Assembly (NCBI GenBank): GCA_033816765.1
Contig: CM066290.1
Span: 2,356,001-2,420,000, forward strand
From: Nothopassalora personata
Taxonomy: Eukaryota > Ascomycota > Dothideomycetes > Mycosphaerellales > Mycosphaerellaceae
Length of the DNA stretch: 64,000 bases
Direction: 5' to 3'
Shown here: positions 1 through 64,000 of the stretch, piece after piece
Position numbering within the stretch: position 1 is the first letter of the stretch
How the letters are laid out: every line of letters starts with the position of its first letter
Notes under the pieces: model-generated
Told to the model about the DNA's origin: nothing
Seen by the model: only the letters and a program-made list of their open reading frames with translations
Databases searched by the model: none
Translations under genes and position numbers: made by a program

Positions 1-2180
1 TATGTTACTATTAATGTAGGTACCGGTGCTATTAAGATCGGCTTAGTTAGCTTCATCGATACTAAATTTGTCGAGGATCTAGTTATAGTTAGCATACGTA
101 ACGATGCTACTCGTAGTGCCGACTTTACCTCGAACGCGGAGGTAGCTAAGCGGGTTAATAGTCTTCTAACTACGCTTATTAGGGCGAAACTACGACTCAT
201 TCTTTACCTTAATAGCTAAAAAACTCTTACCTTTAAAGCGCTAGTCTTAGACCTTAAGCGCGCGCTTACATAGGGTATTAGCGGTAATACCGGGATTCGT
301 AATAAAGTAGAGGGCCTTATAGTAGAAATCTCGAACATGCTAATTGCACATTATAGCGCTAACCTTACTATCCCTCTTAAGAACCTCCGAGACAGCATAT
401 TCGAGCATCTTAAGGCCCGCTATCCGGTACTTAGGTAGCTAGTTAATGCTATCTACATTAATCGAGTTTCTAAACTTAATGCTACAGTACCGCTTATTAT
501 AGGTACAGTTAGCGCGCTTAATCCGGAGGGCCTCGTCTTCTTATAGGATCTAATCCTTAAAGACTAATACATCCCTAATTATAGCCGAAGGTAACATAGT
601 AAGTATCGGATTACTATTCTTAGTTAAGGCCGGAGTAGATCGTAGGGTACTAACCGGTATACCTAGCGGACTACCCTCGCGTATAGGTACGCCGTCTAGC
701 GTTCGGTTAGGCGAGGATCGAGTAGGCGTAGTTATGCCCTTACCTATGCTCTCGCCTATACGGAGCTGCTTAAGCTAACTCGACTTACGACCGCCTCTCG
801 ATAGGACTATAGGCTAGGTAGAGGCTAGTAGTAGAGTTAGCGTAGTACTCTTTATACGTCCTTTACCTTTACTACCCGGTAGTAGCTAACGTAGCTAAGG
901 CTATTGCTAGCTAGATAGTTTAGGTTAATCTATGCTATCCTCTAGGGACGCGGACTTCTTAGTAATAGTACCCTCTATAAAGTATAGAAGGCTATCCTTA
1001 TAGACGGCTAGGCGGTGTCTTCTAATAATCTCCCTACTCTTAGCCGACTACGGATTAATGCTACGTGCTTTAGCCTCCCTATCGCACCGGGTAAGATTAC
1101 TAGGCTCTAGAATTCGCTTAAGATCTATGCCCTTACGGCCGATCCTAGTACGCTAGATTAATGCCCTCTAAACCCTACTAATAGCCCTACTATAGTCTAG
1201 GTACTTGTTAATAAAGGCCGTGAACTAGCGGCGCCCGCTATTAGTACTATAAAGCTCGGAGATAATGCGTCGATTAAGAATCTTATTGTCTATCTACTAT
1301 AGCTAGTAGCGGGTAAGCGTAGCTCGAAGAGTCTTCTCTCGGTTACGAATCTCTAAACCGGTCTTACGAATCTTACCGACGATAGGAAACAAGACATCGA
1401 GCTTCTTATTACTAAGGAATTTATCCTAGTAGCTCTTACCTATACCGCTCTTAACTTCCTCGAAAAACAGGTTAACCTAGACGGAGTAGTCTTCGAACAC
1501 CTTCTCGAAGCCCTTATAGAAGTCCTTTAACACCTTAACCCGCTTCTAAGGACTAAGCTCTCGGAACATAACATTAGCGGCGGACTTCGGCGTGTTTGTA
1601 TTAGTAAGGACATACTTAACATTGTCCGGTAGGCGAAGGGACTCGAATAAGGTCTAAGGTAGGCGGGTAAGCCTAGTAATAGTACTAGTAAGCGCTATGC
1701 TCGAGCTAGCCGGGCGTAACGATAAACTAGCTAAAGCTATAATAACTACGATTCGCTAGTAGTAAGATCGTAAGAGCTAGCTATCTCGTAGTGCTACTCT
1801 AGAGTGTTAGTAAGCTTTAAAAGCTTAGTGTCGGGGTAGGGGCTTTAAAGAAGGTTAAGGTCGTAAAGAGAGAGAGGCTAAAGAACCGTCTAATATGTAT
1901 AGTAGTAGATAGATGTATTAGTAGCTCTAGTAATGGTGTTAGTATTTAAAGAAAAAGAGAGGAAGTAGTAGGTAGAGAGCTACGCTTAAGTATGCCTCTT
2001 AGCGTATGTCCCTATAACCGTTATAAGGTAGTAGCGCCGAGACCGGTCTTATAAGTGGTAAGAGTAGTGCTATTAAGGTCATACTAAAGGTCCGATAACC
2101 CTATATATAACCGAAAACTAGTACTAGTAACCACCTAGGTAAGCATTCGGTAAGGGCATACTACGCTATCACGTGATCCA
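1..2180. repeat. RIP-degraded repeat, unclassified
   Basis: The whole stretch has the RIP signature: TA is everywhere (tag, cta, taa), CA and TG are rare, and CpG is retained. No open frame of useful length survives. Read on the minus strand, roughly 250-1830 is coding-like if TAG/TAA are taken as former CAG/CAA codons, with a charged, helix-rich translation, but I recognise no domain in it. It could be the gag of another retroelement or a decayed host gene. No terminal repeats were found, and the left edge of the window cuts it. Confidence 0.6.
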
Positions 2181-2206
2181 ATTTACCGGTCCCGGGACCG
2201 GTAAAT
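2181..2206. repeat. 26-bp perfect palindrome, copy 1
   Basis: ATTTACCGGTCCC is followed immediately by its exact reverse complement. The same 26 bp recurs at 6017-6042 and, with one mismatch, at 16293-16318, each time in unrelated flanking sequence. Confidence 0.85.
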
Positions 2207-4029
2207 GTAACTCTACTAACTAAGGTCTAACTAAGGTAAGAACACCCTATAAAGTGAAGTCTAGATAACCGAATCGGCTTAATAAACTAAAGGGCATACG
2301 TAACACATGCCTAAGGGAAGTAAACTCCGTACGCCATTACTAACTAATTAGTTCTTAGCCTCGATCCTACTAAACTGTGAAATTTCGGCTATAGAAAGGT
2401 TATAAGGCCTAACCTATAGCTTCTTAGATTCCGGTTTAGGATCCGATCCCCTTTCGTTAACTCCTATAGGTAGCACCTCTTCGTCGGCGATAGGCTCGAT
2501 CTCGTTTAAATTACTACTATCTTCGCTATTAGCGACGCTATTAGCGACTTCTCCCTCCCCTATTACGAGATCGATTCTATTATCTAAGCTTAGTACTCCT
2601 ATGTTATCCGGGCGAAGTTCTAGAACTAGCTTAAGGTTTTCCCGTGCCTAAACACCCTTTATTAGCGTACTATTAAGTTCCTTAAGAATATAGGTACTAA
2701 ATTCCCTAGAGACACTAGACACCTAATATAGACCTTACTATCGGTAACCGATTTTGCGTAAGAAGTTATCCTTATATAGCTTGTCGAATCTTATAATAAG
2801 GTCGCCCTTCTAGAAACTAATAGAGTTAACATTCCGGTAAGAATTAAAGTAGTCCTTACTAAGTTCTCTTAGTCGCTTCCTTCGAGCATGTAGCTCTTCT
2901 AAACTAAGGTCTCGAGCCTAGAGTTAACGCGTACGTATAGCAAGTAGGTCCTTAGTCGTTCTTACCGATCCCTATTAGTAATTCGCCTACGTCGGGTACT
3001 TAACCTCAATTAGTAGAATCGTGCAATCGTGCAATAGCTATATAGAACCTAAGCTAGCGTCATTCTAGTAGTACGATAGGTCGTAGTCCTATTAGCCTAT
3101 AACATAGCGGGTACCTATTACTCCTATCCGCGGTATATGTTCCTTATAAGCTTTACTAACGCTATAAGAATCGGACGGTACCTAACCTCGACCGGAGCAT
3201 TAGACTACGGATAGTACGGTAATACTCGGATCCTTCGAACACTAAGTTCTACGAGTAACCGCTTAACCTTAGCCGCATAAACCGTAGCGTTATTAAGCAC
3301 AATTTTAGTATAGTAGCCGTGCCTATAGAAGACATCTTCGTATAGAAACTTAGTAACCGTCTTAGAGCTAGGAGGTGCCCTTATTACCCTAGCCTCGATC
3401 TAGTTGCTAAGTGCTTTGCGCGTAACTAGGAGGTATCTATTTTTATGTACCTAGACGGGGTCCGAGTACTACTTCTTACTAATAACCTAAGGGCTCGATA
3501 AGTGAAGCTTACTAGCGCGCTAGTTGCCTTCGCGAAACCTATAAGGAGCATAACTTCGAACCTACGTAGAGACATCGGCGAAGTACCCGTCCTAGTAATA
3601 CCGATCGGAAATAAGGTTATATACGACCTTAGCGCTGCGGTAACCGTGTCTCTTATAGCATTCTATAACGATCTCCTTCTAAGCCTTATTATCGTTAATT
3701 ATAAGTTACAACAGTGCTCCTCAGCGCTTCTAGAAGAACAGTAATTAGTCCTAGATAAAGAAATTAACGCTCTTCTTTACTAGCCGCCGGTACTTAGTAC
3801 GGGTAACACTATCGGGCCGGGTCCTAGTTTCTATAACCTAAGTAAGCTACTAAGAGCCCTTAGAGTATCGGTCCCCGAGATGTTGTGTTTTCTAGATTTT
3901 AACTAGATAGGTATCAACCGGCTCCGGGTACCCGAACAGCTTATTATTAATTATCCGGTCGACTTCGTCTTCGTTAGCTTCCTTAGGTTCCTAAGGTGTA
4001 GAGGGCCTACGAGACAGGGCATCTAGGCT

Positions 4030-4270
4030 AGTGTACCTAGTCCCCGTAACGTGCTTCACCTCGAACGTGAATAACCTAATCTACGCGACCCACCGGGCTA
4101 TTGCCGAGTTCGGCAGGTCCGAAGCCGGCCGGTTAAGCTATTATATAAGTGTCTTAGCATTAACCTTAAGGATAAAATTAACGCTAGTAATATATCTCTA
4201 GATCTTCTTAAGTCCCTTAAGGACCCTAAGGCATTCCCGCTTGCTAGCATTATATCTAGATTCTAACGCG
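4030..4270 (-). pseudogene. Gypsy-B RNase H C-terminus / start of integrase region
   Basis: Reverse translation shows YNASKREC, then LRxLKK, then TLIxQLNRPASDLPNSAIAR, then FTFEVKHVTGT and LDALSRRP. This is the standard C-terminal end of a Ty3/gypsy RNase H, where these elements describe the start of the connection to integrase. RIP stops interrupt it. It fixes the minus-strand orientation of the host element. Confidence 0.8.
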
Positions 4271-6016
4271 TTCTAGATTCCGCTCTTATACCGCACCGGG
4301 TAACGCCGTCGGGTACTGTCCATTAATTCTTAAGAAACGATACATCCCTATCTAGTGTCGCTAGCATTAACTAAGACAAAGATAGACCTAGTACTAGGTG
4401 AGTAGTAGAGGGTAACTAAGGCTAGAGCCTACATAAGATATCTAGTAACCTCTTCTTTTAAGAACTACTTATTTTCTATCTAGGTGAACTCGGCGTCCTT
4501 CTTTAGTAGCTTGTACATTGGTCGAGCGATAATAACGAACTAGGGAATCTATATCCGGAAGTATACATACAGCCCTATATAGGTACGGACCTCCTTAATA
4601 TAGGTAGGCGTAGGCTAATCTAGGATCTTGGCTACAACCTTTAGGTTAGGATAGCGACTATCCGGGCTAGTAACGTACCTAACGATCTTAAGCTTTTCGT
4701 ATAACTATTAGGATTTGCCTCTAGCAACTACCGTACTAGCTCTTTCTAGGTTAGTAAGAACTAGATCTAGAGAAACGATGTGCTTAACGACCTATTTCCT
4801 TAACCTAGGCTCTACTTCAGCATTCCTATAGTCCTTAGTTAGTCCCTTAATACCGATGTTATTAAGAAACGGCTTCGCTCGATGCGAGATATAATTAAGT
4901 AGAATCTTTGTTACCGTACGTACGAACTAAGTAACTGAATTGGTAGCTCCTTAAGGTAGAGTCGTGTTACGTACTAGGCTAAGAGGGGTCATAAAGGCTA
5001 TTAAGTCCCGGTAGGACTTATCTAAAGTAATCTAATTACAACCTAAAAACAGGTCTATAAGTAAAGCGACTCGGTACCCGGTAAAATCCTCTAAGAAGCT
5101 ATCCGTGTCCGGTGGAATGTTAGCATCGCGTATAGTAACCTTATTTAGGAGCATAGCTAAGTTAATTAACCGATATAGCACATCGCTTCTAGAGGCATTA
5201 ACCTTCTTTACGACTAGGAACTAGCTATTGGAATATGCCCCTTATAAGTATTCTAGGATGTTGTTCTTAATCCGGGCTCTAATTATGCGTTTAACAATTG
5301 CCCTAAGACTTAGGTGCAACCGGATAGGGCGTGCCTACTATAGCCTATAAGGGACCGTGTTAATCTTCTAAGGTGGTATAACGTCGTGCCTAATTTGCCT
5401 TATGTGACTAAAATCCTAAGCGAGGACTGCCTCCCGGTTATAGAGCATCTTATCGTAATGCCCTTTCTATTAGTAATAGCTTAATACTAACCTTAATTAA
5501 GGTAAGTCGTTCTAGCGTAATCCGGCTACCTCGCTTAATACTTAAGAATTTCTTAGTTAAGTACTTTCCGTTAAACGGACCTTGTCCTTTAGGCATCTTA
5601 GACTCTAGGTATAGCGCCCTACGCTTCTATTCTATATCTCCCTTAACTCGTAATTCTAGGCGCTCGTAAACGCTCGCGTCTACTAGCTTCTTCTTATCCG
5701 CCTTACGCTTATACATCGTAAAGACCTACGGTATCCTAATGTTAGCTATATATTAGCCTACTTATTACTTTCGTGCCTAAGCATTCAATGTAGACTGCCT
5801 TAGGATCTCGGAGGGCTAATCCCCTTAAACTAAATAAACGTTAGTAATAGAATCTCCCTTAAACGCGCCTATTCCAATTTCTATAACTCGTTCCTTTACT
5901 CTAGTAGTCCTAGGCAATCCTAATAAGTAAGCTAAATAGTTACTAGGCGTTAGAGCCTTGCCGGGTTCCTATAGATACGTCGTGTCGTAGTCGTATCCGT
6001 TTTCCTTACTATAGCT

Positions 6017-6042
6017 ATTTACCGGTCCCGGGACCGGTAAAT
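6017..6042. repeat. 26-bp perfect palindrome, copy 2
   Basis: Identical to 2181-2206, with different flanks (tatagct on the left, caaagtc on the right). It lies within the Gypsy-B pol/gag region. Confidence 0.85.
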
Positions 6043-8184
6043 CAAAGTCCGAGGTTTCTCCGAGATAGTGCGAGAACCTTACCGATTTTATTAAATCCGG
6101 CTTTAGCAAGTCGGTAGGTTGAGCGCCGTAACTTAACCTACCCTTCTATTTCCCGACGCTTTTAATAGTTCTTAAAGGGTCTTGTACCTGTCCGAGCTAA
6201 CTAGGGTAGTAAATATAATACTTTTACTTTTACGGCTAGTAATAGTCCCCTCCTATAAACTATTATCGCAGTTACGGGCAGTAAGCCGCACCTTACGGGC
6301 CTACGGACGTCCTAGGATTGTTAGTAAGTTTAGATCCGAGGAGATAAACATGTCTACTTAGTAGTGAACCCTAAATACCTAAACATCTAAATTGCCTATA
6401 ACACCTTTAAACTAGGCCCGCCCTCTAGCACCTCGAAAGGTAAGCTAAGTACTCGATATTACTAGTAACCTAAACCTATAAGCGTTCCTCTAGCCGATAA
6501 TATTCACCTCGGAACCCTTATTAATTAGGCACCTAATCTAGTTCTTATTTATCCTAAACTCCGCTACTACCTAAGGACTAGGGACTATAGTAAAGTTGTT
6601 AAGGACACTAGAGAGCCCGATTTTCTTAACGTCCTTATATAGCTTAGTAGTAGGGACCGTACCCTTAGAGTAAAGTATAGTTAAATATACTCTGACATAC
6701 TAGGCCTAACTATCTTTGCGGAAGACCTCCTTATTATACTTAGGTTCATCTTTATAGGTGACTACTTGTCTAGTGCGAACCTTAGGGTCCTTTCCTATAA
6801 GACGTCGTACTATAGCGAGCTTCTCCTAAAGAGCGGGGGTGTTAGTAACGCGACCGAAGAGGGTAGCCTCGAACTAGCGACTATATTAAAACTAATCTTA
6901 GGCGTTCATATTAGGAAACGTTATCTAGAGGATCTAATTAATCTAGTAGATAATACCCTATTCCTTTATAACCGGGCTATTACTAGCTAAACTATATTGT
7001 CGGACGAATCCTTATAGTCTTAGTATTCTATATACGCTTCCTTTATGTGAAGGGGGCGTTTACGGGACTAATAGGCATATCCTTAGGTAGTCCTTTATTA
7101 GCATCGTTCCCTAGTCTATTTACTTAGGCATTATTTTCCCTTCCTAGGGTTACCCCGGATTCGGCTAATGATTAAGTTTTGCTTATTTAAGTACTAACTT
7201 CGTTAATTATTTCAACCTCCTACTAGTTAATCTTAGCTTACCGGATCTCCTGTTCTAATTGTAGGCGAACTTTCTTAGTAGCCTTAGCTCGGGCTCGTAG
7301 ATCCTAAGCTAAGGACCGGGTCCTTGGGTACGGATTCTTTAGAATGCCTACGGGTGCCTTCCCTTTCACTTTATTAGACTGCATAGGATAGGTAGATACC
7401 TCGTTAAGTTCGCCTAAGTCGATCGCCTACTCCGCTTCACTTTCTCTAAATAAGACCTAATATATCCTAGTAGCCTTCTCCGTTTAGCTAGACCGTACGT
7501 CCTAAGGGCTATACTCTATTAAATGCCTAAAGTTAGGAGGGGGCTTAGAATAATTAGGAGGCGTAACCTTAGTTACCCTAGTATAGTCCCTACCTATCTA
7601 TTACTTACGTAGTACGGGAATCTTATACTAGTTATTAAACTCGATCGGTCTATAATGTTCTTCGAGTAGAGGGAGTATGTAGAGCAGTTTCGGTTTACTA
7701 TAGTCCCTCCGAAAGTTAAACTTAGTAGGACGTGGATCGCCTTCTTTCCCTAGATACTACTAGTTATTCGGGGCGAGGTATACGTAGCCCCGGGATATTA
7801 AGGACCTTATCGCCCTATAATTGCTAGCCTAGTACTTCGAACTACTATAGTTGTAGTAATAACTATCTATCGCTTCAGACTGTTCGCGATTCTACGATAG
7901 GGGACGCTACATTACGTAAACCTATAGTTTAGTATCTAGGTCGTGCCTCTCCGGTTACATAGAGCGTTAATTCTCGCTCGGGTAGAAGGTACCCGCGTCC
8001 GCGACGCGACCGCGCTAGTACGTACGTATGCTTATTTTAGCTACCTTCTAGATTAGGTTATTATTAATAATAGTCCTAGAGGTGGCCTTCTTAAGCGTGT
8101 TAATCTTAGGCTTAAGGCGCGGCATTTGCTTTACGACTAAGCGGTGTAGCTAAGGTAAAGCAAGAGGGAAATCTATATATATAG

Positions 8185-8380
8185 TATAAGGGGTAGCCTA
8201 GTAGCTAACCCTTACATGTAGCCTTATATGTAACATACGGTCGCGACCGGCTACTAAGCCGCACGTGACACGTATACGTACACCTTACGACGCGCGATAC
8301 GTCTTAAACAAAAGGTAAGAATTAGTTTATCTACGACTAGTAGGTCGTAGGCGTACTATACATTACGGCATCCCTTAACA
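8185..8380 (+). repeat. Gypsy-A copy 1, 5' LTR
   Basis: 196 bp, matching 14898-15093 except mainly at CA/TG versus TA positions. Ends in CCCTTAACA. Confidence 0.9.
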
Positions 8381-8979
8381 GTTCTAATTCTTCTCTTCGT
8401 TATAATCTATACACGCTATAGAGTCCGAACGCGACGATAGTAGCGCTACGCCTACGGCTCCCCTAAGCCCTAGGGCCTAGTAATAAGCGAGGCGTGTAGC
8501 CTTAGTCGTAAGGAGGGATGCTCTTCGGGTAGAGGTTAAGGAGAAGGAGATATAGAGGGAGATTAAACAGTTAGAGATCTTACGGGACGTAAGCGTACCG
8601 CCGGCGGACCCTTAGGGCGAATCCGGCGGAGAACTATCCCCTACTCCCCCTCCCCCTCCTCTATCTATAGTAACTAACGATAATATCGTAGCTCGAGGCG
8701 CGGTCGTATCGAATACGACACGTTTACGTCTTAAAGAACCTACGCCTTTTAGAGGGGACTCGATTAAGAAAGCACGGGTATTCCTAAGGGAGCTCTCTCT
8801 TATCTTTACCCTCTTAGGCGGCACGTATGCGACGAACGAGTTAAAGGTCCTATATAGGGTTATGTACCTAAGCGGAGAGGTAAGTAAGCGATAGCACGCT
8901 AACTATAGCGTTCTTAACCTTAAAGGGTATATATACTAGGACTTTAAGGAGTTCTATCGAGACGCATGCGGTAACCCTA

Positions 8980-9295
8980 TGTTAGGAACCGCTGTACGTT
9001 ATCACAACTCGGGCTTGGATCTTTGCAGGGATGTCTCAATCAGTTATGAAGGTAGTGGTTCCAAACAGTATATGGTGTATACTTAAAATGAGTTGAGCAC
9101 GAAGCTCCTATCTACTTGTAAAAGAGCGTCGTCTATATAGTGCCATGTCTTGGCGCGGTCTGTCCTGCTCTCTCGGTAGAGCACTAAGAGCGCTCTGCTA
9201 TAAGTCACACAAGAGCGCCCGCTCATTGGCAGCGCGTGTCCCTATTCCCAACGAATGAAGTTCTTCCACGTGCACGATCGTACCGGACCGTAACA
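8980..9295 (+). mobile_element. Solo LTR of family D inside Gypsy-A copy 1
   Basis: 316 bp starting TGTTAGGAACCGC and ending CCGTAACA, flanked by perfect 5-bp duplications CCCTA (8975-8979 and 9296-9300). The uninterrupted site can be read at about 33012 in Gypsy-A copy 2. CA and TG dinucleotides are abundant inside it, unlike the surrounding RIP-mutated sequence. No internal retroelement region is present, so it is a solo LTR. Confidence 0.92.
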
Positions 9296-12200
9296 CCCTA
9301 TAAACCGCGTGCTTAACGTAATGTTAGAGTATAAGGCGGTGAAATAGAAGGATAACTAGATAGGACGTTAGTTTACGACTAAGCTAGATGTTATAGAGGA
9401 TTAGTTAGGAGACTATACGGAGGCGTAACGCGTACGACACATGCTCGCTAAGCTTACGCCTAGCCTACGGTCCGCAATCGTTAAGTTTCATAACATCCTA
9501 ATAACTAGAGAGGAACTAGTAATCCTAGCTTCGCGTATTAAAAGTACGGAGCGTAGTAGCGGAGGGCACGACCGCGGGTAGTATAGTCGCCGTAGGCGAG
9601 AGACTAAGGGCGACTAAGGGCGAAGCGATCGTAGCTCGAAGTAGTAGAAGTATAGTTAGGCGTCGCGCGACCCGGGTACGAGTCACTAGCGGGACGCCGG
9701 CGGATCGTCTATAACCTTTGATAGGACTAAAGCGGAGTACTATAGATGCTATAAGAAGGGTTACATTAAGACGGATTGCCCGAATAGGCACCTATAGAAG
9801 GACCGTGACGCGTAAGCGGTTCGTAGGATAGACGCTATAAAGGCTCTAACTAAGAAGGGCAGCGACTAGGGAAAAGGTAGAGGACTAGAAGTGGGTCGCT
9901 CCTAAGTCCGAGTTTTCCTAAAGTCGACCCTTTAAGGCAAGTGGATGTGTGTCTAGCGCGTCACTTACGAGGCGTAGTCGAGACTCGTAAGGGCTTTCGC
10001 GAGGCTACGTTTCTCCTAGATAACTATACGGATCTTAGCCTAGTGTTGTATAAGTATATACTCCGACATTAAATGTAACCTATTAATAGGGTAAGGCTAC
10101 CGAAGTTAGAGTCGTATACGTATAACCTAGGGTATTACTACGGCGCCTTTACGGTTCGGCTACGACTCGCTAATAACGCGGGAGTAGAGCGCGTAAGTAA
10201 CGCTATCTACTACGCGGTACCTATAGGTAGGCTATTAGTTATTTTAGGTAGACCCTAGCGGTATCGTAATCGGATAGTAAAGACCGATAAGGATAACTAG
10301 TAGTACTACGGTGTAGAGACGCCTACGATTTAGTAGCGTGACGTACGCGAGTTCCTTAAGGATCTCGAGAGCTTAAAGTAGGTTTATACGATAAGTGTTC
10401 GGGTTATTACTATAGTAGTACCCGAAGGAGAGGGCCCCTCGTAGCCTAAAGAATTTATAGACTTCCGAGATGTATACGCACCTAATGAGTAGGCGAAGCG
10501 CGAGATGCCCGACGGGGTTAAGTATGCGATTAATCTCGTTAAAGGAAAGAAACCCCCTTTTAAGCCGCTGTACTACTAGTCCTTAACTAAGCTAGAGGCT
10601 TTAAAGGAGTACCTTACGTAAGCAATGGAGAAGGGGTAGATTAGGCGATCCGTAAGCGAGGCGGGTGCGCCTATCCTATTCGTGCTAAAGAAGAATAGTA
10701 CTCTTAGGCTCTATATAGATTATAGAGGCTTAAATGAGACTATAGTAAAGAACTAATACCCCCTGCCCCTAATTAGCGAGACGCTAGATAGGCTATTAGG
10801 TTCTAGGTTCTTTACTATAATCGATTTAAAGGACGCCTACTATCGTATCCCTATTAAGTAAGGCGATAAGTAGAAGACTACGTTTCGTACGCGATACGGA
10901 TACTACGAGTACCTAGTAATACCGTTCGGGTTAACTAACGCACTAGCAACCTTTTAAGGGTATATTAACAAGGCGCTAACCGGCTTAGTTAATAACATTT
11001 ACGTAGTCTACCTAGATAATATCCTTATCTATAGCGAGACGCGTAAGGCACACGTACGAGCCGTACGCGAAGTGCTTACGAGGCTACGGAAGTTTACTCT
11101 GTTCGTAAACCCTAAGAAGTGTTACTTCTTCTAGGAGAGTGTAGAGTTCCTTAGGTTTGTCGTAAGCGCCGTAGGCGTGTCGATAGATAGGAGTAGGGTA
11201 GCCGCTATCGAGGAATGGCCTACACCTACGACCTTTTATAAGGTCTAGTCCTTCCTTAGGTTTTACAACTTCTACCGGCGTTTTGTAGAAGGATACTTAA
11301 GGGTCTACAAGCCCCTAACGGACCTACTAAAGGGATCTAAGGACGGTAAGAAGTAGGGCCCTCTTACGTAGACCTTAAGCGAAGAGTAGGCGTTTCGATA
11401 GCTTAAGGCCGGATTCTTAGGTATACTAATACTTAGGCACTTCGATCCTACGCTACGTACGCGAGTCGAAACCGACGCGTTAGGTTTCGCGATCGTAGGT
11501 ATTATATCCTAATTGTTTAGTACTAAGTAGCATCCCATCGCGTTCTATTTACGTAAGATAATACTAGCCGAGTATAACTACGAGACGCACGATTAGGAGC
11601 TACTTATAGTAGTTAAGGCTTTTAAGCATTAGAGGCTATACTTAGAGGGCGCTACGTATACGGTACGAGTGCTAGTCGACTACACTAACCTATAGGGCTT
11701 TATAATAGTAAAGTAGCTAAATGGGCGGTAAGCTCGATAGGCTACGTTCCTATAGTCTTTTAATTTTATAGTAGAGCATCGGCCGGGTAAGACTAACCTA
11801 GACGACGCACCTTCGAGACGTAGTAACTACGTAGCTATAACGTAACAAAGTTCGAACTTGCTACCTATCTTATAAAGTAAGCTATCTTTCTAGAAGGAGT
11901 CTCTAGAAGGGATAAGCGAGCCGACGGTAAAGCGCGCGCTTACTACCTACGAGGCGATGTAGGGCGACATAGGCGCGGTAATAGTAGTACGGAGAGGTAA
12001 CCTTCCCTATTAAGACAAGCCGTCGTTACTAGTAGTAGTGTACGCTGCAGTAATATAGGGTTAAGCTTATAGCTCGACGGGTAAGTTAATCCTACTCTTA
12101 ATAAAGATCGCGTAGTAGTAAGACGACTAGTATATCGTATGCTTAGCGTAGGCGCTAAGCGCGAGGGACGCTAAGGGATAGCATATAAAGGATAACCTTA

Positions 12201-13567
12201 TATACTACGGAGACGCGATCGTAGTACCTAGGGATTACGCAATTAGGTCGCATCTAATTCGTATATACTACGACGACGTCCTCGCGGGTCACTTTAGAAG
12301 GACTAAGACTAAAGAGCTGTTACGACGTAATTATTAGTAAGACTCACTTAGTACGGACGTGAAACAATACGTCCAAGCCTATAGAACCTACTAGGGTTCG
12401 AAGGCGAGGCGCTATCGACCCTACGGCGAGCTGTAACCGCTTCCTAGACCGGAGCGACCGTAGTAGGAAATTACTATAGATTTTATTACGGACCTACCTC
12501 TAAGTACGCGAGCCGGTTACGTATATAATGCGATCCTAGTAATAGTTGATCGCTACTTAAAAATAAGCTTATATATCCCAACGACGAAGACTTGCACAGC
12601 CGTAGAGCTTACGAGGCTCCTACGAGACGAAGTCGTACGACACTATAGTGTCCCGTTAGGCATAGTGAGCGACCGAGGTCCGGTCTTTACTAGTCAGTTT
12701 TAGAGTAACTTCTACTTCGAGGCGCGTGTAAAGCGTAAGCTATCTACGGCCTTTCACCCTTAGACTAACGGCTAAACTAAGAGGGTAAACTAAACCCTCG
12801 AACAATACCTTCGTTATTACTACAGTAACAATTAAACTAAGTGGGCTAAGTGGCTTATAGTTGCTAAATTCGTAGCTAATAACAGCATCTACCTAACACT
12901 ACGGATAAGTCCGTTCGAAATAGCGCACGGTTAGCGACCTAAGATTACCCCTACACTAACTAGATCTCGAGACGAGACCTAGGGGGGGGAAGTACTAGTA
13001 GCGGTAATAGCTACGAGTCGCATACGAAAACTACGCGCTATACTCGAGGAGCGATAGAAGGCTGTAGTAGAAAGCTAGGCTCGCTACTATAATAAGACCT
13101 ACTAAGCTAAGACCTACCGCGTAGGTAACTTAGTCCTATTATTAACGAAGAACCTTAAGTTAGCAGTACTAAAGAAGAAGATAGGTCCGAAGTCTATCGG
13201 CCTATACCGCATTACGGACGCTATCGGTTCGTAGGCGTACCGCCTAGCGCTACTAGCCGACTTAAGGCTCTATAACGTCTTCTATGTCTCTCTCCTTGAG
13301 CCGTATATCGGTAGCGATAAGGATGGACCCGTACCCCCTCTAGCTAATAAGGACGGAGAGTATAAGGTAGAGGTAGTACTAGATAGGCGTAAGCGTAAGG
13401 GTAAGCTATAGTATCTAGTCTAGTAGAAGGACTAGCTAGAGGAGTATAATAGCTAGGAACCGGCGGAGGGCCTCGCGAATACGGATCGCATAGTAGCCGA
13501 CTATAAGGCGTTAAGGAGAAGTAAATAAGACTAGCATAGGAGCACTAGAGCATAAATAAAACTTTTC

Positions 13568-14596
13568 TTAACTATAAACAAAATAAAAGCTAAAGAGTAG
13601 CGCGCCTACTAGGGGCTACGTAGAGTAGTAGTAGGCGAGGAGCCCGCGAGCAGCGTATAAGGCGAGCGCCTCAGTTGTCGTCGCGTAGTAACTTAGGTAG
13701 GAATGCCTAGTCGGCGGCGGTAGTGTTAATGTTCTACGCCTATAGGAACTAGGACTACGGTTAGTAGGGTACACGTATACGAGGAACATGCGACTTACGG
13801 CGCGGCCGAGTTCGAATAGCCTATTAAGGGCGCGGTTCTACTCCTACTAGAGCGCGAGGGCTACGGCGGTAGGGGCGGCGGCAGTAGTAGCGGCGGCGGG
13901 GGCACGTATACGGGTCTCCCCGGCACGCTTATACTTGTAGGTATTAAACTGCCTAATGGCCTATAGAAAGGGTTAGCCGAAGCATAGGAGACGCACTAGA
14001 GCCCCCCCCCGCGAGTAGTAGTCGACTCGTAGGAGCGAAGTTACGACTTACCTCCGTAATGTCGTTACCTAGCTAGGTACATAGGCGGATCTACTCTACT
14101 AGCTTCTACTACTAGAGGTCTATAGGCGCCTAGACTATTATAGCCGTAAGGAAATCGCGCTAGGAGCGCGCGGCGCGTAGGCGGCTTACTAGCGAGGCGA
14201 TAGCGTAGCTAGTGTTAGGCGCGTACTTATGTCTATTACGCCTATAGCGGCTACACTTCTTTAGGAGCTCGCCGGTAGTAATACTATCATAGTTATCGGC
14301 TTCGTCTAGTAAGTAGTTAGTATACGAATCGTAGGCGGCGCGCGTAGAGACTTACCCTTAACGAAGTATAGGAGGTACCGTATGTATATATTAATCCTCT
14401 ACGAGAGCTTAGTAGCGGGCGAGGGCGTTAGTAGCTACGAGGGGGATACTAGTCGCTTACGACTACTAGGCGTTCTAGGTGCGTCGCGTACTAGAGCCGC
14501 CTAGCGGCGCTCGTCTTCTATAGTACTAGTAGTGCTATCGCTACTAATGCTACGGAAGGAGGCGGAGCGGCTAGAGGACGGGGGCGAGTTAGACAT
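13568..14596 (-). pseudogene. Antisense coding-like region of Gypsy-A copy 1, between integrase and 3' LTR
   Basis: After integrase ends, the plus strand has no coherent frame, but the minus strand does once TAG/TAA are read as former glutamines. Readable pieces include NALARYQALVEDQYIHTVPP, NYLLDEADNY, TTGELLKK and, nearer the 3' end, NRALNRLFELGRAVSR. The frame changes at a G-run near 14006-14015 and again near the N-terminus, so frameshifts or introns are needed. The same pieces with conservative differences are in Gypsy-A copy 2. The product is unknown. Start (ATG at 14596) and end are best guesses. Confidence 0.5.
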
Positions 14597-14897
14597 AACG
14601 ATAATAATGCTAGCGAGGCGCTTACGATAAGGGTACGGTACGGGTACGTAGTAGTAGTATAACGGAGGTAGGGCGCTAGGGAACGTGCTAGGAGAACAGG
14701 GCTAGGTTAGGCTAGAGTTTTATACCCCTAACTAGCTACGTCGGTATAGTAACTAAGCCTTACTTACCTATACCTATATAACGATACGTACGTAACCCAT
14801 ATGTAGGCCGTATAGTAACTATAGTTCTAGAAGTACGTAGGAACCTCTACGTAGTAACTAGCGAGCTAAGGATAGCTCGCACGGGAGGGGAGGTAAT

Positions 14898-15093
14898 TGT
14901 AAGGGGCAGCCTAGTAGCTAACCCTTACATATAGCCTTACATGTAACATACGGTCGCGACCGGCTACTAAGCCGCACGTGACACGTATGCGTACACCTTA
15001 CGACGCGCGATGCGTCTTAAACAAAAGGCAAGAATTAGTTCATCTATGACTAGTAGGTCGTAGGCGTGCTATATATTGCGACATCCCTTAACA
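14898..15093 (+). repeat. Gypsy-A copy 1, 3' LTR
   Basis: Begins TGTAAGGGGCAGCC directly after a purine-rich tract (CACGGGAGGGGAGG, 14880-14893) that would serve as polypurine tract. Ends CTTAACA and is followed by CATAG. Confidence 0.9.
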
Positions 15094-16029
15094 CATAGCT
15101 TTCTATCCCTCCTTACTATCTACGACGCTAGTAGCTTTATCGAGAATCCTCTAAAAGTCCCTAAACTTCTTAGGTTGCTTTAGGTGAAGCCCGAAAGCCT
15201 TGTAGACCGCTTTCGCGACTACCTCTAGTAATCCCTAAAGGAGAAGGCGACTCCGGGAGCTGTTATCTAAATCCTTAGGTTTAATTAGATCACTTAAGGA
15301 TACAAATAGGCGGATAAATTCCTTTATATCTTGTTCTTTAGGCCTCTTACCTTACTACGCCCTAATAATCTCCTTAAGATATTCCCGACTCCCTAATATC
15401 GAGTAGGCGTTAAACCTTAAGAACTCTAATAAGAACGCCCTCCTAAAACGCGCCTTATTAGTAAGCTACCTAGGTAGCCTTATAACTACGCGCCGGATAG
15501 TAGTTTCGCAATTACGCTTAAACCTACCCTAGAAATTATCCTTCTTAATAGATGCCCGAGGCGGATACTAGTCTATTAGGTCGCTAAACCGCTCCTAGAA
15601 CTTAGTAGCATTAGTGCTATTAAAGAACGGATTCTTAGCACCTCCTAGAGGTAGAAAGCGAGGGCTAGCGTTTTCTATTGCTACTACTAATCGTCTAAAG
15701 AGAGTAGTTATAGTATCTATTCCAATTGTACTGTTCGTTCCTACACCTATACCTAATTTAGCGGCGCTAGTTCCGCTTCTCCCTTCTTTACTAGATTTAG
15801 GTGTTTCCCCTTCCTCCGATTCCTCTATCCCCTTATAAGGGATAGAATCCCTATAGACCCCTTCCATTTTCGTAGGGCTTATAGGCTGTTCGTAGCCTCT
15901 ACCTATGTCGGCAAAGGTGCTAAGTTTTTCTAGTAATGCAGCCGTATCTATTGTTACGTAGTGCTTACTTTAGAATATGCTAATACTAGTTATTGCTTAA
16001 TAGGACCTTATAACCGTAATTGTTGCTAA

Positions 16030-16150
16030 ATACCTTAGACCTTAAGTGTTTTCGACCTTAGTCGACCTTAACCGTGAACCTTAACCTTAAACCTTAACCT
16101 TAAGTAATAACCTTAACCGTAAACCTTAGACCTTGAACCGTAATTTTAAC
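16030..16150. repeat. Degenerate ACCTTA hexamer array
   Basis: Imperfect tandem repeats of the type ACCTTA / CCTTAA, with variants GACCTT and ACCGTA, over about 110 bp. It resembles but does not equal the usual fungal telomere hexamer CCCTAA. It sits just outside the gag end of Gypsy-B. Confidence 0.6.
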
Positions 16151-16292
16151 CTTATAAACTAGATACTAATACGCTACCGGGTGTACACTTAATAACCCCC
16201 CTTATTAAGCACTAAAATAATGTCTACTAACTACCCTATATAGGCCTGTCCGAGTTGTGGTGGTATAGAGCGGTGCTTACGTAAGCAGGGGT

Positions 16293-16318
16293 ATTTACCG
16301 GTCCCGGGACCGGGAAAT
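16293..16318. repeat. 26-bp palindrome, copy 3 (one mismatch)
   Basis: Same sequence as 2181-2206 except G for T near the right end (CGGGAAAT instead of CGGTAAAT). The flanks are again unrelated. Confidence 0.8.
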
Positions 16319-16319
16319 T

Positions 16320-19300
16320 AGGTTACGTAACGAGCAGCGTAGTAGCTAGATAAAACAAGAGGATTGGTGGACCTAAACCCCTATGCCCTCTACTCGAGAG
16401 GTATGAATTGAAATGTTGCCTTAATACTACGCTTACAATGCTTAGCTACGTAGTATATATCTTAACAGCTATACTAGGTCCTACTAGCTTACCTAAATGT
16501 CCAATTAAACCTAAATGAAATTGGGGTAAGTTAGACCTAAGGGAATCCCTCTAAACCTAAGGTTAACACAACCTATCAGTCGTTAATAGTAGGTAGGTAG
16601 GTAGGTAGGTATATATACTATAGTAAGGTAGATAAAGGCTCGAGGCTATAGAAAGGAAGAGGAAACCCTAGAAGAAGTAGGGAGGTATATAAATATTAAT
16701 CTCGAGTCTACCTACTTTAACGTTCCTACCGCCTTATACGTAATACTTTCCGTAGGATAAGGCTTCGGTAGGGGAGCTACGATTCTCTAAGAAGTAGGTG
16801 TAACTTATCGTTCGAGGCTATATATATCGGGTAAAGGAAAGTATTAGTATATCCCTAAGGCCTATATTAGGTTTAGTTAAACCTATGATCTTACTAAGTT
16901 AACTAACGAGTTAGGTAACCTTCGTTTAATCGAGATTTATTCTCGTCGAGTAGGAGCAGGAGGGAGAGCAGTGTAAAGCAGTAGCGAGGCAGCGGTTAGG
17001 TAAGGTTATATTCTAAATAGTAAGATTAAACAGTAAGTTAAACGCTTCGAAAGCTATAGGACATTTCGCCGCGTTCCTAAATATATAGGAGACCCTATCC
17101 TTAGTTACCTAGTTACCCGTAAGTAAGTGACCTAATTACTTAGTCGCTCGTAAGTAAGTAATCTCGCGTAGGTGTCGGTTACGTGCGCTCTCCTCCTATA
17201 ATCCTATTATCTAATGAGCGTAGTAATCGGAGCGCGACTACTTTAATCCGTAATAGCCTATACTAGTTAGCGAAGAAGGTATAGCGGCGATTAGTAGAGA
17301 AGGCATTTTACTCGTACGAGGCTTTATAAAGCTAATAGAGGAACTATTCCTTTATATAATTTAATAGCTTATACTCACTTAACTAGGAGGTATAGTGTAG
17401 AAAGTCGTTCTACGTTCTAAAAGTTAGTAAGAAGGTTCGTATTAAGCAATTTTAGAAGTAGAAGGTATTAACGAATACTTAGGTAAGAGTTATAGTACGT
17501 AGCTAGGAAGTTATAGGAATGGAGTAAACCCCGTAAGGATACCTCCTATATACCGATTTCCGAGTAACTCGATACTTAGCTAGTAGGATTATAGTAAGTA
17601 ATTCTATTGAGTATATAGAAGAGACTATTAACTATTAAAGTCCCGTATAACTAGCTCTTATATGCCGATAGTTAAGTAACTCGACCCTCGGCTAGAAGGA
17701 TCGCTATAGTAAGGGATCCTATCGAGGAAGTAGGAGGGAAGCGTTAAAATCCTATATAAGAAACTCTTATATACCGATAGTCGAGTAGCTAAATACTTAG
17801 CCAGAAGGATTGTAGTAAGTAGTATACATACTATTTAGTCGGTTCTACTATACGAGACTTGCTTAATTCTAGCTAGGAAAGCTTATAAAGTATCCTTAGC
17901 TAAGGGAAGGTTAGGATAAAGTACCTCGCCGAGTATCGTCGATAGTCGAATAGTTTAAGCTCGGCTAGGAAGTACCCTCGTTTAGTAGTCTATAGCGTAG
18001 ACGAATCTCGCTAGGTATTACGTAAGGTATAACATAAACCCTATAGTCCTAGCTAGGCGGTAGTACTTAAAGAGTCTCTAGCTATAATAGAGCTCGCGGA
18101 ATGTTCTATATATAAGAAGGGCTAGTTACAAATAGAAGAGGCTAATATAGAATAACTAAAGCCGAAGCTATGTCCGATACTTATTCGAAGGAGAGTACTA
18201 CTACTAAATAGAGGAGTAGTCCGACTTCTACGAAGGAGGGAAAGTTTATATCGATAAGCGGTATACTCCTATAGTATCGGCCTATAGGTATACACTTAAC
18301 TTAATAGGTAGTAGTAATCCTACCTTAACTCTAGGCTTTAAGAAAAAGAGGAAAGCTTATATTAACGAACGTAGTGAGCCTACCCGCTAACTGTCTAGTA
18401 ACTCTAGTCTTAGCCTATAGGTATATACCCGGCCCGGTATTACGTCTATAACGATCCTACTATATATAAGACTTAGGTAAGAACTTCGAGAAAGAGAAAA
18501 GATAACGCCGATAAACGTAGTAAGCGTAGGCTATATACTAATAATACTCGTATAAAAAGTGTATACAATCCGTGTTATACACTCCTCGATTATCGTACTA
18601 TATAGGATTTATTACTAAGCTCCGCGGTATACGGAATTTCTAGGTCGTTAAATATAGCGATTAGTACCTATATATCCTAATATCGAACGAATGTACCTAA
18701 CGGCGACTAGTCTAGGCTTTACCTACGAGAGAGGAAAGGTAAGGTTAACGAATATAGCGGTCCTATAGACCGATACTCTAGTAACTATAGTCTTAGCCGG
18801 AAAGGACCTAGAGGTAGTTAGGTAGAAAGTACGTTTAGTTAATTAGTAAGTACAACTAGCTAAAGGGTTAATACATCCCTATTAAAAGTTAGTACTAGGC
18901 TTCTATCTACTATTTCCTCGGAATTAAGCGTAATTAAATCTACCGACAATTCTATAGAAAGACTCGCGGAAGCGCTCTTATGTTATTAAAGGTTATTCTC
19001 GCCGTATTAAATACTAACATTGATTACTACTAGTAGACGAAGCCGTATACTTAGACGGAGAGGCTAGGTACACTATCGCTATTTAGTAGGATCTCCTTAT
19101 AGTGTATTGTAGGGCCTATAAGTATATAGAATGTCTCTACTATAATCTCCCTTAATAGTAGCATTACCGTTCTTCTTAATAGTAGTATTAGCCTAGCCTA
19201 TTGTTTCTAATATCTTCTTTATTACCGCCTTAGCTTTACTACTAACCTTCGTATCGAGCTCCAGCGAGAGTATAAGAGTATACTAAGTAGTAACCTACTC

Positions 19301-19340
19301 GCTCTTATCTACTTATATATTCGTCTATTCTTCGTCTATA
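16320..19340. repeat. RIP-degraded repeat, unclassified, with internal tandem copies
   Basis: Strong RIP composition throughout. No terminal repeats and no recognisable domain. A TAGG microsatellite lies at about 16588-16612. From about 17540 to 17980 a unit of about 112 bp recurs at least three times with a readable plus-strand frame (pieces like LLYTD, RVTRYLA and ARRIVVS), suggesting a decayed protein with tandem repeats of about 37 residues. The composition switches to normal at about 19340, shortly before the terpene synthase gene. Confidence 0.6.
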
Positions 19341-19616
19341 GCCGGAGGCCAGGGTATTCACATAGATGGAGCGGCTGGACCAAGTCTCAGCATCTCGACG
19401 ATCGGGAGAGTCAATGTCCTAGACGTTAACCTTTTCGACGGGGGGATGCACCGATGCTACTGCTGTTGGCATCGGTCCCCATGCCGGACTAAAAGGCAAT
19501 TATCATCATTGGTCTGCTCCATGTATACTGTACACCACCTAATTTCTAATCGTAAACCCCACCAAACGCCGAGGTCATGCCATCCCAGCCCGCGGACCGA
19601 ACTCCACCCATGATGA

Positions 19617-20762
19617 TTAAGCTGGGAGGGCAGGGCTTATGACAACCTCAGGAAACGCTTTGAGCACACGATCATTGAGTCCAAGAGCATATTCCCGCCA
19701 CTGTTCACGAACATGATCACTCAGCAGAGCTCCCCCAAAGCGCTTTTCAACCTCCACCCCGATAATCATAGGACTGGACATAGGGCTGTCCTGACGGTTC
19801 CCGTCATTCAGAATGTCCACGAATCCGTCGAACAGAATCGTGTCTTGCTTCTGAAGGATCCTGTCGAAGTGGGCCTGACCTGCTTGCTGCCGAGACTGAT
19901 CCAGCTCCAGCCGGTGCCACAGCTTCTCGTGCTTCTTGGCCGCCTTTCGGACACTCTCGTCTTCGCTCTTGCCAATGACGAGACCCTCCTCGACGAACCG
20001 GTACCTACGCATCATCATATGGATAGGCCCGCCGAAGAATCGGATCATGTTGATGATGCATTGCCACTCTGCTTTCTTGGCATATGCAGTGTCCATCGCC
20101 CACAAGACCTCCCTGGCATTCCGGAAAGCTTCTTCGCGGATACTCTCCGGCATGTATGCGAAAGTGTTGTTGGTCTCTCCTTCGGCTCTGTGCTTATAAA
20201 AGGCGATGGCGTCGTACAGAGTGTCTCCAATCTCTGCTAGGACATTCCACTGATCGTTGGTGAACCACACATCGTCCATGTCGTTGCAGACCAGTGCGGC
20301 TGCGATCGTGAACCGGCACAGAGCATCGCAATCTCGAAGTCGAAACCAGTTGGCCGGACCTGAAGAAACTGCCTCAACGTAGCTGCGGAAGAATTGCTCG
20401 TGCTTTCGGTCGCTGGTCTTGGCACTCGTGACAGTCAGGAACGTCTTGTATTCTCGGGCCATGTCTTTGGCGCCTGCTGTGTCTTCGAAAAGGTCATACA
20501 GCACCTGATTGAGGCTGTAGCCCAGCATGTTGTCGTCGTCCGCGGTCATGTCGAACAGCGAGCCCTGGAATTCGGCGATGGTCCCGATGATGATGATGCG
20601 CATGAACGCTACGTAGCGCTTCCAGTTGGTATAGTGTGGGATGACACATCGCGAGTACTCCCACGCGCAAGCGAACACTTCTGCCTTGACCGCAGGTGGC
20701 AGGTCGACGCTCTGAAGATCGTTCGCGATGTCATATGGGTAATGCCACTTGTAGCTCGGCAT
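19617..20762 (-). CDS. aba3: BcABA3-like sesquiterpene synthase (alpha-ionylideneethane synthase type)
   Basis: Intact single-exon gene for 381 residues, starting at a genuine ATG. The translation matches, from memory of the family, the unusual Botrytis ABA3 synthase: residues 7-19 (HYPYDIANDLQSV), 32-56 (CAWEYSRCVIPHYTNWKRYVAFMR), a DCDALxRFTIAxALxCNDMDD stretch at 144-164, FYKHRAEGET at 188-197 and FFGGPIHMMMRRYRFVEE at 242-259. This family lacks the classic DDxxD terpene cyclase fold signature. Known members convert farnesyl diphosphate to alpha-ionylideneethane, the first committed step of fungal abscisic acid synthesis. The acidic cluster at 160-164 is a candidate metal site (inference). 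It is divergent from the P450 gene 1.5 kb away. It begins at the residue corresponding to the conserved core, so an N-terminal extension present in some homologues is missing or lies in an unseen exon. Confidence 0.85.
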   Translation of the reverse strand: MPSYKWHYPYDIANDLQSVDLPPAVKAEVFACAWEYSRCVIPHYTNWKRYVAFMRIIIIGTIAEFQGSLFDMTADDDNMLGYSLNQVLYDLFEDTAGAKDMAREYKTFLTVTSAKTSDRKHEQFFRSYVEAVSSGPANWFRLRDCDALCRFTIAAALVCNDMDDVWFTNDQWNVLAEIGDTLYDAIAFYKHRAEGETNNTFAYMPESIREEAFRNAREVLWAMDTAYAKKAEWQCIINMIRFFGGPIHMMMRRYRFVEEGLVIGKSEDESVRKAAKKHEKLWHRLELDQSRQQAGQAHFDRILQKQDTILFDGFVDILNDGNRQDSPMSSPMIIGVEVEKRFGGALLSDHVREQWREYALGLNDRVLKAFPEVVISPALPA

Positions 20763-22304
20763 AATGACAGAGAAGGTTGTCGTCGTATCACGCTGTAAGA
20801 TGTGGGGAGCTCTTGATTTGTCGGGGCTTCGTCAGGCTCGACTGCGACCTCATGCTGGCTTTTAATGGCTACGTTCGATCACCCAGCATCCAAGATGGGT
20901 CAATTGGAACGAGTGCGAATAGCGCCATCTTCATCTGAATTAGCGCCGTGAGGCCTGCCCGTCCGGCGTAGCCAAGGTGCATGATCAGTCCGATCGGCGC
21001 AGTTGTATCGATAGACAGCCTGATTGCTGATCACCACTACTCTCGCTCCATGCACAAGCAATCGCGATCGAGCGCAGTCGTATTATGGCGCATCGATACC
21101 CTTGACTTGGCCAACCGCGTTGATGCTCTGGAGCACCACTTCTTTCACCTAGCTTATCCTGCAAAAGGGATGACGAGGCTCCAGCCTCGAGCTCACCTCG
21201 AGCTCCTTTGGTCATGCACAGGGGGACCGACAGGTCTGAGCACCATTTCCTGCAGCCGGCAGCATACATGGAGGAGACTTGTTGGCGGCGGCCGTGAATA
21301 TGATAGCCCTTGCAAGGGTGCGACCATCTCGATGCGCCATAACAGCCCCGATAGGGATCCACAGACTATTGTGACGGTAATACGGCCCAATCCGTGGATT
21401 CTGTTCTTGCGATTGTGCAATTGACTCTACCCCAGGCTTTCTCAGCATCTGCAAGCATTCCCACTCACAGCACAGTCACCTGCTATCGCTTTGGCGTGGA
21501 CACTTCCCCGGACCCCAGTGGGGCGAAGGTTCCCCCAGCAGATCCCGATGGATTAATGCTTCAAAACCCTATGTTATTTTCGCTGGTAGCGACGTACAAG
21601 CGCAGAGGCTTCAGCCTCGATGCGCACGAGTTGTCGAGCGGCCTGCAAGGCCATGTTGTTGCACTCTTATTAGTGCTCCAAATCGCGTTCTTAATTTGAC
21701 AGGATTTGATAAGGACTTGATTCAGCAACTGGGGGCTGATCGGCTATCTGGGGGCCGGGGAAGTGTCGAGGTCGCGTTGGGTTAGTAATCTGCGATGACA
21801 TGAATGAGGAATCAGTCGGCCACAGGGTAATTTGCACAAGACTTTGACGGCATATGACAGGGGACGGATTCCGACGGCTCCACGACATCGGCCGGACAAA
21901 AAAGCTAAGCTGTGTACAAGCTCTCTGCCTGCAATTTATACACCATGGTCCAGCAACATCCCGGCAATGATTGCGCTCAAGACACGAGGCATCGATCAAC
22001 TGCGATCTTCTCGATGAAACACTATTATAGCACTCTTGAATGTTCCACGAACCTTGCCCGAATATGTTGGAAGTAGTGGATGACTGGCATCGTCGCACCC
22101 TCAAGGACAAACAGACCCCGAACGATCATGGCTAGAGTGCGGAAGGATCTGCTAGATGGAATTGCCCTGAATCTCGGCGTCAGAGCACTGTCGTTCAGCT
22201 CACGGCGTTATATTCCTCTAGTTGGCGCTACTTAACGGGAAGCGTTCTCACTACGGAGACTCACTGCAGCCTTGATTGCCCCAGTGACCAACGACACGGT
22301 TGAG
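20763..22304. other. Intergenic region between divergent cluster genes
   Basis: Normal composition, no RIP signature. Short overlapping frames on both strands (for example 20981-21424 and 21691-22110) lack codon bias and similarity to anything I know, and I take them as noise. It should contain both promoters of the synthase and the first P450. No regulator binding motif could be identified with confidence. Confidence 0.5.
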
Positions 22305-24005
22305 ATGGCACCATTATTGTCAACTTACCTCGCCATCGAGCAGCCTCTTCTGCTGTTGCCTGCAGTTCTCGGTCTTTGGATCATTTACGCCGTCACCAAA
22401 CACATATACAACGCACTATACGGCCCGCTTGCTAAAGTCCCGGGTCCACGATTGAGAGCCCTATCTGTGATTCCACACCTCAAAGCATGCTGGCAAGGAA
22501 ACGAAGCGACCTCAGTGATCGACCTCCATAGACAGTATGGTCGCGTAGTACGCCTGGCTCCTGACCTGGTGGCGCTTATCGGCGAAGGGCACATATGGAA
22601 GACGATATATGCTTCGAAATCGCAAGGACTCTCGGCTTTCCCCAAGGATACTCTGTTCTACGACAAGCCATTCAACGAGGTACCGGGTCCTTTCGGCTCC
22701 GAAGATCCCGTCAGCTTGCGGATGAGGAAGACTATGGCTCCAGCGTTCAGCGATTCTGGACTGAAGCAGTACGAGCCCAAATTCCAGGCTTGGTGTAGAG
22801 CACTCGCGAAACGGCTGGATCAGTTTGCCAGGGATAAGGAGCCCACTGACATGGTGAAGATTTTCAACTGTGAGTCTCGCGGCAGAACCGCGATGCTGCA
22901 TCTACCTGCATACTGATGAGTGCCAGGCACGACTTTCGACGTGATGAGCGACATGCTTCTCTCCGAGCCTCTGCATCTGCTGGAAAAAGGAGACTATGTG
23001 CCCTTCGTGCGGCTCATCTTCAACATTCTTCGCCACGTCACACGCCTGAAGACTGTCCGCTACTTCAACAGAACTTTCGGCGAGCAATTGCAGCTGCTGC
23101 TCATGAAGATCCCGGCTGTCAGGGAATTCGCAGAAAAGCACCACCGCTTCATTACTGATCGTGTGCATGAGAGACTTGCCAAGACGCCAGCGCAGCCTGA
23201 CATTTGGAGTCTTGTGACGGCTGAGACGTCCACGGCGTCCCTGATTTCGGAAGAGGAGCGATACTCCATTGCAAACGAGCTGATGATTGCTGGAACAGAG
23301 ACCAGTGCCACGGTCCTGAGCGGCTGCTTGTATACTCTTCTGAAGAATCCTGCTTGGTTGTCAGCTTTGACCGAAGATCTTCGTTCCAAGTATACGGCGA
23401 ATGAAGATTTCAGCAGCGACATCACCATGGCTTCCCTTCAAGCCAACAAACTCCTCGAAGCCATCTTGAAAGAATCAATGAGGTATGTCCCCGTGTCGCT
23501 CCAGTCTTCGAGACGTAAGCCGCTGATCTGTCGATTCAGGATTTATCCACCGGTTCCAATTGGATTCGCACGCTTTGTACCTCAGGGCGGCACAGAGCTG
23601 GAAGGCTACTACATTCCCGAGGGTAATCGAGTCGTAGTGTATCAGCTTGCCACCTACCGCGACCCAGACTTGTGGCTTGAGCCTGAAGCCTTCCATCCGG
23701 AGCGCTGGCTCGGCGATGAGAAATTCAAGAACGATCACCTCGATGCCTTTGAGCCCTTTTCCACGGGACCGAGAGGGTGTTCTGGCAAGGTAACATCCTT
23801 CACCACGTCTGCCTGATGCAATCGTCGCTAATGTTCAAACCTCTAGAACTTCGCCTGGAACGAAATGAGACTCATTCTTGCTACGACCCTGCTGAACTTC
23901 GACTTCCACTTGAGGGCCGAGTCGGCCAATTGGGCGGACCAGAAGGTCTTTCTTGTATGGGAGAAGTCAGCTCTGATGGTCGACGTGAAGAAGAGATCTG
24001 TGTAG
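22305..24005 (+). CDS. Cytochrome P450, intact, ABA-cluster type
   Basis: Four exons: 22305-22869, 22927-23482, 23540-23789, 23847-24005, giving 509 residues. All introns are GT..AG (57 nt each) and phases agree. The start is the ATG at 22305; the reading frame extends further upstream only with a TTG. Features: N-terminal membrane anchor (about 8-35), proline hinge VPGP, I-helix AGTETS near residue 307, ExxR (ESMR) near 372, PERW, and the heme loop FSTGPRGCSG with the cysteine near 453. It is therefore a complete microsomal class II P450. In Botrytis two P450s (BcABA1, BcABA2) oxidise the ionylidene skeleton. I cannot say which of them this matches. It ends 229 bp from the convergent second P450. 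Confidence 0.85.
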
Positions 24006-24234
24006 ATTTTCGAGATTTATAATGTAGTAGTGTGGAGTTAAAAAGCAATTAATTCATCGAGGCTCCACTTAAGTCGGCTCTGTGACACTGAGCATCAAGC
24101 ACCGAGGTCATACTCGACCACTGATGAATGGACCCAAATTGTGATTGTCTAGATGCAATGATCGACTCGTCTCAAACGCTGTTTGAAGTAATGAAGATTC
24201 AGTTGAAGTGTGTCCATCTATATGCTCAATCAAG

Positions 24235-25607
24235 CTATTGCCTTTCCGTGAGTCGGACCCACAGATTAGGCTTGAGCAATACCTGATACAGCTTGAGAGT
24301 CTCAGGCTGTGGCGTCAAACACCACATCTCATTGTCTTTCCGACGTTCGCCCGTCATATCGAGCTCTAGGTCGAAAGTGGATAGAAGATGTGACCCGATC
24401 AGTCTCATCTCCAAGAACGAGAGATCCTCGCCAATACACTTCTTGGGGCCGTGTCCGAATGGCCTGGAAGCGTTCAGGCGATCCTGGGCAAAATCCGGAT
24501 TCTCCTGAAGCCAACGTTCCGGCCTGAAAGAGTCTTGATTATGGAAGTTTGATGGTGACCGACCAGCAACCCAAGGAGATATAGAATCTTCGTTCTGCAG
24601 CAGATGGTGGATGACATCTTTGTTTGTCGTCTCCTTGTTAGCCAATCCTGTAACGCGGTGAGACGTCAGCGTGATTCATTCATGATCGACGTAGAGTTGC
24701 TCACTCTGCAGAGTCTTGTCCTTCGACTTTTGCATGTGCAGGATCCTCCACTTCGCCACTTCAGCAGGCATGAAAGCTTTGATCAGTAGAGTTCTGAACC
24801 AGGTATCAACACCGGCCACCTTCCTTATCGCTTGATCGTACGTGGCAAATATCGTAACATTAATGATCGACTTGGCCCATTCAGTTGCTGAGCCTTGTGC
24901 TAGGCAACCAAAGGGCTCGCCGTACGACAAATCTCCAATGACATCAAAGGTGATGAAGGAATCTTGACGGACGCCAGCATGATTGTCTCCCTTCCAGATG
25001 GGTGCTTCACTCACAGTAGTCGGACATGTTGGCCGGTTCACCCCTGGCCACTGTCTTGCGTAATGCTTCAATCAGGGCGGTAATGTGGCGTTGGATGATC
25101 TCCTCTTGCCCATAAAGGGCATTCTTGGAGAGTGCTGGTGCCAGTGCCTTACGTTGACGAGTATGTTCCTTGCCTTTCGCAAGTCCTACTCCAACGTAGC
25201 CATTCATAGGCGAAGCAACACCAATGAAGATCGGACTCTTTTCCATTACCTTCCCTTTCTAGCGGTTTTCAAATTAGCCAAATTGAAATTTTGGAAAGTC
25301 CAGCTCGTTTGTAACTTACACGATACCCATAGATGTCCTCCCATGCATCTGCGCTCGTGAAAAGAAGTTCGTTCGGCGCCACACGCACGACAGAACCATA
25401 TTTGCGGTGGAGGTTGTAGTAGTGACAATGCTGCAACCCGCTCGATAGCTTCAGAGCGCTTGGGATGTCTGTCACACCATGAGACCAGGGGCCTGGAAAA
25501 GATCGCAGCGGGTGGAACAGCCAACGATAGATCAACTGGGACCAAATCGCGACGGCGGCGATTGCTGCCGCAACGGTGGGCCAGGATGACAGCAATGCGA
25601 AAGCCAT
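24235..25607 (-). pseudogene. Cytochrome P450, second of cluster, with in-frame loss of I-helix to ExxR
   Basis: Exons on the minus strand: 25607-25320, 25258-25015, 24962-24705, 24647-24235, total 400 residues with consistent splice phases. N-terminal anchor, FPGPW hinge, the FDVIGDLSYGEPFGCL segment and a C-terminus with FRPERW and heme loop FGHGPKKCIG (cysteine near residue 333) are present. Between residues about 284 and 285 (LLQNED then SISPWVAG) roughly 110-150 residues normally found in the family are absent: the AGxxT I-helix, the K-helix ExxR and the following beta region. The frame is kept across the join. The heme loop also has K for the usual R. It may still be transcribed, but a P450 without I-helix and ExxR should not bind heme and oxygen properly, so I call it inactive. 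Its start lies 273 bp from the Copia insertion. Confidence 0.8.
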
Positions 25608-25880
25608 CGTGCTGTCGTGCTCTCAGAGTCGCCGGAAATGTGGTAGACGAAGGAATGATCAATCTGCAACACCTGCATCGTTCCGAGATACTCAGTCTCC
25701 CACACTTTGGCTGACTCGACAGTTGCACAGCCAAGCTTCATGGCTGTATCGCTGGATGGGAAGACTAATCAAGTCATGACTGTTGATCGAGGGTGAAAAA
25801 CCGGCAGGTGAATCACCTCCCCTGGCCCCCCCCCCCCCCAGTACAGATGCATCTAGGCCGGACAGCAAATCATGGCATGC
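25608..25880. other. Truncated promoter region of second P450
   Basis: Non-repeat sequence between the P450 start and the Copia LTR, with a poly-C run near 25827-25840. It ends with CATGC (25876-25880), the left target duplication. The rest of the original upstream sequence now begins at 39735. Confidence 0.6.
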
Positions 25881-26129
25881 TGTAAAGCGCCAGGATGATG
25901 CATGGATAGCAGGTTTTGAGGGTGACATAACCTGTTGAGTGTGGTAATTACTTGTCCTTGGGAAATGAGATTAGGCACCTGAATTACAGGGATTAAGGGC
26001 CTCTTATTAAAAGAAGACTTATATAAGCACCTTAAGGGTGCCACTACTTGTAAAAAAACATGGTTTTTTATACCCTGATTTCCAGACTTAATACCCTAGT
26101 TCTAAACTTCCATCTCTACTAGTTTCACA
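25881..26129 (+). repeat. Copia-C 5' LTR
   Basis: 249 bp. Its outer (left) half keeps CA/TG sites that are RIP-mutated in the right LTR, while its inner half is mutated. Confidence 0.92.
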
Positions 26130-27847
26130 GTTATAAGCCCGAGTTAAGCAACTTAGGGTCTCTATTCGGAATTGCATATATCTATTGGACCTAATCGAGG
26201 TACACAATAGACCTTAGGCAATACCTTTAGGACCACCCGTCCGCTACGACAATAAAGGAACTAAACTGCTATAATCCCTCTATGTTTAATGACTTCTACC
26301 TTTAGACTTAGGCTAAAGTAGTTAGAATAGACTTGTAGAAGTATATAGAAGGGAAGTTATAGGACGGTACGACAACCTAGGAAATAGATCTCGATCTATT
26401 GCCTAAACCTTAGGAACTAGTTATAGGCCCTCTACTAAACCCTCCTACTAAAGACGATAATGCAGCTACATAGACCCTATTTAGTAGAATTAGCACATCG
26501 TACAACCTCCGGTATACGATGTATAGGGATTAGAAGAAAGAATACGAGGACTTTATAACTCGTAAACGCTCCCTAAAATCCTACTTCGAGAGGACTATTC
26601 TACAAATGTACCTTAACGACCTTCTTAGCCGACTAGATACCCTCTCTACTTAGTGGACATACATCAAAGCCAAACTAGAGCCTAAGACTAAGAGTAGAAG
26701 GGTGATTCTTTAGAGCTAACACAATAAGCTTATAAAGGGACCTAAGAGTAAGAATATCGACTAATTTCTTATAAAGTAGCTCGAGCTTAACCAAAAGCTT
26801 AGATAGAGGGGCTATCCACTTGCCCTATACATAAAAGATAACCTATGCCGCATGATTAAGGACACTATCGATGTAGCTAAAGGCAGAATCATTGCGGAAT
26901 TGAGTAATGACCTTAAAGACGCTGTTTAGAGGTGTCTTAAGTTTGCTAGAAGGAACCCTAGGGATTAATAGACTACTAGTCATCCCCTAGAAAAGATAAC
27001 GAGGGATCGCCTAAGGCAAACATGTGCTGAAATGACTGGAAAACCTCCTAATAAAGCATGCCTATTCCTTGGAAAATGCAATATCGTTAATTATAACTTA
27101 CGACTACCCTAGGAAAGCATAGACAATACCTAGAAAGGTTAGCTAAAGACCTACCGTAAGTATCTAAGGGACAATCCTCAATTCTATAAGCGCTAGGCAA
27201 GTAGATATAAGGATCCTAAGGCCCTTAAACTTATAAAGGATCTTTAGTCTAACTCTAATAAAGACTAAAGAATAGAGGGAACGGATTCGAGACCTAGAGG
27301 GTTATACGGACTACGCGCAATTAAGACCTAGGGAGTATACTCCTCTAACAACTTATCGGAGGAGGACTCCTAGCTACTGGATGGGAGGTCTAACGTACAC
27401 ATAATCAATAAACCTACGAAGGCCGAATTCACCCTAGAATCAATCCCTAAGGATACACTAGTCTACGCAGCGGCTACTACCCTTCGAGGAGTGGTTAAGG
27501 GTACCGTAAAGGTCCGTATTAAGTTACTAGATAGACACCTAGTCACCTTAAACCTTGAGAATACCCTCTACATTCTAGGATTTCACTACAATATTATCTC
27601 ACTCCCTTAAATACGAAAGAAAGATCTATTCTTAGACGAGCGTATAGATATTTAGTATAATAGAAACAATGCTAGGGTAGTAAAGGTCTATAGATTAGGG
27701 GATCTGCCATACCTAAATATAGATACTCTAGCAAAAGGAGACCCTATAACGATTACTAAGTGGCCTGTATCCGAAGATAGTACCCTACTTTCAGTTGTAG
27801 AGGCTCTAAAATGACAATTAAGGAGCGTAGCAATAGCTAGGAGCCGT

Positions 27848-28165
27848 ATGCCCCTACCTGTAGTACCGAGGACAATAAAGGACTACTATAAGGTCCTTAG
27901 ACACCCTAGGCTAGAGCGTATAATGCACCTACAAGACGCAGTGAAGGGCATTAAGATTGTAGGATTAAAGGAACCACCTAAAACTAACGAGTGCGAATCT
28001 TATACCCTCTTAAAAGGACATAAGAGGATATCTCGAAGGTCTAGGATTAAGATACGACCTCCGTCGATACTTAAGGACATCTTAATTAACCTTATAGAAT
28101 TCGATGTAGGGTACAATAGGGATCGATATACCTTCTATGCTAGCGATGAGGATACAGGACTTTAA
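27848..28165 (+). pseudogene. Copia-C integrase N-terminal fragment (surviving open stretch)
   Basis: A 105-residue open frame by chance free of RIP stops. It contains a GAG-pre-integrase HPRLERIMHLQD motif and the beginning of the integrase core (IEFDVGYNRDRYTFYASDEDTG). It is part of pol, not an independent gene. Confidence 0.8.
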
Positions 28166-28496
28166 TTTAACTGGAATTTTCCTCGAAGAACCTAGGAGAA
28201 CGTAATAGAGGCATATCTAGAACTTATAAGGTTTATTCGATCCTTTAGAAGGTCACTTACCGTACTGTATTTAGATAACGACAAGGCCTACGGGGTAGTA
28301 TTTAAGTCTTAGCTGCTAAGAGACGGGGTTACTTAGAAACTAACTGCCCCCTATGTGCCCGCTTAGGACCTAGTAGAAATATCTGGAAAGCACTTAATTA
28401 TTACTACTAGGGCATTGACATTGTTAGTAGGCCTACCTTTAAACCTATAGCCTAAGATCGTCTTAATAGCTGCTTACCTTATAAACAGAACACTAT

Positions 28497-28844
28497 TGTT
28501 AGGAACCGCTGTACGTTATCACAACTCGGGCTTGGATCTTTGCAGGGATGTCTCAATCAGTTATGAAGGTAGTGGTTCCAAACAGTATATGGTGTATACT
28601 TAAAATGAGTTGAGCACGAGGCTCCTATCTACTCGTAAAGAAGCGTCGTCTATATAGTGCCATGTCTTGGCGTGATCTGTCCTGCTCTGCCCTGAGCGAG
28701 TCTGATCAACTGATCAAGAGTGATCAGGACCGATCAGTCCTGATCGCTCTGTCACGTGACTCCCCAGGCATCCATGTCTGCAGCTTCGTCTGGTTTCCTG
28801 CTCCGTTGTCCAATCATTTGCACCGATAACACTGTTCCGTAACA
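28497..28844 (+). mobile_element. Solo LTR of family D (variant) inside Copia-C integrase
   Basis: 348 bp, TGTTAGGAACCGC to CCGTAACA, flanked by perfect ACTAT duplications (28492-28496 and 28845-28849). The first 180 bp or so match the other two family-D LTRs; the remainder is different sequence, rich in TGATCA-type motifs. It is not RIP-mutated. Confidence 0.92.
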
Positions 28845-31259
28845 ACTATCTAAGAAGTTAGGCTAGAGGACCCTATTTAACGCTGCTACGGGCATTAAGC
28901 TAAGCCTTACTCATATCTACAAAATAGGTTCTAGGGCATACGCTTACAAGACGAATAAGAAAGAACGCCTACGCGCCTACAAAATGGATTCTCGATGCTA
29001 TATTGGTTACTTAGTTAGATTTAAAGGTCATAACATCTACCGAATCTAGATACTATCCTATAGACAAGTTATAAGATCTAGGGATGTTACCTTTAATAAG
29101 AAGTTAAGGTACGAGGGCCTATACGACGTTAACCTCGGACTGGCTATTTAAGACAACGAGAGACTTCTATGTGTCGTAGAACCTCTAAGGCTAGCCTATA
29201 AGGGACAATTTAAGGAATTGCTATTAACAATTAACCTTTCGACTAACCCTTAAGCTTAGGGGGTAGGGGACAGCATACCTTAAGAAGAGGTAGATAAGGA
29301 AATCCCATATAATAATCCGATGAAAATAAGGGAATCGGAATTTAATTATTAATAGATACACCCCTAAACTTTGCAACTAGATCCGCAAATAGATCCAGAA
29401 ACCCAACTCTAGCTATTTAGACCATTCGTTCCTCTAGGGGATACATATAAGTTAAGAGGATTAATTAGACCTAGACCTAAAACTCTAGACTCTAAGGATA
29501 CCTACGACATAATCTATTAGAACAAGAAACCGAGGTACGACGAAGAACGAGTACACTCGATTCTTACTATTAAGAGGATTAAAGTCTTAGCTACTCTCTC
29601 GAAGGGACCTTAAGAGAGTAATACCTTAACTACATCGTCTAAAACAACCGGAATAGGGAACACACTACCCCCTAAACTAAAGCAATAGAAGGACCTTAAC
29701 ACACACCCTTATAAGGAAGCATTTAGGGCAGTAAGTGTTAAAGAATTTAAGAAGCAATTTACGATAAACACCCTGTCTTAGTATAATAAGGTCGAAGTAG
29801 TAGGACACCCGATAACGTTAATAACTTAGGTATAGAAATACAAGCTTAACTAAAACGTAGAACTCCTAAAATGCAAGGCTCGAGTATGCGCTCGAGGCGA
29901 TTAAAAGGACGCTATAGGGGAAACCTACGTAGCAACCCTTTATGCAAGACTCTTTAGGTATATAATAGCCCTAGTAGCCTATTTTAACCTTAAGACACTG
30001 TAGATAGACGCCGTAAACGCGTTTCTCAATACCCCTATACTATCGCTAGTATATATATATGCCCCTAAAGAATTTAAGAAGGAAGGAAAACTTCTAAGAT
30101 ACTATAAAGCCCTTTACGGATTTAAGGAGTCCCCTCTACTATAGTATTTAGAGCTTAAAAACACCCTTAACGACCTCGGCCTATCTAAAGTTACGGACTG
30201 TCTCTTTATTAACAGGGAATTTTCAGTCCTAGTTTTCTTCTATGTAGATAATATTTGCTTTACTTAGCCCTTAAAATCTGAATTAAGAGCTAAGGAGCTT
30301 ATTTAAGGACTAACTAACAAATACGAGATAAAGGTAATAGGACCTATTAAATAGTTCTACGGGATTTACATTACTCGCAATTGTTAACAGCGGATCCTTA
30401 AACTTAACTAGAAGACCTATATCGAGAAGATTAGTCATCGCTACGGTATCTCAAGACCGGAGAAGAGGATTAAAACTCCCCTACTAGGGGGATATGTCGG
30501 CCTTAGAAATGAACTTTAGGCCACTACGGAAGAGATTAACGTTTATAGGTCCTAAGTAGGATCGGTGAACTTCGTAGCAGTAGAAACGCGCCCTAATATA
30601 TCCTTTTTAGTCTCTCTTCTTTCTTAGCACCTAACCAACCCTACAAAGGAGGCTCTTAGGGCAGTAAGACACTTAATTTAATACCTTCTCTACACTACGG
30701 ATTATTCGATTAAGTACTACGGCCTACCTAAACCTTCGGACTCAACGCTACTAGAATTCTATAGGGCCTTAGATACCTTATTTACCGACGACAAGGAAAC
30801 TCGTAGATTAAGTAAGGCCTTTGTCTTTTTCCTTTTTAAGGGGATTATCGACTAGAGAGCAGTTAAGCAGGGAATAGTTACGAAATCAAGCACTAAATTA
30901 GAGCTATATGCCCTTAGTTACGCCGCCTTAGAGGTCCTATAGTAGGATAGGCTTTTTAGTATAGTTACCCTTAAATTAGAGAATCGGATACTGCTATACT
31001 GTAATAACCAGTAGACTATAAGGATTGTCAAGACCCTAAATAGTAGAATTAATACTAAGATAAGGCATGTAGACGTCTAACAATGCTAGCTTAGGGAACA
31101 GTACTAAGTAGGACGTCTTAAAATTAGCTAGATAAGGACATAGGAGATAGCCGCGGACGGTCTAACTAAGGTCCTAACTCCTTAACAGCACTAGCGGTTT
31201 GTTAATCACCTTAATTTAGGAGATTAGCAAACAGGTATACCCTCGCTTTAATAGCTAGG

Positions 31260-32223
31260 GGGTGCTATCTTCACTTTACTTCTAAAATGAACACTCGCAA
31301 TTCATTTAGCTAGGGGCTAAGGACACCCTACCTTTATAACTAGAGAGGACTAAAGGACTTCTAAGAATAATATAAGGCCTACAACTCGTAGCAAAGCTTA
31401 CATAACGGTTACACGCACTTATAACGCAATAACCTTACATGCTTAGCGCGAATATAGCCTATATCTAATTTCTCAATCCTTCTAGTAACCCTCTCTTTTA
31501 CAATCCACTTCGCACCGCCGTTAATCTCCTTACTAGGTAGCCCCTTAGCTTAGTTAGTCACCCTTTAACTACTATACTAGGGTACGACTATATCCTAGAA
31601 CACTAGAACACAAGCATTAGAACCCTTAAAATGGAGCCCATTTTAGAAGTTAAGACACCTACACTACTTAATTTAGGTCTAGTCGAGCCTAAGAACGCGC
31701 TACCTCTACTAACTATACCTAAAGAAGAACCCTTAAACCCTAGAAACAAGTCCTCTATATCTATTAAAGAATTCTAATAACTCCTTAAGGCGAGCTAGGA
31801 GATAGGCTACGAGTCCGACACTAAGCCGTATAGTAGCCTAAGAAAGAAGTACGGGGCAAAGAAGACCCCTATAAAAGAGGTATTAGAGGAGAAGCAAAAG
31901 GCTTAGAATAAGGCGCATAAGGACTCTAAGTAGAAGAGCTAACTCCGAAACTACGTCTATAGGTTACTTAGGACCCTCGCTAAAGGATAAAAACCTCGCC
32001 TCCCTAAATTCAACCTTAGAGAGAAAAATAAGGCCTTTAAGCCTATCCTTAGACTTATTAAGCAATTCTTAGGCATCCGTAGCGACCTTAGTTACGATTC
32101 TAGGGTGGAAATTAATAAGTAGTCCCTAGATTAGTATAAGAGTACTACTCTAGGAAATAAGGATTATGTACCTACCTATAACATTAATAACCTCACTAAG
32201 CTACTTTAGGGTATTTAATAGAG
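31260..32223 (+). pseudogene. Extra coding-like region of Copia-C after RNase H (continues at 39243-39480)
   Basis: Downstream of RNase H, where copia elements normally go straight to the polypurine tract, another frame is readable with RIP stops set aside. It starts near 31632 (MEPILEVKTPTLLNLG), is rich in lysine and glutamate (KKYGAKKTPIKEVLEEKQKA), and continues beyond Gypsy-A copy 2 in KREAP, KKKIKGTITS and a helix-like end before the 3' LTR. It looks like a basic, partly coiled-coil protein. Function unknown. It could be a captured gene or an additional element ORF. Confidence 0.45.
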
Positions 32224-32420
32224 TGTAAGGGGCAGCCTAGTGGCTAACCCCTACATGTAGCCTTGTATGTAACATGCGGTCGCGACCGGCTACTAAGCCG
32301 TACGTAATACGCATAAGTACACCTTGCGACGCGCGATGCGTCTTAAATAAAAGGCAAGAATTAGTTTATCTACGACTAGCAGGTCGTAGGCGTGCTATAC
32401 ATTGCGACATCCCTTTAATA
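32224..32420 (+). repeat. Gypsy-A copy 2, 5' LTR
   Basis: TGTAAGGGGCAGCC at the left end, TTTAATA at the right end (TTTAACA in the 3' LTR). Confidence 0.9.
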
Positions 32421-33580
32421 GTTCTAATTCTTCTCTTCGTTGCAATCTATATACGCTATAGAGTCCGAACGCGACGATAGTAGCGCTACGCCTACGGCTC
32501 CCCTAAGCCCTAGGGCCTAGTAACAAGCGAGGCGTGTAGCCTTAGTCGTAAGGAGGGATGCCCTTCGGGTAGAGGTTAAGGAGAAGGAGATATAGAGGGA
32601 GATTGAATAGTTAGAGATCTTGCGGGACGTAAACGTGCCGCCGGCGGACCCTTAGGGCGAATCCGGCGGAGAACTATCCCCTACTCCCCCTCCCCCTCCT
32701 CTATCTATAGTAACTAACGATGATATCGTAGCTCGAGGCGCGGTCGCATCGTATACGACACGTTTACGTCTTAAAGAACCTACGCCTTTTAGAGGGGACT
32801 CGATTAAGAAAGCACGGGTATTCCTAAGGGAGCTCTCTCTTATCTTTGCCCTCTTAGGCGGCACGTATACGACGAACGAGTTAAAGGTCCTATATAGGGT
32901 TATGTACCTAAGCGGAGAGGCAAGTAAGCGATAGCACGCTAACTATAGCGTCCTTAACCTTAAAGGGTATATATACTAGGACTTTAAAAAGTTCTGTCGA
33001 GACGTATGCGGTAATCCTATAAACCGCGTGCTTAACGTAATGTTAGAGTATAAGGCGGTAAAATAGAAGGATAACTAGATAGTACGTTAGTTTACGACTA
33101 AGCTAGATGTTATAGAGGATTAGTTAGGGGACTATACGGAGGCGTAACGCGTGCGACATATGCTCGCTAAGCTTACGCCTAGCCTACGGTCCGCAATCGT
33201 TAAGTTTTATTACATCCTAATAACTAGAGAGGAACTAGTAATCCTAGCTTCGCGCATTAAAAGCACGGAGCGTAGTAGCGGAGGGCACGACCGTGGGCAG
33301 CATAGTCGCCGTAGGCGAGAGACTAAGGGCGACTAAGGGCGAAGCGATCGTAGCTCGAAGCAGTAGAAGCATAGTTAGGCGTCGCGCGACCCGGGTGCGA
33401 GTTACTAGCGGGACGCCGGCGGATCGTCTATAACCTTCGATAGGACTAAAGCGGAGTGCTATAGATACTATAAGAAGGGTTACATTAAGACGGATTACCC
33501 GAATAGGTACCTATAGAAGGACCGTAGCGCGTAAGCGGTTCGTAGGGTAGACGCTACGAAGGCTCTAACTAAGAAGGGTA

Positions 33581-33778
33581 GCGACTAGGGAAAAGGTAGA
33601 GGACTAGAAGTGGGTCGCTCCTAAGTCCGAGTTTTCCTAAAGTCGACCCCTTAAGGCGAGTAGATATGTGTCTATCGCAGCGACTAGGGAAAAGGTAGAG
33701 GACTATAAGTAGGTCGCTCCTAAGTCCGAGTTTTCCTAAAGTCGACCCCTTAAGGCGAGTAGATACGTGTCTAGCGCG
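33581..33778 (+). repeat. 99-bp tandem duplication in Gypsy-A copy 2
   Basis: Two head-to-tail units (33581-33679 and 33680-33778) beginning GCGACTAGGGAAAAGG. Gypsy-A copy 1 has one unit. The length is 33 codons, so the gag-protease frame was not shifted. The units differ at a few RIP-type sites. Confidence 0.9.
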
Positions 33779-35768
33779 TTACTTGCGAGGCGTAGTCGAG
33801 ACTCGTAAGGGCTTTCGCGAGGCTACGTTTCTCCTAGATAACTATACGGATCTTAGCCTAGTGTCGTATAAGTATATACTCCGACATTAAATGCAACCTA
33901 TTAATAGGGCAAGGCTACCGAAGTTAGAGTCGTATGCGCATAACCTAGGGTATTGCTACGGCGCCTTTGCGGTTCGGCTACGACTCGCTAATAACGCGGG
34001 AGTAGAGCGCGTAAGTGACGCTATCTACTACGCGGTGCCTATAGGTAGGCTATTAGTGATCTTAGGTAGACCCTAGCGGCATCGTAATCGGATAGTAAAG
34101 ACCGATAAGGATAACTAGTAGTACTACGGTGTAGAGACGCCTACGATTTAGTAGCGTGACGTACGCGAGTTCCTTAAGGATCTCGAGAGCTTAAAGTAGG
34201 TTTATACGATAAGTGTTCGGGCTATTGCTATAGTAGTACCTAAAGGAGAGGGCCCCTCGTAGCCTAAAGAATTTATAGACTTCCGAGATATATACGTACC
34301 TAATAAGTAGGCGAAGCGCAAGATACCCGACGGGGTTAAGTATACGATTAATCTCGTTAAAGGAAAGAAACCCCCTTTTAAGCCGCTATACTACTAGTCC
34401 TTAACTAAGTTAGAGGCCTTAAAGGAGTACCTTACGTAAGCAATAGAGAAGGGGTAGATTAGGCGGTCCGTAAGCGAGGCGGGTACGCCTATCCTGTTTG
34501 TGCTAAAGAAGAATAGTACTCTTAGGCTCTATGTTAATTATAGAGGCCTAAATAAGATTACAGTAAAGAACCGATACCCCCTGCCCCTAATTAGCGAGAC
34601 GCTAGATAGGCTATTAGGTTCTAGGTTCTTTACTATAATCGATTTAAAGGACGCCTACTATCGTATCCCTATTAAGCGAGGCGATAAGTAGAAGACTACG
34701 TTTCGCACGCGATACGGACACTACGAGTACCTAGTAATGCCGTTCGGGTTAACTAACGCACCGGTAACCTTTTAAGGGTATATTAACAAGGCGCTAACCG
34801 GCTTAGTTAATAACATTTACGTAGTCTACCTAGATAATATCCTTATCTATAGCGAGACGCGTAAGGCACACGTACGAGCCGTACGCGAAGTGCTTACGAG
34901 GCTACGAAAGTTTGCCCTATTCGCAAACCCTAAGAAGTGTTACTTCTTCTAGGAGAGTGTAGAGTTTCTTAGGTTTGTCGTAAGCGCCGTAGGCGTGTCG
35001 ATAGATAGGAGTAGGGTAGCCGCTATCGAGGAATGGCCTATACCTACGACCTTTTATAAGGTCTAGTCCTTCCTTAGGTTTTGCAACTTCTACCGGCGTT
35101 TTATAGAAGGATACTTAAGGGTCTACAAGCCCCTAACGGACCTACTAAAGGGATCTAAGGACGGTAAGAAGTAGGGCCCTCTTACTTAGACCTTAAGCGA
35201 AGAGTAGGCGTTTCGATAGCTTAAGGCCGGATTCTTAGGTGCACTAATACTTAGGCACTTCGATCCTACGCTACGTACGCGAGTCGAGACGGATGCCTTA
35301 GGTTTCGCGATCGTAGGTATTATATCCTAATTGTTTAGTACTAAGTGGCATCCTATCGCGTTCTATTTACGTAAGATAATACTAGCTAAGTGCAACTACG
35401 AGACGCACGATTAGGAGCTACTTATAGTAGTTAAGGCTTTTAAGTATTAGAGGCTATACTTAGAGGGCGCTACGTATACGGTGCGAGTGCTAGTCGACTA
35501 CGCTAACCTATAGGGCTTTATAATAGTAAAGTAGCTAAATAGGCGGTAAGCTCGATAGGCTACGTTCCTATAGTCTTTTAATTTTATAGTAGAGCATCAG
35601 CCGGGTAAGACTAACCTAGCCGACGCGCCTTCGAGACGTAGTAACTACGTAGCTATAACGCAATAAACTTCGAACTTGCTACCTACCTTATAAAGTAAGC
35701 TATCTTTCTAGAAGGAGTCTCTAGAAGGGATAAGCGAGCCGACGGTAAAGCGCGCGCTTACTACCTAC

Positions 35769-36084
35769 TGTTAGGAACCGCTGTACGTTATCACAACTCG
35801 GGCTTGGATCTTTGCAGGGATGTCTCAATCAGTTATGAAGGTAGTGGTTCCAAACAGTATATGGTGTATACTTAAAATGAGTTGAGCACAAAGCTCCTAT
35901 CTACTTGCAAAAGAGCGTCGTCTATATAGTGCCATGTCTTGGCGCGGTCTGTCCTGCTCTCTCGGTAGAGCACCAAGAGCGCTCTGCTATGAGTCACACA
36001 AGAGCGCCCGCTCATTGGCAGCGCGTGTCCCTATTCCCAACGAATGAAGTTCTTCCACGTGCACGATCGTACCGGACCGTAACA
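35769..36084 (+). mobile_element. Solo LTR of family D inside Gypsy-A copy 2
   Basis: 316 bp, nearly identical to 8980-9295, flanked by CCTAC duplications (35764-35768 and 36085-36089). CA/TG content is normal. Confidence 0.92.
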
Positions 36085-37698
36085 CCTACGAGGCGATGTA
36101 GGGCGACATAGGCGCGGTAATAGTAGTACGGAGAGGTAACCTTCCCTATTAAGACAAGCCGTCGTTACTAGTAGTAGTGTACGCTGCAGTAATATAGGGT
36201 TAAGCTTATAGCTCGACGGGTAAGTTAATCCTACTCTTAATAAAGATCGCGTAGTAGTAAGACGACTAGTATATCGTATGCTTAGCGTAGGCGCTAAGCG
36301 CGAGGGACGCTAAGGGATAGCATATAAAGGATAACCTTATATACTACGGAGACGCGATCGTAGTACCTAGGGATTACGCAATTAGGTCGCATCTAATTCG
36401 TATATACTACGACGACGTCCTCGCGGGTCACTTTAGAAGGACTAAGACTAAAGAGCTGTTACGACGTAATTATTAGTAAGACTCACTTAGTACGGACGTG
36501 AAACAATACGTCCAAGCCTATAGAACCTACTAGGGTTCGAAGGCGAGGCGCTATCGACCCTACGGCGAGCTGTAACCGCTTCCTAGACCGGAGCGACCGT
36601 AGTAGGAAATTACTATAGATTTTATTACGGACCTACCTCTAAGTACGCGAGCCGGTTACGTATATAATGCGATCCTAGTAATAGTCGATCGCTACTTAAA
36701 AATAAGCTTATATATCCCAACGACGAAGACTTGCACAGCCGTAGAGCTTACGAGGCTCCTACGAGACGAAGTCGTACGACACTATAGTGTCCCGTTAGGC
36801 ATAGTGAGCGACCGAGGTCCGGTCTTTACTAGTCAGTTTTAGAGTAACTTCTACTTCGAGGCGCGTGTAAAGCGTAAGCTATCTACGGCCTTTCACCCTT
36901 AGACTAACGGCTAAACTAAGAGGGTAAACTAAACCCTCGAACAATACCTTCGTTATTACTACAGTAACAATTAAACTAAGTGGGCTAAGTGGCTTATAGT
37001 TGCTAAATTCGTAGCTAATAACAGCATCTACCTAACACTACGGATAAGTCCGTTCGAAATAGCGCACGGTTAGCGACCTAAGATTACCCCTACACTAACT
37101 AGATCTCGAGACGAGACCTAGGGGGGGGAAGTACTAGTAGCGGTAATAGCTACGAGTCGCATACGAAAACTACGCGCTATACTCGAGGAGCGATAGAAGG
37201 CTGTAGTAGAAAGCTAGGCTCGCTACTATAATAAGACCTACTAAGCTAAGACCTACCGCGTAGGTAACTTAGTCCTATTATTAACGAAGAACCTTAAGTT
37301 AGCAGTACTAAAGAAGAAGATAGGTCCAAAGTTTATCGGCCTATACCGCATTACGGACGCTATCGGTTCGTAGGCGTACCGCCTAGCGCTACTAGCCGAC
37401 TTAAGGCTCTATAACGTCTTCTATGTCTCTCTCCTTGAGCCGTATATCGGTAGCGATAAGGATGGACCCGTACCCCCTCTAGCTAATAAGGACGGAGAGT
37501 ATAAGGTAGAGGCAGTGCTAGATAGGCGTAAGCGTAAGGGTAAGCTGTAGTATCTAGTCTAGTAGAAGGACTAGCTAGAGGAGTATAATAGCTAGGAACC
37601 GGCGGAGGGCCCCGCGAATACGGATCGCATAGTAGCCGACTATAAGGCGTTAAGGAGAAGCAAATAAGACTAGTACTAGAGTATAAACAAAACTTTTC

Positions 37699-38739
37699 TT
37701 AACTATAAACAAAACAAAAGCTAAAGAGTAGCGCGCCTACTAGGGGCTACGTAGAGTAGTAGTAGGCGAGGAGCTCGCGAGCAGCGTATAAGGCGAGCGC
37801 CTCAGTTGTCGTTACGTAGTAACTTAGGTAAGAATGCCTAGTCGGCGGCGGTAGTATCGATGTTCTACGCCTATAGGAACTAGGACTACGGTTAGTAGGG
37901 TACACGTAGGCGAGGAATATACGACTTACGGCGCGGCCGAGTTCGAACAGCCTATTAAGGGCGCGGTTCTGCTCCTACTAGAGCGCGAGGGCTTCGGCGG
38001 CGGGGGCGGCGGTAGTAGTAGCGGCGGCGGCGGAGGCACGCATACGGGTCTCCCCGGTACGCTTATGCTTATAGGTATTAAACTGCCTAATAGCCTATAG
38101 GAAGGGTTAGCCGAAGCATAGGGGACGCACTAGAGCCCTCCCCCGCGAGTAGTAGTCGACTCGTACGAGCGAAGTAGCGACTTACCTCCTTAATGTCGTT
38201 ACCTAGCTAGGCACATAAGCGGATCTGCTCTACTAGCTCCTACTACTAGAGGTCTATAGGCGCCTAGCCTATTATAGCCGTAAGGAAGTCGCGCTAGGAC
38301 CGCGCGGCGCGTAGGCGGCTTACTAGCGAGGCGATAGCGTAGCTAGTATTAAGTACGCAGCTATGTTTACTACGCCTATAGCGGCTATACTTCTTTAGGA
38401 GCTCGCCGGTAGTAACACTATTATAGTCATTGGCCTCGTCTAGCAAGTAGTTAGCATATAAATCGTAGGCGACGCGCGTAGAGACTTACCCCTAACGAAG
38501 TACGGGAGGCACCGTATGTATATATTAATTCTCTACGAGAGCTTAGTAGCTAGCGAGGGCGTTAGTAGCTACGAGGGTAATACTAGTCGCTTGCGACTAC
38601 TAGGCGTTCTAGGGGCGTCGCGCACTAGAGCCGCCTAGCGGCGCTCGTCTTCTACGGCGCTAGTAGTGCTATCGCTACTAGTACTACTAGAGGAGGCGGA
38701 GCGGCTAGAGAATAGCGGCAAGGAGGGCACGGTAGACAT
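37699..38739 (-). pseudogene. Antisense coding-like region of Gypsy-A copy 2
   Basis: Counterpart of 13568-14596. Readable minus-strand pieces: NALASYQALVENQYIHTVPP, VAYDLYANYLLDEANDY, LLKKYSRYRRSK, RQFNTYKHKRTGETRMRA and NRALNRLFELGRAVSR. Frame changes fall at the same places as in copy 1. Stops are mostly TAG/TAA at positions that would be CAG/CAA. Confidence 0.5.
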
Positions 38740-39040
38740 AATAATAATAATAATGCTAGCGAGGCGCTTACGATAATAGTGCAGTGCGGGTGCGTAGTAG
38801 TGGTGTAGCGAAGGTAATAAGCTAGGGAGCGTGCTAAGAAAGGGCTAGGTTAGGCTAGAGTTTTATGCCCCTAACTAGCTACGTCGGCATAGTAACTAAG
38901 CCTTACTTACCTACACCTACATAACGATACGCACGCAACCCGCATGTAGGCCGTATAGTAACTATAGTTCTAGAAGTACATAGGAGCCTCTACGTAGTAA
39001 CTAGCGAGCTAAGGACAGCTCGCACGGGAGGGGAGGCAAT

Positions 39041-39237
39041 TGTAAGGGGTAGCCTAGTAGCTAACCCCTACATATAGCCTTGTAGATAACATGCGGTCGC
39101 GACCGGCTGCTAAGCCGTACGTAACACGTATAAGTACACCTTGCGACGCGCGATGCGTCTTAAACAAAAGGCAAGAATTAGTTTATCTACGACTAGCAGG
39201 TCGTAGGCGTGCTATACATTGCGACATCCCTTTAACA
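39041..39237 (+). repeat. Gypsy-A copy 2, 3' LTR
   Basis: Preceded by the purine tract CACGGGAGGGGAGG. Followed by CAGAG. Confidence 0.9.
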
Positions 39238-39484
39238 CAGAGCATAATTAAGTCTACTCTAAAGAAGGGAATAGCCTCTAAGAAGAGAGAGGCACCCTAA
39301 GACGAAGAAACTAATAAAGAGGAAACCCCGAAAAAGAAGATAAAGGGTACTATTACTAGTTAGGAGGGAGTTATCGAAGACCTTATCTATAAAGTTGAGG
39401 GTAACATAAACAAGGTTATAAAGGATATAAAGGTCCTTAGCGCTAAGATTACTCTACTTAGTTCCTATGTAGAGTAAGGGGGTG

Positions 39485-39734
39485 TATAAAGCGCTAGGAT
39501 AATGCATGAATAGTAGGTTTTAAGGGTGACATAACCTAATTAAGTGTGGTAATTACTTGTCCTTAGGAAATGAGATTAGGCACCTGAATTACAGGGATTA
39601 AGGGCCTCTTATCAAAAGAAGACTTATATAAGCACCTTAAGGGTGCCACTAATTGTAAAAAAACATGGTTTTTCATACCCTGATTTCTAGACTTAATACC
39701 CTAGTTCCAAACTTCCATCTCCACTAGTTTCACA
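39485..39734 (+). repeat. Copia-C 3' LTR
   Basis: 250 bp, preceded by a purine tract (AGAGTAAGGGGGTG). Its inner (left) half is RIP-mutated and its outer (right) part is not. Confidence 0.92.
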
Positions 39735-39739
39735 CATGC

Positions 39740-40165
39740 TTTCCTGCAGCAACGAAGTCGATAAGGCCCAGCTGGGCGATAACCTCGCGCTAGTACGCGT
39801 GCTGCCAAGATGTCGTTGACGAGACCTGACAATTCGGGCGGGTTCTGAAGGCTTTGAAGATGCTGTTCCTCTATCCTGGCATGGACGATACAAGGGTGTA
39901 TATGTTGGCCAAGCTGACGAGCACTGGCCATCGCACCATTAATGCTGGTGATGGCTGTAAATTACACCTGTAGGTGCCGCTGGAACAGGAAGAGAAGACA
40001 TGATGTTACCCTGATGGTTTGATGGAAGTGGAAGGTGTTGTTGAGGATGGCGCGACCCTCCACATTTGGCGCGGGGCAAGGCCGCCTGTAGCGCAACAAA
40101 CTTTATTACGACGTGGAGCCGGTGGGGAACGACGCGCGCAGATCCAGGACCGGATTGCTTGCCAC
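39740..40165. other. Single-copy spacer between Copia-C and the DNA transposon
   Basis: Normal composition with CA/TG retained. Before the Copia insertion it joined the sequence now ending at 25880. No gene was recognised; the short minus-strand frames here have no support. Confidence 0.5.
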
Positions 40166-41510
40166 GCAACCTGCGGACAGCAAAATAGAAACTAGCCCCC
40201 ACTCCCGCTCCCTGCGCAGCCTTGTCGCAATCTCGTAAGTTTTACTCCCTCTTCGAGATAACAATACTAGTAACGATGCCCGAACATTGGAATACTCCTA
40301 CGAAGAGCGAAGTCCGCGGCGCGAAGAAAATGCTCGACTTTTTAGCCGCCGAGGGAAAATATAACGAGCCGCAAAAACTCGAAACCGTAGGAAAGCTATT
40401 CGGTACCCGTAAAGGACAAGTTTCGAAGACGCTTTCTTCGAAAGAACGACGTACTTTCGCGCCGAACGAAGAGCCTCGCGGCGGTTACCGCGGCGACGAC
40501 GTATTACGTCTAGGACAAGAACAAATAGACGACGCCGTCGACGCTATCGAGAAGAACGAGTACGAAGGACACGACCTCGATTACGGCTCTCTACGCTACG
40601 AAGCGAATCTCCCGGACGTCGACGATAGGACTATAAGACGCGCGCTACGGAAAGAGAATATAGGGCGATATATAGCGCGTACGGAGGAAGAACTCGACGA
40701 CGGACACGCCGTAGCGCGAGTAGCCTTCGCAAAAAAACTACTCGCCGAACGCCCGAATAAAGAAGACTATCGAAATATACTCTTTACGGACGAGTTCTAT
40801 TTCGGACAAGGCTACGAAGAGAATAGACATTATATCTTTCGACGCGTAGGGAGTCGTAACCGTCGAGAATGTATTCGCCGTATTTCGAAGCGAGCGAAAG
40901 GCGTAAAAGGACGAAGGAAAGGCCCGAAAAGAGACCCGATACCGCGAAACGACGAAGAATCGAAGGACGTACATTTTTTCGTTATAACCGGCTATAATCT
41001 AGGCGTCCGATACTACGAGTATACGCCGCGGAATATAAACGGTAAAATGTCTAGCGAGCAATATATCGAAGAATTCCTTAAACCGATTATTCTACCGCTT
41101 CTTAAAGAGCGTCCGGGATCTATTATCGAAGAGGACGTCGATAGTTCGCATACTTCGGCGAAGACTACGGCGTTTAAAAAGGCAAACGGTATACCGTATT
41201 ATATAAACGCTCGTACTTCGCCGGACTTCTCGGTCGTCGAAACAATAGCGGGTATAACGAAGAATAAGTTTCGAAAGTACGCGCGGTTTACGAGAGAGGA
41301 CGTACGGGCGGAGGCGATACGGAGTTTCGAGGAAATTACGGATAAACAAGTAAACAATAGCGTAGATAGTATGCCCGGACGTCTAAAAGCGTGTTTAGAT
41401 AACGAAGGTCAAAAGACGCAATACTAAACGTTGTTTGTTGTCGTATTGTCGTTGTTTAAAGTGCGGAGTGTCTAAAAATCTTAGTTTCCATTTTGCTGTC
41501 CGTAGGTTGC
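40166..41510 (+). mobile_element. DD34E DNA transposon, apparently intact
   Basis: Terminal inverted repeats of 29 bp: 40166-40194 (GCAACCTGCGGACAGCAAAA then TAGAAACTA) and the reverse complement of 41482-41510, differing only at two G/A positions that are both TG-to-TA changes. Length 1345 bp with one transposase gene. Both outer flanks carry CAC (40163-40165 and 41511-41513), a possible 3-bp target duplication. The expected TA of Tc1/mariner insertions is not seen. Confidence 0.85.
40276..41427 (+). CDS. Tc1/IS630-type DD34E transposase
   Basis: Intact 383-residue frame from the ATG at 40276; the frame is open upstream only from a TTG. The N-terminal half carries helix-turn-helix-like DNA-binding sequence (KLFGTRKGQVSKTLS). 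The DDE domain has D1 in ILFTDEFYFG, D2 in IIEEDVDSSHTS, and the acidic third residue in SPDFSVVETI, with 34 residues between D2 and the final E. Fungal relatives share the NGKMSSEQYIEEFL region. Codon use is extreme: CpA and TpG occur about once or twice per 60 bases, nearly always where glutamine, histidine, methionine, tryptophan or cysteine require them, while CpG-ending and CpG-starting codons are common. It could be active in cut-and-paste transposition. Confidence 0.9.
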   Translation: MPEHWNTPTKSEVRGAKKMLDFLAAEGKYNEPQKLETVGKLFGTRKGQVSKTLSSKERRTFAPNEEPRGGYRGDDVLRLGQEQIDDAVDAIEKNEYEGHDLDYGSLRYEANLPDVDDRTIRRALRKENIGRYIARTEEELDDGHAVARVAFAKKLLAERPNKEDYRNILFTDEFYFGQGYEENRHYIFRRVGSRNRRECIRRISKRAKGVKGRRKGPKRDPIPRNDEESKDVHFFVITGYNLGVRYYEYTPRNINGKMSSEQYIEEFLKPIILPLLKERPGSIIEEDVDSSHTSAKTTAFKKANGIPYYINARTSPDFSVVETIAGITKNKFRKYARFTREDVRAEAIRSFEEITDKQVNNSVDSMPGRLKACLDNEGQKTQY

Positions 41511-42299
41511 CACGTTGTCGACGACGAGGGCGACCTCAAATCGAGGCGTAGACGAATGTGATATATCTCGCCCAATAGCGCATTAGGGAGTCGAACGAGT
41601 ATCAAGTCTCGTCGCGAGGCATCTAAGATTGCCAGGTTTGTCTTGGATTGTGTCAATGTCAACCGTGTCCATGCATGGCGCCGCCGTTTTGCACACGAAA
41701 ATCGGCATGTGACAGTCAATGCATTCACAGACCTACTAAGCTGGGTCCGCGAGCGAAAGACTATCTAATGCATGAGCCTTATGGACGTACTGGGCTCGCC
41801 ATCGCCGATTCCACGGAAGGATACACCCTTGTGCAGACATCATCGTCGCCCAATCTCCGGTGGAAAATTGCATGCAGGCTGATCTGGGGTTGTGGACTTG
41901 AGGCACCTACCATGTGGTGCACCATGTCCAAGCGAGGAGCTAAAGATGGGCCGAACCTTGTTGATTATGCTTGAAGATCCGGACACATGCGCTAGACAAG
42001 GGACAAGCTGACACAGTATCCCACGAGACTATATCGGTGCACCTAGGTTCTGTCGGATAGCGACATGTTACTCCGGTTTGTGCTTACAAGGTTGTGTGCT
42101 GCTGCTTGACAGCACGAAGATGCATCGACCGACAGTACCCCTGTTCACATCCCACTTCCTGTGTCAAGCAGACTGGGCTGGTCATCTCCCGCTGAGGCGC
42201 CCGAACATCTCGGACAGTGCCTAACATCTTCTTGCACGTTCTGCCTGCACTGCAACGATCGACGGACGCCCCCATTGTTACCACCCGCATTCTACTAAC
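41511..42299. other. Upstream region of the SDR gene
   Basis: Normal composition. Overlapping short frames on both strands (such as 41648-41974) have no recognisable content. It presumably contains the SDR promoter. Confidence 0.5.
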
Positions 42300-43108
42300 A
42301 TGAAAGTCGTTGCAATCACCGGAGGAGCATCCGGCATAGGTCTTGCAACAGCCAAACTTCTGGTAGAACGAGGCGCCAAAGTTAGCATTGCAGATATCGC
42401 GGGCCTGGAAAAAGCCGTCCTCGAGATAGCCCAACATGCAGCTGTGCCAGATAGCGTCTACGCCCACAACGTAGATGTGAGCGACTTGTCCCAAGTCCAA
42501 GCTTGGATCGATGCCACCGTCGAACGATTTGGGCAACTGGATGGCGCTACAAACATCGCGGGAGTATACGACTACCCGACGGGTGAACATTGGCATGAGC
42601 AACGCGGCATAGAAAAGTGGGGTCACGTCATCGGGGTTAACTTGACCGGCGTTGCAAATTGCTTACACGTCGAGCTGGAGCATATGGCGTCAGCAGCTGC
42701 AAGGACCGGCAGGAAAGCCAGCATTGTGAACATGACTTCGGTCGCCGGATTTCGAGCTCGGGGTGGAAGTCCTGCGTATGTTCCTTGCATTGGTTGTCGA
42801 GAATCTATTGTTGACATGAGTCTAGGTACATTGCTAGTAAGCACGGGGTCATCGGCCTCACGAAGGCATTGGCGAAAGATTATGGTCCGGTCGGCATCAC
42901 CATCAACGCCGTTGCGCCAGGCGCTATCGACACACCCATGGTTGCAGACCTTGGGCGAGAAGTGGGCAACAAGCTGGTGGCCACGATACCAGTCCCACGA
43001 AGAGGGACTGCAGAGGAAATTGCGAAGCTTGTCGCTTTTCTGTTGTCCGACGATGCCACTTATATCACCGGAGCTACATATACTATCGATGGCGGGATGA
43101 CGGTGTGA
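42300..43108 (+). CDS. Short-chain dehydrogenase/reductase, ABA4-like candidate
   Basis: Two exons (42300-42775 and 42826-43108) separated by a 50-nt GT..AG intron give 252 residues. Classical SDR features: TGGASGIG cofactor loop at 8-15, an NIAG element near 90, the catalytic serine in NMTSVAG, YIASK (split by the intron, Tyr and Lys of the active site), PGAIDTPM and a C-terminal GATYTIDGGM. Members use NAD(P)H on alcohol/ketone pairs. In Botrytis the fourth ABA gene is an SDR that makes the final oxidation to ABA. That role is inferred here only from the neighbourhood of an ABA3-like synthase and two P450s. It is cut off from them by the transposons. Confidence 0.8.
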
Positions 43109-43441
43109 TGCGCAATGAAGCTCTGTCACAATAGTGGAGGTCAGAATTGTGGTGACAAGATAATGTGTATTTGATCGACGAGATCTGACCTCAAGTTAGG
43201 GACCGTGTTCTCGTTCTGTGCGGTCACTTCTGGAGTGGCTTTAACTCGTGTGCATCAGATTCAGTCAAGTTGCGGCAAATGACAATGGCGGCTTCATTTG
43301 TCGATCTTGCCCGTGCCCCGAGGGACCCTAGAGAATGTGCCTGTTGCTCGAAGAGTTCCCTACGGCATCTGCTTTTTATCGACTGCTCCTCCCAGCAGAA
43401 TCGTGTAAAGCGCCGTAGTAAGGAGTTTAAAAAAACGAGAG
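43109..43441. other. Spacer 3' of SDR
   Basis: No gene seen. It includes the SDR 3' untranslated region and ends in an A-rich run (43429-43435) next to the MITE. Confidence 0.5.
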
Positions 43442-43916
43442 GGTGCATTATGTTAAGAATTACCCTTGCAGTACTATTAAATAAATACTTACTTTTATAG
43501 GGCGTTTTTAGGTAACAATATTACTGCTATAGCGTAATCCTCGTTAACGGCGCTACGAGTCGTAGGTATCATATAAGAGACTAACCTCCGTAGTATAGGT
43601 TATCTAATTCTTAAGGTAAGCAATTTCTTATTATGTCTAAACTAATATACTAGGAAGACACAACTATATATCTAAGCTATTAATACGGATAAAATAAAGG
43701 TTAATTACTAGGAAGAGCCGACCTTCGGAGCAATATATATTATAGTACAGGTACAAGAATTTACTCTTTTGCACCTATACTTCCTATCTACCTACCTACT
43801 TAATTGAATTAAATGTCTACGCTATAGGAGTAATATTGTTACCTAGAAACACCCTATAAAATTAGATTTTTATATATTAGTCCTACAAGGGTAATTAATT
43901 CTTGACATAATGCACC
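43442..43916. mobile_element. MITE with about 95-bp terminal inverted repeats
   Basis: 475 bp, AT-rich and non-coding. The left arm begins GGTGCATTATGTTAAGAATT, and the right arm is its reverse complement with one RIP-type change and a 4-bp AATT insertion. Similarity resumes further in: GGTAACAATATTACTGCTATAG at about 43511-43532 pairs with CTATAGGAGTAATATTGTTACC at about 43822-43843. The arms therefore span about 43442-43534 and 43820-43916. No clear target duplication was found. The family is unknown. Confidence 0.8.
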
Positions 43917-44456
43917 GCGTGGAGCAATTCGCCGGTTAAAAAACCTGGTCTCGGCGTTATTTCCACTAATCACTGTGACTCGGGGTCGCATACCGAGGAA
44001 CCCTGCCCAGTGGACGAAATGGCTCGTGCCAATGGTTACCATGTGACCTTAAGATGCACCATCACTGCATTCTTCAATACGGCGACCCTCTGATCTCACT
44101 GCTCATCTCCGACGCGGCTTCGTCAACTCGGTCAACCACATCCCCCTGCACCGGCTGACCACACTCCTACCAGATTTGGACACTTTTTTAGGTTCCCCTT
44201 CGCAAGTCCTTGCCAAGCTAGTCCTTAATTAGCGCTGAGCAGACTCTGGAGAAGCGCCGTGGCACTACAGTACTGTCAATGCAAACACGAGCCGTGCTCA
44301 ACCACGATCCATGCCGGGCTGATGGCGCCAATGCGAGAGCGCATCCACACACGAGTCGTGTTGCTTCTATCTCGCCACGACCACGGCAGTAGTCTTCGCT
44401 CACCATTGCAGTAACACGATGCCGGCTCTTAGCCTTGTGCAAGGCAAACGGACCTT
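43917..44456. other. Intergenic, nothing recognised
   Basis: Normal composition; no gene, repeat or regulatory element that I can support. Confidence 0.5.
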
Positions 44457-44582
44457 TGTCGAGACGGGGAATCGAACACCTTGTGTCCCACTAAGCGGCA
44501 CTAGACATCATGGCAACATGTCTGTCTCATAGTTTAGCAGACCGAGCAGTCGCGGCGAGAGGCGCTACCCAACCGCCCCGAC
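44457..44582 (-). tRNA. tRNA-like sequence, probably degenerate
   Basis: On the minus strand, GTCGGGG at the start pairs over 7 bp (with wobbles) with TCTCGAC at the end, followed by A. A B-box-like GGTGTTCGATTCCCC sits at the proper distance from the 3' end, and a D-arm-like GGCG..TGGGTAG..CGCC is near the start. The T-stem has mismatches, the D-arm is displaced, and no clean anticodon stem is found in the 126 nt, so either a long variable arm plus intron or decay is needed. The anticodon is not assigned. Confidence 0.3.
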
Positions 44583-44774
44583 ATTACCGGGCAGTCGCCA
44601 CGGCCAGCGAGCAGGAACTCGTGCAGGCCCAAGCGGTCTCATCGGCTGTCGAGAACGTCGCGATGGAGCCAAGCTAGGTGAACATCGTGTTAATGTCGTC
44701 TGTTGTGGTCTAGCCTGCGGTCATCTGCCCAGTGACTCATCTGAATATCGAAAAGTCTGCCGTATAATTCACCA

Positions 44775-45699
44775 ATGTCTCCGTCCATCCTGTCGTCTGG
44801 CGTTTGCACGAAACTTGCATACAGGAAGCCGCCGCCAACGCCGGGGTTCCTCAGGACGCCCATCAGCTTGTACACATCCTCCGCCTCCTTTAGAGATGAA
44901 CGCAAAGTCTTTGTACGAGATGTGCGGAACGAGCTGGACCGGTTCACGATCGAGAAGGAAGGGTTCGAGTATTTGCACGACCAGGTAGACATCAAGGACT
45001 GGGACGATGAAGAAGAGGTGAAGAGGGTCCTGCTTCTGGAGATGCCCGAATTGATCAAGAGACGGTACGGTACGAACAAGCAAATCGTCTTCGATACTCA
45101 ATACCAATCTATCCTTCCACAGTCTCGGAGCCAAACGAATCTTCCTCACAGCCTCCCGAATCCGCCGCTCCGACTCCAGCGGCATCAAATCCGACACCAC
45201 ACCCGTCTACGCAATCCACGGAGACGCCACACGCCAAAGCGGCCTCGAGCTCCTACACGACAGTATCCCAAAGATGGATCCACCTCCTCAAAAGCTCCCG
45301 CCCCACGGCCGGGTCATGCTCGTGAACGTCTGGCGTCCGTTAAAGACCATTACCCGCGACCCACTCGGCTTCCTCGTACCCAGTAGCATCGACCCTTCTG
45401 AGCGTCACGAGCAGATTTTCTCACGGCCGCCCAATACTTTCAAGCTCTTTGGGAAGCCCAGTGGTGGTTACTGGCTTGATACAGCATCTTATGGGGAGCA
45501 GCAGGAATGGGTTTTCCTGAAGCATCAGCGACGGGACGAACCAGTCATGTTTGTGCAGTGGGATAGTCAGGGCGTCGAGGAAGGGAAGTTTGAGAACAAG
45601 ATGGGTTTGGTCCATTCTTGCTTCGAGGATCCGGAGTATGTGAATGATCCTGAGAGGGCGAGTATGGAGCTTAAGTGTCTTGTGTTCTTCGACGATTGA
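44775..45699 (+). pseudogene. AsaB/CmcJ-family hydroxylase-desaturase, frameshifted
   Basis: The first frame (44775 to about 45112) gives VCTKLAYRKPPPTPG, then FTIEKEGFEYLHDQ and DDEEEVKRVLLLEMPELI, typical of the N-terminal half of AsaB-like proteins. After one extra base near 45113-45115 (ATCCTTCC) the sequence continues in the +1 frame with HSLGAKRIFLTASRIRRS, VYAIHGDATRQSG, LVNVWRPLKTITRDPLG, DEPVMFVQWDS and VHSCFEDPE to the stop at 45699. HGD and the distal VHS histidine could form the metal triad of an Fe(II)/2-oxoglutarate-type enzyme. The family acts in fungal secondary metabolism. The single frameshift means either a recent null allele or an assembly error. It lies 1.7 kb from the SDR and might once have belonged to the cluster. 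Confidence 0.75.
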
Positions 45700-46266
45700 T
45701 ACAGATGATCTCCTTGTGCCTAGATGCGGTACTGTTAAAATGTATCGACTCTCGCCAGTTTCAGACATTATAGCTGGTTATACATAGTTGAATGTTCCTT
45801 CCCGTTAAGCGACTATGCATTGACAATGTTGGGTTCTTTTACCTCACTCTAAGGTTATGTTGAGCTTCTTGACGGCAGTGACAGTCCTTATCATGGTGGC
45901 AACCCTCCAACGAAGCTTGATTTCGTCTCGTTGGACAGCAGGGCACGTTAGTGCTTCCTGCACTACGCGAATGGCGAAGATGCGTCCTGTACCAGGGCCC
46001 TCAGTCTTGTGATCGATGCAGTGGAGCTGTAGTACTAGCCGAATCGGTCGCGGGGCGCAAGCGTTGACTATCGCGAGCTGTGAAGTAATGTTGCCTCGGC
46101 TAGTCTTGAGCGCATCAAGCTGTAGACAATCTTGAAGCATACCATGCTGATTCTGGGCGAACGTACTTGCGAGCAGTCACAGCTGTGTCGGATACCCGGC
46201 AGCGAGTCACTACCTGTTATGTCGAATATGTGAGTTGTAGAATGGTGTAGTGGCGCGTGGGTAGTC
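45700..46266. other. Intergenic between convergent genes
   Basis: Contains 3' ends of both neighbours. Short frames on the minus strand (45844-46140 and 46068-46274) are not supported. Confidence 0.5.
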
Positions 46267-47790
46267 TCAATCATTAGCTGAGGTCCTCGGCCAGCTGGGA
46301 TTCGAGGACACTTTTGGACTCATATCGGGCAAGATCGGGTCCTCGTCACCGTCTCGCGCTTGTCGCTTCGTGACCCAGGCCTGAACTTGGGCTCGTGCCT
46401 TCTCCTGTTCCTGTTTTTCGATCATAGACAACGTAGCTTCGTACCTCCTGACTCGTTCCCTTGCTTCTTTCTGCTCTGCCTCGTCGACTTCAAAGGAGCC
46501 CGCAGGTAAGGCTGAATTTTTTGGTATGTAGTCGCTTTGCTGTACTTGGCAGCGAGCCCACTCCATCTCCTCTTCTTCAATGGAAGAAAACATCTCACCT
46601 TTCGTTGGAGAGATCACGGTCGAGCAGTCGGAAAGAGGGTAGACCCTTCGATTCTCGCCCGTCGTGTAAGCCGTCATATATGATGCCCTTGGGTTTGTCG
46701 TGTTCCAGTCGGTATCGGAGTATGGGCCTGGAGCTGTCGGCATACTTCTGCCCGTCCGGCTGGTCTGCATGGTAAAGTCGGGAAAGTACCGTCGGAAGAA
46801 GGCTCTGACGAATGGTATGCACACGCAGATGATGGCAAGCTGTGTCTCAACGACTGAGGCGGCATACAATTTGTAACCCCACCAGCTGAGGTCGTCATCA
46901 TGGCCCATCTTCCAGAGATAGTACGTACGTGCTACGCCGACGCCAGTGACCCTGGGCACCGCTTGTTAGCCTTTCTGCCGAACAAGCACGGTCGGGAGCA
47001 CTTACAGAAATCCTACACAAAACAGACAGTTCAGTAGTACTTTCTGTCCGCGAGTTGTGCCGACATCGTACTTCTGGAACATGAGGCAGGGAAGCGCAGC
47101 CGTCCAGAAGTCGGAGGCAATGGTGACGGTGCCAGTAGCGATCGTAAGTGCATCACCGTTAATGCAGTAATAAGTGTCATCTCCGGCATCCATGAAGAGA
47201 AAGTCCCAGTAGTAGTGCAAAGGTCGGCACATGAAGCAGTACGCAATGAAAATGCCAACGCTGCTCCCGATGGTGATGAACATGAGTACCCAGATAGTAC
47301 GGACCCATTTGTCGCTGTAGGTGTTCTGAGCCATACGACGGTAAAATAAGAGCACCGAGCATTTGGTGAAGGTGGACGAGAGCAGAAAGAATATCTGCGC
47401 AAGCCAGCCGTTCTGTTGTTGACGTTATTACTCAGCCAAGTCAGGCGATCTATGGACCCGACTTACTAGGAGCGACGCAGAGAAGTCCGCCGGCGGGAAG
47501 TTCCACGAGTGACGTCCAGTATGGAAGTACCATTCCGCTCTACACGCCGTGACTGTGAGTGCTATAGATGATAGCCAAGCGAAGCAAATCAAGACATCGT
47601 CAACGCCGAACGGCCCTGATCGTTTGTTGGCTCTCAAGTAGAGACGTCCAGCAACCAAGACTGTTGTCATCACCTGCCAAACAATAACGAACGGACCTAA
47701 CCATGTCTGCTGTTCCGGTGGGTTCGTATAGTTCGGTTTGGGCCAGTGGGAGATGTCTTCGAACGTGGGCGTGTAGAAGTTGCCAGGCAT
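46267..47790 (-). CDS. Rhodopsin-domain (Pth11/SAT4-like) seven-transmembrane protein
   Basis: Three exons: 47790-47467, 47412-47006, 46951-46267, with two 54-nt GT..AG introns in consistent phase, 471 residues. The first 300 residues hold about seven hydrophobic segments (for example FVIVWQVMTTVLVAGRLYLR, VRTIWVLMFITIGSSVGIFI and TQLAIICVCIPFVRAF). The pattern GPFGVDDVLICFAW near residues 58-71 and CRPLHYYWDF after the fourth segment are typical of the fungal rhodopsin-domain family (formerly DUF). The C-terminal tail of about 170 residues is soluble and rich in charged residues, with a probable coiled-coil (EAEQKEARERVRRYE). Plasma-membrane location is likely. Ligand and function are unknown; the family includes Pth11-like receptors. 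Confidence 0.85.
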
Positions 47791-49267
47791 GATGTCGCGC
47801 GCTGCTCGTGGAGCGAGTCAGCCACTCTGCCAGTATCCCCTCGTGTCGGCAGAGGTCTTGCTGCAGGTCCCGAGGTCAATGGATGAAGCGCCGAGAGCTG
47901 GCGCTTGCTCAACCCTCCAGAATCGAATGTGGAACTCGCGCTCAAATTTCGTGGTCAGCAGAAAGGAAGATGTCGCAGTCAGGACGTAGACCTACGATAT
48001 GGAAGAGGGCCAACCCATCTTCACAGTTGTTGACAGGCGGATTACTCTTGCACGATCAGCCTGTGGCGTCTAACAGCCGTTTGGTAGTACCTGAGATTAG
48101 CATCGCAAAGGCGGGGGGGTGGTCCGCACGGTCGAACTTTCCTTCACGCTACACCTGCGGGGCGAAGGGGATTTGGAGAGCACTCTATCAGATGCACACT
48201 CGCGTTTGGGACGGATGTATAGGTGTTGGGCGCTGCCCTGTCAACGACGGGCTTGCGAGGGACTGGTGATTGTGGCCCGTCATTCTAGTGCAAGGAATGG
48301 ACCTGCAGAGCTGATAGAGCAGAGCCTTGACGGCAAGCTGTTTCTGGAGACCTTCTTCATGATGTGTAGGGGTTCTTGACCTACAAGATTCAGCTTCGGT
48401 TATGTTCCAAGGAAGAAGGTGATGACGATGTCCCAATCATCCTTGAGACTTTGCTTGAGCGTGCCGCTTGCGCTTCGCAACGTCTTCATCGAACCCAAGG
48501 ACTCAATAGTGTTGCCGATCAGACGAGGCGCCGCCAGAACGTCTGTAAAAGAAGCTCTGCGTTTGCCGAAATGTCGCAAGGTGAGGATCAAACTAGTCAA
48601 TAGGGCCCTTTCTTTGTGGGTCAATAACAAAGTCGATATTTCCGAATATTGCAGTGTTTCAACGGCGGCCATTGGCACTAAAGTCCGGCGTTCGACAGCA
48701 AGTTTGCCACGGAGTCCAGAGTGCTGGTCTTTATTATGGTCGACGGTACTCTATGAACAGAAGCTTACCTGATGTCGGCCTCAGGCATTGACCGAAGAGC
48801 ACCTTGAAGGCGTGGCGACAAGAGGCAAACAAATGTCATGCCGGGCCTCTTGCTGCTTTTGATTGACGCTCCGTGAGTTCTGACGACGTTGCCGGCGGGT
48901 CCCACGAGCGCTTGTAGGTCATATAGAGTCTCTACACGACTGGCTTCATCTGAACGCCACGTCGTCGAATCGGGGCAGCTGTATTCGGAATGTTGGTGAT
49001 GTTGGGAACTTTTCTCGTCTCCGTGTACTTATATAATAAGTAAGGCATTCTCCCAGACTTGGCGCGATCATGATTGGGGCGGACTGTACTCCGATCCTTG
49101 CCGTTCGGCAGCAAGTCTAAAGCGTGCCCTGCGTCACAGCAGCTCGAGCATTTCTACACTAAGGCAGATCAACTTTTTGGTAGATGAGAGAAGTTCTTCA
49201 CCCATGACATGACATTGATGATCAATTGACAGCACAATCGCACACAGCTGTGCACATCCATATCAAA
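47791..49267. other. Long intergenic region, no supported gene
   Basis: Several overlapping frames on both strands. The best is on the minus strand at 48400-48678, ending ASGTLKQSLKDDWDIVITFF, which looks protein-like but has no recognised domain, no convincing start and no partner exons that I could join. It may be a gene remnant. Confidence 0.4.
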
Positions 49268-50842
49268 ATGGCGGACCAGCACATGCACGACCACAATCAG
49301 GACCGCGACAACGACAACAACGACAATGCCATGCTCGACGCGAACGAAGCAGAAGAAGTCATCGACCAAGACGATGATGCAGCCATGGACTCGGGCGACG
49401 ATGAAGATAACCAGATGATGCAAGAGATACAGCTCCAAAACGACAGTGCCGCACACTTTGACCACCACAACAAGAGCATCTTCTGCATAGCACAACACCC
49501 CACCCGGCCAGAGATGGTCGCAACAGGTGCAGGCGACGACATAGCATATGTGTGGGACAGCACGCCTCCCGAGGGCCCCGTGCTGCCAGCCAGCTACGAG
49601 TCGGACCCGCAGCCGAGGGAGAGGAAAGGGCAGGACATCCTCGCCAAGCTGGACGAGCAAGATGAGAGTGTCAACGCCATATGTTTCACGCTGCCGAAGG
49701 GCGATTACATCGCTACAGCCACCCTCGCCGGGAAGCTGAACGTATACACCACACCGACGGACTCGAAGCCTGCAAAGCTGATCGCTTCGGCGAAAGAGGT
49801 CGACTCGGTCAACTGGATGCTGCCGTGCCCGCACAAGGACTACCCAAACACAATCGCTCTGGGTGCAGACGACGGCTCGGTGTGGGTATACACGATCAAT
49901 GCATCAGATCTGGCAAGTCCTCTCGCCATCCTGCAAACTTTCTTCCTCCACCAAGCACCATGCACAGCAGGAGCCTGGACACCGGACGGCAAACTCTTGG
50001 CTACAGTAGCAGAAGACAGCAGCCTCTTCGTCTGGGATCCATTCGGCGACGCAGCCGCTGCAGGCGTTACAGATCCGAGTGGTAGCCAGGCCGTCTTTGG
50101 CCTGAGCGCCGGAGATGAGCGTTTCAAGGTCGACGGTGGCCTCTACAGCGTTGCCATCACAATGGGTGGCAGTCTCGTCGCCGTGGGAGGAGCAGAGGGC
50201 CACATTCGAATCGTCGGTCTACCGAGACTTGGCGCACAGCCTGCGAATAGTACAGCTGGAGCAAAAGGCGCAGGCCCCAGAGCGAAAACAGGTGGCGCGA
50301 AGCAGAGTGGCACGCCTGGTGCAGCGAGTACGGCGAACGCTGGTGGTGCTTCGGCCGGACAAGCAGGACAGATCCTGGCGAGTTTGCAGGCACAAAGCGA
50401 TGGAGTGGAAACCCTTGACTTCAGCCAACCGCCTCTCCAATACCTCGCAGCTGGCAGTGTCGATGGCTCGATAGTTGTATTTGACGTGGCACACAGCTTT
50501 GCCGTCCGGCGGCACATCAAGGAAGCACACGCGAATGAGGAGGTCCCGCAAGCAGTTACCAAGGTGCAGTTCGTGAAGACCGCACTAGGTACGCAGAACG
50601 ATCGGAACTGGCTGCTCACCTCTGCCGGCAATGACGGCGTCCTGAGGAGATGGGACGTTCGCGGTGGGACTGCTGCCGCTGGGCAAGGGCTTGCTGGTGA
50701 ATGGCGAGGGCACTCAGGAGATCAGCCGGACGAGAACGGCGAGAATGGAGGTGGCATTTTGGATTTCGTGCAAGGCGGAGGAGGCAAGAGAGTTGTCACT
50801 GCGGGTGATGACAGTGTAGCGCTGGTCTTCGTGACAGCATGA
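49268..50842 (+). CDS. SQT1: WD40 ribosome-assembly chaperone SQT1 (AAMP family)
   Basis: Single-exon, 524 residues from the ATG at 49268 (the frame extends upstream only from TTG). The acidic, asparagine-rich N-terminus (residues 5-60) is followed by WD40 blades: FCIAQHPTRPEMVATGAGDDIAYVWD, ICFTLPKGDYIATATLAGKLNVY, GAWTPDGKLLATVAEDSSLFVWD, SVAITMGGSLVAVGGAEGHIRI, LDFSQPPLQYLAAGSVDGSIVVFD, and a last blade LLTSAGNDGVLRRWD. An alanine/glycine linker (about 340-375) separates blades. Yeast Sqt1 binds nascent ribosomal protein uL16 (Rpl10) and protects it until its late loading on the 60S subunit; the acidic tail fits binding of that basic client. Confidence 0.85.
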   Translation: MADQHMHDHNQDRDNDNNDNAMLDANEAEEVIDQDDDAAMDSGDDEDNQMMQEIQLQNDSAAHFDHHNKSIFCIAQHPTRPEMVATGAGDDIAYVWDSTPPEGPVLPASYESDPQPRERKGQDILAKLDEQDESVNAICFTLPKGDYIATATLAGKLNVYTTPTDSKPAKLIASAKEVDSVNWMLPCPHKDYPNTIALGADDGSVWVYTINASDLASPLAILQTFFLHQAPCTAGAWTPDGKLLATVAEDSSLFVWDPFGDAAAAGVTDPSGSQAVFGLSAGDERFKVDGGLYSVAITMGGSLVAVGGAEGHIRIVGLPRLGAQPANSTAGAKGAGPRAKTGGAKQSGTPGAASTANAGGASAGQAGQILASLQAQSDGVETLDFSQPPLQYLAAGSVDGSIVVFDVAHSFAVRRHIKEAHANEEVPQAVTKVQFVKTALGTQNDRNWLLTSAGNDGVLRRWDVRGGTAAAGQGLAGEWRGHSGDQPDENGENGGGILDFVQGGGGKRVVTAGDDSVALVFVTA

Positions 50843-51993
50843 CGGAAGGATGGTTTGACGTCACGTAGGATACCCACGAGAGCTATGGATGTTTGCTACG
50901 ACTTTCAGATGAATCCATCACCTCCACCTCGATCTTGATTCCGATGGCGATACGCTAATAGCCAGGAAGAACCATCAATGCAGACCTAACCAAGTCACAT
51001 GTCCCATGACAGCGAATCCTTCGTCGACGAATCATGAGAGTCCAGGGCTATAGTCGAAAGCCCCAAAACATTTCATACATCAAATCACGAAAGCACTCCA
51101 ATTTTTTTTCCCTCTCACAGGAAACCTTGTCCTCAAAATCGTAGCTACAATCTACCTCCTCCCGCCCTTAATCTTCTACTTTACATCCACACGTACGGTC
51201 CAAACAACCCTCTCTCCCCTCCTCCCCTCGCTCTTCCCCTCAAGCACACCACCGTTCCCCATTCCAAGTCCCGTCTTCATATTGCCTCCCGCAGCCTACA
51301 GTCCCATGCTCGTCTTGAGCCTGCACAGTCGTCTCTCTATAGATCTTGAAGATCCACCGCTGGAAGTCTGCGCACTGCCGAGGAAAACTCGTATTAGTGA
51401 CAGACGTACTGCTAGGACGCCGACCAGAAACCTCGCGAAGGGCTGGAATCGATGCCAAGGATAGGTGCCCCCTATCCCCCCCCCCCCCCCACCCCCATTC
51501 CCCTCGACAATCGACTTACGCAGTAGGTATGATTGCCGTGCGCCTCGCATGTTCCATTACCGTTCGTGCCATGATCGCAGAATAGGCCGTTCGTTACGGA
51601 GAGGGTTGTAGATAGCCCAAGCGCGAGGAAATTCATGATTTATTATTTGTTGCGTTGAGTTCTACCTCGTCGCTTATTGCGACCTGTCGATTAGCAAGGC
51701 GTAGCGAGCTGTTCTTGTATTCCGAATACAGTACATATGCGCTTTTTAGAAGTAGTCTTTGCAATCTAAGACATTAGCTAAGAACCTCGTTCGTATCGCG
51801 AAATGCATTCACGTCTTTAGTATCGGTATTTTACCGGACTTCTTCTAGCCATGTATAGTGCTGTTTTTCATCCATCAACCACATTGTCCTCTATTTGCGA
51901 GGTCTTAAAGCACAATAGAATTTACGAGGTATAGTTGAGAATAATAGCCATGACTCTTTCACACTTCACGCCACTACGATTCGTTACTTCCAG
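50843..51993. other. Intergenic between convergent SQT1 and PFA3-like genes
   Basis: No gene supported. Contains pyrimidine-rich stretches and a poly-C run at about 51474-51490. The part from 51600 to 51990 is A/T-richer, as expected for 3' ends. Confidence 0.5.
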
Positions 51994-53604
51994 TCATAAT
52001 TTGTACGCCGTGTCATGGATGTACATACTCGCCTTCGGATCTTCATGCAGTTCGAGCATCGTATAACCTCGGTTTGAATCGTCACTCATTTGTTCATTAG
52101 CAGGACTTCCTCCGCCATCATGGATCGCGTTGGACATGTCTCTTCCTCGGTCCACGAACCCTTGCCCCGGTGTCCATCGTAGGTCTCTAGGTGGTGGCTC
52201 GAAACTGCGCTGAGGCGAGATGCCCTGATCCCAGAGTCTTTCTTCTCTGGTGCGTCTCTCGCGCTCGCTTGCGATGCGGTTGCGAGCCTCTTTCCAGCGA
52301 GGACTTACTTCCCAGTGCCACCCGTCGCCGCTGGTGTTGCAAATAGGCAGAAACCAGTACAAAGGCTCGTCACCGAGAACATGCTTCAAGTTTCGTTTCC
52401 ACCCAATATCAAATGCATTTGGCAGCTTTTCGGAGTCTTGCTCGTCCAGGTAGCTGTTGTACCGATCGCGCTCACGTTGAGCTTCAAGTGATGCATAAGA
52501 GCGTCGTAGGCTTTGATGCGCTGGCGACCCAGTTGCGGCAGCAGGAGGAATGGGTGAAGGATTTCGAGAAGGCGTGGTCGAGGAGTCACCTTCCTCAGGT
52601 CGTAGGACACCCGGTAGTGCGTTGGCATGGATCTCTCGAAGCCTCTCGCCTAGACTCTGATCGGTGTCTGCGGCAATGTCGGCAGCGCTATGTGTCTCTC
52701 TGCCTAGGTAGTTTCTGGTCTCTTGAAGTTGATGTTCCATGCTCTTCTTCAACGGACTCAGGTACCTCGTCTTTTCTAAGCTCTCAATGGTAGTTTGGTT
52801 GGTAAAGCAGAGGTATAGATGCCATGCTGTGAAGCCGGACAGTACCAACCCAATGATACCCGCCAGCACGGCTAGTAATATCACGTTCACCACTCGCAAG
52901 CCTTCCTCCATCTGCGAGCCATCAATGATCTCAGCCCATACCCAAGTAGCCGCTACCGCGAATGACACCCAGCAGAACAGGCTTGTGTAGACCAAGAATA
53001 GAATGAATGCCTTGTAGTTCCTCAATCCCACGCAAGTCGCGAGCCAAGGGCAATGATGATCCATCTTCAGCACGCACTTCCCGCATGTCGAGCAATGATG
53101 CGTCCTATCCGGCTTGATGTTGTTGCATTTCTTGCAGTATCGCGGCTGACCAGTACTCTTCGCAGTCACAGTGGTCATCCAGTCCTGTGGCAGTATCCCA
53201 TCTTGCGCGTCTCCATCATCTTCGAACATCGGTAGCCCTTCATAGCCACCACCCTTCCTCTTTCCCAACTTGGCATTGTCCCGCTTGGGATCTAACGGGG
53301 AGCCAGGATCTGTGAAGACAGCGATCGTGTACGAGACAGTTGCTAGGGCATATAGCAGGATGCCTAGCCCGGCACGGAAGTAGACCCATCCAGTGTGTGT
53401 TCCCAGAAGCGACACATCGACTTCAACGTAGACCGCCCAAGTTGTAAGGCCGTAGACGAATGTGAGCGGGAAGTAGGATAAGGTTTGGCAGCAGCAGCGT
53501 TCAAGCTTCCGCGCCCAGCTTTTGCGTCGAAGGTGGAAGGGCGGAGACGGTATGGACGTAGGTGCGGCCAGGGTCGGCATGTCCGAGAAGGAGGTCGACG
53601 GCAT
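51994..53604 (-). CDS. PFA3: DHHC palmitoyltransferase, PFA3 type
   Basis: Uninterrupted 536-residue frame with ATG at 53604. Two N-terminal transmembrane segments (about 42-62 and 75-97), a TDPGSP motif at 98-103, a cysteine-rich DHHC domain at 155-205 (RYCKKCNNIKPDRTHHCSTC, DHHC at 182-185, CVGLRNYKAF) and two more membrane segments (about 203-225 and 240-268), then a TTIESLEK motif (TTxE of DHHC enzymes) and a long polar C-terminal half. This architecture matches fungal Pfa3, a vacuolar-membrane enzyme that palmitoylates Vac8. The catalytic cysteine is C185. The gene is divergent from HSBP1 with a 457-bp shared upstream region that contains a GGGA array. Confidence 0.88.
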   Translation of the reverse strand: MPSTSFSDMPTLAAPTSIPSPPFHLRRKSWARKLERCCCQTLSYFPLTFVYGLTTWAVYVEVDVSLLGTHTGWVYFRAGLGILLYALATVSYTIAVFTDPGSPLDPKRDNAKLGKRKGGGYEGLPMFEDDGDAQDGILPQDWMTTVTAKSTGQPRYCKKCNNIKPDRTHHCSTCGKCVLKMDHHCPWLATCVGLRNYKAFILFLVYTSLFCWVSFAVAATWVWAEIIDGSQMEEGLRVVNVILLAVLAGIIGLVLSGFTAWHLYLCFTNQTTIESLEKTRYLSPLKKSMEHQLQETRNYLGRETHSAADIAADTDQSLGERLREIHANALPGVLRPEEGDSSTTPSRNPSPIPPAAATGSPAHQSLRRSYASLEAQRERDRYNSYLDEQDSEKLPNAFDIGWKRNLKHVLGDEPLYWFLPICNTSGDGWHWEVSPRWKEARNRIASERERRTREERLWDQGISPQRSFEPPPRDLRWTPGQGFVDRGRDMSNAIHDGGGSPANEQMSDDSNRGYTMLELHEDPKASMYIHDTAYKL

Positions 53605-53668
53605 CGCGTGGCCTACGATCGGCGTGTTGAAAGCATCGTGAGAAGGAGCGTTCGCGGCAACGGTCCAC

Positions 53669-53755
53669 GGAGGGAGGGAGGGAGGGAGGGAGGGAGGGAG
53701 GGAGGGAGGGAGGGAGGGAGGGAGGGAGGGAGGGAGGGAGGGAGGGAGGGAGGGG
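53669..53755 (+). repeat. (GGGA)n microsatellite in shared promoter
   Basis: About 87 bp of nearly perfect GGGA repeats beginning 65 bp upstream of the PFA3-like start codon. On the PFA3 sense strand it is CCCT. It has strong G-quadruplex potential on the plus strand. The apparent reading frames across it (53485-54069 and 53501-53842) are artefacts of the repeat. Confidence 0.95.
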
Positions 53756-54061
53756 CGATCCAGTCCCGGTGTTTTGTGCAGCAGGTGGCGTTAATGCTGC
53801 GTACCAGAGCTTACCGTCGATATGGATATGTTCATGTTCCACCAGACCAGATTGGCATTCGTCATCAGCAACAACAAGTCTTCACACCGAGATCCGCGTC
53901 CTACGGCGCACTCGGGCCGGCGATCGGCAGCGTGGGAGTGGCTTCCGACTCGACGACATACTGTTTAGCTACATGTAATACGAGACGACGAGGCCACCGG
54001 CTACTTCCCAAACCACAAGACGCCACAACCCCGCGAACGTTCCCGAAGCAGCATCGCAACA

Positions 54062-54442
54062 ATGTCTGACACGACTTCCTTGTCCTCGCAGGTGAAGAAA
54101 CTGAATCTCGGCGACTCACCAGCGACACCAGTATGTCCAAACGGTGCCCCGACCAAATGGCGTTTGCGCTGATATTCTTACTACACAGAGCTCCTCTGGG
54201 TCAACGCAACCCTCCGAGCTTGTCGCCGTGGTCGACGATCTGCTCAACCAATTGACTACGAAGTTCAATACCGTGTCGGCCGACATCCTGGCCAAGAGTG
54301 AGTGCATCTGACTGTCCGTCTTTGGCAATGCTGACTGCGTTGCCCAGTGGACAGCATGTCTCAGCGCCTTGATGCTTTGGAGTCTCAAATCCAAGCCGGC
54401 AACGCCGCAGCAGCCGCCGAGGCGGACAACGACGATAAGTAG
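54062..54442 (+). CDS. Heat shock factor binding protein 1 (HSBP1)
   Basis: Three small exons: 54062-54130, 54189-54297, 54348-54442, with introns of 58 and 50 nt (GTATGT..CACAG and GTGAGT..CCCAG), giving 90 residues. Residues 33-74 contain ELVAVVDDLLNQLTTKFNTV, then SADILAKMDSMSQRLDALE, the heptad-repeat coiled coil that defines HSBP1. Family members form a coiled-coil trimer and bind the trimerisation domain of heat shock factor, dampening the heat response. The N-terminal 30 residues are serine/threonine-rich and probably disordered. Each exon is too short to stand out as an open frame. Confidence 0.9.
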
Positions 54443-55341
54443 AGCTTGTCTGTCGTTCAGTCCGGGACTTTGACAGACTGCCATGCGGCATTGGTTCGTC
54501 AGCCGCTCAGGGATCGAACCAACACATCACCTAACTTGCTGCCTGATCTTGACCTATCGAATCGCATGCGCCTCGGCCTCACTGAGCGACCTGAGCCTAC
54601 CACGTAGTCGGCGAACAGCTCGGCAATGGTAAGCGGAATTCAGGAAGAAGTTGTACTGCCGTACATAAATGCATGTTGCCCAGAGCTGGGTGCAATCGGT
54701 CGCCATCTTATCGTGTGGGGGGGATCTTGGCGGTACGAGTACTGTTGGCTCTCTGGCAAATGCCCAGCCAGGCGGCAAAAATGCAATCTCGCGTTGAGAC
54801 CGAAGACATCGCAGATAATGTTTCACTCCAGACCAAACATCAAGATCGCATTCGCACGACGTAGCTTTCACGAGAGCTGACGTCCATGGCTGAGCTTCCT
54901 CAACAGGTTCTTGCGATTACACAGGACAAAGTTCAGCCAATGCGACCACGTGGACCAACCTCCTCTAGACAGCCCAACGCGGGAGAAAATGATGAGCAAG
55001 GCCTGTCGCCCCCAGACAGCCATTCATGCCACAACACAAGGCTTCAACCTGAAACGCGAGAGCTGAGCCACGAGGTGATGTCCATGTGCATGTTCCCGGT
55101 CTCCACTCTTTTTTGACGTCACGCAACGTTTGCAGGGACGGGAGCTCATTGTGATATTTAAACGGATGCAGAAACACTTATTCTGTGACGGATACAGTCT
55201 AAACAAAAGCATACACCAAGCAAGCGAGGATCCAAGTACAACAACACAGGAGGAAGTAATTGCAGTCCCCAACCACAAAAAGTCAGTGACAAGTGCTAAT
55301 AACCATTCCCCCGCAACCGCAGCCAAAACAACAACAGAAAC
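54443..55341. other. Intergenic, nothing recognised
   Basis: Several short frames (54554-54871, 55024-55413 and others) on opposite strands without domains. The final 150 bp are rich in CAA/ACA, a common feature of fungal 5' leaders, just before the next gene. Confidence 0.5.
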
Positions 55342-55649
55342 ATGCCTATCGGACAGCAAGAGTCCGGCGCCGAGAGCGCCGCCAAGGGTGTAACTTCCAC
55401 TGTACGCCCACACCTCTCTGCTTCACCCTTATTTTCCTAATTCCCTAGGTCGGCAACGCCGCAGGTGGCGTGACTCGCACCGTCGGCGGCCTTCTTGGTG
55501 CTGCCGGACGTGGCGTGGGAGACACCATCAACAACACTACCGGTACCAAGGCTGTGGGTGATGGCCTCAAGAGCGTGACCGATGGGATCGAGGACGGTGG
55601 TAATCAGATTGGGAAGGGGTTCGAGAATGCTGGCCAGTGGAAGAAGTGA
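55342..55649 (+). CDS. Small glycine-rich conserved fungal protein
   Basis: Two exons (55342-55401 and 55449-55649) around a 47-nt intron with a pyrimidine-rich end (TTCCCTAG) give 86 residues. The sequence alternates glycine with valine, threonine and aspartate: GNAAGGVTRTVGGLLGAAGR, then GVGDTINNTTGTKAVGDGLK, ending GKGFENAGQWKK. Similar small proteins occur in many ascomycetes as uncharacterised, often stress-expressed, proteins; that is recollection, not a search result. There is no signal peptide or membrane segment. Amphipathic repeats may make it membrane- or interface-associated (inference). Confidence 0.7.
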
Positions 55650-55942
55650 GGGTGGCAGGGAGAGGGCTTGAATCGGGAGAATTTTGGAGCAGGCTTGAGA
55701 ATGGGTAGTATTATGATTTGAATGAGACCATGATTCTGAATGGCTTCCGCTTTGCGGTCAGCGATGTATAAAGTTACCAAGGTGTGTCAAGAAGGCGCGG
55801 CACAGTGTCTCAATTTGTTATGCGAGGATCAACTCCAGCCCGAATTCTTAGAGTCGTCCTCTTTATTGCAGTCCGCCGCACTCCTGGTGCACACGATGGC
55901 AGACATTCTCCATCAATCCGTGTGTTGACCTCGCCTCCGCGC

Positions 55943-56571
55943 TTACTTCTTCGAGTCGTCCTTGTCCTTACACTTGTCATGGGCATGATAGTGACACAAT
56001 TTCCACGCGCAACATTTTGCATTGAGGCAGATACCGCCGGTCTCTGCCCACGTGATCTTCAAGGCATCTATCCACGCAGCCCTCGGCCAAGTTTTGACCT
56101 GATCGGGAGAGAGGTGATAAGCGGCCTCGCTCTTGCGCGCCAGAGCTTCAATGTAGTAATTGCGAAGCGAGAAGTGAGCTGAAGTGTGTTCGTAGAGGTA
56201 CTGAAGGACGCTACTGGTGATGCGCGTCTCTGTCGAGAGTTTATTGTGGATGAAGTTGAGAACCTCGTTCTCCAGGAGTGGAACGTGGTGTGCATCGGCG
56301 AATACCCATAGTTTGATCAACTTGCTGAGATTGACCTGTGTGACATCGTCTTCGCCGACGGGTTGACGAAACGGCGGGTGTAGAGCCAGAGGGAGAAGGT
56401 CTCGAAGATAGGTGGGTCTTGGGCGGGGAGTTTGATGGCACTCTCGGGCGAGTCGGCGGAGAGGAGTGCCTTGAAGAAGCTAGAGTAGAAGGACAGGACG
56501 CCTTGGTGGACTTCAAAGGTGCGCACGGCGTTGTTGTTCCCCACGATGATGTCGGTCACGGCGCCGAGCAT
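55943..56571 (-). pseudogene. BTB/POZ domain protein, frameshifted
   Basis: Starting at the ATG at 56571, the frame reads a BTB core (FEVHQGVLSFYSSFFKALLS, FETFSLWLYTRRF). Around 56340-56375 the frame must change by one base to continue with GEDDVTQVNLSKLIKLWVFA, then DAHHVPLLENEVLNFI and a C-terminus typical of short fungal BTB proteins, stopping at 55943. A 37-nt GT..AG intron could be imagined there but would be too short and in the wrong phase. It is a frameshifted allele or an assembly indel. BTB proteins of this size (about 200 residues) usually mediate protein-protein contacts. The specific role is unknown. Confidence 0.75.
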
Positions 56572-56917
56572 TTCACTCCTCTGGGGGTGCGTTGGCTATG
56601 TGTCGAGGGCGGACGATGCTCTCGAATTACCCGCTTGGTAATCTGTCTGGTGTGGATGGAGGTGCCATCACTTGAGTCGCCATCAATCTTCTGCCCAGTG
56701 AATCAGCGTGTCGGCGCCGCTCACCCGCTCGGCAACTTGTCTGGTGGAGAAAAATCCACCATTGTTTGAACGTGAGCTGCGATATCCTCGTCAAAGTTTG
56801 GCATGCACGCTCGTGCCTGCCCGTTTGCTCCCGTTTACGCCACACATGCCCCTGTGCTTCCTGCGCGTCAACTCTCACTTCACTCAGATCGTGCTCCTGC
56901 TTCAGCAAATTGATCAT
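56572..56917. other. Intergenic between BTB and ALG5
   Basis: 346 bp with no gene. It contains the BTB promoter and ALG5 3' end. Frames here run over from neighbours. Confidence 0.5.
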
Positions 56918-58191
56918 TCAATCCCTCTTATATATACCGATCCCCCAAGCCAGCCTTAAGAAGGCCAGACCGATAGCCATGCCTATACTATCCTTGATCA
57001 CATTCAACTTACTCCCCATCACCTCATGCCACCCAATCGGAACCTCAACCATGGGTATATTCGCACTCTCCGCCAACATAAGCATCTCAACATCAAAAAT
57101 CCAGCCCTCCGAGTGCATGTACGGGACTATGTACGGCAACGCCGGTCGCGAGAAAAGCTTGAAGCCGCACTGTGTGTCCTTAATCTGTGCGGTCCGGGGC
57201 GTCGTCAGGATCCAGAGAAGCATGTGGAAAGCGTACATTAAAACGTTGCGGAGTGGTGAGCGCTGCACCACGGCTTCGGTGCCTACCATGTGCGCTCGTG
57301 AGCCTACGGCGACTACGCGACCTGACGCGTCTTTGGTTTTTTCGCTGGCGAGCACGAGGGCGCCTAGGTCTGAGAATCTGCTGGCTCCGTCGGCGTCGGC
57401 GAAGACGATGTAGGTTCCTCTCGCGTGGCGCATGCCGTGGATTACGGCACCTCCTTTGCCTCTGTTCTGCTCCAATTGCACTACCCTGATCGTCCCGGGC
57501 ACGATATTGCTTGATCGTGACGAGGCGTGGAGCCGATGCTTTCGCGCAAAATCCAGGGCGACTGCGACAGTCTTGTCCGTGGATCCATCACTGACCAGTA
57601 TAACTTCCCAACCTCTTCGTGGATCTCCTTGCTCCCCACTCGCCTGTAACGTACCATTGCTGCTGCTCTTGCTTGCTGTGCCATGGTGGCCGTATTGCTG
57701 CTCCAAATAGTCGACTGCTTCCTTTAACATGCTTCTAAGTCTATCCTGCTCGTTGTACGCCGGCACGACCAATGTCATGAATACTTCTGCGTCCGTAATC
57801 TGGAACGACTCTTCGCGGGAGATTGTCTTGCTGCGGGCCATTTCTTTGAGTGCCACGTTGTTGTCGTACCAACATGGCAAGGGCTGAGGTGCTGATACAT
57901 GGCCGTCATCGGTGACTGTGATGTATTGCTTCTCGGATTGCGTAGGCGGTCGCGGTGTGGGAGCCAAAAAGTACAGCAGGACGTAGAGCTGTCGCAGACG
58001 TTGTCAGCACTTGCTCGCACTTCTGCCGGCAGTTGAAGTCGTGACAGTTGAGCAGGAACTGGAGAATATACCGTAGCTATAGCACCGAGCGTTACGACTC
58101 CCGCCAATGCTAGCCAAAGTGCCAGAGGAGTGCTTGCGACATTGTCAATGCCTTCCCATATTTGGTCTGGTATCGTGTCGGCGGAGTCCAT
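56918..58191 (-). CDS. ALG5: Dolichyl-phosphate beta-glucosyltransferase ALG5
   Basis: Two exons (58191-58072 and 57988-56918) with an 83-nt GT..AG intron, 396 residues. Exon 1 supplies most of the N-terminal membrane anchor (residues 23-49, continuing across the splice as LYVLLYFLAPTP), which holds the enzyme on the ER membrane. The catalytic GT2 domain follows: LVVPAYNEQDRL, VILVSDGSTDKT, EQNRGKGGAVIHGMRHARG, the metal-binding YIVFADADGASRFSDL, then IKDTQCGFKLFSR and WIFDVEMLMLAE. It transfers glucose from UDP-glucose to dolichyl phosphate on the cytosolic face, the glucose donor for N-glycan precursor completion. Length and motif order agree with the family. Many alternative frames overlap it and are artefacts. 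Confidence 0.92.
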
Positions 58192-59185
58192 GGATGTTGT
58201 TGTGTTGTTGTGCCCGAGCGCAAGGTGAAATCGTCGAGGTTGGCAGACTCTATACCACCGTTCCATCGGACCGCCTGGTTCACCAGGTCCCAGACTTGTT
58301 GCTGAAGGACATGTGCTGAAAATGGACCACGGTCGTTGTAACACCTGTCAACCAGACCGTGACCCCAGCTCCGTGAGGTTGAAACCCTGCATGGGCAGGC
58401 GCATCGACCACCTGCATGCGCGACTTTACTCGCACCATTCACTCCCACGCGGCACAGGACAGGACTCAGGCACATATCGATACCATTGATGTACTGTATG
58501 CTGATGGCAGGCTCATCGTTGCCGAAGACTTGCTTGCCATTGTGCTGGGCGCAGACGTTGGCTCAAAGCCAAAAGATAGCGAGCGCAAGCCAGTAGGCAC
58601 AATGCTGCATCACTGCAATAACCAGGCCAACAGTGCCATCCATGGATGATGGCCCCATGATGGCCCCATGATGGGGTTCATGCAGCCCTGGTGTCGCGTG
58701 CGTCGGTGCTACAAGTGCTTTGCTGTTCGATGTTCTGTCCTTGCATCGCCTGTCGCATACGCGAATCTCAGCTGAACTGCCTGCGATGCCACACACACAC
58801 ACACATGAGCTATATGCATGGTGAACACTGGTGATACTGTATAGCGCAAAGAGCGGAGGAAGACGCGCGACGCGCACCATGTGAGTGGCATGTTTCTGGC
58901 GTGACCGAACAACAAGGGTTCCTCTGCGGAACTTTGGACATGGTGATGACTTCACGCAGTTGAGAGCTCGACACTCTCAACACTTCCACCGACTCCGCAC
59001 ACCCGGCACGCCAACACACGCCTCACCCGCCTCACCCGCCTCCAGACCAGTCCTCGTCGACCAACCCATTTATAAAGCTCACAAACCTTACCCGTTCCCT
59101 CTCCACCACCCACCACACCCCCCCCCCCCCCCCGATGTCTTCCCCATCCTGAAACACCAACCTCCCCGCCGGAACCTCGTCCGCC
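58192..59185. other. Divergent promoter region ALG5 / acyltransferase
   Basis: No gene. It contains an (AC) microsatellite at about 58793-58805 and a poly-C run at about 59118-59134, 50 bp before the acyltransferase start. The region from 59000 is CA/CCT-rich, typical of a 5' leader. Confidence 0.55.
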
Positions 59186-61462
59186 ATGGCAGACAAGAAG
59201 AGCAAGAAGAGCAAAGACGCCGCCAATGGCATAGTCTATGACATCTTCCTCTGGGTCTTCACCGTCGTCACCGATCTCTTCTTCCGCGAGATTCACCCGC
59301 GAAGCTCATGGCGCATCCCGAAGAAAGGACCGGTCATCTTCGTGGCAGCACCCCATGCCAACCAATTCATCGACCCCCTAATACTCATGCGAACCGTCCG
59401 ACACGATGCCAAGCGTCGAATAGCCTTCCTGATTGCCGAGAAGAGTATGCGCCGGGCCTTCGTGGGGTTTATGGCAGGTCTGGTAGGGTCGGTACCGGTG
59501 GGCCGAGCTCTTGACATGAAGAAACCAGCTCCAGGCAAGATCTGGTTACCTGATCCGGAGGGAGACTCAACATTGATTAGAGGCAACGATGAGGTCAACT
59601 TCAAGAGCGAGCAGTTTCAAGTGGGAGGCCTAGTCGTGCTACCCAGCGTGAACAACGTTGCAGCCAATGCTGAAATCGGGGAGATTGTCTCGGAGAAAGA
59701 GCTTAAGCTGAAGAGGCCGTTCAAGGGAGATGTGGCCTACAAGCAGCTCACCGGAAAGCCGGTGGAGGACAGTAATGGACATCTTGCCAACAGCGATACA
59801 AAGGGAGGACACTTCGAGGGCACCAAATTCCAGGTGGCACCTCATGTCGACCAAGGTAGCGTGTACCAAGCAGTCTTTGAGCGCATCAAGAGTGGCGGCT
59901 GCATTGGTATCTTCCCTGAGGGAGGCAGTCACGACCGAACTGAGCTCCTTCCTCTCAAGGCTGGCCTGGCTATTATGGCACTAGGTGCGCTGGCCGAAGA
60001 TCCATCGTGTGGCGTCACCATCATGCCCGTCGGCATGAACTACTTCCACGCTCACAAGTTCCGATCAAGGGCCGTCATTGAGTTCGGCGCGCCCATCGAA
60101 ATCGAGCCCGAGCTAGTCGAGCAGTACAAGAACGGCAGTAAGAGAGACGCCGTCGGCAAAGTCCTACAGAACGTCTACGATGCACTTTCGACCATCACTG
60201 TTCAGGCACCCGACTACGAGACTCTAATGCTGATTCAAGCTGTGAGACGACTTTACAACCCCAAAGGAAAGAAGCTTCCTCTACCTTTCGTCGTCGAGCT
60301 CAACCGAAGGCTCATCAAAGGGTATCAGACCTACAAGGATGATCCCAGAGTCGTCCAGCTTCGACAGGAAGTACTCGATTACAACAGACAGCTGTTTCGC
60401 CTCAACATCCGAGACCATCAACTAGCATATGCGAAATTCCCAATATGGAAGGTGGTCGCTCTACTATTGTACCGCGTTGCCAAGCTCTCAGTCCTGCTGT
60501 TCGCCTCCCTGCCCGGTGTTATCTTGTTCTCGCCTGTCTTTGTAGCCGGGAAGCTCATCTCAAGGCAGAAGGCCAAAGAAGCTTTGGCAGCATCTACTGT
60601 GAAAGTAAAGGCAAGAGATGTCGTAGCGACGTGGAAGATCTTGGTATCCCTGGCCCTCACCCCCGTACTGGACGTCTTCTACACCAGTTTCCTGGTCTAC
60701 TGGACCTGGAGTCATCGCGTCTGGGGCACGGTGCCACAATTCGTGCCTCTCTGGTTCATGACCATCTTCGGACTCATCTTCTTCCCAGCGATCTGCTTTG
60801 CAGCGCTAAGATTTGGCGAGATCGGAATGGACATCTTCAAGAGCTTACGTCCACTCATCCTATCCATCAACCCGACTCAGAGCAACACTCTCGTCAAGCT
60901 CCGTGAGAAGCGCGAATGGCTGCAAGAGAGCATCAATAACATCATCAACGAGCTCGGACCTGAGCTGTTCCCTGACTTTGATCAACAACGCATCATCAGC
61001 GACCCTAACCATCCGCTCCATTCGCCAGAGCGATCGCGTCCTGGCACACCTAGTCATCGCCGTGAAGGGAGCGAGATCGACTCTTTGTCTTTCACACCCG
61101 CCAGTCCGACCGCGCCATCAGGAGTGAGTCACGCAATACCTCGCAACGAAAGCTTCGCAAACCTCAGCTCCATTGGCATCTTTGCTTCCAGACCTGGCAC
61201 GCCCAGCAGAAGTCGCAGTCGAACGAGCAGCAATGACTTTGGTGGCAGGTTGTCGAGCTTTGGCTTCACCTCAATAGCCAAGTCGAGTAAGGATGCTGCG
61301 AAGGCGAACCTCAATGAGGTAAGCAAGAACTTGCACGAGGCAATGCGAGAGCGGGGACGGAGAAGGAAGAGTGACACGGAAGGGAGCTTTGAGTTCGTCA
61401 AAGACGACGAGGACGAGGCCGAGGAGGGGGAGGAAGAAGAAGAAAAGAAGAAAGATGTTTGA
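59186..61462 (+). CDS. Glycerol-3-phosphate / dihydroxyacetone-phosphate acyltransferase (GPT2/SCT1 type)
   Basis: Uninterrupted 758-residue frame with a good start context (CCGCCATGG). PlsC-type acyltransferase motifs: PHANQFIDP at 56-64 with the catalytic His and Asp, a GSVPVGR segment near 105, and IFPEGGSHDR near 240-249. A long insert between motifs (about 115-215) is characteristic of the fungal Gpt2/Sct1 group. Two hydrophobic zones (about 420-450 and 490-560) anchor it in the ER. The C-terminal 150 residues are serine-rich with SPERSRPGTPSHRR-type repeats and an acidic/lysine end, likely phosphorylated. It makes lysophosphatidic acid in the first step of glycerolipid synthesis. Which of the two yeast paralogues it equals cannot be told. 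Confidence 0.9.
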   Translation: MADKKSKKSKDAANGIVYDIFLWVFTVVTDLFFREIHPRSSWRIPKKGPVIFVAAPHANQFIDPLILMRTVRHDAKRRIAFLIAEKSMRRAFVGFMAGLVGSVPVGRALDMKKPAPGKIWLPDPEGDSTLIRGNDEVNFKSEQFQVGGLVVLPSVNNVAANAEIGEIVSEKELKLKRPFKGDVAYKQLTGKPVEDSNGHLANSDTKGGHFEGTKFQVAPHVDQGSVYQAVFERIKSGGCIGIFPEGGSHDRTELLPLKAGLAIMALGALAEDPSCGVTIMPVGMNYFHAHKFRSRAVIEFGAPIEIEPELVEQYKNGSKRDAVGKVLQNVYDALSTITVQAPDYETLMLIQAVRRLYNPKGKKLPLPFVVELNRRLIKGYQTYKDDPRVVQLRQEVLDYNRQLFRLNIRDHQLAYAKFPIWKVVALLLYRVAKLSVLLFASLPGVILFSPVFVAGKLISRQKAKEALAASTVKVKARDVVATWKILVSLALTPVLDVFYTSFLVYWTWSHRVWGTVPQFVPLWFMTIFGLIFFPAICFAALRFGEIGMDIFKSLRPLILSINPTQSNTLVKLREKREWLQESINNIINELGPELFPDFDQQRIISDPNHPLHSPERSRPGTPSHRREGSEIDSLSFTPASPTAPSGVSHAIPRNESFANLSSIGIFASRPGTPSRSRSRTSSNDFGGRLSSFGFTSIAKSSKDAAKANLNEVSKNLHEAMRERGRRRKSDTEGSFEFVKDDEDEAEEGEEEEEKKKDV

Positions 61463-62229
61463 AACTGGGTTCGAGCATTTGTCGCTTTGAGCGTTTGAGT
61501 TGTGATGATATCCCGATTGAGCGTTCGCAATGAGATGAAACTTATGACGAGATTCGAAATCGTAGTTCACAACAACTACCCAGATGCCTGGCACCGCTGT
61601 CCTTGTCCCTCGTCTCCGAGCGGAGTGTCGCGGAGGTAATTTTCCATGCGCGTCGATCCTTCATGGTGCTTCCTGTCGCTCGAGCCTGAGTGAGCGCCTG
61701 GGCAATGAGCAGAGAGCATCGTAGTCTACGCGATCTCACGAGCGCATCGCGACAGCTATCGATGAAGCTCGAGTAGCGCCAACCCCTGCTGTCGTACACC
61801 TACCACGCTCATCTTAGTCCTGGCATGTACCTCCCGAGCGCTGGCGAAATCTTTCCCTCCAGGGCTGAATCACACTCCAAACACAGTACGCACCGCCAAC
61901 TGCCAATGACGCTTTCTCGTGCTGACTCCCAACAGCTATGGACAACTCGCACGTACCGTACCGTACCGTACCGCACCGTACAGCTGAAATGCTTCAGCAC
62001 TAGCCAGAGTTGTCCTGCAATCCGCCACACCGAGCACGGTTCATTCGAGATCATGGTCCAAGCCGGGCGGGATCACAACCATTCAGACCAAAATCTTATA
62101 ATACCCCCTTAGTCTAGTCAACCTCAGCCGGCGGCATCATCGTCCCGAACCCAAGAAGGTCTTCCCAAACGGCATCTCAAGCACCTCGCCACCCGACTCT
62201 CCGCCACTCCCCTCTCTGGTAGTGGAATT
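61463..62229. other. Intergenic, with a CCGTA pentamer array
   Basis: No gene. A short (CCGTA)n-like array at about 61952-61981 contains one variant unit (CCGCA). Frames through it (61809-62054 and 61825-62112) are not supported. Confidence 0.6.
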
Positions 62230-63208
62230 TCATCCAAGAGAACCGGCATCGATCCCGGAGTCGGGAAAGATCTCCTCAACGACTCCCATCGCCTCGAAAA
62301 TACTGCCGCAAAGTTCTAATTTGCAGATTTGGCAGTCGCCATGCTCGGGGTTGAAAGCCATGAGGAGCACAGCGTGAGTTGTGTCGATGGTGGTGTAGTG
62401 GATCGAGACGCTGTGGGGGACCGGGCAAGGCGAATCCGTAGAGGGTGAGGCGAGGGTGGATGGGAGTACAGAGTTTGAGGTCTCCGTCTGTCATGGTGAA
62501 GGGTGTGGCGTAGTCCTCGAAGAGGATGGGAAATGTAGCATCTTCAGGCCCTGGGTTGAGCCATTCGTCGAAGTCGAAGTTGAAGCCGCAGTCGAGGTCT
62601 GGAGTCTGCAGTTTTCTGAGTGCCGTGGACGAGTTGGAGAGACTCTCGGCAGAAGCCTCCGTAACAGCAGGCGTAATCAGAGCTGCATCCACAGCGATGG
62701 TCGAGGACGAGACTGGGTCCACTCGCCTTCTACTCTCCCTTCGACTCAACGCATACTCCCTGGGCGTCGCACCCGTAGCCTTCTTAAAACATCGATGGGA
62801 AATTGAAACGTCGTCAACCCAGCACTCTTCGCCAGAGCCTCCAGTTTCGGCAAAGCTGCATCCTCTGGTAATCGTTCCAGCATAGCACGCACTTTCTCAA
62901 ATACTCTGGTCCGTCTCCGGGACGAATTTCGCCAGCTCTGGTTTACAACGTTTGCAAGCACGATATCCAGCAGCTTGGGCCGCTGCGTCGGTTTCGTAGA
63001 ATTCCACGTTGGAGCGTCTACATAGGCGGGCTTTGCAGGTGGGGCGGCAGAAGATCTGGGATGGGTGTTATTCAGGTTGATAAGAGGTGGATTGATGTTT
63101 GCGTCCTTTGGTTGTTTTGACGCAGTATACGAAACGGCCTTCTGCGTGGGAGTCTCGATCTCGAAGTGCGGCCCGGCGCGATGTCTCGGTGTTGTAGGTG
63201 TAAGCCAT
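62230..63208 (-). pseudogene. Ada-like methylphosphotriester repair / AraC-type regulator, decayed
   Basis: From an ATG at 63208 the frame runs to GRFVYCVKTTK. After an apparent intron whose donor is GG instead of GT it continues with IFCRPTCKARLCRRSNVEFY and AAGYRACKRCKPELA, the zinc/methyl-acceptor domain of Ada with its four cysteines. A stop follows near 62900, but one base over the helix-turn-helix part continues (FEKVRAMLERL, then LEALAKSAGLTTFQF). A second shift near 62795 gives FKKATGATPREYALSRR, and a third near a C-run (about 62420) leads to a readable C-terminus (HYTTIDTTHAVLLMAFNPEH) ending at 62230. At least three frame changes plus a lost splice donor make this a pseudogene, or a badly assembled gene. 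The family repairs methylphosphotriesters in DNA. Confidence 0.7.
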
Positions 63209-63773
63209 TTTGTGCATAGCATGGGATCTGCTTGAGGAAGAGACGAGCGTTCATTGAGGTATAGTGAAGTGTAGCTGCAGCTGTGACAGCAGGATCGCAG
63301 TGGAGCATCGCTGTGAAGTGACCAATGGGAGTGCGTGAAGCCTCTATGTCGTCCCTCTGGAAGTCGTGCAGCATAACTCAGCTGCGCTGCCATGTTCACG
63401 AGTAATGCTGAAACCTTTGTTTACGCCGCAAGACATTCCTTAACCGGAATTGCTTCCCCAACTTCGCTCGTAGCGTTGAGGTCTCCTGCTACGACCCGCC
63501 TTGATGAATCAGTGTCGAAAGGACGACTGAGAAGGACTCATACTCTCGTGTACATCATGCTAATGCTGTAGGTAGTGCTGTTGGACACCTGCTGTATTAT
63601 GCCCATCATCAAGCCAATGCCAACTCCCTCCAATGAACCTCACGGACCACAAACTCCTGCCAACACCCAACGCTGTCCAATATGAAATGCGAAATGACCC
63701 AGATATCAACACCGAAAGTCATCCTAATCGTCACGTCAAGTCATTCAGACCTCATCGAAATCTCTCGGCTTCG
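63209..63773. other. Intergenic, nothing recognised
   Basis: Upstream of the Ada-like relic and downstream of the edge gene. Short plus-strand frame 63633-63839 overlaps the edge gene antisense and is rejected. Confidence 0.5.
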
Positions 63774-64000
63774 TCACCCCAACCACCCGTGTTCATCATC
63801 ATTGGAATTCGTCTTCGAAAACTTAAGTCCAAGATCTAACTTTGGCGCCTCAAGCAACGGCGCATCCAGCCGTGGCGGCTTCTCTTGCTTCTTCTTTGGG
63901 CTCTTCTTCGGGCTGGCTTTCATCGCGTTTTCCTTGACTTCCTCGTCTGTGGGACCTTCACGGACAAAGCGTGTGTCACACCCATCTTCTGCCGCAGCCG
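63774..64000 (-). CDS. C-terminal end of a lysine-rich protein (gene cut by window edge)
   Basis: A minus-strand frame is open from the window edge to a TGA at 63774-63776, at least 74 residues: CDTRFVREGPTDEEVKENAM, then KASPKKSPKKKQEKPPRLDA, then LLEAPKLDLG and a short acidic end. The codon pattern is normal and the basic SPKK-like repeat suggests a nuclear or nucleic-acid-binding protein. I do not recognise the family. No start is visible in the window. Confidence 0.55.
   Translation of the reverse strand, partial: AAAEDGCDTRFVREGPTDEEVKENAMKASPKKSPKKKQEKPPRLDAPLLEAPKLDLGLKFSKTNSNDDEHGWLG

What the first reader, a model, noticed from the sequence alone, without database searches (positions are those of the whole stretch)
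19617..43108. Abscisic-acid-type gene cluster split by nested transposons
A BcABA3-like synthase, two P450s and an SDR occur together, the same four enzyme classes as the Botrytis aba1-aba4 cluster. Seen: the synthase reads closely like ABA3 across its length, and the P450 and SDR motifs are clear. Known: fungal ABA is made from farnesyl diphosphate by ABA3, two P450s and an SDR. Inferred: this is a relic or remodelled ABA (or ionylidene-derived) pathway. One P450 is deleted and the SDR is now 16.7 kb from it, so full ABA synthesis is doubtful, but synthase, one P450 and SDR are intact and could make a shorter-pathway product.
Basis: partly seen in the sequence, partly recalled or inferred. 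Interest (0 to 1): 0.88.

Follow-up and report, generated by a model that had tools for sequence, protein, structure and literature searches.

The report
Transposon-split fungal terpene gene cluster
A fungus related to the tomato leaf-mould pathogen carries a small set of genes resembling those that other fungi use to make the plant hormone abscisic acid, but one of its four genes is broken, jumping DNA has pushed another away, and the accompanying genes look like distant cousins rather than the hormone genes themselves.

The parts
19617..20762 (-). ABA3-family sesquiterpene synthase, intronless, 381 aa, intact
22305..24005 (+). P450-A, four exons, 509 aa, intact, with I-helix AGTET, ExxR and FSTGPRGCSG
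24235..25607 (-). P450-B, broken: lacks about 74 aa with the ExxR; heme motif FGHGPKKCIG kept
   Evidence: pieces handled separately
25876..25880 (.). left target-site duplication CATGC of the outer LTR element
25881..39734 (+). outer LTR retroelement (LTRs about 250 bp, 93.6% alike), RIP-marked; coding strand not determined
28497..28844 (.). about 349-bp insert inside the outer element, 99% copies elsewhere
32224..39243 (+). second LTR retroelement nested in the outer one (LTRs 95.4% alike), approximate ends; coding strand not determined
39735..39739 (.). right target-site duplication CATGC
40166..41511 (+). Tc1-like DNA transposon with 29-bp terminal inverted repeats (93%) and an open 412-aa frame; Pfam HTH_Tnp_Tc3_2 only below its cut-off
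42300..43108 (+). short-chain dehydrogenase/reductase, two exons (42300-42775, 42826-43108), 252 aa, intact
8187..15099 (+). another copy of the inner LTR family, left of the cluster (approximate ends)

Best explanation
This is a Mycosphaerellaceae-type ABA3-family sesquiterpenoid cluster in the course of decay. The synthase most likely folds and cyclises farnesyl diphosphate as BcABA3 does, giving alpha-ionylideneethane or a near relative (inferred from predicted fold and kept residues). P450-A, an intact P450 of a narrow subfamily, then oxidises that product, and the SDR oxidises a resulting alcohol (both inferred from class). P450-B lacks the ExxR core (shown) and so should be inactive (inferred); its step is missing, and a search with its C-terminal piece found no other copy above 46% in the genome (shown). 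Abscisic acid itself is therefore unlikely to be made here; an ionylideneethane-type shunt product, or nothing if the locus is silent, is expected. The genes stood within about 8.3 kb before an LTR element, into which a second one inserted, and a Tc1-like element pushed the SDR 16.7 kb away.
For: Synthase: homology over its length and predicted fold of BcABA3; 66 of 72 columns that are at least 97% invariant in the 110 other listed hits are kept. Separate clade: 11 rows, 100/100, stem 0.58; CxxC..CxxC in 101 of the 120 listed hits but in 0 of the 10 clade rows, serine in the window at the three Cys columns tested. P450-A: 10-row clade with the window, support 100, stem 1.02. Constraint: differences from a close relative avoid conserved columns for synthase (3 of 134 vs 29 of 240, p 0.0005), P450-A (3 of 90 vs 134 of 397, p 5e-11) and SDR (3 of 56 vs 63 of 186, p 5e-6). 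P450-B: missing core, no other genomic match to its C-terminal piece above 46%. TE anatomy and RIP contrast: five transposon stretches CRI +1.06 to +2.29, the four genes -0.66 to -0.93. In Fulvia fulva the synthase and an SDR named aba4 are each listed with the same longest contig of 5,824,733 bp.
Against: No product, transcript or enzyme assay. BcABA1, BcABA2 and BcABA4 could not be compared directly, so P450-A could still be a fast-evolving ABA1 or ABA2. The constraint test counts changes on both branches; window-specific synthase changes alone are too few (1 of 134 conserved vs 9 of 240 variable columns, p 0.075), and with the 97% cut-off the synthase test weakens (2 of 72 vs 30 of 302, p 0.033). 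The P450-synthase pairing is not universal: orthologue-level P450-A hits are not listed for F. fulva, Septoria linicola or Ramularia though their synthases are, and Cercospora zeae-maydis shows the reverse (both lists capped at 120). The SDR lacks one of 34 invariant columns.
Confidence: 0.6

Rival explanations
1. A genuine ABA cluster by descent: P450-A is ABA1 (or ABA2) that evolved fast, P450-B was the other, the SDR is ABA4; ABA synthesis was lost when P450-B broke.
For: Same four enzyme classes as the Botrytis cluster; the SDR's best solved relative by sequence is levodione reductase, which acts on a trimethylcyclohexane ring (substrate recalled); Fulvia and Pseudocercospora rows named aba4 or ABA4 are on the SDR's side of the tree; a Z. 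tritici cluster was called ABA-like with 50% gene similarity.
Against: No Botrytis protein among the 120 listed P450-A hits while BcABA3 scores 53% in the same database; separate synthase clade and a 98 split from rows named BcABA4.
Confidence: 0.25
2. A fully dead relic: with P450-B broken and the locus walled in by RIP-marked repeats it is silenced, and the three intact genes are only awaiting decay.
For: Dense TE blocks: nested element on the right; AT-rich DNA with no frame of 120 aa or more in the three 10-kb pieces left of the window; relics of a second ABA3 and of a P450-A relative elsewhere in the genome.
Against: Three intact frames with no RIP signature; differences from relatives avoid conserved columns.
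Confidence: 0.25
3. The synthase was recruited to a different skeleton, and the clade makes a non-ionylidene sesquiterpenoid.
For: Long stem, loss of the CxxC pair and clade-specific changes at otherwise conserved columns.
Confidence: 0.25

Closest known systems
Botrytis cinerea ABA cluster bcaba1-bcaba4
   Same: Synthase family, two P450s and an SDR together; 53% synthase identity; pathway as in passages of PMC6876084
   Different: Window synthase in another clade without the C-terminal CxxC pair; P450-A not shown to be ABA1/ABA2; SDR apart from rows named BcABA4; one P450 broken; locus split by transposons
Zymoseptoria tritici putative ABA cluster (PMC8939313, passages read)
   Same: A synthase (P0009) and a P450 (P0123) from this species, in two strains, fall in the window's own clades
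   Different: Described as 8 shared genes, induced in planta, ABA not detected in vitro. I did not confirm that its core gene is P0009: a Z. brevis synthase (P0080) sits in another clade and keeps the CxxC pair, so the genus may hold both types
Fulvia fulva aba3 (P0001) and aba4 (P0242)
   Same: 92% synthase, 76% SDR over 72% of the query; both listed with the same longest contig of 5,824,733 bp
   Different: No P450-A row listed; its SDR record is 185 aa; F. fulva also has a full second ABA3 (P0116), of whose kind the window's genome shows only a relic
Crystal structures 8zac BcABA3, 8zad/8zae RuABA3, 8zaf/8zag SkABA3
   Different: 32 to 53% identity; product of the window enzyme unknown

Membership tests
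ABA3-type sesquiterpene synthase family | sequence homology over the whole chain | tested here: met
   53% over 98% to BcABA3, E 3.8e-133
ABA3-type sesquiterpene synthase family | ABA3 fold | tested here: met
ABA3-type sesquiterpene synthase family | family-invariant residues | tested here: met
   66 of 72 kept; three of the six misses are the C-terminal Cys columns
ABA3-type sesquiterpene synthase family | C-terminal CxxC..CxxC pair (common in the family; whether it defines it is my reading) | tested here: not met
   present in 101 of 120 listed hits, in 0 of 10 clade rows; Ser in the window
ABA3-type sesquiterpene synthase family | makes alpha-ionylideneethane from farnesyl diphosphate | not testable with these tools
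   needs an enzyme assay
Fungal ABA cluster (aba1-aba4) | synthase, two P450s and SDR clustered | tested here: met
   about 8.3 kb once the transposon lengths are subtracted (coordinates)
Fungal ABA cluster (aba1-aba4) | both P450s intact | tested here: not met
   P450-B lacks the ExxR region
Fungal ABA cluster (aba1-aba4) | P450s orthologous to ABA1 and ABA2 | tested here: inconclusive
   no Botrytis row in the 120 listed of 420 hits; no direct comparison possible
Fungal ABA cluster (aba1-aba4) | SDR orthologous to ABA4 | tested here: inconclusive
   98 split from rows named BcABA4, but three rows named aba4 or ABA4 on the window's side; names are annotators' labels
Fungal ABA cluster (aba1-aba4) | ABA production | not testable with these tools
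   needs culture and mass spectrometry
LTR retrotransposon (outer element) | paired LTRs and target-site duplication | tested here: met
   LTRs 93.6% alike, CATGC on both sides

The most novel reading that the evidence does not exclude
The Mycosphaerellaceae carry their own branch of ABA3-type chemistry: a CxxC-less synthase teamed with a P450 subfamily that is not ABA1 or ABA2, making an ionylideneethane-derived sesquiterpenoid other than abscisic acid. The aba3/aba4 names in Fulvia fulva, and possibly the 'ABA cluster' of Zymoseptoria tritici if its core gene is of this clade, would then be misleading, and this genome would show the pathway partly dismantled by transposons. (Odds lowered from 0.40 to 0.35 on checking, because the Z. 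tritici core gene was not confirmed to be of this clade.)
Probability: 0.35. Interest if true: 0.6.

Novelty: new variant of a known kind. Interest (0 to 1): 0.4.

Why it matters
The window's ABA3-type synthase matches no Pfam model, so inventories built on standard domains may miss such genes: the 2014 Cladosporium fulvum survey lists no terpene cyclase (PMC3895014, passages) although two ABA3-type proteins from that species are in the database. If the clade does not make abscisic acid, gene names that imply that these leaf fungi make the plant's own stress hormone would need re-testing, and a new set of ionylidene-type products would be open to study. The locus also gives a clear view of a biosynthetic cluster being taken apart while its remaining genes stay free of repeat-induced mutation.
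Full report
Setting. The window is C4:2356001-2420000 of a 54.5-Mb genome in 40 contigs. The DNA alternates between gene stretches, mostly 48-58% GC, and repeat blocks of about 37-51%.

The genes. The synthase is a single frame of 381 aa with no Pfam match. P450-A is complete in my four-exon model: 509 aa, PF00067 over residues 64-484, with AGTET, ExxR and FSTGPRGCSG. P450-B lies beside it on the other strand. All four of its pieces match P450s by BLAST, but only the C-terminal one passes Pfam's cut-off, and that piece lacks about 74 residues, corresponding to P450-A 332-405, that carry the ExxR (12 relatives have 68-75 residues there). The SDR has two exons, 252 aa, TGGASGIG, NIAG and YIASK, and keeps 33 of 34 columns that are at least 97% invariant in its listed relatives.

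The transposons. An LTR element occupies 25881-39734, with LTRs 93.6% alike (15 of 16 substitutions are transitions) and the duplication CATGC on both sides. Inside it lie a 349-bp insert also found 99% alike elsewhere and a whole second LTR element at about 32224-39243, whose family has a further copy at 8187-15099. A 1.3-kb query from that copy's right end met 38 places (its own included) that cover nearly the whole query at 92-100% identity, with only 40 of 1142 candidates scored. A Tc1-like element follows at 40166-41511, with 11 near-full-length copies of 99-100% identity counting the window's own. P450-B start to SDR start is 16.7 kb; without the two insertions it is about 1.5 kb, and the whole locus would be about 8.3 kb (subtraction of the coordinates above). 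The five transposon stretches measured carry a strong repeat-induced-mutation signature (composite index +1.06 to +2.29), while the four genes and the gaps between them do not (-0.66 to -1.28). To the left, three 10-kb pieces outside the window hold no frame of 120 aa or more.

It is not in the characterised clade. In a tree of 54 hits (of the 120 listed) plus the window, it pairs with F. fulva aba3 inside an 11-row clade with Septoria linicola, Ramularia, Zymoseptoria tritici and unnamed rows, support 100/100, stem 0.58 (the bootstrap had not fully settled, and the tree is unrooted). Botrytis, Leptosphaeria, Colletotrichum and bacterial rows lie outside, as do F. fulva's own second ABA3 (P0116) and a Zymoseptoria brevis row (P0080). 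A C-terminal CxxC-CxxC motif, present in 101 of the 120 listed hits, is absent from all 10 clade rows, and the window has serine at the three Cys columns tested. Nine more listed rows also fail the motif test; two of them (P0027 and P0066) were not in the tree and may belong to the clade.

The partner genes. P450-A's 120 listed hits (of 420 found, from a capped candidate list) contain no Botrytis row. Nine rows score 58-73% (the named ones are Cercospora zeae-maydis, Zymoseptoria and Teratosphaeria nubilosa), and all others 46% or less, other Mycosphaerellales included. In a tree of 35 of these hits the nine form a clade with the window, support 100, stem 1.02. The same database returned BcABA3 and the L. 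maculans synthase at 53-54%, so one-to-one ABA1/ABA2 orthology is unlikely; BcABA1 and BcABA2 themselves were not available to compare. Colletotrichum incanum and Diaporthe helianthi, reported to have ABA1-ABA3 (PMC10482981, passages), appear at 37-38%. The SDR groups with F. fulva, Sphaerulina and unnamed rows, within a side made mostly of Dothideomycetes plus one long-branched Colletotrichum row, split with support 98 from the side that holds the rows named BcABA4 and those from Botrytis and Sclerotinia (38 hits plus the window). Against a clean split, the Fulvia aba4 row and two Pseudocercospora rows named aba4 or ABA4 are on the window's side. Its best solved relative is levodione reductase, a suggestive but weak hint.

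Are the intact genes kept? Differences between the window and a close relative avoid conserved columns: synthase 3 of 134 against 29 of 240 variable columns, P450-A 3 of 90 against 134 of 397, SDR 3 of 56 against 63 of 186 (one-sided Fisher p 0.0005, 5e-11, 5e-6). With a 97% cut-off the synthase result is 2 of 72 against 30 of 302 (p 0.033). These differences fall on both branches; changes special to the window's synthase alone are too few (1 of 134 vs 9 of 240, p 0.075). Relics elsewhere show what decay looks like here: a gapped ABA3 stretch on C10, nearer to F. fulva's second copy (48%) than to BcABA3 (34%) of the two compared, and a P450-A-like fragment on C8.

Mechanism. In Botrytis, ABA3 makes alpha-ionylideneethane, ABA1 oxidises it to alpha-ionylideneacetic acid, ABA2 adds the 1' and 4' hydroxyls, and ABA4 oxidises the last alcohol; aba1, aba2 and aba3 are essential, aba4 is not (PMC6876084 and PMC9920419, passages). 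By analogy the window's synthase should supply an ionylideneethane-type hydrocarbon, P450-A one oxidation and the SDR an alcohol oxidation. The broken P450-B removes the remaining oxidation. A complete route to ABA is therefore unlikely; a shunt product is the best guess (inferred, untested).

Relation to what is known. Z. tritici has a cluster described as a putative ABA cluster (8 shared genes, 50% of genes similar to Botrytis, induced in planta, ABA not detected in vitro; PMC8939313, passages). A synthase and a P450 from this species belong to the window's clades, but I saw neither the gene order nor proof that this synthase is that cluster's core gene. In F. fulva the synthase and an SDR share the same longest contig length, but no P450-A row is listed. 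Transposon-associated loss and rearrangement of secondary-metabolite clusters is already suggested for Cladosporium fulvum (PMC3895014, passages), and RIP-affected sequence makes up 42.4% of that genome (PMC3510045, passages), so that part is ordinary for the group.

Verdict. Calling it an ABA cluster goes beyond the evidence, because the P450 and SDR orthologies were not shown and one P450 is broken. The most interesting open point is what the Mycosphaerellaceae branch of ABA3 enzymes makes.

Noticed in passing
window 40166-41511: Tc1-like transposon with an open 412-aa frame although CpA and TpG are depleted to 0.25 and 0.15 of expectation in that frame and CpG is 2.17. It looks like a coding transposon that has little left for repeat-induced mutation to act on; of 8 fetched copies, 2 (the window's included) keep the full frame, 5 do not and 1 was not matched by my motif check.
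   Followed up: partly
window 8187-15099 and 32224-39243: LTR family with CpA/TpG near 0.3 of expectation and CpG 1.4-1.45, yet the best-scored genomic places stay 92-95% alike over a 1.3-kb query (40 of 1142 candidates scored).
   Followed up: partly
L058 about 4902-5144 (C10:1575.9 kb): Relic of a second ABA3 synthase with internal gaps and a stop, nearer to F. fulva's second copy P0116 (48%) than to BcABA3 (34%), in GC-normal DNA.
   Followed up: partly
L057 4167-4495 (C8:71.2 kb): Fragment related to P450-A next to an AT-rich block.
   Followed up: partly
window 43442-43916: Inverted repeats of about 99 bp, 84% alike, bounding an AT-rich island just right of the SDR; MITE-like.
   Followed up: no
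window 53669-53754: Short exact tandem repeats (8-bp step) inside the DHHC palmitoyltransferase frame.
   Followed up: no
Zymoseptoria brevis P0080 and Z. tritici P0009: Two different ABA3 types in one genus: P0080 keeps the CxxC pair and groups with Teratosphaeria, P0009 lacks it and is in the window's clade. Which one is the core of the published Z. tritici ABA cluster is open.
   Followed up: no
Fulvia fulva proteins P0001 and P0116: Two ABA3-type synthases in a species whose 2014 inventory lists no terpene cyclase (PMC3895014); the 2022 assembly paper lists four terpene synthases without naming them in the passages seen (PMC9453070).
   Followed up: no
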